This document shows, piece after piece, positions 1 to 48,695 of a stretch of 48,695 nucleotides of DNA; the first letter of the stretch is position 1, and each line of letters starts with the position of its first letter. Source of the DNA: Thermoanaerobacteraceae bacterium (GTDB lineage Bacteria; Bacillota; Thermoanaerobacteria; Thermoanaerobacterales; UBA4877); NCBI GenBank assembly GCA_030016635.1, contig JASEJQ010000012.1:1-48695 (forward strand), written 5' to 3'. The position numbers and the translations under genes are program-made. The notes below the pieces were generated by a model that was given only the letters and a program-made list of their open reading frames with translations, was not told the DNA's origin and did not search any database.

Positions 1-1
1 T

Positions 2-150
2 GTGATCTCAATGATAACAGAGGATTTTGGGTATGTTGAACTGTTAAACTTGGGAAGAGGATGAGGTATGCGCTTCTGGCAGGCCTGACTTCGGACGCCA
101 TAGGTATATTGGTTTCCTGTCTTGTGGCATATTTATTATTTGGGATTTAA
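2..150 (+). pseudogene. Frameshifted C-terminal tail, probably of spore maturation protein B (SpmB)
   Basis: From position 40 to the stop at 148-150 the frame reads TVKLGKRMRYALLAGL, then a hydrophobic tail ending LLFGI. This pattern (R-Y-A-L-x-A-G-L, an Asp, then a membrane segment to the end) resembles the end of SpmB, a membrane protein of spore core dehydration. The matching upstream sequence, ending DFGYV, lies in the next frame (positions 2-37), and the frame used from 40 has a TGA at 37-39. One missing G near position 37-40 would join FGYV-G-TVKLG. Only the 3' end lies in the window, so whether the whole gene is broken cannot be judged. The family call rests on a short match. Confidence 0.42.
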
Positions 151-238
151 CGATTAAGGAAAACATGGCCAGGCCACAATAATTATTGAAGAAAAGGGTA
201 CGGTGTGATATATTAGTAATAACTGGAGGGAGTTTAAA

Positions 239-1081
239 TTGATTCATGTGGATGAAGTAACGGATGCAGTTGCAAGATTGTGTGTTGAAGCCAATAGCAT
301 ACTCCCGGATGACGTAATGGCGGCTTTAAAGAAAGCAGTTGAGATAGAGGAGTCAGAACTGGGGAAAAATATACTGGAAGAAATTATAGATAACGACACC
401 ATAGCCTGCAGTGAAGGTGTCCCTATGTGCCAGGATACCGGGATGACCACCGTGTTTATAGAACTGGGACAGGATGCAGAGATTGTCGGCGGCAGTCTTA
501 TAGATGCTGTAAACAGAGGAGTATCCAGGGGCTACAGAGAGGGATATTTACGAAAATCAGTGGATAAAGAACCTCTATTCGACAGGGTAAATACCGGAGA
601 CAACACACCTGCTATAATCCATGTGGATGTAGTGCCGGGAGATAAGCTGCATATAGAAGTAGCACCAAAAGGTGCAGGTAGTGAAAACATGTGCGGACTT
701 AAAATGCTGAAGCCTGCCGATGGGGTGGAGGGCTTAAAGAGATTTGTTCTGGATACGGTGAAAAACGCCGGTGGAAATCCATGTCCTCCTATTATTGTAG
801 GCGTTGGGGTGGGCGGCAATTTTGAAAAGGTTGCTCTGATGGCAAAGAAAGCACTATTAAGGCCTATAGGCAGCCGCAATAAGGACAGCAGGTATGCAGC
901 TCTGGAGGAAGAACTTTTGAAGATGATTAATGACATGGGAATAGGGCCTCAGGGATTGGGCGGCAGGGTGACTGCCCTTGATGTTCATATTGATTACATG
1001 CCTGCACATATAGCATCTCTGCCTGTAGCTTGCGCCATACAGTGCCATGCTGCAAGATATCGGGAGGTGACACTGGGATGA
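239..1081 (+). CDS. fumA: Fumarate hydratase (class I, Fe-S), alpha subunit
   Basis: This is the larger subunit of the oxygen-sensitive, [4Fe-4S]-dependent hydro-lyase that interconverts fumarate and L-malate in the cytosol. The protein has 280 residues, normal for the stand-alone alpha subunit. Conserved cysteine-bearing motifs are visible: GVPMCQDTGM near residue 60, GSENMCGLKML near 150 and NPCPPIIVGVGVGG near 180; Cys residues in such motifs bind the cluster. The start is TTG at 239, 8 bases after GGAGGG (225-230). The stop overlaps the beta-subunit start in an ATGA junction, so the two are translationally coupled. The related two-subunit L-tartrate dehydratase is the main alternative; without tartrate genes nearby fumarase is the better call. 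Confidence 0.93.
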   Translation: MIHVDEVTDAVARLCVEANSILPDDVMAALKKAVEIEESELGKNILEEIIDNDTIACSEGVPMCQDTGMTTVFIELGQDAEIVGGSLIDAVNRGVSRGYREGYLRKSVDKEPLFDRVNTGDNTPAIIHVDVVPGDKLHIEVAPKGAGSENMCGLKMLKPADGVEGLKRFVLDTVKNAGGNPCPPIIVGVGVGGNFEKVALMAKKALLRPIGSRNKDSRYAALEEELLKMINDMGIGPQGLGGRVTALDVHIDYMPAHIASLPVACAIQCHAARYREVTLG

Positions 1082-1635
1082 AGGAGATGCACATCACCAC
1101 ACCTCTGGATGATAGGACAATTACAGAATTAGAGGCCGGCGACAGGGTTTATCTGACAGGCATCATATATACAGCCAGGGATGCTGCCCATGAGAGGATG
1201 ATGCGGCTCATTGAGGAGGGAAAGACTCTTCCCTTTGACATTAAGGGCCAGGTTATATATTATACTGGACCGACTCCGCCGAGACCAGGCCAGGTGATAG
1301 GTTCAGTTGGACCAACCACCAGCGGCAGGATGGACAGCTATACGCCAAAGCTGCTTGATATGGGCCTTAAGGGAATGATAGGCAAGGGCGGTAGGTCAAA
1401 AGATGTCATAGAATCCATGATAAAGAACAAAGCCGTATATATGGTAGCAGTGGGCGGTGCCGGGGCAAAGATAGCCCGCTGCGTGAAAGAGAGCAGCATT
1501 GTTGCTTTTGAGGACTTGGGACCGGAGGCCATATACAGGCTTATGGTTGAAAACTTTCCGGCGGTGGTTGCCATAGACTGCTATGGCAACAATCAGTATG
1601 AAATCGGAATCAAGATGTATGGGAGGAATTTATAA
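1078..1635 (+). CDS. fumB: Fumarate hydratase (class I, Fe-S), beta subunit
   Basis: This small subunit completes the class I fumarase. It begins KEMHITTPLDD and has the family's GPTPPRPGQ stretch, the GPTTSGRMD loop and a KGGRSKD segment near the middle. At 185 residues it matches stand-alone beta subunits. An in-frame ATG exists at 1030, but ATG 1078 is preferred because GGGAGGTGA (about 1061-1069) sits just upstream and because it gives the usual 4-base ATGA overlap with fumA. It ends in TAATG, overlapping the next gene by one base, so fumA, fumB and the secreted protein behind them probably form one transcript. Confidence 0.93.
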   Translation: MKEMHITTPLDDRTITELEAGDRVYLTGIIYTARDAAHERMMRLIEEGKTLPFDIKGQVIYYTGPTPPRPGQVIGSVGPTTSGRMDSYTPKLLDMGLKGMIGKGGRSKDVIESMIKNKAVYMVAVGGAGAKIARCVKESSIVAFEDLGPEAIYRLMVENFPAVVAIDCYGNNQYEIGIKMYGRNL

Positions 1636-2405
1636 TGAAGAAATGGCTGATGTTAATTGCCGCGGTTTTAATTGCAGCTATGGTTATACCTGTCTTTGCT
1701 GCTCCCAGAGAGGAGGGACAAAAACAGGAGTTTATAAAGATAGATGTGAGGAAACCCGCCTTTTATCCTCCAGGCAAGGCCAGCTTTACATCGCCGGAGG
1801 ACTATGTATATGCCTTTTTTGATGCCCTCTATTATGCTGCTAATATTCCGGATGACTCTGAAGCCCACTCTGGAACCATTTCCATGGAAGAGCCTTATGA
1901 GTATGCATATGGACTTTTGAGCGACTCATATAAGGATGGATTAAAGTTCAATGACTTTGTAGAATCATGGGAAAACACAGCCAATGTGGCTATGATAAAG
2001 CTGATACCTGCAGGTTTTGAGAAGGTCGGTCAATTCACATATCCCAGGTTTTTCTATGAGACCGTAAATACTGAGGTCTATGGCGGCAAAAGTACCTTTG
2101 TCATATACAATGGATTTGTGGTCCTGGAGAAATATGAGTCAGGCTACAGGATAAAGAGTATTACAAAAGAACCTGAGGACATGGTATCCTATGTAACCGG
2201 CAGTGCTACATGGATGAATAACCCATATCTTAAAGCTCTAACCTTTATGGGCAACCCCGAGGACTATAAGACCTCAGATGGAGAAAAGTATACTGTCTTA
2301 GAGGGTGATAAAGCTACTGTAAGGATTGCAGGAAGATCTATCTACCTCACAAGGCTTACAAATAATACATGGAAAATACTATACTGGGAAGATAAAATTC
2401 AGTGA
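1635..2405 (+). CDS. Secreted protein of unknown function
   Basis: The 256-residue protein starts with a clear signal peptide: MKKW, a hydrophobic stretch to about residue 20, then VFAAPRE as a likely signal peptidase I site. I do not recognise the mature part. It is rich in aromatic and charged residues, has no Cys cluster or repeat, and resembles in general character the small NTF2-like or wall-facing proteins of spore formers. It starts one base inside the fumB stop (TAATG) behind GGGAGG at 1621-1626, so it is probably cotranscribed with the fumarase, though no functional link is known. The downstream side is the structured repeat at about 2441. Confidence 0.7.
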   Translation: MKKWLMLIAAVLIAAMVIPVFAAPREEGQKQEFIKIDVRKPAFYPPGKASFTSPEDYVYAFFDALYYAANIPDDSEAHSGTISMEEPYEYAYGLLSDSYKDGLKFNDFVESWENTANVAMIKLIPAGFEKVGQFTYPRFFYETVNTEVYGGKSTFVIYNGFVVLEKYESGYRIKSITKEPEDMVSYVTGSATWMNNPYLKALTFMGNPEDYKTSDGEKYTVLEGDKATVRIAGRSIYLTRLTNNTWKILYWEDKIQ

Positions 2406-2440
2406 TTTAGGTATAATAACTTCATTTGAGCAATGACATA

Positions 2441-2629
2441 CAGCATCAAATGTGGCCTTAAAGTGAGTCCATGATACTCTTGGATTTGCAGCAAATGGAG
2501 CAGGGGCATCCGGCATGGACGCCGGATGAGCCGAGTTGAGGCAAGGACGCCGAATAGAGGCGTACCCTGCGAAATGCAGCGGCAAATATTAGAGTATCAA
2601 GATGAGCGATCAGGTGCATAGATGTTGCT
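2441..2629 (+). repeat. Structured intergenic repeat, copy 1 (candidate noncoding RNA)
   Basis: This element recurs diverged at 9016-9268. It can fold into nested stems: an outer stem CAGCATC (2441-2447) with GATGTTG (2621-2627), a closing stem TGATACTCT (2472-2480) with AGAGTATCA (2591-2599), an inner hairpin CATCCGGC-atgga-GCCGGATG (about 2508-2528) and another around GGCaaggaCGCC (2540-2551). The segment GAGCGATCAGGTGC (2604-2617) is identical in the other copy. Paired bases change together between copies. It fills most of the gap between the secreted-protein gene and metG. No ORF fits it, and it lacks a T-box signature, so I do not call it a metG leader. Confidence 0.6.
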
Positions 2630-2711
2630 ATCATTCGTAGAATACTACTTTGTACACTAAAATCAGTGATTGATTGATCCATAATAAAACTACGGAAGGT
2701 GAAAGAGAGCA

Positions 2712-4619
2712 ATGGAGAGAAAAACCTATTATATTACAACACCAATTTACTATCCAAGTGATAAGCTTCATATAGGACATACCTATACCACAGTGGCTGC
2801 TGATGCACTGGCCAGGTTTAAGAGGATGACGGGATATGACGTCATGTTTCTTACAGGGACCGATGAACATGGCCAGAAGATACAGCGCATAGCAGAGGAC
2901 AAAGGGGTAAGCCCTAAGGAATATGTAGATGAGATAGTTACAGGAATAAAGGCTTTATGGAAAGTCATGGACATATCCTATGATAAATTCATCAGGACAA
3001 CCGATAAGGAACACGAGAAGATAGTCCAGACAATCTTTCAAAGGATGTACGACAAGGGCGACATATATAAGGGTGAGTATAAGGGCTGGTACTGCACCCC
3101 ATGTGAATCATTCTGGACAGAGACCCAGCTTGTGGATGGAAAATGCCCGGACTGCGGCAGGCCTGTAGAGATGGTGAGCGAGGAGGCATACTTCTTTAAA
3201 CTCTCAAACTATGCCGACAGGCTTTTGAAGTATTATGAGGATAACCCAGACTTTATACAGCCTGTCTCCAGAAAGAATGAGATGATAAGCTTTATAAAGG
3301 CTGGCCTTGAAGACCTATGTGTCTCAAGGACTTCTTTTGACTGGGGCATAAAGGTGCCATTTGATCCAAAGCATGTCATATATGTTTGGATAGATGCCCT
3401 GTCCAACTACATCACCGCCCTTGGCTATTCTACAGACCATGATGAGGCATACGGGAAATACTGGCCGGCAGACGTGCACCTGGTAGGCAAGGAGATTGTG
3501 AGATTTCATACCATCATATGGCCTGCTATGCTGATGTCCATAGGTGAGCCGCTGCCCAGGAAGGTCTTTGGACATGGCTGGCTTGTCTTGGACGGCGGAA
3601 AGATGTCCAAGTCCAAGGGCAATGTGGTAGACCCGCTGCTGCTGGTCGAAAAATACGGAGTTGATGCCATCAGATATTATCTATTAAGAGAAGTACCCTT
3701 CGGAGCAGATGGGGTATTTTCCAATGAAGCTCTTGTAAAGAGGATAAATTCTGACCTAGCCAATGACCTGGGCAACCTCTTGAGCAGGACAGTTAAGATG
3801 GTTGAGGATTATTTTGATGGTACAGTACCGCAAAAAGGGACTGACGAAGGACCGGACAGGGATGTAATAGAAATGGCGCTATCTCTCCCATCTAAGATGG
3901 AAGAAAATATGGATACCCTGCAGATAAGTAATGCCCTTGTAGAGATATGGAGGTTTGTGGGCAGGATGAATAAGTATATAGATGAGACAGCACCCTGGGT
4001 TCTTGCAAAGCATGCGGAAAAAAAGGACAGGCTTGCCTCAGTCCTATATAACTCCTGCGAAGCCCTCCGGTTTATAGCTGTGCTTTTAAAGCCATATCTG
4101 CCCAATACCTATACAAAGATACTGGAGCAGATTGGCCTGGCCGATGATGAGATGGCTGCCTGGGAATCACTCAAGGAGTGGGGCGTAATGAAACCCGGTA
4201 CAGTGGTCAAGCGTGGAAACCCAATATTCCCCAGAATTACAGAGAATGCAGAGGTAAAAGATGACAAGAAACAGGAAGATGCTAAGGCCATGGAGAAGTA
4301 TATAACCATAGATGACTTTTCAAAGGTTGAGCTTAGAGTGGCTGAGGTCATAGAGGCCGAAAAGGTGGAAAAATCCAATAAGCTATTAAAGTTAAAGCTG
4401 AGGTTGGGCAGTGAGGAGAGGACAGTGGTCTCCGGCATATCCAAACACTATGCACCTGAGGAGCTGGTTGGCAAAAAGGTAATCCTCGTTGCAAATCTTC
4501 AGCCTGCAAAATTATTTGGCATTGAGTCCCATGGCATGATACTGGCGGCATCCAATGAAGACAGCCTTTCCTTGCTTACACTGGATAAGGATATAGAAAG
4601 TGGTGCCAGGGTGAAGTGA
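2712..4619 (+). CDS. metG: Methionyl-tRNA synthetase
   Basis: A class I aminoacyl-tRNA synthetase that charges tRNA-Met. The HIGH signature is seen as HIGHTYTT (about residue 21) and KMSKS as KMSKSKGN (about 297). A zinc knuckle carries CTPC near residue 127 and CPDC near 144. The last 100 residues form the OB-fold tRNA-binding domain (KVELRVAEV, then FGIESHGMILAA), so this is the long 635-residue form that dimerises through its C-terminus. The start ATG follows GGAAGGTGAAAGAG. The stop overlaps the GTG start of tatD. The metG-tatD-yabE-rsmA order is the same as in Bacillus. Confidence 0.98.
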   Translation: MERKTYYITTPIYYPSDKLHIGHTYTTVAADALARFKRMTGYDVMFLTGTDEHGQKIQRIAEDKGVSPKEYVDEIVTGIKALWKVMDISYDKFIRTTDKEHEKIVQTIFQRMYDKGDIYKGEYKGWYCTPCESFWTETQLVDGKCPDCGRPVEMVSEEAYFFKLSNYADRLLKYYEDNPDFIQPVSRKNEMISFIKAGLEDLCVSRTSFDWGIKVPFDPKHVIYVWIDALSNYITALGYSTDHDEAYGKYWPADVHLVGKEIVRFHTIIWPAMLMSIGEPLPRKVFGHGWLVLDGGKMSKSKGNVVDPLLLVEKYGVDAIRYYLLREVPFGADGVFSNEALVKRINSDLANDLGNLLSRTVKMVEDYFDGTVPQKGTDEGPDRDVIEMALSLPSKMEENMDTLQISNALVEIWRFVGRMNKYIDETAPWVLAKHAEKKDRLASVLYNSCEALRFIAVLLKPYLPNTYTKILEQIGLADDEMAAWESLKEWGVMKPGTVVKRGNPIFPRITENAEVKDDKKQEDAKAMEKYITIDDFSKVELRVAEVIEAEKVEKSNKLLKLKLRLGSEERTVVSGISKHYAPEELVGKKVILVANLQPAKLFGIESHGMILAASNEDSLSLLTLDKDIESGARVK

Positions 4620-5374
4620 TAGACACTCATGCCCACCTGAATGATGAGGATTTTGCGGGAGACCTGGATGCGGTCATCGATAGAGCCGTTAGTGCAGGGG
4701 TAAAAGCTATCATTGTGCCCGGGTCAGATATCAATACATCGCTTGGATCTATCGGCCTGGCCCAAAGATACAGCATTATTCACCCGGCTCTGGGTATTCA
4801 CCCACACGATGCTGAAGATGAGAAAGAAAAGCTAAAGGTTATTTTTGATATGCTCTCAGAACAAAAACCTGCTGCTGTGGGTGAAATAGGGCTTGATTAT
4901 CACTATGACTTTTCTCCAAGGGAAACACAAAAAGCTGTCTTTAGAGAGCAGCTCCGCATGGCAAAAAAATTTAATTTGCCTGTCATAGTGCACATCAGGG
5001 AATCTTTTGATGACGCCTATGGTATAATGGCTGAGGAAAAGGTAGAAAGGGGAGTTGTCCACTGCTTTTCCGATGGTGTTGATGAGATGGAAAAGATATT
5101 ATCCCTTGGACTTTATATCTCCTTCACCGGGATAATAACCTTTAAAAACACACCGATGGGCTTAATGGATGCAGTCAGGACTGTCCCGTCCGATAGGTAC
5201 ATGATAGAAACCGATAGTCCATATCTTGCTCCTGTGCCCTATAGGGGCAAGCGCAATGAGCCTTCCTATGTAGTTGAGGTTGCCAAAAAAATATCAGAGG
5301 TCCGAAAAGTTCCGATAGATGCGGTATCTTATGAAACCGATGAAAATACTGCCAGGCTTTTTGGAATCAGGTGA
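4616..5374 (+). CDS. tatD: TatD-family metal-dependent deoxyribonuclease
   Basis: A 252-residue TIM-barrel hydrolase of the TatD/YcfH family, which needs divalent metals and has 3'-5' DNase activity in characterised members. Metal ligands are visible in order: DTHAHL at the N-terminus, GEIGLDYH near residue 90, VIVHIRE, VVHCFSD and the late Asp in IETDSPYLAP. It starts with GTG overlapping the metG stop (GTGA), so it is coupled to metG. A strong terminator follows at once. Confidence 0.96.
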   Translation: MIDTHAHLNDEDFAGDLDAVIDRAVSAGVKAIIVPGSDINTSLGSIGLAQRYSIIHPALGIHPHDAEDEKEKLKVIFDMLSEQKPAAVGEIGLDYHYDFSPRETQKAVFREQLRMAKKFNLPVIVHIRESFDDAYGIMAEEKVERGVVHCFSDGVDEMEKILSLGLYISFTGIITFKNTPMGLMDAVRTVPSDRYMIETDSPYLAPVPYRGKRNEPSYVVEVAKKISEVRKVPIDAVSYETDENTARLFGIR

Positions 5375-5400
5375 GGGATTATTTCCTCACCTTTTTATTT
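5370..5400 (+). terminator. Intrinsic terminator after tatD
   Basis: GGTGAGG (5370-5376) pairs with CCTCACC (5385-5391), followed by a T-rich run to 5400. The stem begins in the tatD stop region. It closes the metG-tatD unit. Confidence 0.9.
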
Positions 5401-5448
5401 TATAGCACATATATTAATATAGAACATTATGATATTGGAGGTGCAGAT

Positions 5449-5802
5449 ATGGATTACAACGGTTATGATCAAGGTATGCCTTATCCTTCGCCCAATATGC
5501 CTTATCCTTCGCCAACTATGCCATATCCAGGGATGCCCATGCATAATATGATGATGGTCCATATGATTATGCAGGACCCGTTCTTCAGATACTTTGCCAT
5601 GGAGACTATTGAGCACTTAGTGGAGGAGGTGATGGAAGCCTGCCATCGCATGGGCATGCCAGGGATGGCTATGCCAGGAATGCCAGGCATGATGCCTATG
5701 CCGGGTATGCCGGGTATGATGCCTATGCCTGGAATGCCATGTATGCCGCAGATGCCCGGTATGCCTGCTCCACCACCGCCGCCATACAAAAAGGAAGAAT
5801 AA
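5449..5802 (+). CDS. Met/Pro/Gly-rich low-complexity protein, possible spore coat component
   Basis: This 117-residue protein has three parts: an N-terminal repeat of MPYPSP units, a short helical core (QDPFFRYFAMETIEHLVEEV), and a C-terminal run of MPGM repeats ending in a poly-Pro stretch and KKEE. ATG 5449 is chosen over an in-frame ATG at 5371 because GGAGGT (5437-5442) sits 6 bases upstream and the extra residues overlap the tatD terminator. It stands alone between two terminators. Met/Pro/Gly-rich proteins of this kind are common among spore coat and surface proteins, but that function is inference; metal binding by the Met residues is another possibility. Confidence 0.75.
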   Translation: MDYNGYDQGMPYPSPNMPYPSPTMPYPGMPMHNMMMVHMIMQDPFFRYFAMETIEHLVEEVMEACHRMGMPGMAMPGMPGMMPMPGMPGMMPMPGMPCMPQMPGMPAPPPPPYKKEE

Positions 5803-5836
5803 GGACCGGGTATATACCCTGGTCCTTTTAGTTTTG
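5803..5836 (+). terminator. Intrinsic terminator after the Met-rich gene
   Basis: GGACC-GGGTATATACCC-GGTCC forms a stem of two perfect arms interrupted by one mismatch, followed by TTTTAGTTTT. It starts directly after the stop codon. Confidence 0.87.
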
Positions 5837-5896
5837 TATGTATAAAAACTAAAAAAATGGAATATAATAGGCATATACCATATAATGTAAGAAAAT

Positions 5897-5925
5897 TTGA
5901 CAAATAAATATAGATATATTAAAAT
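5897..5925 (+). promoter_or_regulatory. Sigma-A type promoter of the yabE-like gene
   Basis: A perfect -35 TTGACA (5897-5902) and a good -10 TAAAAT (5920-5925) are separated by 17 bases, 37 bases before the start codon. Confidence 0.82.
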
Positions 5926-5961
5926 AAGTTATCTCCCAAATTAAAAATAGGAGGTTGATGT

Positions 5962-6987
5962 ATGGAGACAAACTGTACAGGCAGTAAGAAGGTAATAAAT
6001 ATACCTTTACTTGCTGCGGCAGTAGTTTGCACTGTGGCTTTTATCCTTTTCCTTGGGGTCATGTTTTTAGAAAAGGATGTAATGGTCAGTGTGGATGGTA
6101 CAGTCCAATCCTATAAGACTTACAAGACGACGGTGGGAGAATTATTGACTGAAAAAAATATAGAATTGGAACCGGAAGATGAGGTTTATCCGGGTATAGA
6201 CGTGAAATTAGAAGATGACATGGTGATTACTATAAAAAAGGCTGTACCAATTGTTTTAACAGATGGAGGTGTTACTAAAGAGCTAAAGACCACAGAAGAA
6301 ACTGTGGGTGATTTCCTTAAGGCCAAAGGTATAGTGTTGGGAGATAAAGATAAGGTTTTCCCAAACCCGGACGACAGACTGGTCCCATATGTTAATGTTA
6401 AGATTACGAGGATAGAAGAAAAGACTTTGGTAGAGCAGAAAAAACTGCCATACGATGTCACAAAGAGAGAAAACCGAAACATGGATCAGGGTACCACAAA
6501 GGTGGTTCAGGAGGGGGAGGAAGGCCTGGCCGAGGTAACCTACAATGTTACATATGAGGATGGAAAGGAAAAGACAAGAGAAGTACTGGCAGAGAGGATA
6601 ATTAAACAACCTCTGTCCAAGATAGTAGAGGTGGGTACTCTTGGTGTATTAAAAACATCAAGAGGAGATACCATCAGGTATACCAAACAGCTTACCATGA
6701 TTGCCACAGCCTATGACGCCACATATGAGAGCACAGGTAAAAGACCGGGGGATAGGGATTACGGCATAACATATACTGGCGTTCCCGTAAGGGAGGGTAT
6801 AGTGGCTGTAGACCCCAAGGTGATACCCCTCGGGACCAAGCTCTATGTAGAGGGCTATGGGTATGCCTTAGCCGCTGATATAGGAGGCGCCATTAAGGGT
6901 AACAGAATAGACCTTTACTATGATGACCCCAAAAAAGTGGATAGGTTTGGCGTAAAGAAGCTCAAGGTATATGTATTAGCAGATTGA
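5962..6987 (+). CDS. yabE: YabE-like cell-wall protein (DUF348, G5 and 3D domains)
   Basis: The protein is membrane-anchored or secreted, with a hydrophobic segment at about residues 13-35. Two DUF348 ubiquitin-like repeats follow (each with T-V-G-E/D-F/L-L), then a G5 domain (about 155-225), then a C-terminal 3D domain (about 240-341) with Asp-containing motifs (VAVDPKVIPLGTKLYV, ALAADIGGAIKGNRIDLY). The 3D domain is a double-psi barrel related to lytic transglycosylases, so it likely cleaves peptidoglycan as in YabE and the resuscitation-promoting factors. It is 341 residues, slightly shorter than Bacillus YabE. It has its own promoter and terminator. GGAGG (5951-5955) precedes ATG. Confidence 0.93.
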   Translation: METNCTGSKKVINIPLLAAAVVCTVAFILFLGVMFLEKDVMVSVDGTVQSYKTYKTTVGELLTEKNIELEPEDEVYPGIDVKLEDDMVITIKKAVPIVLTDGGVTKELKTTEETVGDFLKAKGIVLGDKDKVFPNPDDRLVPYVNVKITRIEEKTLVEQKKLPYDVTKRENRNMDQGTTKVVQEGEEGLAEVTYNVTYEDGKEKTREVLAERIIKQPLSKIVEVGTLGVLKTSRGDTIRYTKQLTMIATAYDATYESTGKRPGDRDYGITYTGVPVREGIVAVDPKVIPLGTKLYVEGYGYALAADIGGAIKGNRIDLYYDDPKKVDRFGVKKLKVYVLAD

Positions 6988-7012
6988 GAGGGTTAGCCCT
7001 CTCTTATTTTTT
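6986..7012 (+). terminator. Intrinsic terminator between yabE and rsmA
   Basis: GAGAGGG (6986-6992) pairs with CCCTCTC (6997-7003), followed by TTATTTTTT. It overlaps the yabE stop and ends just before the rsmA ribosome site, so rsmA is probably fed by read-through or an unseen promoter. Confidence 0.85.
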
Positions 7013-7023
7013 GGGAGGTTAAT

Positions 7024-7848
7024 ATGGAAAACGCCAGAGAATATACAATGAGAGTATTAAAAAAATACGAGTTCAGAACGAAAAAATCGCTGGGACAGAA
7101 TTTCCTTATAGATGACAGGATAATCGACAGTATTGTATCCAATGTGCCGGAGGGCGCAGTTGCCTTTGAAATAGGCCCCGGCATTGGCATATTGACACGA
7201 AAGCTGGTAGAGAGGGCAAGAAGGGTTGTAGCTGTGGAGATTGATGAAAAACTCTGTGAAATATTAAAAGAAGAAATTGATTCGGATGCACTTGAGGTGA
7301 TAGACGCTGACTTTATAGAAATAAATCCGAACAGTATACTCTCCGAAAAGGCCGTTGCTGTAGCCAATATACCCTACTACATAACCACACCAATTATATT
7401 CAAAATTTTAACATCTACGGATATGATAGACACAGCTATATTGACGATGCAAAAAGAGGTGTCCGAGAGGGTGGTGGCCAGGCCGGGCGGGAAAGAATAT
7501 GGCATACTCAGTTTGGTAGCTGCACTATACAGCGAGCCTAAGGTACTCTTTAATATATCCAGGGATGCCTTTATCCCGCAGCCAAAGGTGGAATCCTCTG
7601 TGGTGCGTTTTGATAAGAGAAAACTCAACCTTGAGGTGGATGAAAGTGACTTTTTAAAGGTGGTAAGGGCTGCATTTGGAAAGAGGAGAAAAACCATAGC
7701 CAATGCCCTTGCCGGCATATTCAATGGAGAAAAGGGTGAGCTGAAAGAGCATCTGATGGAAATAGGAATTAATCCCATGGCCAGGCCGGAGACACTGAGC
7801 CTCAAGGAGTTTGAAAGTATAACGGGTATAATATTTAAAAAGTCATAA
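7024..7848 (+). CDS. rsmA: 16S rRNA (adenine-1518/1519-N6) dimethyltransferase
   Basis: RsmA/KsgA dimethylates two adjacent adenines in the 3' loop of 16S rRNA during small-subunit maturation. The SAM-binding motif is FEIGPGIGILT, the site just before it is KSLGQNFLID, and the catalytic motif IV is NIPYYITTP. Length (274 residues) is normal. The C-terminal helical domain carries FGKRRKTIANAL, a family hallmark. GGGAGG lies 7 bases before ATG. In Bacillus, rnmV (RNase M5) lies between yabE and rsmA; it is missing here. Confidence 0.97.
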   Translation: MENAREYTMRVLKKYEFRTKKSLGQNFLIDDRIIDSIVSNVPEGAVAFEIGPGIGILTRKLVERARRVVAVEIDEKLCEILKEEIDSDALEVIDADFIEINPNSILSEKAVAVANIPYYITTPIIFKILTSTDMIDTAILTMQKEVSERVVARPGGKEYGILSLVAALYSEPKVLFNISRDAFIPQPKVESSVVRFDKRKLNLEVDESDFLKVVRAAFGKRRKTIANALAGIFNGEKGELKEHLMEIGINPMARPETLSLKEFESITGIIFKKS

Positions 7849-7905
7849 TACACTGCCCCTGTACATATATTTATATGGAAAATCCATAGATACGGGGGTA
7901 TGCCC

Positions 7906-8928
7906 ATGGACAGCTATAAAAGGAGTTATATAACGCTGAAAATAATAGATAAAGAAGGCACCAGTGGTGGGACTGCAAGAGGGTATGCTAAGATAGAAAA
8001 ACGTGGAGATAAGGGAGTCTTAACTCTCTATGCAGAAAACCTTGAAGGAAATCTGGAATATAACGGTTTTATAGTGTCGGTGAATAATGACATGATAAAA
8101 TATATAGACTTTGGTGGGATAAAGATAGACCCCGGCGGGATAGGCAATCTCAAAGAGAGTTTTGACGCCAACAATATAGATGGAAAAGGATTTAACATAT
8201 ATGAGATATCCGCAGTGGGACTGATTACTCCAGATTACGACATACCTTTAGTTGGCTATACCACCAACGAGATATCTGATATAAAAGATAAAATTTTAAG
8301 ATGCCTAAAAAGGACAGAAGATCCAGCACCTGAATCTCATGAATCCAATACTCCTGGGTCAGAAGCTCCACAAACACCAGAAACAGAAAAACAGGAAGAA
8401 AACCTGGAGAAGGAATACATAGAGACTACAGGAGAAGAAAAGGTATTGGAGGTTGTAGAAGAACCACCAGCTCCAGAAAAAGCCTTTACACAGGGAATAG
8501 GTGAAGAGAAATTTATAGAAAATGCAGGCAGTCTTGCAAGCGAAATAGATAATTATATGACCAGCCTAAAGAAATACATAGGCAACATAGTTAACTATCT
8601 TCAGGAGGTAAAGCCTTTTGAATGGGAAATACCAGGATACAGGTGGTGGAGGATTGACCTCAGTTTTACAGATAGCATCTATGACCACTATCTTGTAGGA
8701 TTTTATTACGAGAATGACGACATAAAGTATCTGGTATACGGGATGCCCGGTAGATTTTGCATACAGGAACAACCATTTGGCGGCATGACCGGGTTTGTAT
8801 ACTGGCATCCTGCAAAAGGGAAAGAAAGGAAATTTGGAGAAGAGGGCTACTGGATTCTCCATATTGATGCAGCTACAGGACGTATAATAGTACCGCTGAT
8901 GCCCACGCCTCCGCCGCTGTTTTCGTAA
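7906..8928 (+). CDS. Hypothetical protein with two conserved-looking ends and an acidic linker
   Basis: The 340-residue protein has no signal peptide or membrane segment. The N-terminal 130 residues form a beta-rich domain; about 140-200 is a Pro/Glu-rich linker; about 210-340 is a Trp/Tyr-rich domain (GYRWWRIDLS, YHPAK-like and EGYWILHID segments). I do not recognise a named family; similar architectures are known as hypothetical proteins in spore-forming Clostridia. ATG 7906 is chosen over ATG 7900 because GGGGGT (7894-7899) would touch the earlier codon. It has its own terminator. Confidence 0.72.
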   Translation: MDSYKRSYITLKIIDKEGTSGGTARGYAKIEKRGDKGVLTLYAENLEGNLEYNGFIVSVNNDMIKYIDFGGIKIDPGGIGNLKESFDANNIDGKGFNIYEISAVGLITPDYDIPLVGYTTNEISDIKDKILRCLKRTEDPAPESHESNTPGSEAPQTPETEKQEENLEKEYIETTGEEKVLEVVEEPPAPEKAFTQGIGEEKFIENAGSLASEIDNYMTSLKKYIGNIVNYLQEVKPFEWEIPGYRWWRIDLSFTDSIYDHYLVGFYYENDDIKYLVYGMPGRFCIQEQPFGGMTGFVYWHPAKGKERKFGEEGYWILHIDAATGRIIVPLMPTPPPLFS

Positions 8929-8934
8929 TGTTTA

Positions 8935-8967
8935 CCATGCTTGAATGCATGGTTTTTTATTTTTTTC
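8935..8967 (+). terminator. Intrinsic terminator
   Basis: CCATGC (8935-8940) pairs with GCATGG (8947-8952) and is followed by a long T-rich run. Confidence 0.88.
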
Positions 8968-9015
8968 TGGTATAATAGATATATAATCTACTACAAGAAT
9001 TACCAAGCATGGCAT

Positions 9016-9268
9016 ATAACATCCAGAAGCAGCCTTAAAGCAAGTCTATGATACTCTTAATGAGTGGCAAATGTAACCGGGGCAGCAGGCAAGGACGCCT
9101 GCTGAGCTTAAGCCGTAGGCATGGACGCCGCCTGGAGGCGTACCCGGCGGAATGCAGACAACGAGTGGAATAGGGACATTTCTCATCTGCGTAGCACCTC
9201 ATCGAAGTAGATGAGTGCCCTTTGATCTTGTGGTATCAAGACGAGCGATCAGGTGCCGGGATGTTATT
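9016..9268 (+). repeat. Structured intergenic repeat, copy 2 (candidate noncoding RNA)
   Basis: This is the diverged second copy of the element at 2441-2629. The outer stem is TAACATCC (9017-9024) with GGATGTTA (9259-9266), a perfect 8-bp pairing that differs in sequence from copy 1 but keeps the fold. The closing stem TGATACT (9049-9055) pairs with GGTATCA (9232-9238). Inner hairpins carry the same loop pattern GGCawGGACGCC twice. Copy 2 has about 60 extra bases containing its own hairpin GCACCTCATC / GATGAGTGC (about 9194-9218). It fills most of the gap before the mazG gene; I see no ORF in it. Confidence 0.6.
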
Positions 9269-9367
9269 AACATGCATGAATGGGTTATTGCAGTAAAAAT
9301 TAAGTATAATAATATCAGCTTATAAAAATCTTCATGCACACTAAAGTATAAACGGTAGGAGGTAAAT

Positions 9368-10843
9368 ATGAAACCTGTAATACATGTCCTGGGCCTGGGG
9401 CCCGGAAAAGGATATATAACCTTAGATACACTGGAAATATTAAGGAATTCCAGAAGGGTATTTTTGAGGACGGAAATACACCCCGGTGTGGAGGACTTAA
9501 AAGCCATGGGTATTGACTATATGTCATTTGATGAATGTTATGAAAAAGGTACATCCTTTGAGGAGGTTTATAGTGAAATAATTAAACGTCTTCTCACCTT
9601 GGCGGATGAATATGGCGAGATATGCTATGTGGTGCCTGGAAGTCCCATGGTTGATGAAAGGACAGTGGAAGAGCTGATAGACATCTCAAAAGGAATGGGT
9701 ATAGAGCTGGACATAAGGCCGGGTATGAGTTTCATTGACGCCATGGCCGCAGAGCTGGGCTTTAATCTCTGCAACATAATACTTATAGATGCCACGGACT
9801 TTGACCCCCACAGGATAAATACATCTATGGGTATTATCATCTCTCAGGTCTACGACAGATTCATTGCTTCCGAAGTAAAAATTAAACTTTCCAGGATTTA
9901 TGACGATAATACATTAGTGACAGTGATATCCGGTGCCGGCAACAGTGATATAATGAAGAAGGCTGATATACCCCTTTATCAACTTGACAGGGTTGAATGG
10001 ATAGACCACATAACATCAGTATATATAAGACCTGTCAGGTTTGAGAGCAAGAGCAGGTACGATTTTGTTGATTTTAAATACATAATGGACAGGCTGCGCA
10101 GTGACTGTCCATGGGATAGGGAACAGACCCATGAGAGCCTTAAACAGTATCTTCTGGAAGAGACTTATGAGGTACTGGAAGCCATCGACCTGAAGGACAG
10201 TGAAAAGCTCGTGGAAGAACTGGGAGACCTTATGCTTCAGGTATTCTTTCATGGGAAACTGGCTGAGGAAAGAGAAATATTTGACATCTATGATGTGGTG
10301 GATGGGATCAGCAAAAAGATGATATTAAGGCATCCTCATGTATTTGGGGATGTAAAGGTTAAGTCATCTGATGATGTCCTTAAAAATTGGGCTGACATCA
10401 AGAAAGAAGAAAAGGGCATAAGTACCCAGACGGAGGTGATGCAAAGCATACCCGGCAATCTTCCTGCCCTCATGCTGTCCTATAAGATACAGGATAAGGC
10501 CGCAGAGGTAGGGTTTGACTGGGATGACGTGGATGGAGCAATGGAAAAAGTATATGAAGAACTGGAAGAGGTAAAGGAGGTGTACAAAGGAACAGAAAAG
10601 GAAAGAATAGAGGAAGAGGTAGGCGACCTGCTTTTTGCTGTGGTCAATGTGGCCAGATTTTTAAAAGTACAACCCGAGTTGGCACTTAAGAAGACAGCAG
10701 ATAAATTTATATCCCGATTCAGTTATATTGAAGAACGGGCAGGAATAAAAAGCCAAAAATTACAGGATATGTCTCTTGACGAGATGAATGTGCTGTGGGA
10801 AGAGGCAAAAATGAATAAAAAAGGTAAAAAAAATCAAAAATAA
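9368..10843 (+). CDS. mazG: Tetrapyrrole methylase-MazG fusion protein (YabN type)
   Basis: Residues 1 to about 220 match the SAM-dependent tetrapyrrole (corrin/porphyrin) methylase fold, starting HVLGLGPGKGYITL. From about 240 come MazG nucleotide pyrophosphohydrolase units: CPWDREQTHESL (about 247) followed by the metal-binding pattern EETYEVLEAID ... EELGDL, and a second, similar unit with EELEEV ... EEEVGDLLFAV. MazG hydrolyses NTPs to NMP and pyrophosphate for nucleotide-pool sanitation. The fusion, 491 residues here, is typical of Firmicutes and usually near HU and spore genes, as here. AGGAGG precedes ATG. Confidence 0.95.
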   Translation: MKPVIHVLGLGPGKGYITLDTLEILRNSRRVFLRTEIHPGVEDLKAMGIDYMSFDECYEKGTSFEEVYSEIIKRLLTLADEYGEICYVVPGSPMVDERTVEELIDISKGMGIELDIRPGMSFIDAMAAELGFNLCNIILIDATDFDPHRINTSMGIIISQVYDRFIASEVKIKLSRIYDDNTLVTVISGAGNSDIMKKADIPLYQLDRVEWIDHITSVYIRPVRFESKSRYDFVDFKYIMDRLRSDCPWDREQTHESLKQYLLEETYEVLEAIDLKDSEKLVEELGDLMLQVFFHGKLAEEREIFDIYDVVDGISKKMILRHPHVFGDVKVKSSDDVLKNWADIKKEEKGISTQTEVMQSIPGNLPALMLSYKIQDKAAEVGFDWDDVDGAMEKVYEELEEVKEVYKGTEKERIEEEVGDLLFAVVNVARFLKVQPELALKKTADKFISRFSYIEERAGIKSQKLQDMSLDEMNVLWEEAKMNKKGKKNQK

Positions 10844-10917
10844 CTCTATGAAAAGAAGGATTTTCAGGATTTATGCAGAATATGCTAATAGGAAGCAAAT
10901 GAAGAGGAGGTATATTG

Positions 10918-11193
10918 ATGAACAAAGCTGATCTGGTAACAAAAGTAGCAGAGAAAAGTGATCTTACTAAAAAGGATGCCGAGAAGGCCATCAATGCGTT
11001 TGTTGATGCCGTGACAGAGGCTTTAAGTCAGGGCGACAAGGTGCAGCTGGTCGGATTTGGTACCTTTGAGGTAAGAGAGAGAGCAGAACGCAAGGGAAGA
11101 AATCCTCAGACCAGAGAGGAAATAACAATTCCTGCTTCTAAGGCTCCGGTGTTTAAAGCCGGAAAGGCACTGAAGGACATGATAAATCAATAG
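10918..11193 (+). CDS. hup: HU-family DNA-binding protein
   Basis: A small histone-like protein that bends and coats DNA as a dimer. The 91 residues begin [13 protein letters not shown] and contain the family signature [19 protein letters not shown] and the C-terminal PAFKAGK-like ending [15 protein letters not shown] 10918 is chosen over the adjoining TTG 10915 because it lies 7 bases after GGAGG (10906-10910). It is followed by a strong terminator. Confidence 0.97.
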
Positions 11194-11198
11194 GTTAA

Positions 11199-11236
11199 AA
11201 AACAAAGGGAAGGAGTTATCCTTCCTTTTGTTTTTT
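11199..11236 (+). terminator. Intrinsic terminator after HU
   Basis: AACAAAGGGAAGGA (about 11201-11214) pairs with TCCTTCCTTTTGTT (11219-11232) around a 4-base loop, continuing into a T run. Confidence 0.92.
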
Positions 11237-11293
11237 GCATATTTTCGGACGGACCTCAAATAATATTGATGGAAAGGAGGCCCGCAGCACAAA

Positions 11294-12250
11294 TTGAAAA
11301 AAACTTTGTTATTTGTCATATCAATTTTACTTATAGTGTCAATTGGCTGCACGCCTGCAGTAAGAAGGCTGAAACAGGTTGAAAAGCCACCTATACCCGA
11401 AAGGATTAGCAGAGGGGAAAACAAGGAGCCTACGCTTAAGGTCTATATAAAACAAACGGGAAAAATAGAGGAAATGCCTCTTGAAAATTATGTTATGGGT
11501 ACAGTTGCCGGGGAGATAAAAAACGACTGGCCTATGGAGGCTTTAAAGGCACAGGCTATACTGGCAAGGACCTATGTACTTGATTTTGTAAATACAAAGA
11601 AGTCTAAGTATGAGGGTGCTGATACATCCACTGATTTTGAAGAGGCCCAGGCGTGGAATGAAGCCAATATAAATGACAGGATAAAAAAGGCTGTAAATGA
11701 TACCAGGGGACAGGTGGCAGTATATAACGGCAATTACATCAAGGCGTGGTTTTTCTCACATGCCGGAGGTATGACTGCAACAGCAAAGGAGGGTTTAAAC
11801 TTTAAAGGGCAAAACCCACCATATATACAGGTTGTAAAGTCTCCGGAGACGCCGAAGGCAAAACCAGAGGACAGAGAATGGACAGCGGCATTCAGCAAAC
11901 AGGAGGTGCTGGCAGCGCTCAACAAGATGGGAGCAGGGGTAAAGGACTTTAGTGATGTAAAGGTTGCATCCAGGGGCCCTTCGGGACGCACTACAATCCT
12001 GAGCTTTAGCGGGGTGCCGGTGAATGCTCCGGATTTCAGAATAGCCATCGGCAGCGAAAGGATGAAGTCAACCCTTTTGGAGAGTCTCAGGTTTGATGGC
12101 AATACCCTGACAATGAGGGGAAAGGGGTTTGGCCACGGTGTGGGAATGTCTCAGTGGGGTGCCTACGGCCTGGCCGAACAGGGAAAAACAGCAGAGGAGA
12201 TAATAAAATACTATTTCAAGGGAGTAAATATTGCAAAGATGTGGGATTGA
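11294..12250 (+). CDS. SpoIID/LytB-domain lipoprotein
   Basis: The 318-residue protein begins with a lipoprotein-type signal (KKTLLFVISILLIVSIGC, Cys at about 19). The SpoIID core follows: EEMPLENYVMGTVAGEI, then ALKAQAILARTYVL, and near the end GHGVGMSQWGAYGLAEQG. SpoIID is a peptidoglycan lytic transglycosylase active in forespore engulfment; LytB-like members act in vegetative cells. Either role fits; the lipobox and the distance from any spoIIR or spoIIID gene favour a SpoIID-like paralogue. The start is TTG; GGAAAGGAGG (11271-11280) lies 13 bases upstream, rather far. Confidence 0.9.
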   Translation: MKKTLLFVISILLIVSIGCTPAVRRLKQVEKPPIPERISRGENKEPTLKVYIKQTGKIEEMPLENYVMGTVAGEIKNDWPMEALKAQAILARTYVLDFVNTKKSKYEGADTSTDFEEAQAWNEANINDRIKKAVNDTRGQVAVYNGNYIKAWFFSHAGGMTATAKEGLNFKGQNPPYIQVVKSPETPKAKPEDREWTAAFSKQEVLAALNKMGAGVKDFSDVKVASRGPSGRTTILSFSGVPVNAPDFRIAIGSERMKSTLLESLRFDGNTLTMRGKGFGHGVGMSQWGAYGLAEQGKTAEEIIKYYFKGVNIAKMWD

Positions 12251-12273
12251 GGCCTTGTTTGGGCCTCTTTTTA
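12249..12273 (+). terminator. Intrinsic terminator after the SpoIID-like gene
   Basis: GAGGCC (12249-12254) pairs with GGCCTC (12262-12267), followed by TTTTTAT. Confidence 0.85.
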
Positions 12274-12424
12274 TATATTAAGCCGTATCTCTTGGTTTAA
12301 ATGCCGTGCAGCAGGAAAGAGCAAATCCGCATAGATTAAAATTCTGTGAAATTTCCGTGAATTATGATGCTAAAGACCTATGTCTGCATTATCAAGGTAT
12401 ATATATTTTATCCGATATACATTT

Positions 12425-12523
12425 ATGCGGTTTGAAAAATACAAGAAAATGTATCCTTATTTCCTAAGAATTAAAAATGCCCAAAGCCAGGATAAGTTAA
12501 GGGAAATTTTAAAACTCAAGTAA
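12425..12523 (+). CDS. Possible small ORF or gene remnant of 32 residues
   Basis: The frame from ATG 12425 encodes a Lys/Arg-rich peptide (MRFEKYKKMYPYFLRIKN at the start) and ends 4 bases before the HicA-like ORF. There is no good ribosome site. It could be a leader, an antitoxin remnant or the tail of a lost gene. It does not resemble HicB. Confidence 0.22.
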   Translation: MRFEKYKKMYPYFLRIKNAQSQDKLREILKLK

Positions 12524-12527
12524 CAAG

Positions 12528-12764
12528 ATGCCTGCTGCAAGCTATAGGGATCTGGATAAGGGATACAGAGCTTTGGGTCTTGAGGAGAAAAAGAAGGGTC
12601 ATGTATGGTGGGGAATAAGCCCCATTAGTAATGAAATTGTTACGATTGTAGTTCATGAACATGCAGGTGGGAGAGATATTAGTAAAGGCCTTCTGGACAA
12701 ATATATTAAAGAACTTGGTTTTAAGAATGATAAAGAGTTTTTCGAGTTTCTGAATAAGATTTAA
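12528..12764 (+). CDS. HicA-like small protein (putative mRNA interferase toxin)
   Basis: The 78-residue protein reads SYRDLDKGYRALGLEEKKKG early, then a beta strand with HVWWGISP, then IVTIVVHEHAGG and a final helix with LDKYIKELGF. The layout (helix, Gly, His/aromatic strand, VxxH and a leucine-rich final helix) resembles HicA toxins, dsRNA-binding-fold RNases. The usual catalytic GSHH is replaced by GHVWW, so activity is uncertain. No HicB antitoxin gene lies next to it. The ribosome site is weak. The family call is tentative. Confidence 0.5.
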   Translation: MPAASYRDLDKGYRALGLEEKKKGHVWWGISPISNEIVTIVVHEHAGGRDISKGLLDKYIKELGFKNDKEFFEFLNKI

Positions 12765-12767
12765 ATT

Positions 12768-12797
12768 GGACTGCTCAAATTGAGTGGTCTTTTTTTC
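12768..12797 (+). terminator. Intrinsic terminator upstream of argG
   Basis: GGACTGCTCA (12768-12777) pairs with TGAGTGGTCT (12781-12790) with a few G-U pairs, followed by seven T. It separates the HicA-like ORF from the arginine operon. Confidence 0.83.
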
Positions 12798-12807
12798 ACA
12801 AAATCTA

Positions 12808-12836
12808 TTGCATATTAATAAAATATAATGTATAAT
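12808..12836 (+). promoter_or_regulatory. Sigma-A type promoter of argGH
   Basis: -35 TTGCAT (12808-12813) and a perfect -10 TATAAT (12831-12836) are 17 bases apart. The -10 overlaps TGTATaataATACA (12830-12843), a short inverted repeat in the place where an ArgR operator could lie; that last point is inference. Confidence 0.75.
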
Positions 12837-12870
12837 AATACAAAATAACGTATCTGGAGGTAGTATAATT

Positions 12871-14088
12871 ATGGAAAAGATCGTATTAGCTTATTCAGGG
12901 GGACTGGATACATCTGTCATTATCCCATGGCTCAAGGACAATTATGAGTGCGAAATCATAGCAGTGTGTGTGGACGTGGGCCAGGGAGAAGAGCTTACGG
13001 GCCTCAAGGAGAAGGGCATAAATTCTGGTGCCAGCAAGGTGTATATCATTGACGCCAAAGAGGAGTTCGTAACGGACTATATATATTCCACACTGAAGGC
13101 CGGAGCTATCTACGAAAATGAATATTTATTAGGCACATCCTTTGCAAGACCACTGATAGCAAAAAAGCTGGTTGAGGTGGCACATAAGGAAGGCGCAACG
13201 ACTATAGCCCATGGGGCGACTGGCAAGGGGAATGATCAGGTGAGGTTTGAGGTTTCCATTAAGGCCCTGGACCCTGATCTTAAGATAATTGCGCCCTGGA
13301 GGATATGGGAGCTAAAGTCCAGAGAGGACGAGATAGACTATGCAACCAAAAAGGGCGTAAAGGTAACGGCTACAAAGGATAAGATATACAGCATGGATAA
13401 AAACCTGTGGCATTTGAGTCATGAGGGCGGAGACTTAGAGGACCCATGGAATGAACATAACCCCGACATGTATGAGATGACAGCAAAGCTGGATGAGACA
13501 CCGGACGAGCCGGAGTACGTAGTGATGGAATTTGAGAAGGGCATACCGGTAAGCGTCAATGGCAAGAAATACAGCCCGGTAGGTCTTATAGAAAAATTAA
13601 ACGAGATAGGCGGTAAGCACGGTGTAGGAATAGTGGACCTGGTAGAGAACAGGCTTGTTGGTATGAAGTCAAGGGGAGTCTATGAGACCCCTGGAGGGAC
13701 ACTGCTGTATAAGGCCCATGAGGCTCTGGAACATCTATGCCTGGATAAGGATACCTACCGCTTTAAGGGTTATGTGGCTCAGAAATATGCAGAAATGGTG
13801 TATAACGGCCTGTGGTTTTCTTCGCTTAAAAAGGCTCTGGATGCTTTTGTGGATAAAACTCAGGAGAGCGTAACGGGAATGGTAAAACTGAAGCTGTATA
13901 AGGGGAATGTAATCTTAGCCGGATCATACTCTCCCTATTCCCTCTACAATAAAGACTATGTTACATTTGGAGAGGATGAGGTATATAATCAGAGGGACGC
14001 TGATGGGTTTATCAACCTCTTTGGTCTGCCGCTGAAGATTGGGGCAATGGTGGAGAAAAAGAATGCCAATAAGGAGCTGGCTGTATGA
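12871..14088 (+). CDS. argG: Argininosuccinate synthase
   Basis: Joins citrulline and aspartate with ATP in the penultimate step of arginine biosynthesis. The PP-loop ATP-pyrophosphatase motif is [11 protein letters not shown] at the N-terminus; [14 protein letters not shown] and the [14 protein letters not shown] stretch bind substrate. At 405 residues it is full length. GGAGGT precedes ATG. The stop overlaps argH in ATGA, so argGH is one operon. Confidence 0.98.
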
Positions 14089-15473
14089 AGCTCTGGGGAG
14101 GCAGATTTTCTAAGAATGAGGATGAGTTTATGGAGGAGTTTAATTCCTCCATAAGTTTTGATATAAGGCTTTTTGAGGAGGATATAGAGGGGAGCGTCGG
14201 CCAGGCCTATGCCCTTAAAAAAGCCGGCATACTGGACAAAGATGAGCTTGATAAGACAATTAACGCTTTAAATGAATTGTATGAACAGTATAAGGCAGGG
14301 GAAATTAAATCTTATGACGGATATGAGGACGTCCACTCCCTTATAGAATCACTTCTATATGAAAAAATAGGGGACACAGCCTACAAACTTCATACCGGGA
14401 GAAGCAGAAACGACCAGGTGGCTACAGACATGGTCATGTATGTGAAGAAAGAAGCGCTAAACATATCAAATTTATTATTAAACCTTCTTGATACACTTAT
14501 AGGAAACGCAAAAAAATATAATGACATCATATTGCCTGGATATACCCATCTCCAGAGGGCACAGCCAATCCTCCTATCTCACTACCTTATGGCCTATTTT
14601 GAGATGTTCAAGAGGGATTACATCCGCTTCAAAGACATGTTAAACAGGATAGACATAATGCCCCTGGGTTCTGGTGCCCTGGCGGGGAGTACATTTCCTT
14701 TGGACAGGGATTATGAGGCCGATATCTTGGGTTTTAAGTGCATATCATTGAACAGCATAGACGCTGTCTCCAATAGAGACTTCTGCTTAGAGTGCATTTT
14801 TAATTGCACTATGACCATGATGCACATGTCCAGAATCTCTGAGGAGCTTATTCTCTGGTCTACAAAAGAATTTAACTTTATAGAGATAGATGAGGCATAC
14901 TCTACAGGCAGCAGCATGATGCCTCAGAAGAAAAACCCGGACTCATTGGAACTTGCAAGGGGCAAGACGGGCAGGGTATATGGCGATCTAATTTCCCTCC
15001 TGACGGTTATAAAGGGTCTGCCTCTGGCATACAATAAGGACATGCAGGAGGATAAAGAATCCACCTTTGATGCAGTGGATACAGTAAAGATATGCATTGC
15101 AATGCTGAAAAGGGTGATATCCTCTATCAAGGTAAATAGTGGTTCAATGCTTGCGGCATGCAAGACAGGTTATCTCAATGCCACTGATATGGCAGACTAT
15201 TTAACAGAGAGGGGGATTCCCTTTCGCAAAGCCCATGAGGCTGTGGGCAATATAATCAGATACTGTGAAGAAAAGGGAGAGACGCTGGAGGATTTAAGCC
15301 TTGATGAACTGAAGAAATTCTCCGATGTCTTCACAGATGATGTATATGGCGCTATAGATATAAAAAACTCCATAAATAAAAAACTCACCACAGGGTCAAC
15401 GTCTCAGGAAATGGTGGAAAAGACTATGAGTATAGAAGAAGAATGGCTGAAAATAGAAAAAAGTTTGATGTGA
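14085..15473 (+). CDS. argH: Argininosuccinate lyase
   Basis: Cleaves argininosuccinate to arginine and fumarate. It has the fumarase/aspartase-superfamily signature [15 protein letters not shown] with the catalytic Ser, [13 protein letters not shown] near residue 100 and [10 protein letters not shown] near 150. The 462 residues are full length and the C-terminus looks intact. Right after its stop begins the 3' remnant of a permease gene, so a deletion ended exactly here. Confidence 0.98.
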
Positions 15474-15474
15474 T

Positions 15475-16035
15475 TATCAATTACCATTTGGTGATGTCTT
15501 TGCTGTAAGCGCAACAGTAGAAGAGGACTTCATAAAAGACCCCGGCCTTCACAGGACACTCATAGGTGACGGCGTAGCCACATCCTTAGCTGCCATTTTT
15601 GGCGGCCCGGCCAATACCACATATTCGGAAAATACTGGCGTGCTTGCTCTTACCAGGGTGTTTAAGCCTCAGGTCATGAGGATAGCAGCTACCTTTGCAA
15701 TAATCCTTGCGTTTATTGGTAAACTGGGTGCCGTTATTCAGACCATACCTGCACCGGTTATAGGAGGAATATCCATAGTGCTGTTCGGTATGATAGCTGC
15801 CATAGGGGTCAGGACTGTGGTAGAAAATCAGGTGGATTTTGCTGCTACCAGAAACCTGCTGATAGCTGCTGTTATCCTTGCTTTGGGAATAGGTGGAGCC
15901 GTGTTCAAGCTGGGCGCTAACTTCCAGCTTTCCGGGATGGCGCTGGGAGCCATATTTGGTATAATACTGAACCTGATACTGCCCAAGGAGGATGTAGCAA
16001 TCATATCCGAGGAACAGGGCAAGTTCAACGAGTAA
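15475..16035 (+). pseudogene. 5'-truncated NCS2-family uracil/xanthine permease
   Basis: An open frame without a plausible start runs from just behind the argH stop to 16035. It reads GDVFAVSATVEEDFIKDPGL, then GPANTTYSENTGVLALT and four hydrophobic segments, the C-terminal part of UraA/PbuX-type purine or pyrimidine/H+ symporters (usual length about 430 residues, here about 185). The N-terminal membrane half is missing. The break lies within a few bases of the argH stop. GDVFAVSA and the TTYSE loop fit the UraA branch better than the xanthine branch. The product cannot be a working transporter as it stands. Confidence 0.82.
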
Positions 16036-17071
16036 GGTCCAGGGTGATATACCCATCATTAAGTTCTAAGGACTCTACCTTAAGATTAAAGGGGAGGGGC
16101 GGAAGCGTAAGATTAAGCTCTGAAGAGTTTAATATATTCTCCAGTCCCTCATTTTCTATAGTGACGCTATCCAGGGTGAGCCTGCCGGGTATGAAGTTTA
16201 TGGTGTTATTATCCGAAAGCCTGATACCTCCCTCCATAGTGAATCTGGAGAGCCTATCTGAGGATGGGCCTTCAATGACAAAGCCGTTTCTGGTAATATG
16301 GAGGGATACATCCTTGAGGTTTTCATCACTATGTATAACATCATCTATGGCTTTTTCATCAATTGTGGCCGATGCTCCGCTGAACAGGGGATTTACCTTT
16401 ACAGAGGATGGCTCAATGCTCTCCCAGGGTAGGTCTGAAAGGTGTGTTATCAAGTAGTTTAGCACCTCAAACCGTTGCAGAAGACTCTCTCCCTGCTCTA
16501 TCTGCATTCTTATATTTTCATCGGTGAGGGCCATTTGATATAACTTTTGTTTTACTGAGATGAGCCTCTGAATGTTTTCTATAGTGGATTCCAGGTCATC
16601 TCTCACAGACTCAAGATCTTTTTGCCTTAAAGCAAGCTCTGATGATAGTTTCTCTTTATCTTCTTTTAATGTATTCAGCTGTTTTAAATGACTCAGGTAG
16701 TATTCCTGAATGCTCTCTATGTAATAAATGCGGCTGAATAGGTCTGGTATATCCCTGGAGTTTAATATTGCTTCCAGGAGGCTTATATTGCCGTCTGTAT
16801 ATAAAAACCTGTACCAGTATCTCAGCTTGTTTCTGCTGGTGGTTATATTTTTATCTATTTCTTTCTCCTCTGATTTGAGTTCTTCTATCTGACCGCTTAT
16901 TATCTCAATATCTTTATTTAAATCGTCCAGTTTCTTTTGATTGGAAGAGAGGGAAAGTTCCAGTGAAATAATTTCCTGGGTAATATCGTCAGGGGAGGAA
17001 TAGGCATATATATTTGCAGCTGATATAAACAGTATAATTATTACAAAAGCAAGAGATATTTTCTTCAGCAT
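16025..17071 (-). CDS. Secreted coiled-coil protein (PcsB/CwlO-like N-terminus)
   Basis: The 348-residue protein has a signal peptide (MLKKISLAFVIIILF, then ANIYAYS), a long coiled coil (about 25-215) with heptad-like Leu/Lys/Glu sequence and a KLRYWYRFLYTDG turn that is typical of the PcsB/CwlO coiled-coil region, then a beta-rich C-terminal domain (about 235-348) whose ending (LTLPPLPFNLKVESLELNDG) resembles lipid-binding DUF2993/LmeA-type domains. No CHAP or NlpC hydrolase domain is present, so it may act as a regulator or scaffold of wall hydrolysis. ATG 17071 follows GGGTGAT; the upstream ATGs at 17083 and 17227 are less likely. Its end overlaps the permease remnant by 11 bases. Confidence 0.72.
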   Translation of the reverse strand: MLKKISLAFVIIILFISAANIYAYSSPDDITQEIISLELSLSSNQKKLDDLNKDIEIISGQIEELKSEEKEIDKNITTSRNKLRYWYRFLYTDGNISLLEAILNSRDIPDLFSRIYYIESIQEYYLSHLKQLNTLKEDKEKLSSELALRQKDLESVRDDLESTIENIQRLISVKQKLYQMALTDENIRMQIEQGESLLQRFEVLNYLITHLSDLPWESIEPSSVKVNPLFSGASATIDEKAIDDVIHSDENLKDVSLHITRNGFVIEGPSSDRLSRFTMEGGIRLSDNNTINFIPGRLTLDSVTIENEGLENILNSSELNLTLPPLPFNLKVESLELNDGYITLDLTR

Positions 17072-17217
17072 AAAATCACCCATATAATAAATACAACAAA
17101 CATTCTTAAAATCCTCTATGTGTGAGATTTTTTTGTTTTTATAGACTTTTAATAAAGGAAATTGATTTCTTTTATAGAAGATATTTAAATACTTCAAAAA
17201 TTGGGGGGTGAATATGA

Positions 17218-18048
17218 TTGGCTGCATTAGAGTATATAAAACCGACCGATAGTATCGAAGCCTATAACATACTGAAAAATAACCCGGGGGCTAAGGTAAT
17301 AGCAGGCGGTACAGACCTCATGGTCATGATGAGAAATGAATCTATAAAACCTGAATGCATAGTAGATATAAAGGGGATAGAGGCGACGCATATCTTGAGG
17401 TTTGACGAAAACGGCCTGTATATAGGTGCATCATGCACGGCCAATGAGGTCATGAATTTTGGACCGGTGAAGGAATACTATCCAGGGCTCTATGATGCCT
17501 TAAAGGGCCTGGCCACATATCAGGTGCGAAACCGTGCCACGGTAGTTGGAAACCTCTGCAATGCCTCACCGGCGGCTGATACAGCACCGGTTCTCCTCGC
17601 CATGGGAGCATATCTGGATATCCAGGGTCCTGCAGTATGGCAAAAGCCACTTCTAGAGTTTTTTACGGGCGTGAAGAAAAACAGCCTTTCACAGGGCGAG
17701 TTTGTACAGGGATTAACGGTACCAAGGCCGGAGCCGGGTGAGAAGAGTATATACTACAAAAAAGGGAGAATAAAGGGGGCGGACCTCTCCATTGTAGGTG
17801 TGGCAGGAGTATTTAGCCGCAAGGGTAAATTGAGGATAGGTCTTGGATCTGTCTATACTACCCCTGTGCTTGTCGTTGCTGATGACCTGCTGGATAAGGA
17901 TGATTTGAAGGATAGGCTTGTAGAGCGGGTTTTGAACAGTATAAACCCTATAACGGACACGAGGGCTTCAAGGGAATACAGGATTGATATGACGAGGTAT
18001 TACACATTCAAAGTGGCAGAGGACCTCATGCGGGAGGCGTCGATATGA
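17218..18048 (+). CDS. xdhB: Molybdenum hydroxylase FAD-binding subunit (xanthine dehydrogenase type)
   Basis: The medium subunit of the xanthine dehydrogenase/CO dehydrogenase family carries FAD and passes electrons from the Fe-S subunit to NAD+. The flavin-binding motif AGGTDLMVMMR is near residue 30, and the second motif ATVVGNLCNASPAADT near 105. The 276 residues match stand-alone FAD subunits. The start is TTG, 8 bases after GGGGGGTG (17202-17209); the nearby ATG 17214 is out of frame and short. It overlaps the next gene by 4 bases (ATGA). Confidence 0.94.
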   Translation: MAALEYIKPTDSIEAYNILKNNPGAKVIAGGTDLMVMMRNESIKPECIVDIKGIEATHILRFDENGLYIGASCTANEVMNFGPVKEYYPGLYDALKGLATYQVRNRATVVGNLCNASPAADTAPVLLAMGAYLDIQGPAVWQKPLLEFFTGVKKNSLSQGEFVQGLTVPRPEPGEKSIYYKKGRIKGADLSIVGVAGVFSRKGKLRIGLGSVYTTPVLVVADDLLDKDDLKDRLVERVLNSINPITDTRASREYRIDMTRYYTFKVAEDLMREASI

Positions 18049-18527
18049 AGGACATAATATTAAAGGTAAATGGCAGGAAATACAATCTTCGTATAGATGA
18101 GAGTATGACGCTCTTGAAAGTATTAAGGGAAGAGCTGGAGCTTACAGGCACCAAGGAGGGATGCGGAGAGGGTGAATGTGGTGCATGTACTGTACTCATG
18201 GACGGTAAAGCAGTTAATTCCTGTCTTGTCTTAGCCTGTGAGGCGGAAGGGCATGACATCACCACTATAGAAGGCCTGGCCGACGGCGAACTGCTTTCAG
18301 ACATACAGGAAGCCTTCATTGAGCATCAGGCCTTTCAGTGCGGTTTCTGTACACCAGGCATGATTATGACCATAAAAGGTTTCCTTGACGAAAACCCCAA
18401 TCCTACAGAAGATGAGATAGAGGAGGCTATAGCTGGAAATTTGTGCCGGTGCACCGGCTACAAACCCATTGTGGCAGCGGTAAAAGACCTGGTGGAGAGG
18501 AGGGGGAACGATGGATATAATAGGTAG
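18045..18527 (+). CDS. xdhC: Molybdenum hydroxylase [2Fe-2S] subunit
   Basis: The small subunit carries two [2Fe-2S] clusters: the plant-ferredoxin-type cluster with CGEGECGACTV and NSCLVLAC, and the helical-domain cluster with CGFCTPGM and LCRCTGY. All eight cysteines are present. The 160 residues are typical. It sits between the FAD and molybdopterin subunits, overlapping both, as in many Clostridia purine hydroxylases. Confidence 0.96.
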   Translation: MKDIILKVNGRKYNLRIDESMTLLKVLREELELTGTKEGCGEGECGACTVLMDGKAVNSCLVLACEAEGHDITTIEGLADGELLSDIQEAFIEHQAFQCGFCTPGMIMTIKGFLDENPNPTEDEIEEAIAGNLCRCTGYKPIVAAVKDLVERRGNDGYNR

Positions 18528-20847
18528 CTCTGTCCACAGGATAGAGAGCGTGGAAAAGGTGACAGGGGAGGCGAGATACACCCACGACATAAAGATGGAG
18601 GGGATGCTCTATGCCAGAATCTTGACCTCACCCTATCCCCATGCGAAGATATTGAGTATTGATACCAGCAGGGCAAAAGAACTGCCGGGTGTGTTTGCAG
18701 TACTCACCGGTGAAGAAATACCATATAAGGTGGGACTTTATATGGTGGATAAACCGGTCCTTGCTCAGGGCAAGGCAAGGTACCAGGGTGAGCCTGTGGC
18801 AGCAGTAGCGGCGGTCACCGAGGAGATAGCCAGAGAGGCAGTAAAACTCATCAGAGTAGAATACGAACCAGTGCAGCCTGTATTTGACCCCGTGGAGGCA
18901 TTGAAACCAGATGCGCCGCTGGTACATGAAAAACTGGGCGAGTACTCATATGTAAAGGGGGTATTTTTCCCGGAGCCGGGTACCAATGTAGCCAGCCATA
19001 TAAAGATAAGAAAAGGCAATGTATTCGAAGGATTTGCCAAAGCAGACAGGATTATAGAAAATGACTTCTATCTACCTCAGGTAAACCATGTACCTCTGGA
19101 GACACATAGCTCTATAGCAAGGTGGGGCAAAAATGGTGAAATAGAGATATGGACATCAGCCCAGTCTCCCTTTGCAGTCAGAAATCTGCTCTCAGTGTCC
19201 CTGGGGATTTCACCGGCTAAGATAAGGGTGCATGTACCATACGTAGGTGGGGGATTTGGAGGCAAGGCAGGCATACACTTAGAACCATTGGTTGCGTGCC
19301 TCTCTAAAGCTGCTGATAATAGACCTGTAAAAATTGTAGCTACCCGCGAGGAAGAGTTCAATACCCTTCCAGTAAGGCAGGGTCTCAAGGCCCACATAAA
19401 GACAGGGGTCACCAAGGAAGGCAGGATAGTGGCGGAGGAGATAAACTATTACTGGGATGCCGGAAGTTATGCCGACTATGGAGTAAATATTGGCCGAGCT
19501 GGTGCCTACGCAGGTGCTGGACCCTATGACATAGACAATGTAAGTATTGATTCATACACCATATATACAAATCATGTATTCGGTACAGCATACAGGGGTT
19601 TTGGACATCTCGAGGTTTTATGGGCTATAGAGAGGCAGATGGACATTGCGGCCCATGAACTGGGTATGGATCCCTATGATTTCCGTATGAAAAACCTTTT
19701 AAGGCCGGGGAGCATAACAATCACAGGAGAGAAGATAAATGAAAATACGGGGAGCGTCATAAAGTGCCTTGAGGCTGCGGCTAAGGAGATTGGATGGGGC
19801 AAGCCTAAGACTGAAGAGGAGTTAGAAGAAGAAAAGAATACAGGCAGGGTGCGTGGAAAAGGCCTGGCCGTACTCCATAAAGCACCTGCCATGCCCACCA
19901 ATACAGGCTGTGCAGCCATACTCAAGTTCAATGATGACGGCACCATAAACCTCCTGGTCTCCGGGGTAGACTACGGCCAGGGCACATATACCACACTGGC
20001 AATGGTCGCAGCAGAGCAGATGAAGATGCCTGTGGAAAAGATAAAGGTTGTTTACGACAATGACACCGACATGATGCCATACGACTGGCAGACAGTGGCG
20101 AGCCGCTTTACATTTATGGGCGGCAACGCTGTAATCCGTGCTGCCGACGACCTGATAAACCAGATGAAGGACGTTGCCTCAAGGGTTTTGAGAGCGCCAA
20201 AAGAGGAACTGGAAATAGGCAACGAGAGGATATATATAAAGCACAACCCCGACGAATACCTGACATACAGGCAGGTAGCCCTTGGCTACACCTATCCCAA
20301 CGGCAACGCCATAGGAGGACCGCTCATAGGCAGGGGCATGTATATAGCCCAGGGGCTTACCAACTTAGACCCGAAAACCGGCCAGGGTCTGCCGGCTATA
20401 GACTGGACATACGGTGCCCACGGGGTGGAGATAGAGATAGACACCAATACAGGAGACATAAGGGTATTGAAGATTGTCTCAGCCTTTGATGTGGGCAAGG
20501 TGCTCAACAAGGAGCTCTGTGAAGAACAGGTGGTAGGAGGCGTGCTGCAGGGCCTGGGTGCAGCCATCTGCGAACAGTACCTGTACAGGGATGGCGTCCT
20601 TCTGACACGCACCTTCACCGACTACAAAGTCCCCACCTCCATGGATGTCCCTGATGAGATATTTCCCATATTTATAGAGACCCCGCAGCTGGATGGGCCA
20701 TTTGGCGCCAGGGGTGTGGCAGAACATCCCATGATATCCGTACCATCAGCCATAGGTAATGCCGTATATAATGCCACAGGGGTCAATATTTATGAAGTGC
20801 CTATGACACCAGAAAAAGTATATTTTGCTTTGAAGAACAGGGCTTAG
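18511..20847 (+). CDS. xdhA: Molybdenum hydroxylase molybdopterin-binding subunit (xanthine dehydrogenase type)
   Basis: The large catalytic subunit, 778 residues, oxidises purines or a related N-heterocycle at the Mo centre. It shows the family motifs GGGFGGKAG (about 245), TAYRGFGHLE (about 355) and, near the end, GPFGARGVAEHP with the conserved active-site Glu. Substrate cannot be fixed from the sequence: xanthine, hypoxanthine or nicotinate are all possible; the nearby permease remnant favours purines. It starts inside the Fe-S subunit gene. No XdhC-type insertion chaperone or selenium gene lies nearby. Confidence 0.93.
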   Translation: MDIIGSSVHRIESVEKVTGEARYTHDIKMEGMLYARILTSPYPHAKILSIDTSRAKELPGVFAVLTGEEIPYKVGLYMVDKPVLAQGKARYQGEPVAAVAAVTEEIAREAVKLIRVEYEPVQPVFDPVEALKPDAPLVHEKLGEYSYVKGVFFPEPGTNVASHIKIRKGNVFEGFAKADRIIENDFYLPQVNHVPLETHSSIARWGKNGEIEIWTSAQSPFAVRNLLSVSLGISPAKIRVHVPYVGGGFGGKAGIHLEPLVACLSKAADNRPVKIVATREEEFNTLPVRQGLKAHIKTGVTKEGRIVAEEINYYWDAGSYADYGVNIGRAGAYAGAGPYDIDNVSIDSYTIYTNHVFGTAYRGFGHLEVLWAIERQMDIAAHELGMDPYDFRMKNLLRPGSITITGEKINENTGSVIKCLEAAAKEIGWGKPKTEEELEEEKNTGRVRGKGLAVLHKAPAMPTNTGCAAILKFNDDGTINLLVSGVDYGQGTYTTLAMVAAEQMKMPVEKIKVVYDNDTDMMPYDWQTVASRFTFMGGNAVIRAADDLINQMKDVASRVLRAPKEELEIGNERIYIKHNPDEYLTYRQVALGYTYPNGNAIGGPLIGRGMYIAQGLTNLDPKTGQGLPAIDWTYGAHGVEIEIDTNTGDIRVLKIVSAFDVGKVLNKELCEEQVVGGVLQGLGAAICEQYLYRDGVLLTRTFTDYKVPTSMDVPDEIFPIFIETPQLDGPFGARGVAEHPMISVPSAIGNAVYNATGVNIYEVPMTPEKVYFALKNRA

Positions 20848-20861
20848 GCCCTTATTTTTTT
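20839..20861 (+). terminator. Intrinsic terminator after xdhA
   Basis: AGGGC (20839-20843) pairs with GCCCT (20848-20852), followed by a T-rich run. It overlaps the xdhA stop. Confidence 0.75.
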
Positions 20862-20911
20862 ATGCAATATATGCTATAATCGTACCAGACGCTGATAGAA
20901 AGGGGTAGTAT

Positions 20912-22255
20912 ATGGGTAGACTATTTGGTACGGATGGAGTAAGAGGGGTAGCAAATGATGAATTATCTGTAGAACTGGTATATAAGCTGGGAGAGACAGT
21001 TACATATATATTGAGAAAAGAAAAGGATAAGAAACCTGCCATAGCAGTGGGAAGAGACACAAGGGTATCAGGAGATATGCTGGAGGCCGCTCTGATGGCG
21101 GGTATTATGGCGGGCGGCGGAGATGTGTATTACCTGGGTGTGATACCCACGCCGGCTGTGGCATACCTTACCAGATATTACAATGCAGATACTGGTGCTG
21201 TCATATCGGCATCCCACAACCCAATGGAGTTTAACGGTATAAAGTTTTTCAATGGGGACGGGTTTAAGCTGCCGGATGAGATGGAGGATGACATAGAGGC
21301 CAGGTTGGAAGAGAATAAGGGCGTAAGGCCAACAAGATTTGAGATAGGCAGAAGATATGATATGAAAGATGCCGAGGAGGTATACATAGATTTCTTAAAG
21401 GGCATTGAAGAACTGGATATAAAGGGTCTGAAGATTGCCCTGGACTGTGCCAACGGCGCAAGCTACAGAGTGGCACCGGCACTGTTTAAGGCCCTGGGCG
21501 CTGATGTAAGGGTGATAAACAATGTGCCCACAGGACTGAATATAAATCATAAGTGTGGTTCAACCCATATAGAGGCTCTGCAGGAGTATGTAAGGGAAAT
21601 CGGGGCAAAAGTCGGCCTGGCCTTTGACGGTGATGCCGATAGATTAATAGCTGTGGACGAAAAGGGCAATGTAGTAAATGGTGACAGCATTATGGCCATA
21701 TGCGGCCTGGACCTCAAGGGGAGGGGCCTTTTAAATAAAGACACTGTAGTTGCTACGGTGATGAGCAATCTCGGCTTAGAGGTTGCACTGAAAGAACACG
21801 GCATAAGGCTTATACGGACAAAGGTTGGAGACAGGTATGTCCTGGAAGAAATGAAGAGGTGCGGCTATTCTCTGGGAGGTGAACAATCCGGGCATATCAT
21901 CTTCTTAGAGGCATCCACCACAGGAGATGGACTGATTACTGCATTGAAGCTGCTTGGTGCAGTAAAAAGGAGCGGGAAAAACTTATCAGAACTGGTAGGG
22001 ATAGTTCCTGACTTTCCGCAGACTCTTATCAATGCCCGCGTGGCCAATAACAAGAAGGAATGTTACATGGATGATGAGGTTATATTAAAAGAAATCAAGA
22101 GAATAGAGGAACATTTTGATGGCAGAGGGAGGGTAGTAATTAGACCGTCAGGGACAGAACCCCTGGTCAGGGTTATGATAGAAGGAGATAATTTAGAGGA
22201 GGTGAAGAGGGAGGCCGAAGGCCTGGCCAGGCTTATAGAAGAACGGCTTTCCTGA
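20912..22255 (+). CDS. glmM: Phosphoglucosamine mutase
   Basis: Interconverts glucosamine-6-P and glucosamine-1-P on the way to UDP-GlcNAc and peptidoglycan. The phospho-Ser loop is SASHNPMEFNGIKFF (about 100), the metal loop DGDADR (about 240), and the C-terminal phosphate-binding loop RPSGTEPLVR. The start GRLFGTDGVRGVAN is diagnostic. The 447 residues are full length. A -10 TATAAT lies at 20875-20880. GlmS, making its substrate, is encoded 4 kb further on. Confidence 0.98.
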   Translation: MGRLFGTDGVRGVANDELSVELVYKLGETVTYILRKEKDKKPAIAVGRDTRVSGDMLEAALMAGIMAGGGDVYYLGVIPTPAVAYLTRYYNADTGAVISASHNPMEFNGIKFFNGDGFKLPDEMEDDIEARLEENKGVRPTRFEIGRRYDMKDAEEVYIDFLKGIEELDIKGLKIALDCANGASYRVAPALFKALGADVRVINNVPTGLNINHKCGSTHIEALQEYVREIGAKVGLAFDGDADRLIAVDEKGNVVNGDSIMAICGLDLKGRGLLNKDTVVATVMSNLGLEVALKEHGIRLIRTKVGDRYVLEEMKRCGYSLGGEQSGHIIFLEASTTGDGLITALKLLGAVKRSGKNLSELVGIVPDFPQTLINARVANNKKECYMDDEVILKEIKRIEEHFDGRGRVVIRPSGTEPLVRVMIEGDNLEEVKREAEGLARLIEERLS

Positions 22256-22258
22256 AAA

Positions 22259-23020
22259 ATGCTTAAAGAGAACATTGAAAGATATATCCAGGAAAGTGAC
22301 ATAGATGCATCCATATATATAAAATCCATGAGGGGAAATTTCGAATTCAAATACAAGGAGACCAGGGTCATGCCATCTGCCAGTCTTATAAAGCTGCCCA
22401 TGATGGCGTATATATACAAACTGGCCTATGAAGACAAGCTGGATATGGAACAAAAATTAAGCCCTCGAAGACATCAGATAGTGTCTGGAAGCGGAATAGT
22501 GAAAAACCTCCATGCCGACATGGGATATTCCATACGTGACCTTACATACCTTATGATTACAGTGAGTGACAATACTGCGGCCAATATACTCATAGATTAT
22601 CTGGGCATGGACAGGATAAACGAGGAGATAGAAAAGCTGGAAATGAAGGATACCGTCCTTAAAAGACATATGATGGACTTTGCGGCCAGAGCTGCGGGCA
22701 TAGATAATCTCACTACTGTCCAGGATATGGCAGTCTTTTTTGAAAAGCTGTATAACGGAGACGTTGTGAATTATTTAGCCTCCAGGGAGATGCTGGAAAT
22801 ATTGAAAGACCAGAGGTTTAGGGTCATGAATTACTACCTTCCTGAAAGATTCAAGGCCGCCCATAAGACAGGCTCGCTGGACGGCTATGAGCATGACTGC
22901 GGCATCATATTCAGTCAGGAAGATGATATGATAATATGTGTCATGACTTCAGGTTTTAAAAATGACTATGAAGGCATAGACTATATAAAGGGGTTAATAA
23001 AAACCATGTATAAAGAATAA
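22259..23020 (+). CDS. Class A beta-lactamase-like serine hydrolase
   Basis: The 253-residue protein has the three active-site motifs of the penicillin-recognising fold: SLIK (SxxK) near residue 44, SDN near 100 and KTG near 204 (HKTGSLDG). I see no clear signal peptide, which a secreted lactamase would need, and no obvious E-x-x-L-N omega-loop motif. Housekeeping relatives of this kind are common in Clostridia; true beta-lactam resistance should not be assumed. It starts 3 bases after glmM with a weak ribosome site and is likely read on the glmM transcript. Confidence 0.83.
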   Translation: MLKENIERYIQESDIDASIYIKSMRGNFEFKYKETRVMPSASLIKLPMMAYIYKLAYEDKLDMEQKLSPRRHQIVSGSGIVKNLHADMGYSIRDLTYLMITVSDNTAANILIDYLGMDRINEEIEKLEMKDTVLKRHMMDFAARAAGIDNLTTVQDMAVFFEKLYNGDVVNYLASREMLEILKDQRFRVMNYYLPERFKAAHKTGSLDGYEHDCGIIFSQEDDMIICVMTSGFKNDYEGIDYIKGLIKTMYKE

Positions 23021-23037
23021 CACCACGCGGGTGTTAT
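23005..23037 (-). terminator. Terminator-like hairpin between convergent genes
   Basis: ATAACACC (23017-23024) pairs with GGTGTTAT (23030-23037). On the minus strand it is followed by TTCTTTAT, so it best serves the dapG operon, whose stop it overlaps. The plus strand has no T run, but the stem may still act on the hydrolase gene. Confidence 0.55.
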
Positions 23038-24215
23038 ACAAATACTGTATGGAGGGCCAGAATTGTCTTTTCTGTGTCCTCTTTTTTTACCAGGCATGTT
23101 ATCACATTGCCCTGGTCCTGGGTCTGGAGGGGTTCTATACTCTTTTCCATCAGGGTCTTTACTATCCTTGTGAGCAGGTTGTCGTTCTCTTTTCTTATAC
23201 CTGTCACCATGGACACCCTGCTGCAATTTTCCACTATGTTGTAGCTTATACTGTATCTTTCAAGAATAGATTTTACCTTCACCACATCACTTTCTTTTAT
23301 AGTAAACATCAGATTAAAAGGGAAGATATTAATCATATCAAAACCGATATTTTCTTCAGCAAGTTCATTTAATATCTCGTCATATATCCGTTTTCTTTCT
23401 TCAGATAAAGTGAGGCTTATCCGTGTAAATGCAGGCAAATGGGTTATACTCACAACCTCTTTGGACGGTGCTTCGTAAGTAATTGTGGTACCTTCATCAT
23501 CACTGCATATATTCTTTACTACAAGAGGTATATTGGATCTCATGGCTATCTCCACGGACTTAGGATGAATGACCTTTGCCCCACGCCTGGCCAGTCTTAA
23601 GACCTCCAAGTAATTCACGGTCTTTAATATCCTGGCATCAGGTACTATCCGTGGGTCAGCAGTAAACACACCATCAACATCGGTATATATCTCTATTTTT
23701 TCAGCTTTTAAAGCCTCGCCAAGGAGGGATGCGGTGATGTCACTCCCGCCTCTACCCAGTGTGGTGACGGTGCCTTTTGAGGTGGCCCCGATAAAACCAG
23801 TCACTACAGGCACATATCCTTCATTCAGCAGGGCTAAAAGATTATCAGGTTTTACCCTTATTACATTGGCATAGCCATAGTTGTCGTCGGTCAGTATACC
23901 GGCCTGGCCGCCAGTAAGAGCAGTAGACTTTAATCCAGCCCGTCTCAGGCAGCCTGCCATAATCACACTGGATATTATCTCACCGCAGGACATGATTAAG
24001 TCAAGGTCCTTCTGGGGCACATCATCATAGGGCTCTTTGGCCAGCTTTATTAGAGTATCCGTGGCATAAGGGTCACCGCAGCGTCCTATGGCAGAGACAA
24101 CTACTACCGGCCTGTATCCGTTGCTTATGGCATCCAATACTTTTTTAATGCACTGCTCCTTCATTACTACAGATGTACCGCCGAACTTCTGGACCAGTAT
24201 TTTTCCATTTGTCAT
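23034..24215 (-). CDS. dapG: Aspartate kinase (DapG type)
   Basis: Phosphorylates aspartate at the entry to the lysine/diaminopimelate/dipicolinate pathway. The N-terminal kinase motif is VQKFGGTSV; GRGGSDITASLL lies near residue 180 and YTDVDGVFTADPR near 200. Two ACT domains fill the C-terminus (from about 250), including ENIGFDMINI. At 393 residues it is the monofunctional beta/alpha-type. Its place behind dpaA and dpaB matches spore-forming bacteria, where DapG is tied to dipicolinate synthesis. Confidence 0.95.
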   Translation of the reverse strand: MTNGKILVQKFGGTSVVMKEQCIKKVLDAISNGYRPVVVVSAIGRCGDPYATDTLIKLAKEPYDDVPQKDLDLIMSCGEIISSVIMAGCLRRAGLKSTALTGGQAGILTDDNYGYANVIRVKPDNLLALLNEGYVPVVTGFIGATSKGTVTTLGRGGSDITASLLGEALKAEKIEIYTDVDGVFTADPRIVPDARILKTVNYLEVLRLARRGAKVIHPKSVEIAMRSNIPLVVKNICSDDEGTTITYEAPSKEVVSITHLPAFTRISLTLSEERKRIYDEILNELAEENIGFDMINIFPFNLMFTIKESDVVKVKSILERYSISYNIVENCSRVSMVTGIRKENDNLLTRIVKTLMEKSIEPLQTQDQGNVITCLVKKEDTEKTILALHTVFV

Positions 24216-24224
24216 ACATATCGC

Positions 24225-24809
24225 CTACCTCGCCATGATAATAGGCTGCAGCTGCCTGCCGTTTAATGCCTCAATGATGGTCGCCTCAATCAACTCCATT
24301 TTTGAAACTATTGACCTGGGTTTAGCCAGGGGGTCATCCTGGGCAAAAGGAACAAAATATATGTTTCTCACATTGAGAAGCCTGCCGAGGTTAATGGCAT
24401 TTATCCCCAGGCCATCATTGGTGGACACCCCAATCACCACAGGCCTGTTATTTCTCATGTGGGCCTTGCAGGCCATCAGGACAGTGGTATCAGTGATGGC
24501 ATTGGCCAGTTTGGCCAGTGTATTTCCAGTACATGGAGCAACTACTATGCAGTCGAACAGTTTTTTCGGCCCGATTGGTTCTGCATCTACTATGCTCATA
24601 ATGGGTTTTTTACCTGTTATTGCGATAAGCTTTTCAATCAGTTCATCAGCCTTTCCAAAACGTGTATCCGTCTTTGAGGTATTCTCTGATAGTATGGCTG
24701 TCACATCTGTCCCCTTTGACACCAGCTTTTCTATCTCGGGCAGTACCTTATCAAAGGTACAGTAAGAACCTGTAAGAGCAAAACCAATACGCAGATCCAC
24801 TACATCCAT
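24225..24809 (-). CDS. dpaB: Dipicolinate synthase subunit B
   Basis: SpoVFB, a flavoprotein-like subunit needed to make dipicolinic acid in the mother cell. The 194 residues show the start RIGFALTGSYCTFDKV, the phosphate-binding CIVVAPCTGNTLAKLA of flavoprotein decarboxylase folds, and KAHMRNNRPVVIG. It lies 13 bases behind dpaA and 9 bases before dapG, so the three are one transcript. GGGGGGTG precedes ATG by 5 bases. Confidence 0.95.
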   Translation of the reverse strand: MDVVDLRIGFALTGSYCTFDKVLPEIEKLVSKGTDVTAILSENTSKTDTRFGKADELIEKLIAITGKKPIMSIVDAEPIGPKKLFDCIVVAPCTGNTLAKLANAITDTTVLMACKAHMRNNRPVVIGVSTNDGLGINAINLGRLLNVRNIYFVPFAQDDPLAKPRSIVSKMELIEATIIEALNGRQLQPIIMAR

Positions 24810-24822
24810 ACAAACACCCCCC

Positions 24823-25692
24823 TTAAAAATTCAATTCATACAATATGTTTTTTATCGTATACCTTATATAGAGCGCAGCCGACCGCGGTGCAATCTTGCC
24901 AGGCAGTCCCAGCGCATGGATGGCCTTTATTCCATACTGTTCGCATGCAGCAAAATCCACTCCACCCGGGCCGGATGCCACATCAATTATCAACGTATCC
25001 TTATGAAGGTACCTTATCTGATTTTCGCTCATAATCATTGCCGGGACGGTATTAATGATGAGGTCGGGATACGTCAGGAAGTTTTGAAGCTGCGACAGCG
25101 GCAGCGCATTCATGCCTTTTGACCTTATCCAAGCGTAATCCGATGGCTTTCTGGCCTCAACCCATACATTGGCCCCCATATTTTTAAGCAAAGAAGAGAT
25201 CGTCTTGCCTATTCTACCGTATCCCAGGACCAGACATAAACTTTCGTTGATTGTAATAGGCATTTCCCTCAAAGCGATATCAACTACACCCTCTGCTGTA
25301 GCTATTGCATTTAATATTGCAAACTCCTCTCTATCCATAAGGTCGAATGCCCGTATTCCAAGTTCATCTATCTTATGATTCACTTCGGTGTCTATACTGC
25401 CAGCAAATAGTGGCACTGCTGTCGGGTAAGCACTTAAAAACTCATCTATGGCAAGTGGAGGCCCGGCCTCGGATAGGACATTTATGCCGTCTTTGGAAAA
25501 GGGAATTGGTCCTATACAAATATCAACATCCTGCAGTGCCTCATTCAAAGTGGGAAATGAAAATATAAAATCATTTGCCTTTACATTGGAAACATTATAC
25601 GTGTTAACATAGATGCCATCATTGGCATATAAAATAGCAAGCTCGGATAATCTTCTATCACCACCTATGATGGCAATTTTTTTAAGGCTCAT
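24823..25692 (-). CDS. dpaA: Dipicolinate synthase subunit A
   Basis: SpoVFA, the NAD(P)-dependent dehydrogenase-like subunit of dipicolinate synthase. The N-terminus KKIAIIGGDRRLSELA and the second Rossmann motif VLGYGRIGKTISSLL (about 155) are characteristic, as is DVASGPGGVDF. ATG 25692 is preferred to ATG 25722 because GGAGGGGGG lies 6 bases upstream. It should be controlled by sigma-K in the mother cell; the stretch CATACACAAT, on the minus strand about 55-65 bases upstream, resembles a sigma-K -10, but the spacing to a -35 AC is not good. Confidence 0.95.
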   Translation of the reverse strand: MSLKKIAIIGGDRRLSELAILYANDGIYVNTYNVSNVKANDFIFSFPTLNEALQDVDICIGPIPFSKDGINVLSEAGPPLAIDEFLSAYPTAVPLFAGSIDTEVNHKIDELGIRAFDLMDREEFAILNAIATAEGVVDIALREMPITINESLCLVLGYGRIGKTISSLLKNMGANVWVEARKPSDYAWIRSKGMNALPLSQLQNFLTYPDLIINTVPAMIMSENQIRYLHKDTLIIDVASGPGGVDFAACEQYGIKAIHALGLPGKIAPRSAALYIRYTIKNILYELNF

Positions 25693-25835
25693 TGGGATCC
25701 CCCCTCCTATAACTAATTTCATATTATGGCTTCATTCTTTAATTGTGTATGTCCACCTGCACAATCTGGGTATTTCATTTTTTGCCCATGAGGAATATAA
25801 TAGTTAATGTAATGTCAATTGGAAGGGGGGGATGA

Positions 25836-25889
25836 ATGGGATTAATAGACGAGTGTTTTAACTATTTATATAGAGAGGAGGGAGTATGA
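25836..25889 (+). CDS. Possible 17-residue leader peptide upstream of glmS
   Basis: ATG 25836 lies 4 bases behind a strong GGAAGGGGGG site and encodes MGLIDECFNYLYREEGV. Its stop overlaps the ATG of a second tiny ORF (25886-25921, 11 residues, MKLITISAWAL) in an ATGA junction. Both lie 5' of, or across, the ribozyme cleavage site. Real translation is unproven. Confidence 0.3.
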   Translation: MGLIDECFNYLYREEGV

Positions 25890-25904
25890 AGTTAATCACA
25901 ATAA

Positions 25905-26055
25905 GCGCCTGGGCCTTATAAGGCTTACGAGGTCGGGGTTTATCGAGTAATAGGCGGGTGCCCTGCGGCAAACCACTGCCGTGAAAGGTCCGACAAAACC
26001 TGCGGGAACGCAGGCACAAACCGGGCCAGGTGGTCTAATATTTCAAGGGAGAGAT
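25905..26055 (+). ncRNA. glmS ribozyme-riboswitch
   Basis: A self-cleaving RNA that uses glucosamine-6-phosphate as cofactor and lowers glmS expression when amino-sugar is abundant. The conserved blocks appear in order: AGCGCCTGG at the cleavage site, ACGAGGTCGGGGTTTATCGA, GGCGGGTGCCCTGCGGC, CACTGCCG, ACAAAACCTGCGGG with the pairing GCAGG, and CCGGGCCAGG. Cleavage is expected between A25904 and G25905. It ends at the glmS ribosome site AAGGGAGAG and is set directly before glmS, as in other Firmicutes. Confidence 0.97.
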
Positions 26056-26060
26056 AGAAA

Positions 26061-27884
26061 ATGTGCGGCATTGTTGGATATATTGGCGAAAAAGATGTTG
26101 TTGATATTTTGATTTCTGGTCTTAAAAGACTTGAATATAGAGGATACGATTCTGCAGGTGTTGCTGTGTTTGATGGAGAAAAAATAAATGTCGTTAAGAC
26201 AAAGGGGAGACTTTCAGCCCTTGAAGAAAGATTAAAGGATAACCCATTGAATGGCAGACTTGGCATAGGACATACACGCTGGGCCACCCATGGAGAGCCC
26301 TCTGATATCAATGCCCATCCCCATCTCAATAAAGACGGGAGCCTTGCTGTCGTCCACAACGGCATAATTGAAAACTATGTAGAGCTGAAAAGCTGGCTCA
26401 AAGAACTGGGCTATGAATTTGTTTCTGACACAGACACAGAGGTGATATCTCATCTCCTGGACTACTACTATGAAGGAGACATCTTCCAGGCTGTCTTAAA
26501 GCTGGTATCAAAGATTGAAGGCTCATATGCATTAGGTGTATTATCAAAAAACGAACCCGATAAGATAGTGGCTGTCAGAAAAGACAGTCCGCTCATTGTT
26601 GGCCTGGGAAACGGTGAAAACCTCATAGCCTCCGATATACCGGCCCTCCTGCCTTATACCAGAGACGTGGTAATAATGGCTGATAGGGACATAGCAGTCC
26701 TCACAAGGGATAAGGTCACATTCTATGACTACTATGGCAGGGAAATAGATAAGCCGGTTACCCATATAGATTGGGACATAACCGCTGCCGAAAAGGGCGG
26801 ATACAGGCACTTCATGCTAAAGGAGATAAATGAACAGCCCAGGGCCATAAGAGATACCTTGAGGGGTAGGATTACAGAGGACGGCTTTCACATTGATGGG
26901 ATCAATCTAAGCGACGAATATATAAAAGGATTGAAAAGCATACAGATTGTGGCCTGCGGTACAGCATACCACGCCGGCCTTGTAGCAAAAGAATTCTATG
27001 AGAAGTACCTCAGGATACCAACCGCAGCGGACATAGCATCAGAGTTCCGCTATAGGGACCCGCTGGTTGATGAAAATATTTTGACTATAGTGATAAGCCA
27101 GTCTGGTGAGACCGCTGACACCATAGCTGCCATAAGAGAAGCTAAGAAGAAAGGATCAAAGGTATTTGCCATAACCAATGTCCTGGGAAGCACCGTAGCC
27201 AGAGAGTCGGACTATGTCCTCTATACCTGGGCAGGCCCTGAGATAGCTGTGGCATCAACAAAGGCATATATAACCCAGTTGGTAGCGCTCTATATGCTGG
27301 GAGGCTATATGGGCTTTAAGAGAGGTACCTTAGACATAGCGTTTATAAAAGAACTGCAGGCAGAGCTCATCGCTATCCCGGACAAGGTCCAGCAGATACT
27401 GGACGAACAGGATAAGATACAGAGGATAGCAGATGAACACTATAACGCGAAGGATGTATTTTATCTCGGCAGGGGCCTGGACTACGCTGTATCTATGGAA
27501 GGCTCACTAAAACTCAAAGAGGTATCCTATATTCATTCAGAAGCCTATCCAGCCGGAGAATTAAAGCACGGCACACTGGCCCTCGTCGAAGACGGTACAC
27601 TAATAATAGCTGTAGCCACCCAGAAAGCCCTCTATGAAAAAACATTGAGCAATATAGAGGAAACAAAGACAAGAGGAGGTTATATCATCACCGTCACCAA
27701 AGGCGACAATGAAATATTTAATGACGCCTCCGACGAAATGATAATGCTCCCCATGGCCAGCGACTATATCATGCCCATCGTCACCGTAGTACCACTCCAG
27801 CTCCTTGCCTACTATATGGCTGTGGCCAGGGGCTGTGATGTAGATAAGCCAAGAAACCTTGCTAAGAGCGTAACAGTAGAATAA
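26061..27884 (+). CDS. glmS: Glutamine-fructose-6-phosphate aminotransferase (isomerizing)
   Basis: Makes glucosamine-6-P from fructose-6-P and glutamine, the first step to UDP-GlcNAc. The N-terminal glutaminase domain begins MCGIVGYIG with the catalytic Cys exposed after Met removal, and has GHTRWATHG. Two SIS isomerase domains follow (CGTAYHAG, SQSGETADT). The end PRNLAKSVTVE is the family's C-tail. At 607 residues it is full length. It is controlled by the ribozyme upstream. Confidence 0.99.
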   Translation: MCGIVGYIGEKDVVDILISGLKRLEYRGYDSAGVAVFDGEKINVVKTKGRLSALEERLKDNPLNGRLGIGHTRWATHGEPSDINAHPHLNKDGSLAVVHNGIIENYVELKSWLKELGYEFVSDTDTEVISHLLDYYYEGDIFQAVLKLVSKIEGSYALGVLSKNEPDKIVAVRKDSPLIVGLGNGENLIASDIPALLPYTRDVVIMADRDIAVLTRDKVTFYDYYGREIDKPVTHIDWDITAAEKGGYRHFMLKEINEQPRAIRDTLRGRITEDGFHIDGINLSDEYIKGLKSIQIVACGTAYHAGLVAKEFYEKYLRIPTAADIASEFRYRDPLVDENILTIVISQSGETADTIAAIREAKKKGSKVFAITNVLGSTVARESDYVLYTWAGPEIAVASTKAYITQLVALYMLGGYMGFKRGTLDIAFIKELQAELIAIPDKVQQILDEQDKIQRIADEHYNAKDVFYLGRGLDYAVSMEGSLKLKEVSYIHSEAYPAGELKHGTLALVEDGTLIIAVATQKALYEKTLSNIEETKTRGGYIITVTKGDNEIFNDASDEMIMLPMASDYIMPIVTVVPLQLLAYYMAVARGCDVDKPRNLAKSVTVE

Positions 27885-27907
27885 ATGAAATCAGAGATGC
27901 AATAAAT

Positions 27908-28299
27908 GTGTATATTTCATTTAAATCTTTTCCGCATGCGAAAAAAGTGTTTCCGTTGAGGGGTAAAAAAGGGAAAAGGATAGATGAAAGGATAAGGATA
28001 AAGGGTAAAGGAATAAGAGAAGGGATAAGTGGTAAGGCTTTGAAAAATCAAGGTTTACGCCACTTATCCCTTTTTCCTTTCATCCTTGACCCTGCCCCAT
28101 CTGGTGTATATTTCATTTAAATCTTTTCCGCATGCGAAAAAAGTGTTTCCGTTGAGGGGTAAAAAAGGGAAAAGGATAGATGAAAGGATAAGGATAAAGG
28201 GTAAAGGAATAAGAGAAGGGATAAGTGGTAAGGCTTTGAAAAATCAAGGTTTACGCCACTTATCCCTTTTTCCTTTCATCCTTGACCCTGCCCCATCTG
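27908..28299. repeat. Palindromic repeat A, copies A1 and A2: perfect 196-bp tandem duplication
   Basis: Positions 27908-28103 repeat at 28104-28299 with no difference that I can see. Each unit holds a large imperfect palindrome: GGGATAAGTGG / CCACTTATCCC in the centre (28022-28032 with 28060-28070; 28218-28228 with 28256-28266), flanked by GGATGAAAGGA and TCCTTTCATCC-type arms. Only A2 has the outermost arm pair, GCGAAAAAAGTgtttcc (about 28134) with ggaaagACTTTTTTCGC (28299-28315). The stem followed by TTTTTCCTTT could end transcription from glmS. Short GTG-started ORFs across the repeats look like chance readings. Confidence 0.85.
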
Positions 28300-28461
28300 G
28301 AAAGACTTTTTTCGCACAAAATAGGAGCATGATTGGGAATTTTTAGGGAAAATATGGCTTAATTACGGAAAAACTTTATTACCTCCCAGAAAATGACATG
28401 TAGAGTTTATGCGGGTTTGAGGGATGGGAAATGGAAAGGGTTTTTTTTAAATCAACAAATG
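28300..28461. repeat. Tail segment of repeat A2
   Basis: After the palindrome each full A unit continues with about 150 conserved bases, including AAAACTTTATTACC, a GTAGAGTTT block and GCGGGTTTGAGGGA, ending in GGAAAGGG and a T run (28435-28448 here). The same tail follows A3 (28730-28807) and recurs degenerate at 29432-29510. I see no ORF or ribosome site in it. Confidence 0.75.
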
Positions 28462-28815
28462 TTGTATATTTCATTTAAATCTTTTCCCTGTGTGAAAAAA
28501 GTGGTTCCGTTTGGGTAGGGAAAAGGGAAAAGGATAGAAAAAGGAATAAGGTTAAAGGTAAAAGGGAAAAGATGGGGGATAAGTGGTGAAGCCTTGAGAA
28601 ATGAGGGTTTTACGCCACTTATCCCTTTTTCCTTTTGCCCTTGATCCTGTCCTTTTGGAAATACTTTTTTCGCACAAATATGAGAGGCATATGGGAAATT
28701 TTAGTAGAAATATAGCTTATTTACGGGAAAAACTTTATTACCTTCCAGGAAATGCCATGTAGAGTTTGCGCGGGTTTGAGGGATTGGAAATGGAAAGGGT
28801 TTTTTTCAAATCAAC
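28462..28815. repeat. Palindromic repeat A, copy A3 (diverged, full unit)
   Basis: It starts TTGTATATTTCATTTAAATC like A1 and A2, and then differs at many positions while keeping the palindrome: GGGATAAGTGG (28576-28586) with CCACTTATCCC (28615-28625), and outer arms GAAAAAAGT / ACTTTTTTCGCACA. Substitutions outside the stem are frequent, but the stem halves are kept, suggesting that the fold matters or that the units were copied as elements. Its tail (28730-28815) parallels 28371-28455. Confidence 0.8.
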
Positions 28816-29010
28816 AGCAGGATAACCCCTGTTTTGCTGCGGGGTTTGCGTTTTTATTAGGGAGAAGAGATAAGGTGTAAGGGTTAAGGAGAATAGATTT
28901 TGCATGATGATTACAGCCTTGAAAGTACTGATTTTAAAGGAAATGAGGATAGTATTGATTTGAAATATTGATGAGATATTGATACCTGGATTGATAGAAA
29001 GTATATAACT
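28816..29010. repeat. Repeat B, copy B1, with terminator-like head
   Basis: The head AACCCC / GGGGTT hairpin (about 28824-28843) is followed by a T-rich run. Then comes GATAAGGTGTAAGGGTTAAGG (about 28868-28888) and an AT-rich body with GATTACAGCC and GATTTTAAAGGAAATGAGGATA, shared with B2 and B3. No coding frame of note. Confidence 0.7.
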
Positions 29011-29069
29011 AAAATAAACTCCACTCCATAATAATAAAGTTGACTCTATGATAATAAAGTTTGTTCCAA

Positions 29070-29319
29070 AATCCCGCAGTAAATGCAGGATAACTGATTT
29101 GCTGCGGGGGTTGCTTTTTTTGTAGGGATAAGGTGTAAGGGTTAAGGGGATTAGAATTTTGATTAGAATGTTATATTGATTACAACCTTCAAACTATTGA
29201 TTTTAAAGGGATTGAGAGAAATATTGACTTTAAATATTGATTGAAATATTGATACAGCGATTGAAAAAACGAATTGAAAAATGTACATACCTTAAACCTT
29301 AACCCATGAAACTTATCCC
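29070..29319. repeat. Repeat B, copy B2, with inverted ends
   Basis: A terminator-like head (CCCGCAG ... CTGCGGG, then seven T, 29074-29121) is followed by the body 29124-29319. The body begins GGGATAAG-n6-GGGTTAAGG (29124-29146) and ends with its inverse CCTTAACCC-n6-CTTATCCC (29297-29319). The two arms match at all 17 stem positions around the 6 unmatched bases. That gives a roughly 196-bp element with inverted ends, like a miniature transposable element. Confidence 0.75.
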
Positions 29320-29431
29320 TATTTTCCTTTCAACTTGCCCTTGAAAAGAACCGACTTTATTTTAAAAATTGTTACAAGGATTAAGGAAAAAGTGTTAATA
29401 AATGGGATAAAAATATGAGATTTTAGAGCGG

Positions 29432-29625
29432 ACTTTATTATCTGGTAGAAATTAGGATATAGGAAAATCAAGGGTTTGAGGGGTGTGGGTGGAGTGGAGA
29501 TTATTTTAAATATACAGGTAGACAGGGATAAGGTGTAAGGGTTAAGGAGAATAGATTTTGCATTAGAATATTATGATGATTACAGCCATGAAAGTACTAT
29601 TTTAAAGGAAATGAGGATAAATTAA
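29432..29625. repeat. Degenerate A tail followed by repeat B, copy B3
   Basis: 29432-29510 resembles the A tail (CTTTATTA, CAAGGGTTTGAGGG). 29525-29625 is B3, beginning GGGATAAGGTGTAAGGGTTA and nearly matching B1 through GATTACAGCC and ATTTTAAAGGAAATGAGGATA; it lacks an obvious inverted right end. The rest of 29320-29431 shows no gene. B3 ends about 90 bases before the first gene of the accessory side. Confidence 0.68.
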
Positions 29626-29712
29626 TTAACAGTGTTTAGCATATAAACTGGAAATTAATTCGAAAATAGGGTATAATTTAGACGTTTGAATAATCTTTAG
29701 GGGGAATAAATA

Positions 29713-30153
29713 GTGAAAAGATTATTAAAGTTAATAAGTGCTATTTTATTGTTTGGTATTATAATTTCTGTATTTTTATACATACAAATAAATAAACCTT
29801 ATTCTGAAATAATTAATTTGAATTGGTCTATTAAACTGCCGGACTCATATAAAGTAATCTACTCCACAGATAGTGGGGCAAGTTTTCATGGCGATGGACA
29901 GAGATACCATATATTTGAATACAAGAATGAAAATAAAATTAGCCAGGCTTTAAACTGGATAAATGCAAAAAATGCTGCAATGGAATCAGAAATAAATAAA
30001 GTTCTTAATAATTTGAATGTCCCGAAAGAAAATATGCCTGATTATGGTAAAGAATACAAATATTATATTAGAACCAAAGAAGATTCTTCAAAAATATATT
30101 TAATTTTTGCTGCTGATACAAGAAAACTCTATATAATTGAAGACATATATTGA
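29713..30153 (+). CDS. Small membrane-anchored hypothetical protein
   Basis: The 146-residue protein has an N-terminal hydrophobic anchor (about 5-25, LISAILLFGIIISVFLY) and a soluble outer part of mixed beta strands and a helix (about 75-105), with no Cys. I recognise no family. The start is GTG 29713 behind AGGGGGAA (29699-29706). It lies between the repeat island and a SHOCT-domain gene. Base composition is AT-rich like the accessory region downstream. Confidence 0.62.
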   Translation: MKRLLKLISAILLFGIIISVFLYIQINKPYSEIINLNWSIKLPDSYKVIYSTDSGASFHGDGQRYHIFEYKNENKISQALNWINAKNAAMESEINKVLNNLNVPKENMPDYGKEYKYYIRTKEDSSKIYLIFAADTRKLYIIEDIY

Positions 30154-30267
30154 GATTTAGCAGTCTGTTAATTGTAAATTTACCAAAAACGTAGTGGCAT
30201 GGAAACTGGATTATACCCTTGAATATGTTAATAGAGAAAAATCGATTATTTAAAGGGAGTTGGTTTT

Positions 30268-30639
30268 ATGCCAAAGGGAATAAGAGTTAAACCAAGTAAG
30301 CCAGCATCATTGTTCGGTATGATAGCAGGTATTGTTTTTGTGTTTATTGGGTTATTTGTGGTAATTCCCAGCGCAGGTCTGTTCGGTATATTCTGGACAC
30401 TGATTGCAGTTGGTATAACAGGGTTTCAAGCCTATAACTTTTTTGGTGACAAGGGTGTTGCATCATGGGAGATAGATATAGACACTGGTGCCGATGCAGA
30501 GACGAATAAACAGTCAATATCTGTAAGTGGTGATTTTGAAACGAGGCTTAGAAAACTGAACAGGCTAAAAGAAGATGGTCTGATTACTGAAGAAGAATTT
30601 CAGAAGAAGCGTGAAGAGATTTTACAGGAAAAGTGGTAG
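30268..30639 (+). CDS. SHOCT-domain membrane protein
   Basis: The 123-residue protein has two hydrophobic segments (about 13-35 and 38-55) followed by a linker and a C-terminal SHOCT motif (LNRLKEDGLITEEEFQKKRE). SHOCT is a short oligomerisation-type domain found at protein ends; its exact role is not known. GGGAGTTGG precedes ATG. Nothing in its neighbours points to a pathway. Confidence 0.8.
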   Translation: MPKGIRVKPSKPASLFGMIAGIVFVFIGLFVVIPSAGLFGIFWTLIAVGITGFQAYNFFGDKGVASWEIDIDTGADAETNKQSISVSGDFETRLRKLNRLKEDGLITEEEFQKKREEILQEKW

Positions 30640-30713
30640 AAAAATAAGGTTTTAGACGCTGGATTCTGTTTCATGGATTGATAAATGTGGAATTGCTGAA
30701 ATAGGAGGATAAA

Positions 30714-30929
30714 ATTGACTATAATATTAAAAGCGCAAAGTTATTGGAGATAAAAGAGTTAAAGGGATTTCAGAATGAACCAGGGGTGTTGGAGTATCAG
30801 GTTAAAGTTGATTTTGATTTTAAAAAACTAATAACAGCAGATGATGGAATTGGGACAAGATTTATTATATTGAAGAAAGAGTCTGAAAAAAGCGGCTGGA
30901 GGATGGAAGGTGTTAGTACGGGACTGTGA
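30714..30929 (+). pseudogene. Remnant of a small protein gene, start lost
   Basis: The open frame reads DYNIKSAKLLEIKELKGFQ and ends GWRMEGVSTGL. AGGAGG (30703-30708) stands at a normal distance from ATT 30714, but no ATG, GTG or TTG is in frame there; the first in-frame alternative start is TTG 30744 with no ribosome site. The content resembles the C-terminal part of small NTF2-like lipoproteins (beta strands ending ILKKESEKSGWRM). Either an ATT start is used or this is a truncated gene; truncation seems more likely. Confidence 0.45.
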
Positions 30930-31030
30930 TTAATATTTATAGAAACAGGATGTTTATGCCTGTTTTTTGTTTTTGTGCGTAGCACGATGATTTGATATAG
31001 CATTATTAATAGCAATTGGAAACAAAACTA

Positions 31031-31059
31031 TTGACTTTTCCTAAAAGTAGTAATATTAT
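31031..31059 (+). promoter_or_regulatory. Sigma-A type promoter of the defense operon
   Basis: -35 TTGACT (31031-31036), 17-base spacer, -10 TATTAT (31054-31059). It stands 32 bases before ATG 31091 and is the only good promoter that I see before the long operon. Confidence 0.78.
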
Positions 31060-31090
31060 ATTCGTAAAGAAAGTTGATTAAGGGGAAATT

Positions 31091-31144
31091 ATGTTACAGA
31101 ACGATGGTGAGTTAAGTGAATTGCATGTTTATTACCCCAGATAA
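31091..31144 (+). CDS. 17-residue leader ORF, or frameshifted start of the HsdS-like gene
   Basis: ATG 31091 follows AGGGGAAATT, the best ribosome site near the promoter. It encodes MLQNDGELSELHVYYPR and stops at 31142-31144. The HsdS-like frame opens inside it at GTG 31116. This may be a coupled leader peptide, or a one-base change may have broken the original N-terminus. Confidence 0.35.
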   Translation: MLQNDGELSELHVYYPR

Positions 31145-32399
31145 AATGGATGGAAAACGAATTTCTTATGATTATGTAGTACAGCAATATGAAATAAAGC
31201 GATTATTACAGGGACATCCCCTTATAATATTAATTGATATTTGCAAAGAAATAACAAGTGGGATTCGGGTTAAGAAAGAGTATTATACAGATAAAAACGG
31301 ATATAAGATTATTGCTCCTGGAGACATAAGAAATGAAGTTATATATATTAATGAACTTAAAGTAGTACAGCCTGAAGTAGTAAGAGAAAAAGACATTATA
31401 AATAATGGCGATATATTGATTACAGCCTCAGGTAAATCAGGACAGGTAATTTATGTAAATGAAGTATTAGAAGGATGTGTAGTAACATCGGATATTATTA
31501 AAATTACATTAAGGGATAGGGATAAAGGTATAAGATTATATAAGTTTTTAAAAAGCAGTATAGGACAAATGCTGTTAAACTCCATAAAAATAGGGATTTT
31601 AAATAAAATTTTTGTGGAGGATATTGAGAATTTATTAATTCCTGAAGACTTTGATACATATCAGGAAGATTGTTCTTATGATTCTACAGTATATGCAGAG
31701 GCTGAAAAACTATACAGGTCTGCAGAAAACATATTTTACAGGGTATTTGATTATAAAGGTGAAGAAAAGAATCTTAAACACTTTTATGTGACAGAATACC
31801 TTGACAGTCACAGATTAGACCCTGAGTACTACTCGAACTTTTACACCGAACTGTATAGGGTAATTCACAAGAATCTTGATGATGTAAAATGGCAGGAACT
31901 TGGAGAACTTGTAGAAATAAAAAAAGCAGATAAGCCCGAAATAAGTGAGAACCAAAAAGTAAAGTATTTTTTGTTAGCGGATATAGACCCGAACTTTTCA
32001 ATCATAAAAGAGACCCATGAGGATTTTTACGGCAATTTAAGCAATCGGATGAGATATATTGTGAAGAGGGGAGAAATAGTAACTGCCAAAGGAGGCAGTG
32101 CCACAGGGACTAAGGGACATGCAACAGCACTTATTACAGAAAAATTTGACGGTTTGGTTACAACAGATGCTCTATATAACTTGGTCCCCAGAAGAATTAA
32201 TCCTTACTATCTTCTGTTTTTATTTAAACAACCAATAATTCTAAACCAGGTAAACATGTTTACTAAAGGGACACTATATAAACTCATTCAAAGAAATGAC
32301 TTTGAAAAAATCAAAATTCCAAGACTGGAAAGTAGTTTGGAAGAACAAATAGTAGATAAAATGATGAATTATTTAAGTGTGTTACAAAACAAATTTTAA
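31116..32399 (+). CDS. HsdS-like DNA specificity protein (first of two)
   Basis: The 427-residue protein resembles type I restriction specificity subunits: two target-recognition-like halves, each ending in a segment like IKIGILNKIFVEDIENLLIP (about 150-172) and LYKLIQRNDFEKIKIPRLES (about 387-406), with a linking helix near 190-215. Such proteins direct a methyltransferase to a bipartite site. It opens the operon but is separated from the methyltransferase gene by two small genes. The start may be GTG 31116 or ATG 31125; neither has a good site of its own, see the leader ORF. Confidence 0.82.
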   Translation: MNCMFITPDKMDGKRISYDYVVQQYEIKRLLQGHPLIILIDICKEITSGIRVKKEYYTDKNGYKIIAPGDIRNEVIYINELKVVQPEVVREKDIINNGDILITASGKSGQVIYVNEVLEGCVVTSDIIKITLRDRDKGIRLYKFLKSSIGQMLLNSIKIGILNKIFVEDIENLLIPEDFDTYQEDCSYDSTVYAEAEKLYRSAENIFYRVFDYKGEEKNLKHFYVTEYLDSHRLDPEYYSNFYTELYRVIHKNLDDVKWQELGELVEIKKADKPEISENQKVKYFLLADIDPNFSIIKETHEDFYGNLSNRMRYIVKRGEIVTAKGGSATGTKGHATALITEKFDGLVTTDALYNLVPRRINPYYLLFLFKQPIILNQVNMFTKGTLYKLIQRNDFEKIKIPRLESSLEEQIVDKMMNYLSVLQNKF

Positions 32400-32413
32400 A
32401 AGAGGTGTTATAT

Positions 32414-32644
32414 ATGGGTAAAAATCAATGGGTTGTAAGACATGGCGATAAATGGGCTGTTAAAGGTGAAGGCAACGAAAGAGCAACTAAAGTTACTGAT
32501 ACTCAAAAACAAGCAATAAATGTAGCAAAAGGAATTGCCCAAAACCAGAAATCGGAATTGATTATCCAAGGAAGAGATGGCAAAATCAGGAGTAAAGATA
32601 GTTATGGAAATGACCCGTGTCCACCAAAAGATAAGGAACATTAA
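32414..32644 (+). CDS. DUF2188-family small protein
   Basis: The 76-residue protein starts GKNQWVVRHGDKWAVKGEG, continues RATKVTDTQKQAI and ends with GRDGKIRSKDSYGNDPCPPK; this is the full DUF2188 pattern. The family has no settled function, but members are often found beside restriction-modification and other mobile genes. ATG 32414 follows AGAGGTG by 6 bases. It is 14 bases behind the HsdS-like gene and 15 before the next gene. Confidence 0.88.
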   Translation: MGKNQWVVRHGDKWAVKGEGNERATKVTDTQKQAINVAKGIAQNQKSELIIQGRDGKIRSKDSYGNDPCPPKDKEH

Positions 32645-32659
32645 TGGAGGTGGACGCTG

Positions 32660-33022
32660 TTGGTAGAAATAATATATGAACAACTGAAAACCCCTAAGTC
32701 TGTTGAAGAATTACACCAAAGGTTAAAAGAGTCTGGAGTGAAATGGAATAAAGCACAATTACAACTGTTTCTTCTTATGGATAGTAATATTAAAAAGACA
32801 GGGGATTTATACAGTGTTGGAGGAAATAATCTAAATACTATTATATTGGACATAGTGGATAAAGTAATGGATGGTAAACCTGTTGCACCTATAAAAAGGA
32901 TTATGGAGTATGTACCAAATGATATTACTGTTAGTGCAGAAGAGATATCAAAAATTGCAGAGCAAAGTGGGAAATACAAACTTCATCCCAATGGGGCTGT
33001 TTTAATGAGAGCAAAAAATTAA
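32660..33022 (+). CDS. Small tandem winged-helix-like protein
   Basis: The 120-residue protein appears to have two helix-turn-helix-like units: EQLKTPKSVEELHQRLKESG ... LYSV (about 6-52) and an IVDKVMDG ... TVSAEEISKIAEQSG unit (about 60-105). It might bind DNA as an operon regulator or act as an adaptor of the methyltransferase. I do not know a named family. The start is TTG, about 8 bases behind GGAGGTGG. Confidence 0.62.
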   Translation: MVEIIYEQLKTPKSVEELHQRLKESGVKWNKAQLQLFLLMDSNIKKTGDLYSVGGNNLNTIILDIVDKVMDGKPVAPIKRIMEYVPNDITVSAEEISKIAEQSGKYKLHPNGAVLMRAKN

Positions 33023-33035
33023 GGAGGAATTTTTC

Positions 33036-34922
33036 ATGCAGGAACTAAAGGATAAAATCAAAAAACTTGGTTATGAGGAAATAAAGGATATTGATGATGC
33101 TACCTTTGTAGCCAGTCATAAAGATGTATATGTATATGTAAAAAAAGTAGATGAAGAACAGTTGAAACCAGAACTGGTTACTGCCATAACATTTGAAGCG
33201 ATGGCAACAGACCCTATTTCTACATATGCTTGGATTACAAACGGTAGAAGTAATGCCTATGTCCTTGTTGAAGAGGAAAAGGCTGTTTCTGAAATTCCGT
33301 CAGTCTTTGAAGATGAAAACAAATTGTACTCAGGCAAAAGGCAACTTACTGATAGGGACAAATGGTCAATAAGAAAATATCAGGAGTTACAAGAGAAGTT
33401 TGATGGACTCCATGAAATGATTTATGGAATGAAAGACCATGTAAATAACTCAAATGATGTAATAGATGAATTCAGCAAACTTATTTTTTTGGAGACCTTC
33501 AGGCTTTATCATCCTGAATATAGATTAACTAAGGGTAATGTAACAGGGAAACTGTTCAACGAAATATATAGATACGAATATGTAGAAAAACACAAGGATA
33601 AGGCAGTCCAGGAGATAAGGGAAGCCTTTAAAGAAGTAAAAGACCATGCAGATTATGTTGCTATTTTAGATAATGGGGAAAAGGCAAACATATTTAGTGC
33701 AGATGAGTATATAAAACTGGAGAACCCCAATATCTATATTGCTGTTTTAAAAGCTTTGCAAGATTTGGGTACTATAAGAATTGACGGTGTAGAGAGACCT
33801 GCCACTTTAAGAGATTTATCTGGGGATGTATTGGGCAGGGTCTTTGATGTGCTGCTTCGCGGAAAGTTTGAAAATAAAGGCGGTATGGGTATATATCTCA
33901 CCCCAAGACAAGTTACGGAAGCAGCAGCAGAAATGGTTTTACACGACCTTACCAAAAACGGGGCAGCAAAACTAATTGCTAAAGATCCCAAAACAGGAAT
34001 ACCTACCCTCCGCATAGGTGATTTATGCTGCGGTTCGGCAGGCTTTTTAATAAAAATGCTACAGAAGATAGAACACTACCTTCTAAACAAATTGACAGGA
34101 GACAAGAAGCAGTATGAGGAACTTTTTGAACAAATGAAGGAACACTGTTTTATAGGTGCTGATAATGCCCCAGGGATGGTGCTTAAAGCAAGGATTAACA
34201 TGGCACTTCACGGAGCACCTAAGTGTCCTATTTTCCAAACGAGAAATTCTCTTATGAATACACGTCTTAAACCAGGGACATTCGATGCAATCCTTACGAA
34301 TCCCCCGTTTTCAAAAACTGGAATTTCAAAAACAATTAGGAAGGGGAATACCATTGTTGAGAACCCTGAAGGTGCTGAAATTATCAAATATTATTCTTCT
34401 GACATAGATGAAGATGGACAAAACAGAATGAGTCCTTATGGTTTATCTCTTGGGTCAAAGCCAGACAGCAGAGGTCAGTGGAAAGAAGTAAATTCTGTAG
34501 ACCCTGCAGTATTGTTTATCGATAGAAACCTTCAATTATTGAAACCAGGCGGGCTACTCATGATAGTCGTACCAGACGGAATTCTTTCAAACTCTGGTGA
34601 TAAATATGTCCGTGAATACATCATGGGCAAAAAGAACCCTGTAACTGGTGAATTTGAAGGCGGTAAAGCAATACTGAAAGCGGTTATAAGCCTTCCGCAG
34701 GAAACTTTTGCATTGTCAGGAGCGGGGGCAAAGACTTCTCTACTTTACCTAAAGAAGAAGGAACATCCAGGAGAAAAACAAGGTCCTGTATTTATGGCAG
34801 TAGCAGATGAAGTGGGATTTACGGTAAAACAGAATGTAGAAGTGCAGTTGGGCGACGACCACAACGATTTATTAAAGATTGTGGAGGCTTATAAAAAGGG
34901 TATGCCAGAGGATATGGAATAG
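33036..34922 (+). CDS. HsdM-like N6-adenine DNA methyltransferase
   Basis: The 628-residue protein combines an N-terminal nuclease-like or HsdR_N-like region (about 1-100), a helical part, and a type I adenine methyltransferase domain. The SAM motif is DLCCGSAGFLIKML (about 328) and the catalytic motif IV is NPPF (about 421), giving N6-adenine methylation. YLTPRQVTEAAAEM just before motif I is the usual HsdM lead-in. In this locus methylation most likely marks self DNA. GGAGGAA precedes ATG. It is followed at once by the second HsdS-like gene. There is no HsdR gene in the window. Confidence 0.93.
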   Translation: MQELKDKIKKLGYEEIKDIDDATFVASHKDVYVYVKKVDEEQLKPELVTAITFEAMATDPISTYAWITNGRSNAYVLVEEEKAVSEIPSVFEDENKLYSGKRQLTDRDKWSIRKYQELQEKFDGLHEMIYGMKDHVNNSNDVIDEFSKLIFLETFRLYHPEYRLTKGNVTGKLFNEIYRYEYVEKHKDKAVQEIREAFKEVKDHADYVAILDNGEKANIFSADEYIKLENPNIYIAVLKALQDLGTIRIDGVERPATLRDLSGDVLGRVFDVLLRGKFENKGGMGIYLTPRQVTEAAAEMVLHDLTKNGAAKLIAKDPKTGIPTLRIGDLCCGSAGFLIKMLQKIEHYLLNKLTGDKKQYEELFEQMKEHCFIGADNAPGMVLKARINMALHGAPKCPIFQTRNSLMNTRLKPGTFDAILTNPPFSKTGISKTIRKGNTIVENPEGAEIIKYYSSDIDEDGQNRMSPYGLSLGSKPDSRGQWKEVNSVDPAVLFIDRNLQLLKPGGLLMIVVPDGILSNSGDKYVREYIMGKKNPVTGEFEGGKAILKAVISLPQETFALSGAGAKTSLLYLKKKEHPGEKQGPVFMAVADEVGFTVKQNVEVQLGDDHNDLLKIVEAYKKGMPEDME

Positions 34923-34923
34923 G

Positions 34924-36336
34924 ATGGTGAAAAACTTGGAAGAACTTTTTATACAGAGCAAAAATCCAAGTATCGTTTGGATAACGGCTAAATTTATTGA
35001 AGATAAAATAGGAGGACAATATTATTCAACGGATTATATTGAGTATGAAAGAATATTAAAAACTAATAAATTAATAGTTTTAAAAGATGTTATATCCGAG
35101 TATAGCGGTGGCCCGATGGGGTTTCAATTGCACTCATATGATTATGTTGACCAAGGAGTACCAGTACTAAGAACAAAAGATATGAAAGAACTAACAATAA
35201 TATTGGATGACCCGATATTTATATCGCAAGAAAAACATAATGAGTTAAAAGGTAGCAAGACATATCCAGGGGATATTATAATTTCCAAAACTGGCCAAAT
35301 TGGCGTAGTAGCAGTGGTTCCAAAAACATTAAACGAGGCAAATCTGAATCAAGCATTATGTAATATTAGAGTAAAAGAAGGTATTATTGATAATTATTTT
35401 TTAGCAGTTTTTTTAAATAGTAAGTATGGTCAATATCAATTCATTAGACAGGGTGAAGGAAAAGCAGTTCAAAATGGTTTAACTAAAGATGAAATATTAG
35501 ACTTACAAATACCAGTTATTTCTCCTGAAATTCAAAAATACATAGGAGATAAGGTTAGAAAAGCAGAAGAGTTGAGAGAAGAAGCGAAAAGGTTGAAGAA
35601 AGAGGCTGAAGAGATATTAAATAAAGAACTTAATTTAAAAGATGTTGAATTTTATATAAAACAAACAAATAATAAGAAGTATTCTTGGACAGAAAGTATA
35701 GAAATTGAAGATAGAATCGATAGTGAATTCTATAAGCCCAAGTATAGATATTTAAGCAAATTAAATAATATGTCTGAGTTAAGTTATTATTATAAGATAA
35801 GCAAGAAACGAATAAACAAAAATATAGATAGAAAAATAAAATACATTGATTTATCAAGTGTCAATAATATTATTGAGCCTAGTGACTTTAATACTAAAGA
35901 ATTACCAAGTAGAGCCCAATTTTTAGTTAAGGAAGGTAATCTAATTATTTCTACCTTAAAAGGTTCAAATAAAATTTCAATTATACCTGAACACCTTAAT
36001 GATTCAGTTTGTTCTACAGGGTTTATTGTTATTGCTACCAAGTCTCATTTAACAACTGAGTATTTATACTTGGTATTTTCTAATAAGGTGTTTAATATGC
36101 AGATAGAGAGATATTCTACAGGTTCTATAATGAGTGGTGTTAATCATGATGATTTTAATAAAATGCTTATACCTGTTATATCTAATAAACAAATTATTGA
36201 TACAATTACTAATAAATTAAGAAAACATTTTAGACTTTTGTATTATTCCAAACAACTAATCCAAGAAGCCAAACAGGACGTAGAAGACCTTATAGAAGGC
36301 AACTTTGATATGTCAAAAGTTAAGGCAAATAATTAA
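34924..36336 (+). CDS. HsdS-like DNA specificity protein (second)
   Basis: The 470-residue protein has two target-recognition domains, the first ending QNGLTKDEILDLQIPVISPE (about 195-215), then a coiled-coil spacer (about 218-250, KAEELREEAKRLKKEAEEI), then a second domain closing with GVNHDDFNKMLIPVIS and a final helix. This is the classical HsdS plan, so it probably gives the methyltransferase its target. ATG 34924 is one base behind the methyltransferase stop; upstream in-frame starts lie inside that gene. The second half is very AT-rich, suggesting separate acquisition or recombination of recognition domains. Confidence 0.9.
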   Translation: MVKNLEELFIQSKNPSIVWITAKFIEDKIGGQYYSTDYIEYERILKTNKLIVLKDVISEYSGGPMGFQLHSYDYVDQGVPVLRTKDMKELTIILDDPIFISQEKHNELKGSKTYPGDIIISKTGQIGVVAVVPKTLNEANLNQALCNIRVKEGIIDNYFLAVFLNSKYGQYQFIRQGEGKAVQNGLTKDEILDLQIPVISPEIQKYIGDKVRKAEELREEAKRLKKEAEEILNKELNLKDVEFYIKQTNNKKYSWTESIEIEDRIDSEFYKPKYRYLSKLNNMSELSYYYKISKKRINKNIDRKIKYIDLSSVNNIIEPSDFNTKELPSRAQFLVKEGNLIISTLKGSNKISIIPEHLNDSVCSTGFIVIATKSHLTTEYLYLVFSNKVFNMQIERYSTGSIMSGVNHDDFNKMLIPVISNKQIIDTITNKLRKHFRLLYYSKQLIQEAKQDVEDLIEGNFDMSKVKANN

Positions 36337-36365
36337 AGTTTTTGAAACAAAGGCAGGTGAGACCT

Positions 36366-37421
36366 TTGGTAAACATAAACGAGTTGGTGAAAAGTTTAAA
36401 CAGCCTATATGACTATGGAGAAATAAAAAATGACACTGATTTACAATACCTTATAGACCAAAACTTTATTAGACTTGCAGAAGATAGGCTGGTTATCACG
36501 AAAAAATGGGTTAAGTTCAGCGGAAAGGTAAGCAGGGAAGATTTTATATCTTCACTTCTCTGTTTCTATCCGCCTCTGTTACATAAGTTGCTAAAAAAAG
36601 TATACGAAGAGGCTTGTATTATAGGTCAAAGGGGAGACGGTAAAGCCCTATATGAATTTATAGACAGCATCCCTGAATTTGCTGAAACCATATTAAACAT
36701 TAAGGATAAAGATGTAGAAGAAACGGAAGAAATAAAATACTTTTATCAGGCTGTGTTTAATGGGTATCCTCAATATCCTTCAATACTTACAAAACTAAAA
36801 ACCATGCAGTTAGCAGAAGATACAGAGGATGTAGAGTTATCGCCGATGGGTAATAATCCTAATGAGATATGGGTGCAGGGAAGAAGAATAACTTCATCTG
36901 TAAATCTACCAAAGTTAAAGGATAAAAATAAATACACCTTTACCCCCTATGAATACAGGGATTTTCCAGTGGAAGAAGAAGTAGGGGAGGTTCTTTCTTA
37001 CCCATGGAAAACTTTTTTAACAATACTATCAATGGTAGCCCTTGAATACCAGGCAGCAGGTTTTGAAGGATTATCCATAAGGCCTACGGACCACACCAAC
37101 TACTATACAACCCAGCCTTTAGACTTTTACATCTTCAATATAAATGGAAGGGAGATAAGGGTAGGAAGGCTCAATGATTTTGTATATGAGTTTTGCGTGG
37201 GAAATGATATGTACCTTTTCCCAGATAAGGCTCCTGAAGTAGACAAGGTGGTTTTTAATATGATGGATGAGCAGAAAATCGATTTTAAAGATGGGGAATA
37301 TGTCCTCAATGAAAGGTTTAAAGACCTGATATACTCAAAGGATGTTATTATAAAAAACCGCTCCAGAAAGTTTAAAAGCACCCTTAAAGACTATGTAGAA
37401 AAGTTGAGGAATACATTATGA
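36366..37421 (+). CDS. Unrecognised protein of the defense operon (about 351 residues)
   Basis: The sequence looks alpha/beta with no membrane segment. The N-terminal 60 residues resemble a winged helix (YLIDQNFIRLAEDRLVITKKW). The C-terminal half contains WKTFLTILSMVALEYQAAGF and TDHTNYYTTQPLDFYIF, which I cannot assign. TTG 36366 follows AGGCAGGTGAG by 4 bases; TTG 36342 is also in frame but has no site. Its end overlaps the next gene by 4 bases (ATGA), and the two may form one complex. Confidence 0.72.
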   Translation: MVNINELVKSLNSLYDYGEIKNDTDLQYLIDQNFIRLAEDRLVITKKWVKFSGKVSREDFISSLLCFYPPLLHKLLKKVYEEACIIGQRGDGKALYEFIDSIPEFAETILNIKDKDVEETEEIKYFYQAVFNGYPQYPSILTKLKTMQLAEDTEDVELSPMGNNPNEIWVQGRRITSSVNLPKLKDKNKYTFTPYEYRDFPVEEEVGEVLSYPWKTFLTILSMVALEYQAAGFEGLSIRPTDHTNYYTTQPLDFYIFNINGREIRVGRLNDFVYEFCVGNDMYLFPDKAPEVDKVVFNMMDEQKIDFKDGEYVLNERFKDLIYSKDVIIKNRSRKFKSTLKDYVEKLRNTL

Positions 37422-38473
37422 TTATAAAAATAGGTACGGACAGATTTTGGGTAAAGGTATCCAATATAGAAAGATGGGCAGAGATTTTAAAATCCCTACC
37501 CAAGAAAATACCCTGCAGCAGTAAAAAAGATTTAGCCAGAGATTATCTAGGCTATAAGGTTGACGAGAGCGGAAGAATTGTTAATGCTGATGAGGTATAT
37601 GGTCTGTTTGGTGCAGAAAAAGATAAAAACTCTTTAACTATCGTTGGATGTAACTTTATAAAGGAAATTGAAGGCGGATATGAACTTACAGAGGGTGCCA
37701 CTGAACTGGTAGAAAGATTTAAACATAATGAAGAATGGGAAAAGGTATTGGCCAAGCAATTATTAAAGTATTCCATAAGAATTAGGACCATTGCTTATGC
37801 GATGCTAAATGGAGGATATCTCTATTTTGAAAAAGGATATATGGAAAACTTCGCAAAGGCTTATATAACCCTAAATGACAAGAAGTTTTACATTTTCAGC
37901 AGTAAGCCTGATGAAATGAACATTAATAGTTTAATGAAGGAGAATCAATCAAAAATATTAGGGGATTTCTGGAAAATGGAACTTGATATTGGAAATGGGG
38001 AAGAAATAGAATTTAGGGGCGTTAATAAAGATTATCCTTCTTTAGGTTCTATGAGTACTTATTTAAAAATACCAATGCTGTTATTTGACTATTTAGGGTG
38101 GATTGTTGAAAGCGAAGATGGAAGGTACATCTTAGATAAACATAAGATAAAAGAGGATACAGGTATTGATGTATATGAAAGTTTAGTAAATGAAGCCGAT
38201 ATGGATGATATAGAAATATTACATAAATTAATTGAGGAATACTCAGATGCAAGGGGATTTTTCCCAATAGGAATAGTAGGCTCCATATTGAAAAAGAAGG
38301 TTGACAGTAAGAATACCATCGCAGAAGAACAATGGATTGACCATTACTTTGTTACAGGTATAAACAAAGGAAAGTTTATAATTAAAGACCATGAGCAGGG
38401 ACAACCCAGGCACGGCAGGGGCTTGCTGGGGGAAAAAGATTATCAATTAATTAAGTTGGAGATTAGAGATTAG
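37418..38473 (+). CDS. Unrecognised protein of the defense operon (351 residues)
   Basis: It starts MIIKIGTDRFWVKVSNIERW and has a helical middle (about 85-130) and a probable winged helix near the C-terminus (about 245-285, HKLIEEYSDARGFFPIGIVG), ending in a basic, Gly-containing stretch. No catalytic motif is evident. It has almost the same length as its predecessor and is coupled to it by ATGA; both being wHTH-containing suggests DNA- or protein-binding subunits. Confidence 0.72.
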   Translation: MIIKIGTDRFWVKVSNIERWAEILKSLPKKIPCSSKKDLARDYLGYKVDESGRIVNADEVYGLFGAEKDKNSLTIVGCNFIKEIEGGYELTEGATELVERFKHNEEWEKVLAKQLLKYSIRIRTIAYAMLNGGYLYFEKGYMENFAKAYITLNDKKFYIFSSKPDEMNINSLMKENQSKILGDFWKMELDIGNGEEIEFRGVNKDYPSLGSMSTYLKIPMLLFDYLGWIVESEDGRYILDKHKIKEDTGIDVYESLVNEADMDDIEILHKLIEEYSDARGFFPIGIVGSILKKKVDSKNTIAEEQWIDHYFVTGINKGKFIIKDHEQGQPRHGRGLLGEKDYQLIKLEIRD

Positions 38474-38486
38474 GAGGGATGTGGGC

Positions 38487-41400
38487 ATGTCTATTTGGGC
38501 ACCCTTTGGTACCAGTGATTTTCCTTTAAACCAGCCAATGGTAGGACAGAAAGAGTTTTATGAAATTTTCAAAGGCTTTACGAAGACTATGAAAAGTGCA
38601 GGGATGGCAACTATTTTTCCGCTGATTTCAAAGTGGGGTGTAGGTAAATCCCGCATCGGATTTGAAATTATTTCAGAACCTCTTGGAATGGACAAAGGCT
38701 GGATTATTAATGAAGATGGCGTACAAAAGGAAGTAAGAATTTTCAAGCCAAATTTCGAAGATAAGGTTCTTCCGTTATACATAAGGTATTCCCAAATGTG
38801 CCATCCTGATTTAATTGGAGATAACTGGGTGGCTTATGGCATTTATACAGCGCTGTCCTATTTAAGCAGAGAATCCGATGGAAGCATTCAAGGAAAGATT
38901 ATGGAAGCCATTCAAGATGCCTTATCTCCTGTAGGGTTTGATAGAAGCATCCTTGGAGATTTACTGCAAGTAGACAGGGTAAATTTAAATGAACTGGTTA
39001 TAAGCAAAGAAAAATTGGATGAACTAACCCGAAAAGGAATGGAGTATGTTAAGCAATTCGGTATTGAACATTTCCTTATTGTCTGCGATGAATTAGAAAC
39101 AGCGGGGGAAATTGCAAAGTATGGAATTGAAAAAGAGAAGGAACTGGTAAACAAAATAGATGGAGAAGCAATTCAGGTAATTACAAGTGCTATAAAACAT
39201 GAAGACCCGAGAAAGAAATATCCAGAGGTTTCCTATCTTCTTTTGTGTTCTACAGTTATAGGAGGAAGTATCCAGGGGATAGGTGCTTTAGATAGAAGAA
39301 CGGAAATGTATGAAATGCTTCAGAATTCCTTTGCAGATATATCGGATTATATCGCTTATCTTAACAAGAAGGGCATGATACCTGAGTATCCAAAAGGACT
39401 GATAGAAGCAGCCTATACCATAGCAGGAGGTAATTTTGGTTGGTTTAACGTTATTATGAATAACGTAGACCAAAAGATGGAAGATAGTTCTGTCAAAAAA
39501 GAAACAGGATATATTTTTGAAACCATATTAAACTCCAGCAACCGTTTTAAAGAAAGTTTGATTGATAAACCTGCTTTTGACTATATTCAGTGTGATGATA
39601 GATTCAGGCAGACTATTAAGCATGCTCTTTTAGAGCAAATCCCTAAGAAGAAAACAAACTATTCTGCGGAAGAAATAAATGCCATGATGGATGCAAAGGC
39701 AGAAGATGGCGAAAAGTTATTCAAAGAGTTTTACTGTGTGAAATTAGAAAAGGATGATTTGGCGGTTTACCTCAATTCTCAAGGCTACAAAAGAGAAACG
39801 GGAGATATATTTGTTAATAATTTCGGAAGCAGTTTTGATTTAGGTATACTCTTGAGAAGCCTAAAAACTTTTTCTCTCAATGTAAAAGAAAATGAGTATA
39901 TTGTGGGGAAGGAAGAAGAAACATTTTTAGACCAGGTCAGGATGTTGTATCCGAAGGATGATATTGAAGAATCAGCAAGATATATCTATGGATATATCCT
40001 TGAAAAAATAGAAAAAGAAGATATAAAAGAAGCAGAATATATCGGACCAAACTTTGCCTATTTAAGCCGCCTTGATAAAAGGTATAGAGTAGAAAAAGAT
40101 GATTTTGGCTACGTTCCAGATACTGAAAAAAACAAAGAGATTGAAGCGTTAGTAAAAGAAAGGAGCAAAAATAGAAGAGAGGAAGTAAAAAGGGTTCTTT
40201 CAGGTGCATGCAGGGTATTGGAAATAAACTACCCAGAAGAAAGTTTCTATACTATCAATGGCGTTGAATGTGTCAGGACCAAGGTAGAAGGAGGACCTTA
40301 TCTTGATGTTCATGAGGACAGAATAGTAGATATTATCTGGGGTAAGGATGAAGACAAACTAAAAGATGCACTGTTAGATAGCAGACTTTTAAAAGAAGGA
40401 GTACATCCTGTTATTGTAATCTCTGATTCTGTTATTAGTGCGGAGTACACCGATAAATTTGTAAAAGAAAAGTATGAAGGCATAGGCAAATGCTTGATAT
40501 TTGTCAATATAACCAGACTTCAAAAGGATATTTTAGAGGTCATGTCCATAGATAAGGACATATTGGATATAAGGGAGAACAGGAACGTTATTACTTCTAC
40601 CTTTAGGGATAGAATCAGAAAAATTAGAGACCATTTTAATTTAAAGGCAAGAGAATGGTTTGAAAAATTAGATGAGGAAGGCTGGATATTAAGACCTATC
40701 ATCTACAAGAAACATGATGAAAGGCAAATAGCACTGCTGTCAAAGGCTTATAAGCGGATGCTCATCCACAACCTTGATTTTGAGGAACTTGGGAGCAAAA
40801 AAGATGTGAGATTGTCTGATGCAGAATATACGGAGTTGAAGAATGTTTTGAAATCAACTGCCATAGGCAGAATGAATGAGGGAAAAGGATATAAGGAAAC
40901 AGGTTTATTCTTTCATGAGGATGAAAATAGATACAGCATAAATATACCAGCCTGTATGAACAGAATACTGAAGTTTAATGGAAACAGCAACAAATCCATG
41001 GCTGATTACGGCAATAAATTTTTCTTCAGCCTTATACACGAGGTAAAGCCGAAACGCACTTTAGAGCAGTGGATAGAGTTTATGATGGGGCTAAATCTTT
41101 TGCTAAAAACCAAGGACGGTTTTATTGAGAGAATATCCAATTATGAGTTGGACGGCAGGTATTCTGTAGTTAAAAAATGGCTGGAAGATGACTGCAAAAA
41201 AGAAATTGACAGCATGAAGAAGGTTATAAACGGTCCTTATTTGGATGTCCTTGAGAAGAATCAGGTACCTTATTATAAAGTACAACTTCAAGAGGCTGAA
41301 AAAATTAAGGATAGCATTAATGTTGATAAGTTATCAGAAAAAGATGATAAGAATATGGAAAACTTCAGAGATGTTATTTCGAAGATTGAGGAATTCCTGG

Positions 41401-42548
41401 AGATTTGCTACCAAGTATATGACAGTGATGGATGGAATAACATCAAAACCTATAATCCAAACATCATAAAGGATATTAAAATTGATGATAAGGATAAGCC
41501 TTTGTGGTTTAGGGTAAGGCATATAAGATTGTTTATAGACTATATTAATACCTTAAAGGACCCAGCAGTAAAGAGCATTACGGATAAAATTGCAGAAATC
41601 AAGAAAAATTGTGAGTATTGCGGATTCATGCTTCCTATTTCTCCGATAACGAATATATTGCAAAAGTATTGTAATGAACTGCAGAACTCAACTGATTATG
41701 AAAAGATGACAATATCAGGTACAGGGACTATGGTTTCCTATATAAATACTTTAGCATATAAGTTAAAAGATGGAGATTTTAGTGGAGCATATAAGCGAAT
41801 TGAAGATATTCTTGATGCCTGCGGATTAGAGCCTATTGAGAACAATGAGTTAAAGTGGGCTAATGATAGAGGAATAATAGGTGAGTATAAGGCTATTTAT
41901 AAGAATTTTACTTCTATCATTGATTGTTATAAGAAATTACCTGAAAGCAAAAGGTGGGTTGATTATTTTTCAGATGCACCAGAAAAATTAAGGAATCATA
42001 CCGAGGTGAAGAATTTAAGCAACTGTATTAAGGAAATAGAGTTATTTGTTAACGGCGGTCTTGAACAGGAGATTGAAGATAACGAGCCTGTTATGCTGAG
42101 TAAGCCTGATGAATTTTTGGCGCTTCTTAAAAAGAGGGTAGAAGATATGCAGCAGTATGTAGGGCTTATTGAAGGTTATAAAACAAATGTAATGAATTTA
42201 GCAAGGACAAAGAAGAATGAGTTTTATGATAATTTGCTGATAAGTACCATAGATAAGATATGCAGAGTACAGGGGAAACCTCCAGTATCCGCACAAATAA
42301 ATACGGAAGAGTACCCAAAAGAGGAAACTTATGCTGCCACAAAAGAAGCGATACAGAATAAAATGAATTTGCTTGCAAGTGAAGGTGAATCATTCTTTAA
42401 AAATTCACCATTGATTAAGAAAACTACCTTTAGTTTCTTTAAGCAGGTAGTAGAAAAGGATGGAGATATTAACTGGGATGACTATGTTGAGGAAAAGCGT
42501 GAGTTAGAATCAGTAAAATTGATTCGGACAAAGGTTGAGGTACTGTGA
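38487..42548 (+). CDS. Very large P-loop ATPase of the defense operon
   Basis: The 1353-residue protein opens SIWAPFGTSDFPLNQPMVGQ. A Walker A-like SKWGVGKS lies at about residue 47 (S replaces the first G of GxxxxGKS), and a Walker B FLIVCDELE at about 195, so the N-terminal 450 residues form an AAA+ or STAND-like ATPase. The remaining 900 residues are helical and charged with no recognised domain. In size it recalls BREX BrxC and other large defense ATPases, but I see no true match. ATG 38487 is chosen over GTG 38481, as TAGGAGG (38471-38477) would touch the latter. Confidence 0.85.
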   Translation: MSIWAPFGTSDFPLNQPMVGQKEFYEIFKGFTKTMKSAGMATIFPLISKWGVGKSRIGFEIISEPLGMDKGWIINEDGVQKEVRIFKPNFEDKVLPLYIRYSQMCHPDLIGDNWVAYGIYTALSYLSRESDGSIQGKIMEAIQDALSPVGFDRSILGDLLQVDRVNLNELVISKEKLDELTRKGMEYVKQFGIEHFLIVCDELETAGEIAKYGIEKEKELVNKIDGEAIQVITSAIKHEDPRKKYPEVSYLLLCSTVIGGSIQGIGALDRRTEMYEMLQNSFADISDYIAYLNKKGMIPEYPKGLIEAAYTIAGGNFGWFNVIMNNVDQKMEDSSVKKETGYIFETILNSSNRFKESLIDKPAFDYIQCDDRFRQTIKHALLEQIPKKKTNYSAEEINAMMDAKAEDGEKLFKEFYCVKLEKDDLAVYLNSQGYKRETGDIFVNNFGSSFDLGILLRSLKTFSLNVKENEYIVGKEEETFLDQVRMLYPKDDIEESARYIYGYILEKIEKEDIKEAEYIGPNFAYLSRLDKRYRVEKDDFGYVPDTEKNKEIEALVKERSKNRREEVKRVLSGACRVLEINYPEESFYTINGVECVRTKVEGGPYLDVHEDRIVDIIWGKDEDKLKDALLDSRLLKEGVHPVIVISDSVISAEYTDKFVKEKYEGIGKCLIFVNITRLQKDILEVMSIDKDILDIRENRNVITSTFRDRIRKIRDHFNLKAREWFEKLDEEGWILRPIIYKKHDERQIALLSKAYKRMLIHNLDFEELGSKKDVRLSDAEYTELKNVLKSTAIGRMNEGKGYKETGLFFHEDENRYSINIPACMNRILKFNGNSNKSMADYGNKFFFSLIHEVKPKRTLEQWIEFMMGLNLLLKTKDGFIERISNYELDGRYSVVKKWLEDDCKKEIDSMKKVINGPYLDVLEKNQVPYYKVQLQEAEKIKDSINVDKLSEKDDKNMENFRDVISKIEEFLEICYQVYDSDGWNNIKTYNPNIIKDIKIDDKDKPLWFRVRHIRLFIDYINTLKDPAVKSITDKIAEIKKNCEYCGFMLPISPITNILQKYCNELQNSTDYEKMTISGTGTMVSYINTLAYKLKDGDFSGAYKRIEDILDACGLEPIENNELKWANDRGIIGEYKAIYKNFTSIIDCYKKLPESKRWVDYFSDAPEKLRNHTEVKNLSNCIKEIELFVNGGLEQEIEDNEPVMLSKPDEFLALLKKRVEDMQQYVGLIEGYKTNVMNLARTKKNEFYDNLLISTIDKICRVQGKPPVSAQINTEEYPKEETYAATKEAIQNKMNLLASEGESFFKNSPLIKKTTFSFFKQVVEKDGDINWDDYVEEKRELESVKLIRTKVEVL

Positions 42549-43348
42549 TGGTTATTCAAATATTATATGAATATAAGAATAGAACAGAATACAGGCTTCT
42601 TAAGGATTTTTATGACTGCCAGGTAGCCCAGATGAATTCACTGCAAACTGGGGTCTTAGTTCTGCCTGGGATTCTATTAAGTAAACTAAACAAACAACAG
42701 TTAGACTTACTTAACACATGGCTGGAGGATAATAAAAACCAGTTAATACTTACACCTTCCTGGACCGAAATGAATTTAAAGGAAATCCTTCACTCATCGG
42801 TAGATATAAGAATAAATAGAACAGATGATAATTATGAGGGAATTCCGATAGGCTTTTTGATTGATACCACTGTAAAAGATGTTGTATTTCAACAGAATGG
42901 AAAGAAATTTGGAATCCATTACAGGAAGAATACAGGAACAGGTCTGATAACGGTAGTCACACTACCGTTATTGGACTATAAAATGATTCAGTTAGAAGAT
43001 AAATTAAAGGCTCTTTTTAATTCCCTGCTTGTTGCTGAAGATGTTAAACAAGAATCCTTGGTAGAAACAAAAGATTTTATATTAGATGATATTCATGTTT
43101 ATTTGATTATCCTGACAGGGGCTGATATTGACTTAAGTCAGTGTCTGTCAAGTATAATTCATAAATATTTTGGAGTTTTCATTGATGAAGAAACTGCTAA
43201 GCAAAGATATCAAGACCTGATAGCAAATCAATATATTAACGAGAATGGATTGTTAAGCAAGGGTATGACTGTAGTTAAAGAAAGGAAATTGAAATCCTTT
43301 ATCAATGCTGTAAAACAAAGGGGAGAAAAAGAAGATGGATGGATTTAA
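42548..43348 (+). CDS. Unrecognised protein between the large ATPase and the NurA-like gene
   Basis: The 266-residue protein begins VIQILYEYKNRTEYRLLKDF. The first half looks Rossmann-like, with VLVLPGILLSKL and LITVVTLPLLDY strands; the C-terminal part (from about 175) is helical and basic at the end. No catalytic motif is seen. ATG 42548 overlaps the ATPase stop by one base; GTG 42545 is possible. Its place directly before the NurA-HerA pair suggests a subunit of that complex or a link to the large ATPase. Confidence 0.7.
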   Translation: MVIQILYEYKNRTEYRLLKDFYDCQVAQMNSLQTGVLVLPGILLSKLNKQQLDLLNTWLEDNKNQLILTPSWTEMNLKEILHSSVDIRINRTDDNYEGIPIGFLIDTTVKDVVFQQNGKKFGIHYRKNTGTGLITVVTLPLLDYKMIQLEDKLKALFNSLLVAEDVKQESLVETKDFILDDIHVYLIILTGADIDLSQCLSSIIHKYFGVFIDEETAKQRYQDLIANQYINENGLLSKGMTVVKERKLKSFINAVKQRGEKEDGWI

Positions 43349-44495
43349 AGAAAATAGTACTCCAATATCCCAAAGTATAGTGGCTAATATTCAATTAGGT
43401 CTTCCAGCCACAGTTTCCAGGTTATCATCCAAAATGCGGTTTATTGATAAAATAGCCCCTGCCCTAAAGGAAAGTGGGGTGGTTAGAAATATAGAATTAA
43501 TAGCCCCTCTCACTATCAAGGCATCAGGTATTGCGGCAACCAACAGAACTTCCAGTGCATTTGGCGGGATGTTATATGTTGCTGGTGCAGTAAGGCAGGA
43601 CATACTTATAAGTGAAGGTTCTATTTATAAAACAAGACAAGAAAGTATCGTTGATGTAGATGAGATAGATGACCTGGATAATCAGAAAAAGTTGAAGTTT
43701 ATAGATATTATCAATGTCTATAAACTCCTGTCTGACTTAATGGAAGATGATGAAAAACCCGAACTCGTTTTGATGGATGTACCTTTAGTACTTGAGCGTT
43801 CGGATGCTCCCCTTGAAGATAGAAAGGATATTATAAGAATTTATGATAAATGCAGAGAAACCATTAAGTTTTTCTGGGATAAATATAAGGACATGATATA
43901 CCCATTTAATGAAAATGGAATTAAAATCGCATCAGTAGGAACAAAAAGGTTTGGTGCAATTATATATGCACTCACTGAGGATAATTTAGTCTATATTCCA
44001 GATGATATGGACAATAGCATAGTTAAAAAGATAGAAGAACTAATGCCCAAAATTCAAGATGTAGGTATTAAAAGGCTGCTAACAGGTATTCTTGTAAAAA
44101 GAACAAGGACAGCAGCATTTCAATATGACGGACTAAATAAGGATAACAGGCTGGAGCCTGAAACTTTACGAGATGTGGGATTAATGGGCATGCATATTAA
44201 GGCGGGAAACACTACACCGCCACTTTTGGTAGAAGTATTAGGCAGCGTAAAAGATTGGTCATCTGAAATGCTAGATAAACTGGCTTCTCAAATTATATCC
44301 CTGATTGCATTTGACCAAAAAAAAGCACTGCCACTGCCATTATGGTATGCCAAATATGCTTTAAAACCAGTCGAGGCCACAAATAATGGGAAAAATGTGA
44401 TTTTAGAATACTATAAAACACAAGCCAGGGAGATGCTCCAAAATGAGGCATTGGAGAGCATTTGGAAAGAAGATTTGGATGTGTTTGAGGATTGA
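43335..44495 (+). CDS. NurA-like nuclease
   Basis: The 386-residue protein is placed immediately before herA and has the plan of NurA nucleases, which with HerA process DNA ends. A segment GIAATNRTSSAFGGMLYVAG (about 64-83) sits where NurA normally has an A-x-D-G-S motif, and ELVLMDVPLVLERSD (about 140) fits the second acidic motif. The C-terminal part has LLVEVLGS and a final helix region as in NurA. The first catalytic Asp appears to be replaced by Asn, if the alignment is right. It overlaps its predecessor by 14 bases. Confidence 0.68.
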   Translation: MDGFKENSTPISQSIVANIQLGLPATVSRLSSKMRFIDKIAPALKESGVVRNIELIAPLTIKASGIAATNRTSSAFGGMLYVAGAVRQDILISEGSIYKTRQESIVDVDEIDDLDNQKKLKFIDIINVYKLLSDLMEDDEKPELVLMDVPLVLERSDAPLEDRKDIIRIYDKCRETIKFFWDKYKDMIYPFNENGIKIASVGTKRFGAIIYALTEDNLVYIPDDMDNSIVKKIEELMPKIQDVGIKRLLTGILVKRTRTAAFQYDGLNKDNRLEPETLRDVGLMGMHIKAGNTTPPLLVEVLGSVKDWSSEMLDKLASQIISLIAFDQKKALPLPLWYAKYALKPVEATNNGKNVILEYYKTQAREMLQNEALESIWKEDLDVFED

Positions 44496-44513
44496 GGAGG
44501 AGGGGTGATTGTA

Positions 44514-46199
44514 GTGGATAAATATATAGGCAAACTTATCGGCAATACAGGCAATCCTAATGATTTAAAGATTGCTCTCGAAAACAGTTTTTCTGCTAAA
44601 AGAGGAGAGTTTGTAAAAATCAAGCATAGAGAATCGGAAGAAGATGGGGATACATATGTTCTCGGGAGAATTGTATCCATATCCAGAAGCAATATTCTAT
44701 ATAACTCCAATATGGGGGAGGGGCTGTCATCCCTTGAGATATTGCCAGGTGCCCAAGTTACTGGGGAGACTTTATTTGGGACCATAGAACTGGTGGGGTA
44801 CAGGGATAACTATGGACAGATAAAAATACCCAGGCGACCTCTCAACCCAGGGGAAAAGGTATATGGTGTTGATTATGAGTTTTTGTCAAAGTTTTATAAG
44901 TTTGATGAGAATACAAGCATTAACATAGGTAATTTGATTGGATATGACAAGGGAAGTAATATAGTCCCTGTTTATCTCGATGTAAACAAACTAGTTACAG
45001 AACATTTGGCTGTGCTGGCAATGACAGGTTCAGGGAAATCATATACTGTGGGCAGAATTATTGAAAGACTTGTAGCAGAGATGAATGGCACAGTAGTTGT
45101 ATTTGATGTCCATGGAGAATATGGAAAAGCATTTGAAAAGGGAGAGATACATTTTAATAACAATCTTGATTTTATTGAGGATGAGAGGGAAAAGAAGAGT
45201 ATTCAAAGAATTCAGGAACAATTCTTAAAATTAATAAAGGCTGGTGGAGGAATTAAAGTATATACTCCGCAAATGGATTCATTTGATTATAAATACAGCG
45301 CGAAAAATCATCACCTGGCACTTCAATTCGATAGATTTGACATGGATGATTTATCTTCTATTCTTCCAGGTTTGACAGAGGCCCAGGAAAGAGTATTGGA
45401 TGTTGCAATCAGGTATTGGAAAGCAAAATATAATAATCCGCCTCGGGATATTCAGGATTTAACATATCTCCTTTCTGACGAACAGGGACTTGAGGAACTA
45501 AAGAATTGGGACAATTTGACGGAAGGTGAAGCAAAAGCGCTGAATAATAGAAGCGCAGCAGTGGCTTCCATGAAATTAACCCGAGTAATAAATGAAGCAA
45601 AGAGTTTTTATACAAGGGCTATTGGTGAACCGACAGATATTTATAAGATGGTCGGAGAAAAGGGAAATAATGTGGGAAGGCTTGTAATTATAGACTTGCA
45701 AGGCTTATCTGATGATGCTAAACAAATTATAACAGCATTGATATCCAGTGAGATTATGAGGGCAGCATCGGATAAGAAAAGACAAATAAGGCCATGTTTC
45801 CTTGTTTATGAAGAGGGGCATAATTTTGCACCAGCAGGCATTCCAAGCATATCTAAAAAAATAATTAAGAAGATTGCTGCAGAAGGAAGAAAGTTTGGCA
45901 CTGGCTTTGCGATTATTTCTCAAAGGCCGTCAAAACTGGACCCTGATGTCACATCGCAATGTAATACAATCATTACAATGAGATTAAAGAATCCAGACGA
46001 CCAGAGGTTTATTGCAAAAACGTCAGATATGTTTTCAACATCTGATATTGAAGAACTGCCATCCTTATCTACGGGTGAAGCGTTGATAAACGGGAGGTCA
46101 ATACCAGCGCCGCTGCTTGTGAAAATAGGAACAAAAGCGTTGATACATGGTGGAGAGTCCCCCGAAGTTATCAAGGAATGGGGCGCATTCAATGAATAA
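44514..46199 (+). CDS. herA: HerA-type ATPase/DNA translocase
   Basis: The 561-residue protein has an N-terminal HAS-barrel-like domain (about 1-120), then a RecA-like motor domain of the FtsK/HerA group: Walker A MTGSGKSYTVGRIIE (about 169), VFDVHGEY, Walker B CFLVYEEGHNF (about 428), and SQRPSKLDP sensor motif. HerA forms a hexamer that pumps DNA into NurA. GTG 44514 is preferred over GTG 44505, which overlaps GGAGGAGGGG (44496-44505). It is followed by the nuclease-like protein with an 8-base overlap. Confidence 0.93.
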   Translation: MDKYIGKLIGNTGNPNDLKIALENSFSAKRGEFVKIKHRESEEDGDTYVLGRIVSISRSNILYNSNMGEGLSSLEILPGAQVTGETLFGTIELVGYRDNYGQIKIPRRPLNPGEKVYGVDYEFLSKFYKFDENTSINIGNLIGYDKGSNIVPVYLDVNKLVTEHLAVLAMTGSGKSYTVGRIIERLVAEMNGTVVVFDVHGEYGKAFEKGEIHFNNNLDFIEDEREKKSIQRIQEQFLKLIKAGGGIKVYTPQMDSFDYKYSAKNHHLALQFDRFDMDDLSSILPGLTEAQERVLDVAIRYWKAKYNNPPRDIQDLTYLLSDEQGLEELKNWDNLTEGEAKALNNRSAAVASMKLTRVINEAKSFYTRAIGEPTDIYKMVGEKGNNVGRLVIIDLQGLSDDAKQIITALISSEIMRAASDKKRQIRPCFLVYEEGHNFAPAGIPSISKKIIKKIAAEGRKFGTGFAIISQRPSKLDPDVTSQCNTIITMRLKNPDDQRFIAKTSDMFSTSDIEELPSLSTGEALINGRSIPAPLLVKIGTKALIHGGESPEVIKEWGAFNE

Positions 46200-46833
46200 G
46201 GAAACAATCATTGATTTCATAAAAAAAGAATTTAAAGAAGGAAAAATTAGAAACGAAATGTTTCCTATGATGACAAAATTCGGGGTAAGAGACTATTCAG
46301 AAACTGTTCATACTGTAGGTCTTAATTATATAACCGCAATAGGAAGATTTGTTGATGGGGTTACATCCCTTTCTGAATGTCCTGTGTTTCCATATTCTGA
46401 AAGAAGCCATTATGGACAAATGGTTGCAGAGAGCCAGGCCAGTTACGAAATAAAAGTTAACGAAGTAAGACCAGATTCTATTTGGTATTCGAAAGAGGAT
46501 AATAGTCCTATATTGATTTGTGAATTTGAAAGATATGAAAAGAATAGACGAAAAGATTTAAAAATCAAGGAAAAGATACAAAATCTGCTTCTTGCTTATC
46601 ACCAATTGGGCGGAAATGTACCTATTATATTGTTTGTATATTGGAGTTATGCTGGGGAGAATCCAGGGGATATTGGAGAATATATATCAATACTGGATAA
46701 TGGCTTTAAGAAAAATGATGGTACCTATGTACAAGGAATAAATGCTTTGAAAACGACCTATCTGGTTTATCGCTGTGTTGCTTCAGGCAGTATTGATAAT
46801 TTAACACTAAATCAATGGGTAGAGGTAGGTTAA
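46192..46833 (+). CDS. Putative PD-(D/E)XK-like nuclease or accessory protein
   Basis: The 213-residue protein has RPDSIWYSKEDNSPILICEFER at about 92-113, a hairpin with P-D before it and E-x-E after it, similar to PD-(D/E)XK nucleases, though Lys is replaced by Glu. The rest includes KIQNLLLAYHQLGGNVPIIL, with a strand-turn typical of restriction-fold cores. Assignment is tentative. ATG 46192 lies inside the end of herA; GTG 46147 is possible but overlaps by 53 bases. The kinase gene follows after 3 bases. Confidence 0.6.
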   Translation: MNKETIIDFIKKEFKEGKIRNEMFPMMTKFGVRDYSETVHTVGLNYITAIGRFVDGVTSLSECPVFPYSERSHYGQMVAESQASYEIKVNEVRPDSIWYSKEDNSPILICEFERYEKNRRKDLKIKEKIQNLLLAYHQLGGNVPIILFVYWSYAGENPGDIGEYISILDNGFKKNDGTYVQGINALKTTYLVYRCVASGSIDNLTLNQWVEVG

Positions 46834-46836
46834 ATT

Positions 46837-48297
46837 ATGAAGAAAAAAGCAGTTAATTTTCATCCGCAAGTAGATTTGAGTATAGGGGATAAGTATTTGC
46901 TGAAAGAATTTATTGATGAGGGTTCCTTTGGTTATGTATGGAAAGCAGTAAACCTTGAAAGCAGACAAACAGTGGCACTTAAAATACCAAAGGACCAGGA
47001 ACGGGGAGACAACACCTTATCGGAAGGAAAAGAATTCATCGGAAGTCATCACCCAAATGTTATTTCCATATATTGGATGGGGCGAGTAGATGGAGTTTTT
47101 CTAATTGAAATGGAGTATTTTAACGGGCATAAACTATCTGACGAGTTATGTGAAACGGGATTTAAGAGTCCCAGAACATTTGAAGAAATATACAACTTGT
47201 TTTTTCAAATATTGGATGGTGTAGAATATATACATTCAAAGCATATTTGCCATGGAGATATTAAACCTCAAAATATATTAATAGATGGGAAAATAGCCAA
47301 AATAACCGATTTCGGTACAAGTAAACTGATAGAAGATTTATTTATAAAAACAATTGATGGTGGAGGCACCTGGGCTTATATGGCTCCAGAAGTGGCTGGG
47401 TCTAACCGCAGGTATCTTAACTCGGATATATATGCATTGGGAGTACTTTTATACAAGTTTTTAACTGGCAGGACTCCTCATGAAACTGCCAATCAATTAA
47501 TAAATAATATGCCTTATCCAAAACCAAGAGAGATAAATGATAATATACCAGAATCGGTTGAAGGAATTATCATGAAATTACTTAAAAGAAACCCTGAAGA
47601 AAGGTATCAGAATGTAAGGGAAATAAAAAGGGATTTCGAAGAGGTATTAAGGAATGGAAATAACAATATTATTTCTTACAATGAGCGGGTTGAAGTAAGA
47701 TATGAGGATACTGATTGGATAGAAAGAGTAATCCGATACTATAAGAATAAAGAATTTGATAAGGCAGAATTACTGCTAAAAACGGAGTATGAGAATGGAA
47801 ATAAATCTGCTGACATATTATATCACATTGCTTATACATATTTTCAACAGGGAAGATATTTTGACAGCATGGATGTGCTAAACAGTATAGATATTAAAGA
47901 GGTAGAGGATGTCAGAAGAGAGGCTTTAGAAGATAATCTTCTATACTTAAAAGGAAAATTATTTTTTGAACTAAAAAGATATGAGGAAGCAGTCAAAGTC
48001 TATGAAAAACTTGTATCAGGGAATCCAGACGACTTGAACTATAGATATAAACTGGCATGTGCTTATGGCTTAAATAATGAACAGGAAAAATCCATAGAGA
48101 TTCTGGAGGATATTAATAAAAAGACTCCTGGAATGCTCTATATAGTAAAAAAACTTGGTCACGCATACGACCAGAGAAAAGACTTTAAAAAGGCAAGGGC
48201 TTATTTTAATTATGCCATACGTTTAGACCCGAATGATACGCTGATTAGGAGTAGGCTGGAGGAATATAGTAAGTATTTAAGTTATCTTGGGTATTAG
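46837..48297 (+). CDS. Serine/threonine protein kinase with TPR-like repeats
   Basis: The 486-residue protein has a complete Hanks-type kinase domain (about 20-275): glycine loop EGSFGYVWKA, VALKIPK (Lys about 50), catalytic loop HGDIKPQN (about 138), DFG (about 157), WAYMAPE (about 183). HGD replaces the usual HRD, so this is a non-RD kinase. From about 300 come helical repeats of the TPR kind (KNKEFDKAELLL, YFQQGRYFDSMDVL, LKRYEEAVKVYEKL, FKKARAYFNYAIRLDPND). No membrane segment or PASTA domain is present, so it is cytosolic. It closes the operon and may phosphorylate operon partners or phage proteins. Confidence 0.93.
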   Translation: MKKKAVNFHPQVDLSIGDKYLLKEFIDEGSFGYVWKAVNLESRQTVALKIPKDQERGDNTLSEGKEFIGSHHPNVISIYWMGRVDGVFLIEMEYFNGHKLSDELCETGFKSPRTFEEIYNLFFQILDGVEYIHSKHICHGDIKPQNILIDGKIAKITDFGTSKLIEDLFIKTIDGGGTWAYMAPEVAGSNRRYLNSDIYALGVLLYKFLTGRTPHETANQLINNMPYPKPREINDNIPESVEGIIMKLLKRNPEERYQNVREIKRDFEEVLRNGNNNIISYNERVEVRYEDTDWIERVIRYYKNKEFDKAELLLKTEYENGNKSADILYHIAYTYFQQGRYFDSMDVLNSIDIKEVEDVRREALEDNLLYLKGKLFFELKRYEEAVKVYEKLVSGNPDDLNYRYKLACAYGLNNEQEKSIEILEDINKKTPGMLYIVKKLGHAYDQRKDFKKARAYFNYAIRLDPNDTLIRSRLEEYSKYLSYLGY

Positions 48298-48308
48298 GGT
48301 GAGTTATT

Positions 48309-48404
48309 TTGGATTTGGTAGAAATTAAATTTTATAAATATAAGAAAATCTTTAAAGGTATGAGCAGGTTAGTAAAATTTATAAAAATAGTATCGGGAGG
48401 ATGA
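48309..48404 (+). CDS. Possible 31-residue small ORF
   Basis: TTG 48309 behind GGGTGAG (48298-48304) encodes a Lys-rich peptide starting LDLVEIKFYKYKK and ending in the ribosome site of the next broken frame. It could be a remnant. No family is recognised. Confidence 0.28.
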   Translation: MDLVEIKFYKYKKIFKGMSRLVKFIKIVSGG

Positions 48405-48406
48405 GT

Positions 48407-48581
48407 ATGAATACCGTTTTTAAAAAGGAAATTGAGGATATAAGTGTTTCAGATTTCATTCTACCAGAGTCCAGAGGATGCAGTGTTTAAGGCACTTGGG
48501 GTAGAGTAGTTTGAGTTTGTACCATGTTATATTAATGGAAAGTTTACAAAGAATTATCTGCCTGTATTGTGTAAGGAGTGA
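48407..48581 (+). pseudogene. Frameshifted and interrupted small gene
   Basis: ATG 48407 behind GGGAGG starts MNTVFKKEIEDISVSDF. Reading then continues sensibly only in another frame: YQSPEDAVFKALGVE, an in-frame TAG, then FEFVPCYINGKFTKNYLPVLC and TGA at 48579-48581. One frameshift near 48455 and one nonsense codon would explain this. The original family is not recognised. Confidence 0.5.
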
Positions 48582-48587
48582 AAAAGG

Positions 48588-48695
48588 ATGTTAATCCCGA
48601 TAAGCATTGAAAATAAAATGACTATTAGTGAAACTGAGATTAGTACTTCTACTTTTAAAGATTTGAACCAAAAGACAGTAGCCGCAGTCTCCACC
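48588..48695 (+). CDS. Partial CDS cut by the window end
   Basis: ATG 48588 follows AAGGAGTGAAAAAGG and stays open for 36 codons to the last base. It begins MLIPISIENKMTISETEIST. Too little is visible for a family call. Confidence 0.55.
   Translation, partial: MLIPISIENKMTISETEISTSTFKDLNQKTVAAVST

What the first reader, a model, noticed from the sequence alone, without database searches (positions are those of the whole stretch)
31031..48297. A 17-kb, single-operon MADS-like defense system with no HsdR
One promoter is followed by 13 co-directional genes with gaps of at most about 30 bases and many ATGA-type overlaps. Seen: HsdM-like methyltransferase, two HsdS-like proteins, large P-loop ATPase, NurA-like nuclease, HerA ATPase, Hanks-type kinase with TPR-like repeats. 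Known: MADS was described as eight genes with predicted nuclease, ATPase, kinase and methyltransferase domains. Inferred: this is MADS or a relative, with five extra or unassigned proteins. The locus sits behind a repeat island and is more AT-rich than the core genes, which fits transfer.
Basis: partly seen in the sequence, partly recalled or inferred. Interest (0 to 1): 0.88.

Follow-up and report, generated by a model that had tools for sequence, protein, structure and literature searches.

The report
Unnamed 13-gene methylation-linked defence operon
A 13-gene cluster, found in the same order in bacteria of many phyla (and, in a variant form, in the laboratory strain E. coli W), looks like an undescribed virus-defence machine that marks the cell's own DNA by methylation and uses a DNA pump, a nuclease and a protein kinase against unmarked DNA; it resembles the known MADS system but is not that system.

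Summary
In detail: 13 co-directional ORFs at 31116-48297 encode an HsdM-type methyltransferase, two HsdS, a 1355-aa ATPase, a NurA-fold protein, HerA and a kinase-TPR protein, with no HsdR. All 13 are under purifying selection. The 17.5-kb unit (30935-48451) is 92-95% identical in DNA in Lachnospiraceae, Tepidanaerobacter and Clostridium, which points to horizontal transfer. Only the HsdS gene g5 diverges (33-42% aa), around a ~100-bp conserved core: specificity-domain exchange.

It is not MADS. Two real MADS loci fetched from Pseudomonas have another anatomy; mad3, mad4 and mad7 have no counterpart here. The methyltransferase, S and kinase score 109-143 bits against MADS models whose cut-offs are 400-720. 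They are distant cousins.

Of 56 relatives with enough flank, across phyla, 55 keep MTase-S-ATPase-NurA-HerA-g12-kinase in order. An E. coli version, with McrBC in place of S1, lies at leuX in about 200 of 5426 complete genomes, including E. coli W, annotated mostly 'hypothetical'. PADLOC and NCBIfam hold no system for it.

Best reading: an unnamed m6A-licensed restriction-like system in which HerA-NurA pumps DNA, g12 (PD-(D/E)XK-like, invariant active site) cuts, and the kinase gates activity. Function is inferred, not shown.

The parts
30935..48451 (+). Transfer unit: block of DNA homology shared with Herbinix, Tepidanaerobacter, Clostridium sp. N3C and others (82-96% DNA), broken only inside g5
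   Evidence: blastn boundaries
31031..31059 (+). Promoter-like TTGACT-17-TATTAT before g1
   Evidence: matches of this kind are not above chance; upstream stretch conserved with the operon
31116..32399 (+). g1 (S1): HsdS-like specificity protein, conserved with the operon (78-96% in close relatives); McrB-McrC takes this position in Enterobacterales
32405..32644 (+). g2: small DUF2188 protein (PADLOC candidate PDC-S16, 125 bits); present in most close relatives, absent in distant ones
32660..33022 (+). g3: 120-aa protein, no known family, conserved across phyla directly before the MTase
33036..34922 (+). g4: HsdM-type N6-adenine DNA methyltransferase, motif NPPF conserved
34924..36336 (+). g5 (S2): HsdS specificity subunit with exchanged target-recognition domains; ~100-bp central conserved core at 35521-35640 (ORF opens at TTG 34879; ATG 34924 more likely start)
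36342..37421 (+). g6: 359-aa protein, no known family, conserved across phyla
37418..38473 (+). g7: 351-aa protein, no known family, in Bacillota and some other lineages
38481..42548 (+). g8: 1355-aa P-loop ATPase (Walker A GVGKSR at residues 53-58, Walker B DE at 203-204); no Pfam, PADLOC or NCBIfam family; marker gene of the system
42545..43348 (+). g9: 267-aa protein; weak C-terminal MarR-type winged-helix resemblance only (E 0.017)
43335..44495 (+). g10: NurA-fold (RNase H-like) protein; D148 and H287 invariant, but no acidic residue in strand beta-1, where NurA has its essential Asp
44505..46199 (+). g11: HerA hexameric DNA translocase with HAS-barrel; the most conserved component (about 65% identity across phyla)
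46192..46833 (+). g12: PD-(D/E)XK-like nuclease candidate; E77, D110, E126-x-E128 and K143 invariant in 25 homologues (numbering of the longer ORF from 46147)
46837..48297 (+). g13: Hanks-type Ser/Thr kinase with intact K49, E63, H139-x-D141-x-K143, D158-F-G, plus TPR repeats

Best explanation
The locus is a complete copy of an unnamed, mobile, methylation-licensed anti-invader system that works like restriction-modification but has no HsdR. Step 1 (inferred from domains): HsdM (g4) with the exchangeable HsdS (g5), perhaps also S1 (g1), methylates adenines at a bipartite site in host DNA. Step 2 (inferred): unmethylated sites on incoming DNA are reported by the S/M complex to the large ATPase g8 and the small partner proteins g3, g6, g7 and g9. 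Step 3 (inferred from fold and homology): the HerA hexamer (g11), docked on a dimer of the NurA-fold protein (g10), pumps the DNA, and the PD-(D/E)XK-like protein g12 and/or g10 cuts it. Step 4 (inferred): the TPR-kinase g13 controls activation by phosphorylating system or host proteins. Shown here: gene content, conserved order across phyla, intact catalytic motifs in g4, g8, g11, g12 and g13, purifying selection on all genes, exchange of the g5 specificity domains, and horizontal transfer.
For: 73 g8 relatives in a scan of 84,980 species genomes, from Bacillota, Pseudomonadota, Cyanobacteria, Planctomycetes and Acidobacteria. 55 of 56 loci with enough flank carry MTase, S, ATPase, NurA-like, HerA, g12 and kinase, all in order (maps). 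g5 has 33-42% identity between operons whose other genes are mostly 90-98% identical, with a ~100-bp core retained at 92-99% DNA identity: the type I target-recognition exchange pattern. Catalytic residues are conserved in HerA, kinase, MTase and g8 and in g12. g10 has the NurA fold: Foldseek ranks NurA and HerA-NurA complexes first, and TdpAB is also hit. HerA's best PDB sequence match is the HerA of the Thermococcus HerA-NurA complex. Neighbouring genes in relatives include a Tiamat homologue (TmtA, 860 bits), Gabija-type helicases, an RT related to DRT, and RtcR-CARF. The E. coli version sits in the leuX island beside McrBC, a phosphorothioate-DNA endonuclease, integrases and P4-like genes. 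The genome has a separate NurA that matches the Pfam model (G000:C40), so g10 is not the housekeeping copy.
Against: No phage, plasmid or methylation experiment exists for it in what I could read. g10 lacks an acidic residue in beta-1, where NurA's essential Asp lies, so HerA-NurA cleavage as in archaea may not occur. The g12 fold match is weak (best E 6e-3, though restriction endonucleases dominate the top of the list). The roles of g3, g6, g7, g8 and g9 rest on position only. The S1-to-McrBC swap shows that the sensing end can differ.
Confidence: 0.6

Rival explanations
1. It is a MADS system (methylation-associated defence system), or MADS with additional genes, working by the MADS mechanism.
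For: The nearest named NCBIfam relatives of MTase and S subunits are MAD2 and MAD5, and MAD6 is among the best for the kinase. Profile-profile matches g4-mad2 99.9%, g13-mad6 99.8% and g11-mad8 87% probability.
Against: All far below the curated cut-offs. No mad3, mad4 or mad7. No PADLOC mad1 match. Real MADS loci have a NERD-tandem-kinase-ATPase fusion and a ~1850-aa DndH-like HerA in another gene order.
Confidence: 0.05
2. A HerA-NurA DNA-repair (end-resection) operon that happens to lie beside an orphan type I methyltransferase; not defence.
For: HerA and NurA act in double-strand-break resection in archaea and Deinococcus (PMC9960219, PMC12977600). g10 has the NurA fold.
Against: The methyltransferase and S subunit are co-linear with HerA in 55 of 56 loci across phyla. 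A separate NurA exists in the genome. Distribution is patchy (7 of 398 Bacillota genomes), between distant orders, in defence islands. HsdS domain exchange is a restriction-type signature.
Confidence: 0.1
3. An abortive-infection or signalling system: methylation loss or invader sensing activates the kinase g13, which phosphorylates host targets and stops growth, while HerA/g10/g8 serve mainly as sensor.
For: The kinase has all catalytic residues and a TPR tail. NurA's essential Asp has no counterpart in g10. DUF4297-HerA defends by abortive infection (PMC11291478).
Against: g12 has an invariant PD-(D/E)XK-like active site in 25 homologues, which points to DNA cleavage. Methyltransferase plus S implies protection of self DNA against cutting.
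Confidence: 0.2

Closest known systems
MADS (MAD1-8; Maestri et al. 2024, not held here; PADLOC and NCBIfam models used)
   Same: Homologous m6A methyltransferase, HsdS-type subunit, Hanks kinase domain and a HerA/FtsK-type ATPase in one defence-type operon; MAD2 and MAD5 are the nearest named NCBIfam models for MTase and S
   Different: mad3, mad4 and mad7 absent; kinase not fused to NERD/ATPase; HerA is a free-standing HAS-barrel HerA paired with a NurA-fold protein rather than a DndH-like ~1850-aa protein; adds a 1355-aa ATPase, g12 nuclease candidate and g3/g6/g7/g9
HerA-NurA DNA end-resection complexes (Thermococcus, Sulfolobus, Deinococcus)
   Same: HerA of the same family and a NurA-fold partner encoded just upstream
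   Different: NurA's essential beta-1 Asp (D49 in T. kodakarensis, PMC12977600) has no counterpart in g10; coupled to methyltransferase, S, kinase and nuclease candidate
HerA-nuclease defence pairs (DUF4297-HerA, SIR2-HerA; TdpAB)
   Same: Defence use of a HerA translocase with a nuclease partner; TdpAB also pairs a HerA-like with a NurA-like subunit (PDB 8wfd hit)
   Different: Those are compact; the anti-phage HerA equivalog models score 112-140 bits here against cut-offs of 800-850; here the self mark would be m6A by HsdM/HsdS
Type I restriction-modification
   Same: HsdM plus exchangeable two-domain HsdS with conserved core
   Different: No HsdR motor-nuclease; replaced by HerA/NurA-fold/g12 and g8; two S genes or McrBC
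BREX and BREX-related capture systems (PMC12839542)
   Same: Large P-loop ATPase, methyltransferase, and in some types a kinase (PglW) or HerA/FtsK
   Different: No PglZ, BrxA, BrxB or BrxL; g8 not significantly related to BrxC (DUF6079) or DUF499 by profile-profile comparison

Membership tests
MADS | MAD2 methyltransferase above the curated cut-off (NF047738, 720 bits) | tested here: not met
   120.7 bits; E. coli version 111 bits
MADS | MAD5 specificity subunit above cut-off (NF047740, 400 bits) | tested here: not met
   g1 109 bits, g5 143 bits
MADS | MAD6 kinase above cut-off (NF047741, 460 bits), fused to NERD and ATPase | tested here: not met
   139.5 bits; 486 aa kinase-TPR only
MADS | Presence of MAD3, MAD4, MAD7 | tested here: not met
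   no PADLOC hits; mad7 absent from 10 genomes with the system, though the query rang nowhere in that call, while the same model rang strongly in Pseudomonas; no profile-profile match
MADS | MAD1 | tested here: inconclusive
   no PADLOC match among the 13 proteins; no MAD1 sequence was examined
Type I restriction-modification | HsdM and HsdS | tested here: met
Type I restriction-modification | HsdR motor-nuclease | tested here: not met
   none among the 13 proteins
BREX | PglZ plus BrxC/PglY ATPase | tested here: not met
   no PglZ or Brx hits; g8 against DUF6079 not significant
HerA-NurA complex | HerA with HAS-barrel and intact Walker motifs | tested here: met
HerA-NurA complex | NurA fold | tested here: met
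   AlphaFold2 pLDDT 84.5, Foldseek 2ygk E 2.9e-12
HerA-NurA complex | NurA catalytic beta-1 Asp | tested here: not met
   no acidic residue conserved in residues 61-79 in 26 homologues; D148 invariant; register not checked by superposition
PD-(D/E)XK nucleases (g12) | D ... E-x-(K/E) active site on the restriction-endonuclease fold | tested here: inconclusive
   D110, E126-x-E128, E77, K143 invariant; best fold hits are restriction enzymes, but E >= 6e-3
Any methylation-based defence system | Restricts phage or plasmid; site-specific m6A | not testable with these tools
   needs experiment

The most novel reading that the evidence does not exclude
This is a separate type of innate immune system, spread over several bacterial phyla and present in a variant form in a common laboratory strain of E. 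coli. HsdM/HsdS methylation licenses self DNA, a kinase-controlled HerA translocase carries a NurA-fold subunit that has lost its catalytic Asp and serves as clamp or strand separator, and a separate PD-(D/E)XK protein does the cutting. The sensing module at the operon front is exchangeable (S1, McrBC or RtcR-CARF).
Probability: 0.4. Interest if true: 0.85.

Novelty: new variant of a known kind. Interest (0 to 1): 0.76.

Why it matters
A 10-13-gene defence system of this size, conserved across phyla and carried by about 4% of complete E. coli genomes, appears unnamed in the current defence and protein-family libraries searched. The genome paper on E. [quoted passage not shown] coli W carries an intact copy of the variant form. 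That makes function, methylation motif and mechanism directly testable in a safe laboratory strain. It would also link type I specificity, the HerA-NurA repair motor and kinase control in one machine, and test whether a NurA without its key Asp can serve restriction.

Tried and rejected
MADS membership: rejected on genuine MADS loci and curated cut-offs. The mad7 hits in Bacillota were weak (17-29 bits) and were not taken as MADS. BREX: g8 against DUF6079/BrxC and DUF499 by hhalign not significant. Pfam NurA does not detect g10, and hhalign of g10 against chromosomal NurA was not significant; only the fold search settled it. g6 and g7 are not related to each other by profile. PDB sequence searches with g6, g8, g9, g10 and g12 gave nothing firm. 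No relatives of g8 in 72,556 plasmids or 50,697 phage records with either the window or the Pantoea version. The MADS paper itself is not in the library, so its text was not used; MADS anatomy comes from genomes fetched here. Literature searches for a system of this composition found none.
Full report
Observation. The region 31116-48297 holds 13 co-directional ORFs, g1-g13, with spacings of 5, 15, 13, -44, 5, -4, 7, -4, -14, 9, -53 and 3 bases. Two overlaps shrink if g5 starts at ATG 34924 and g12 at ATG 46192, as in homologues. GC is about 0.34, against 0.41-0.49 over the upstream core genes, and a tandem-repeat island lies at 27908-28816. Against relatives from Herbinix, Tepidanaerobacter and two more genomes, every gene except g5 has dN/dS of 0.00-0.29, including the small g2 and g3. 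So all 13 are real genes kept by selection. A consensus promoter at 31031 is not above chance by itself, but the stretch before g1 belongs to the conserved block.

Gene identities. g1 and g5 are HsdS-like, g4 is HsdM-type, g11 is HerA with HAS-barrel, g13 is a Hanks kinase with TPR repeats, and g2 is DUF2188. g3, g6, g7, g8, g9, g10 and g12 match no Pfam or NCBIfam family, and no PADLOC family convincingly. g8 is a 1355-aa ATPase with Walker A GVGKSR and Walker B DE. An AlphaFold2 model of g10 (pLDDT 84.5) matches Sulfolobus NurA first (E 2.9e-12), then HerA-NurA complexes and, further down, TdpAB. The NurA family has an essential Asp (D49 in T. kodakarensis NurA, PMC12977600), which I place in strand beta-1 from knowledge of the family. 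No acidic residue is conserved in beta-1 of g10 across 26 homologues, although D89 (Asp or Glu), D148 and H287 are, so its nuclease activity is doubtful. g12 (pLDDT 87.2) carries invariant E77, D110, E126-x-E128 and K143 in 25 homologues. Its best fold hits are restriction endonucleases, but weak (BstEII E 6e-3, then EcoO109I, MunI, BsoBI, PfoI). D ... E-x-E is the BamHI-like form of the PD-(D/E)XK motif (own knowledge). I therefore take g12 as the likeliest cutter. That is inference.

A system, not a chance neighbourhood. In 398 Bacillota genomes, 7 carry g8. The same order was found in all six relatives: g1-g13 in full in the close ones, g1-g8 up to a contig end in G386, and g3-g13 in Halanaerobium. 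A scan of 84,980 species genomes gave 73 loci in many phyla. This is a lower bound, because only two short peptide patterns were used. Of 56 loci with enough flank, 55 have MTase, S, g8, g10, HerA, g12 and kinase, all in order. HerA is the most conserved part, about 65% identical between Bacillota and Pseudomonadota. g1, g2, g7 and sometimes g6 are lineage-dependent.

Transfer and specificity exchange. DNA homology to Herbinix (Lachnospiraceae), Tepidanaerobacter and Clostridium sp. N3C starts at 30929-31014 and ends at 48287-48451, at 82-96% identity over all close relatives (taxonomy). Identity is lost only inside g5, except for about 100 bp at 35521-35640 that stays at 92-99%. That is the pattern of type I target-recognition domains exchanged around a conserved core. 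g1, by contrast, stays as conserved as the rest of the operon.

E. coli. The HerA gene of the Pantoea version matches 252 of 5426 complete E. coli genomes at 95-99%, and 207 genomes hold at least 80% of the 15.4-kb operon. It lies at leuX next to integrases, a P4-like element and a phosphorothioate-DNA endonuclease, and has McrB-McrC in the place of S1. Most of its genes are annotated 'hypothetical protein'. E. coli W carries it intact at 4775472-4790879 with McrBC beyond. [quoted passage not shown] Partly deleted copies and IS insertions occur in other strains.

Not MADS. With the PADLOC mad7 model I found MADS in Pseudomonas genomes (858-878 bits) and read two loci. Their order is MTase - 445 aa - 235 aa - S - ~1400-aa NERD/two kinases/ATPase - 557-aa mad7 - ~1850-aa HerA fusion. 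Profile comparison finds homology only for MTase-mad2, kinase-mad6 and, weakly, HerA-mad8. mad3, mad4 and mad7 match nothing here. Ten genomes with the present system have no mad7. NCBIfam scores are 120 of 720 for MAD2, 109 and 143 of 400 for MAD5, and 139 of 460 for MAD6. MAD5 and MAD2 are still the nearest named NCBIfam models for the S subunits and the MTase, so the methylation modules are distant cousins.

Not BREX or a type I system. There is no PglZ, Brx or HsdR, and g8 is not detectably BrxC or DUF499. Published HerA/FtsK 'capture' and BREX-related systems (PMC10853773, PMC12839542) share the theme, but I found no described system with this gene set. The CoCoNuT paper mentions methyltransferase-associated McrB branches left for a later publication (PMC11090510); the E. 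coli version may be among them.

Defence context. Neighbours in relatives include a Tiamat homologue, Gabija-type helicases, an RT related to DRT and a DruK-like nuclease. An extended variant in Acidobacteria and others has RtcR-CARF, a histidine kinase-like protein, a response regulator-like protein and an SF2 helicase. The window's own genome has another, Pfam-detectable NurA, so g10 and g11 are not the housekeeping repair pair.

Mechanism. Shown: anatomy, conservation, intact motifs, exchange, transfer. Inferred: m6A by g4/g5 marks self; unmarked DNA is passed via g8 and partners to the HerA pump; g12 and/or g10 cut; g13 gates. I put about 0.85 on a defence function and about 0.6 on this mechanism in outline. 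The chief rival is kinase-driven abortive infection with HerA/g10 as sensor.

Novelty. No PADLOC 2.0 or NCBIfam 2026 family covers g3, g6-g10 or g12 in the window or in the E. coli and Pantoea versions. RefSeq annotation as of September 2026 names no system. The literature held here is incomplete, so an existing description elsewhere cannot be excluded.

Noticed in passing
window 27908-28816: Tandem repeats of 196-bp (100% identical) and 358-bp units just before the AT-rich region, purine-rich (GGATAAGG-like). A 77%-identical piece (28111-28446) also lies after the same operon in G010, so these repeats may mark an insertion hotspot.
   Followed up: partly
L104, L105, L134 (E. coli leuX island): E. 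coli form of the system: McrB-McrC replaces S1, g2 and g7 are missing; intact in E. coli W; IS insertions and partial deletions in other strains.
   Followed up: yes
L094 32-5027 and 21536-23773; L086; L069: Extended variant: RtcR-type CARF activator, histidine kinase-like and response regulator-like proteins before the operon, and an SF2 helicase after or inside it; g6 replaced by another protein (c14).
   Followed up: partly
L063 1836-2951, L044 2296-4470, L085 1685-2626, L076 1290-4552: Other front-end genes before g3 in some loci: nucleoid-associated NA37, HTH protein, WYL regulator, helicase plus DprA/SLOG pair. The front position looks like an exchangeable sensor or regulator slot.
   Followed up: partly
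window 48298-48695: Remains of other coding sequence (short ORF fragments resembling a disrupted gene) follow the operon up to the contig end; homology to relatives stops by 48451.
   Followed up: no
G302 (L012/L013) between g2 and g3; L030 between g10 and g11; G325 g7: About 0.9-kb and 2-kb insertions inside otherwise intact operons, and a frameshift in g7 of G325.
   Followed up: no
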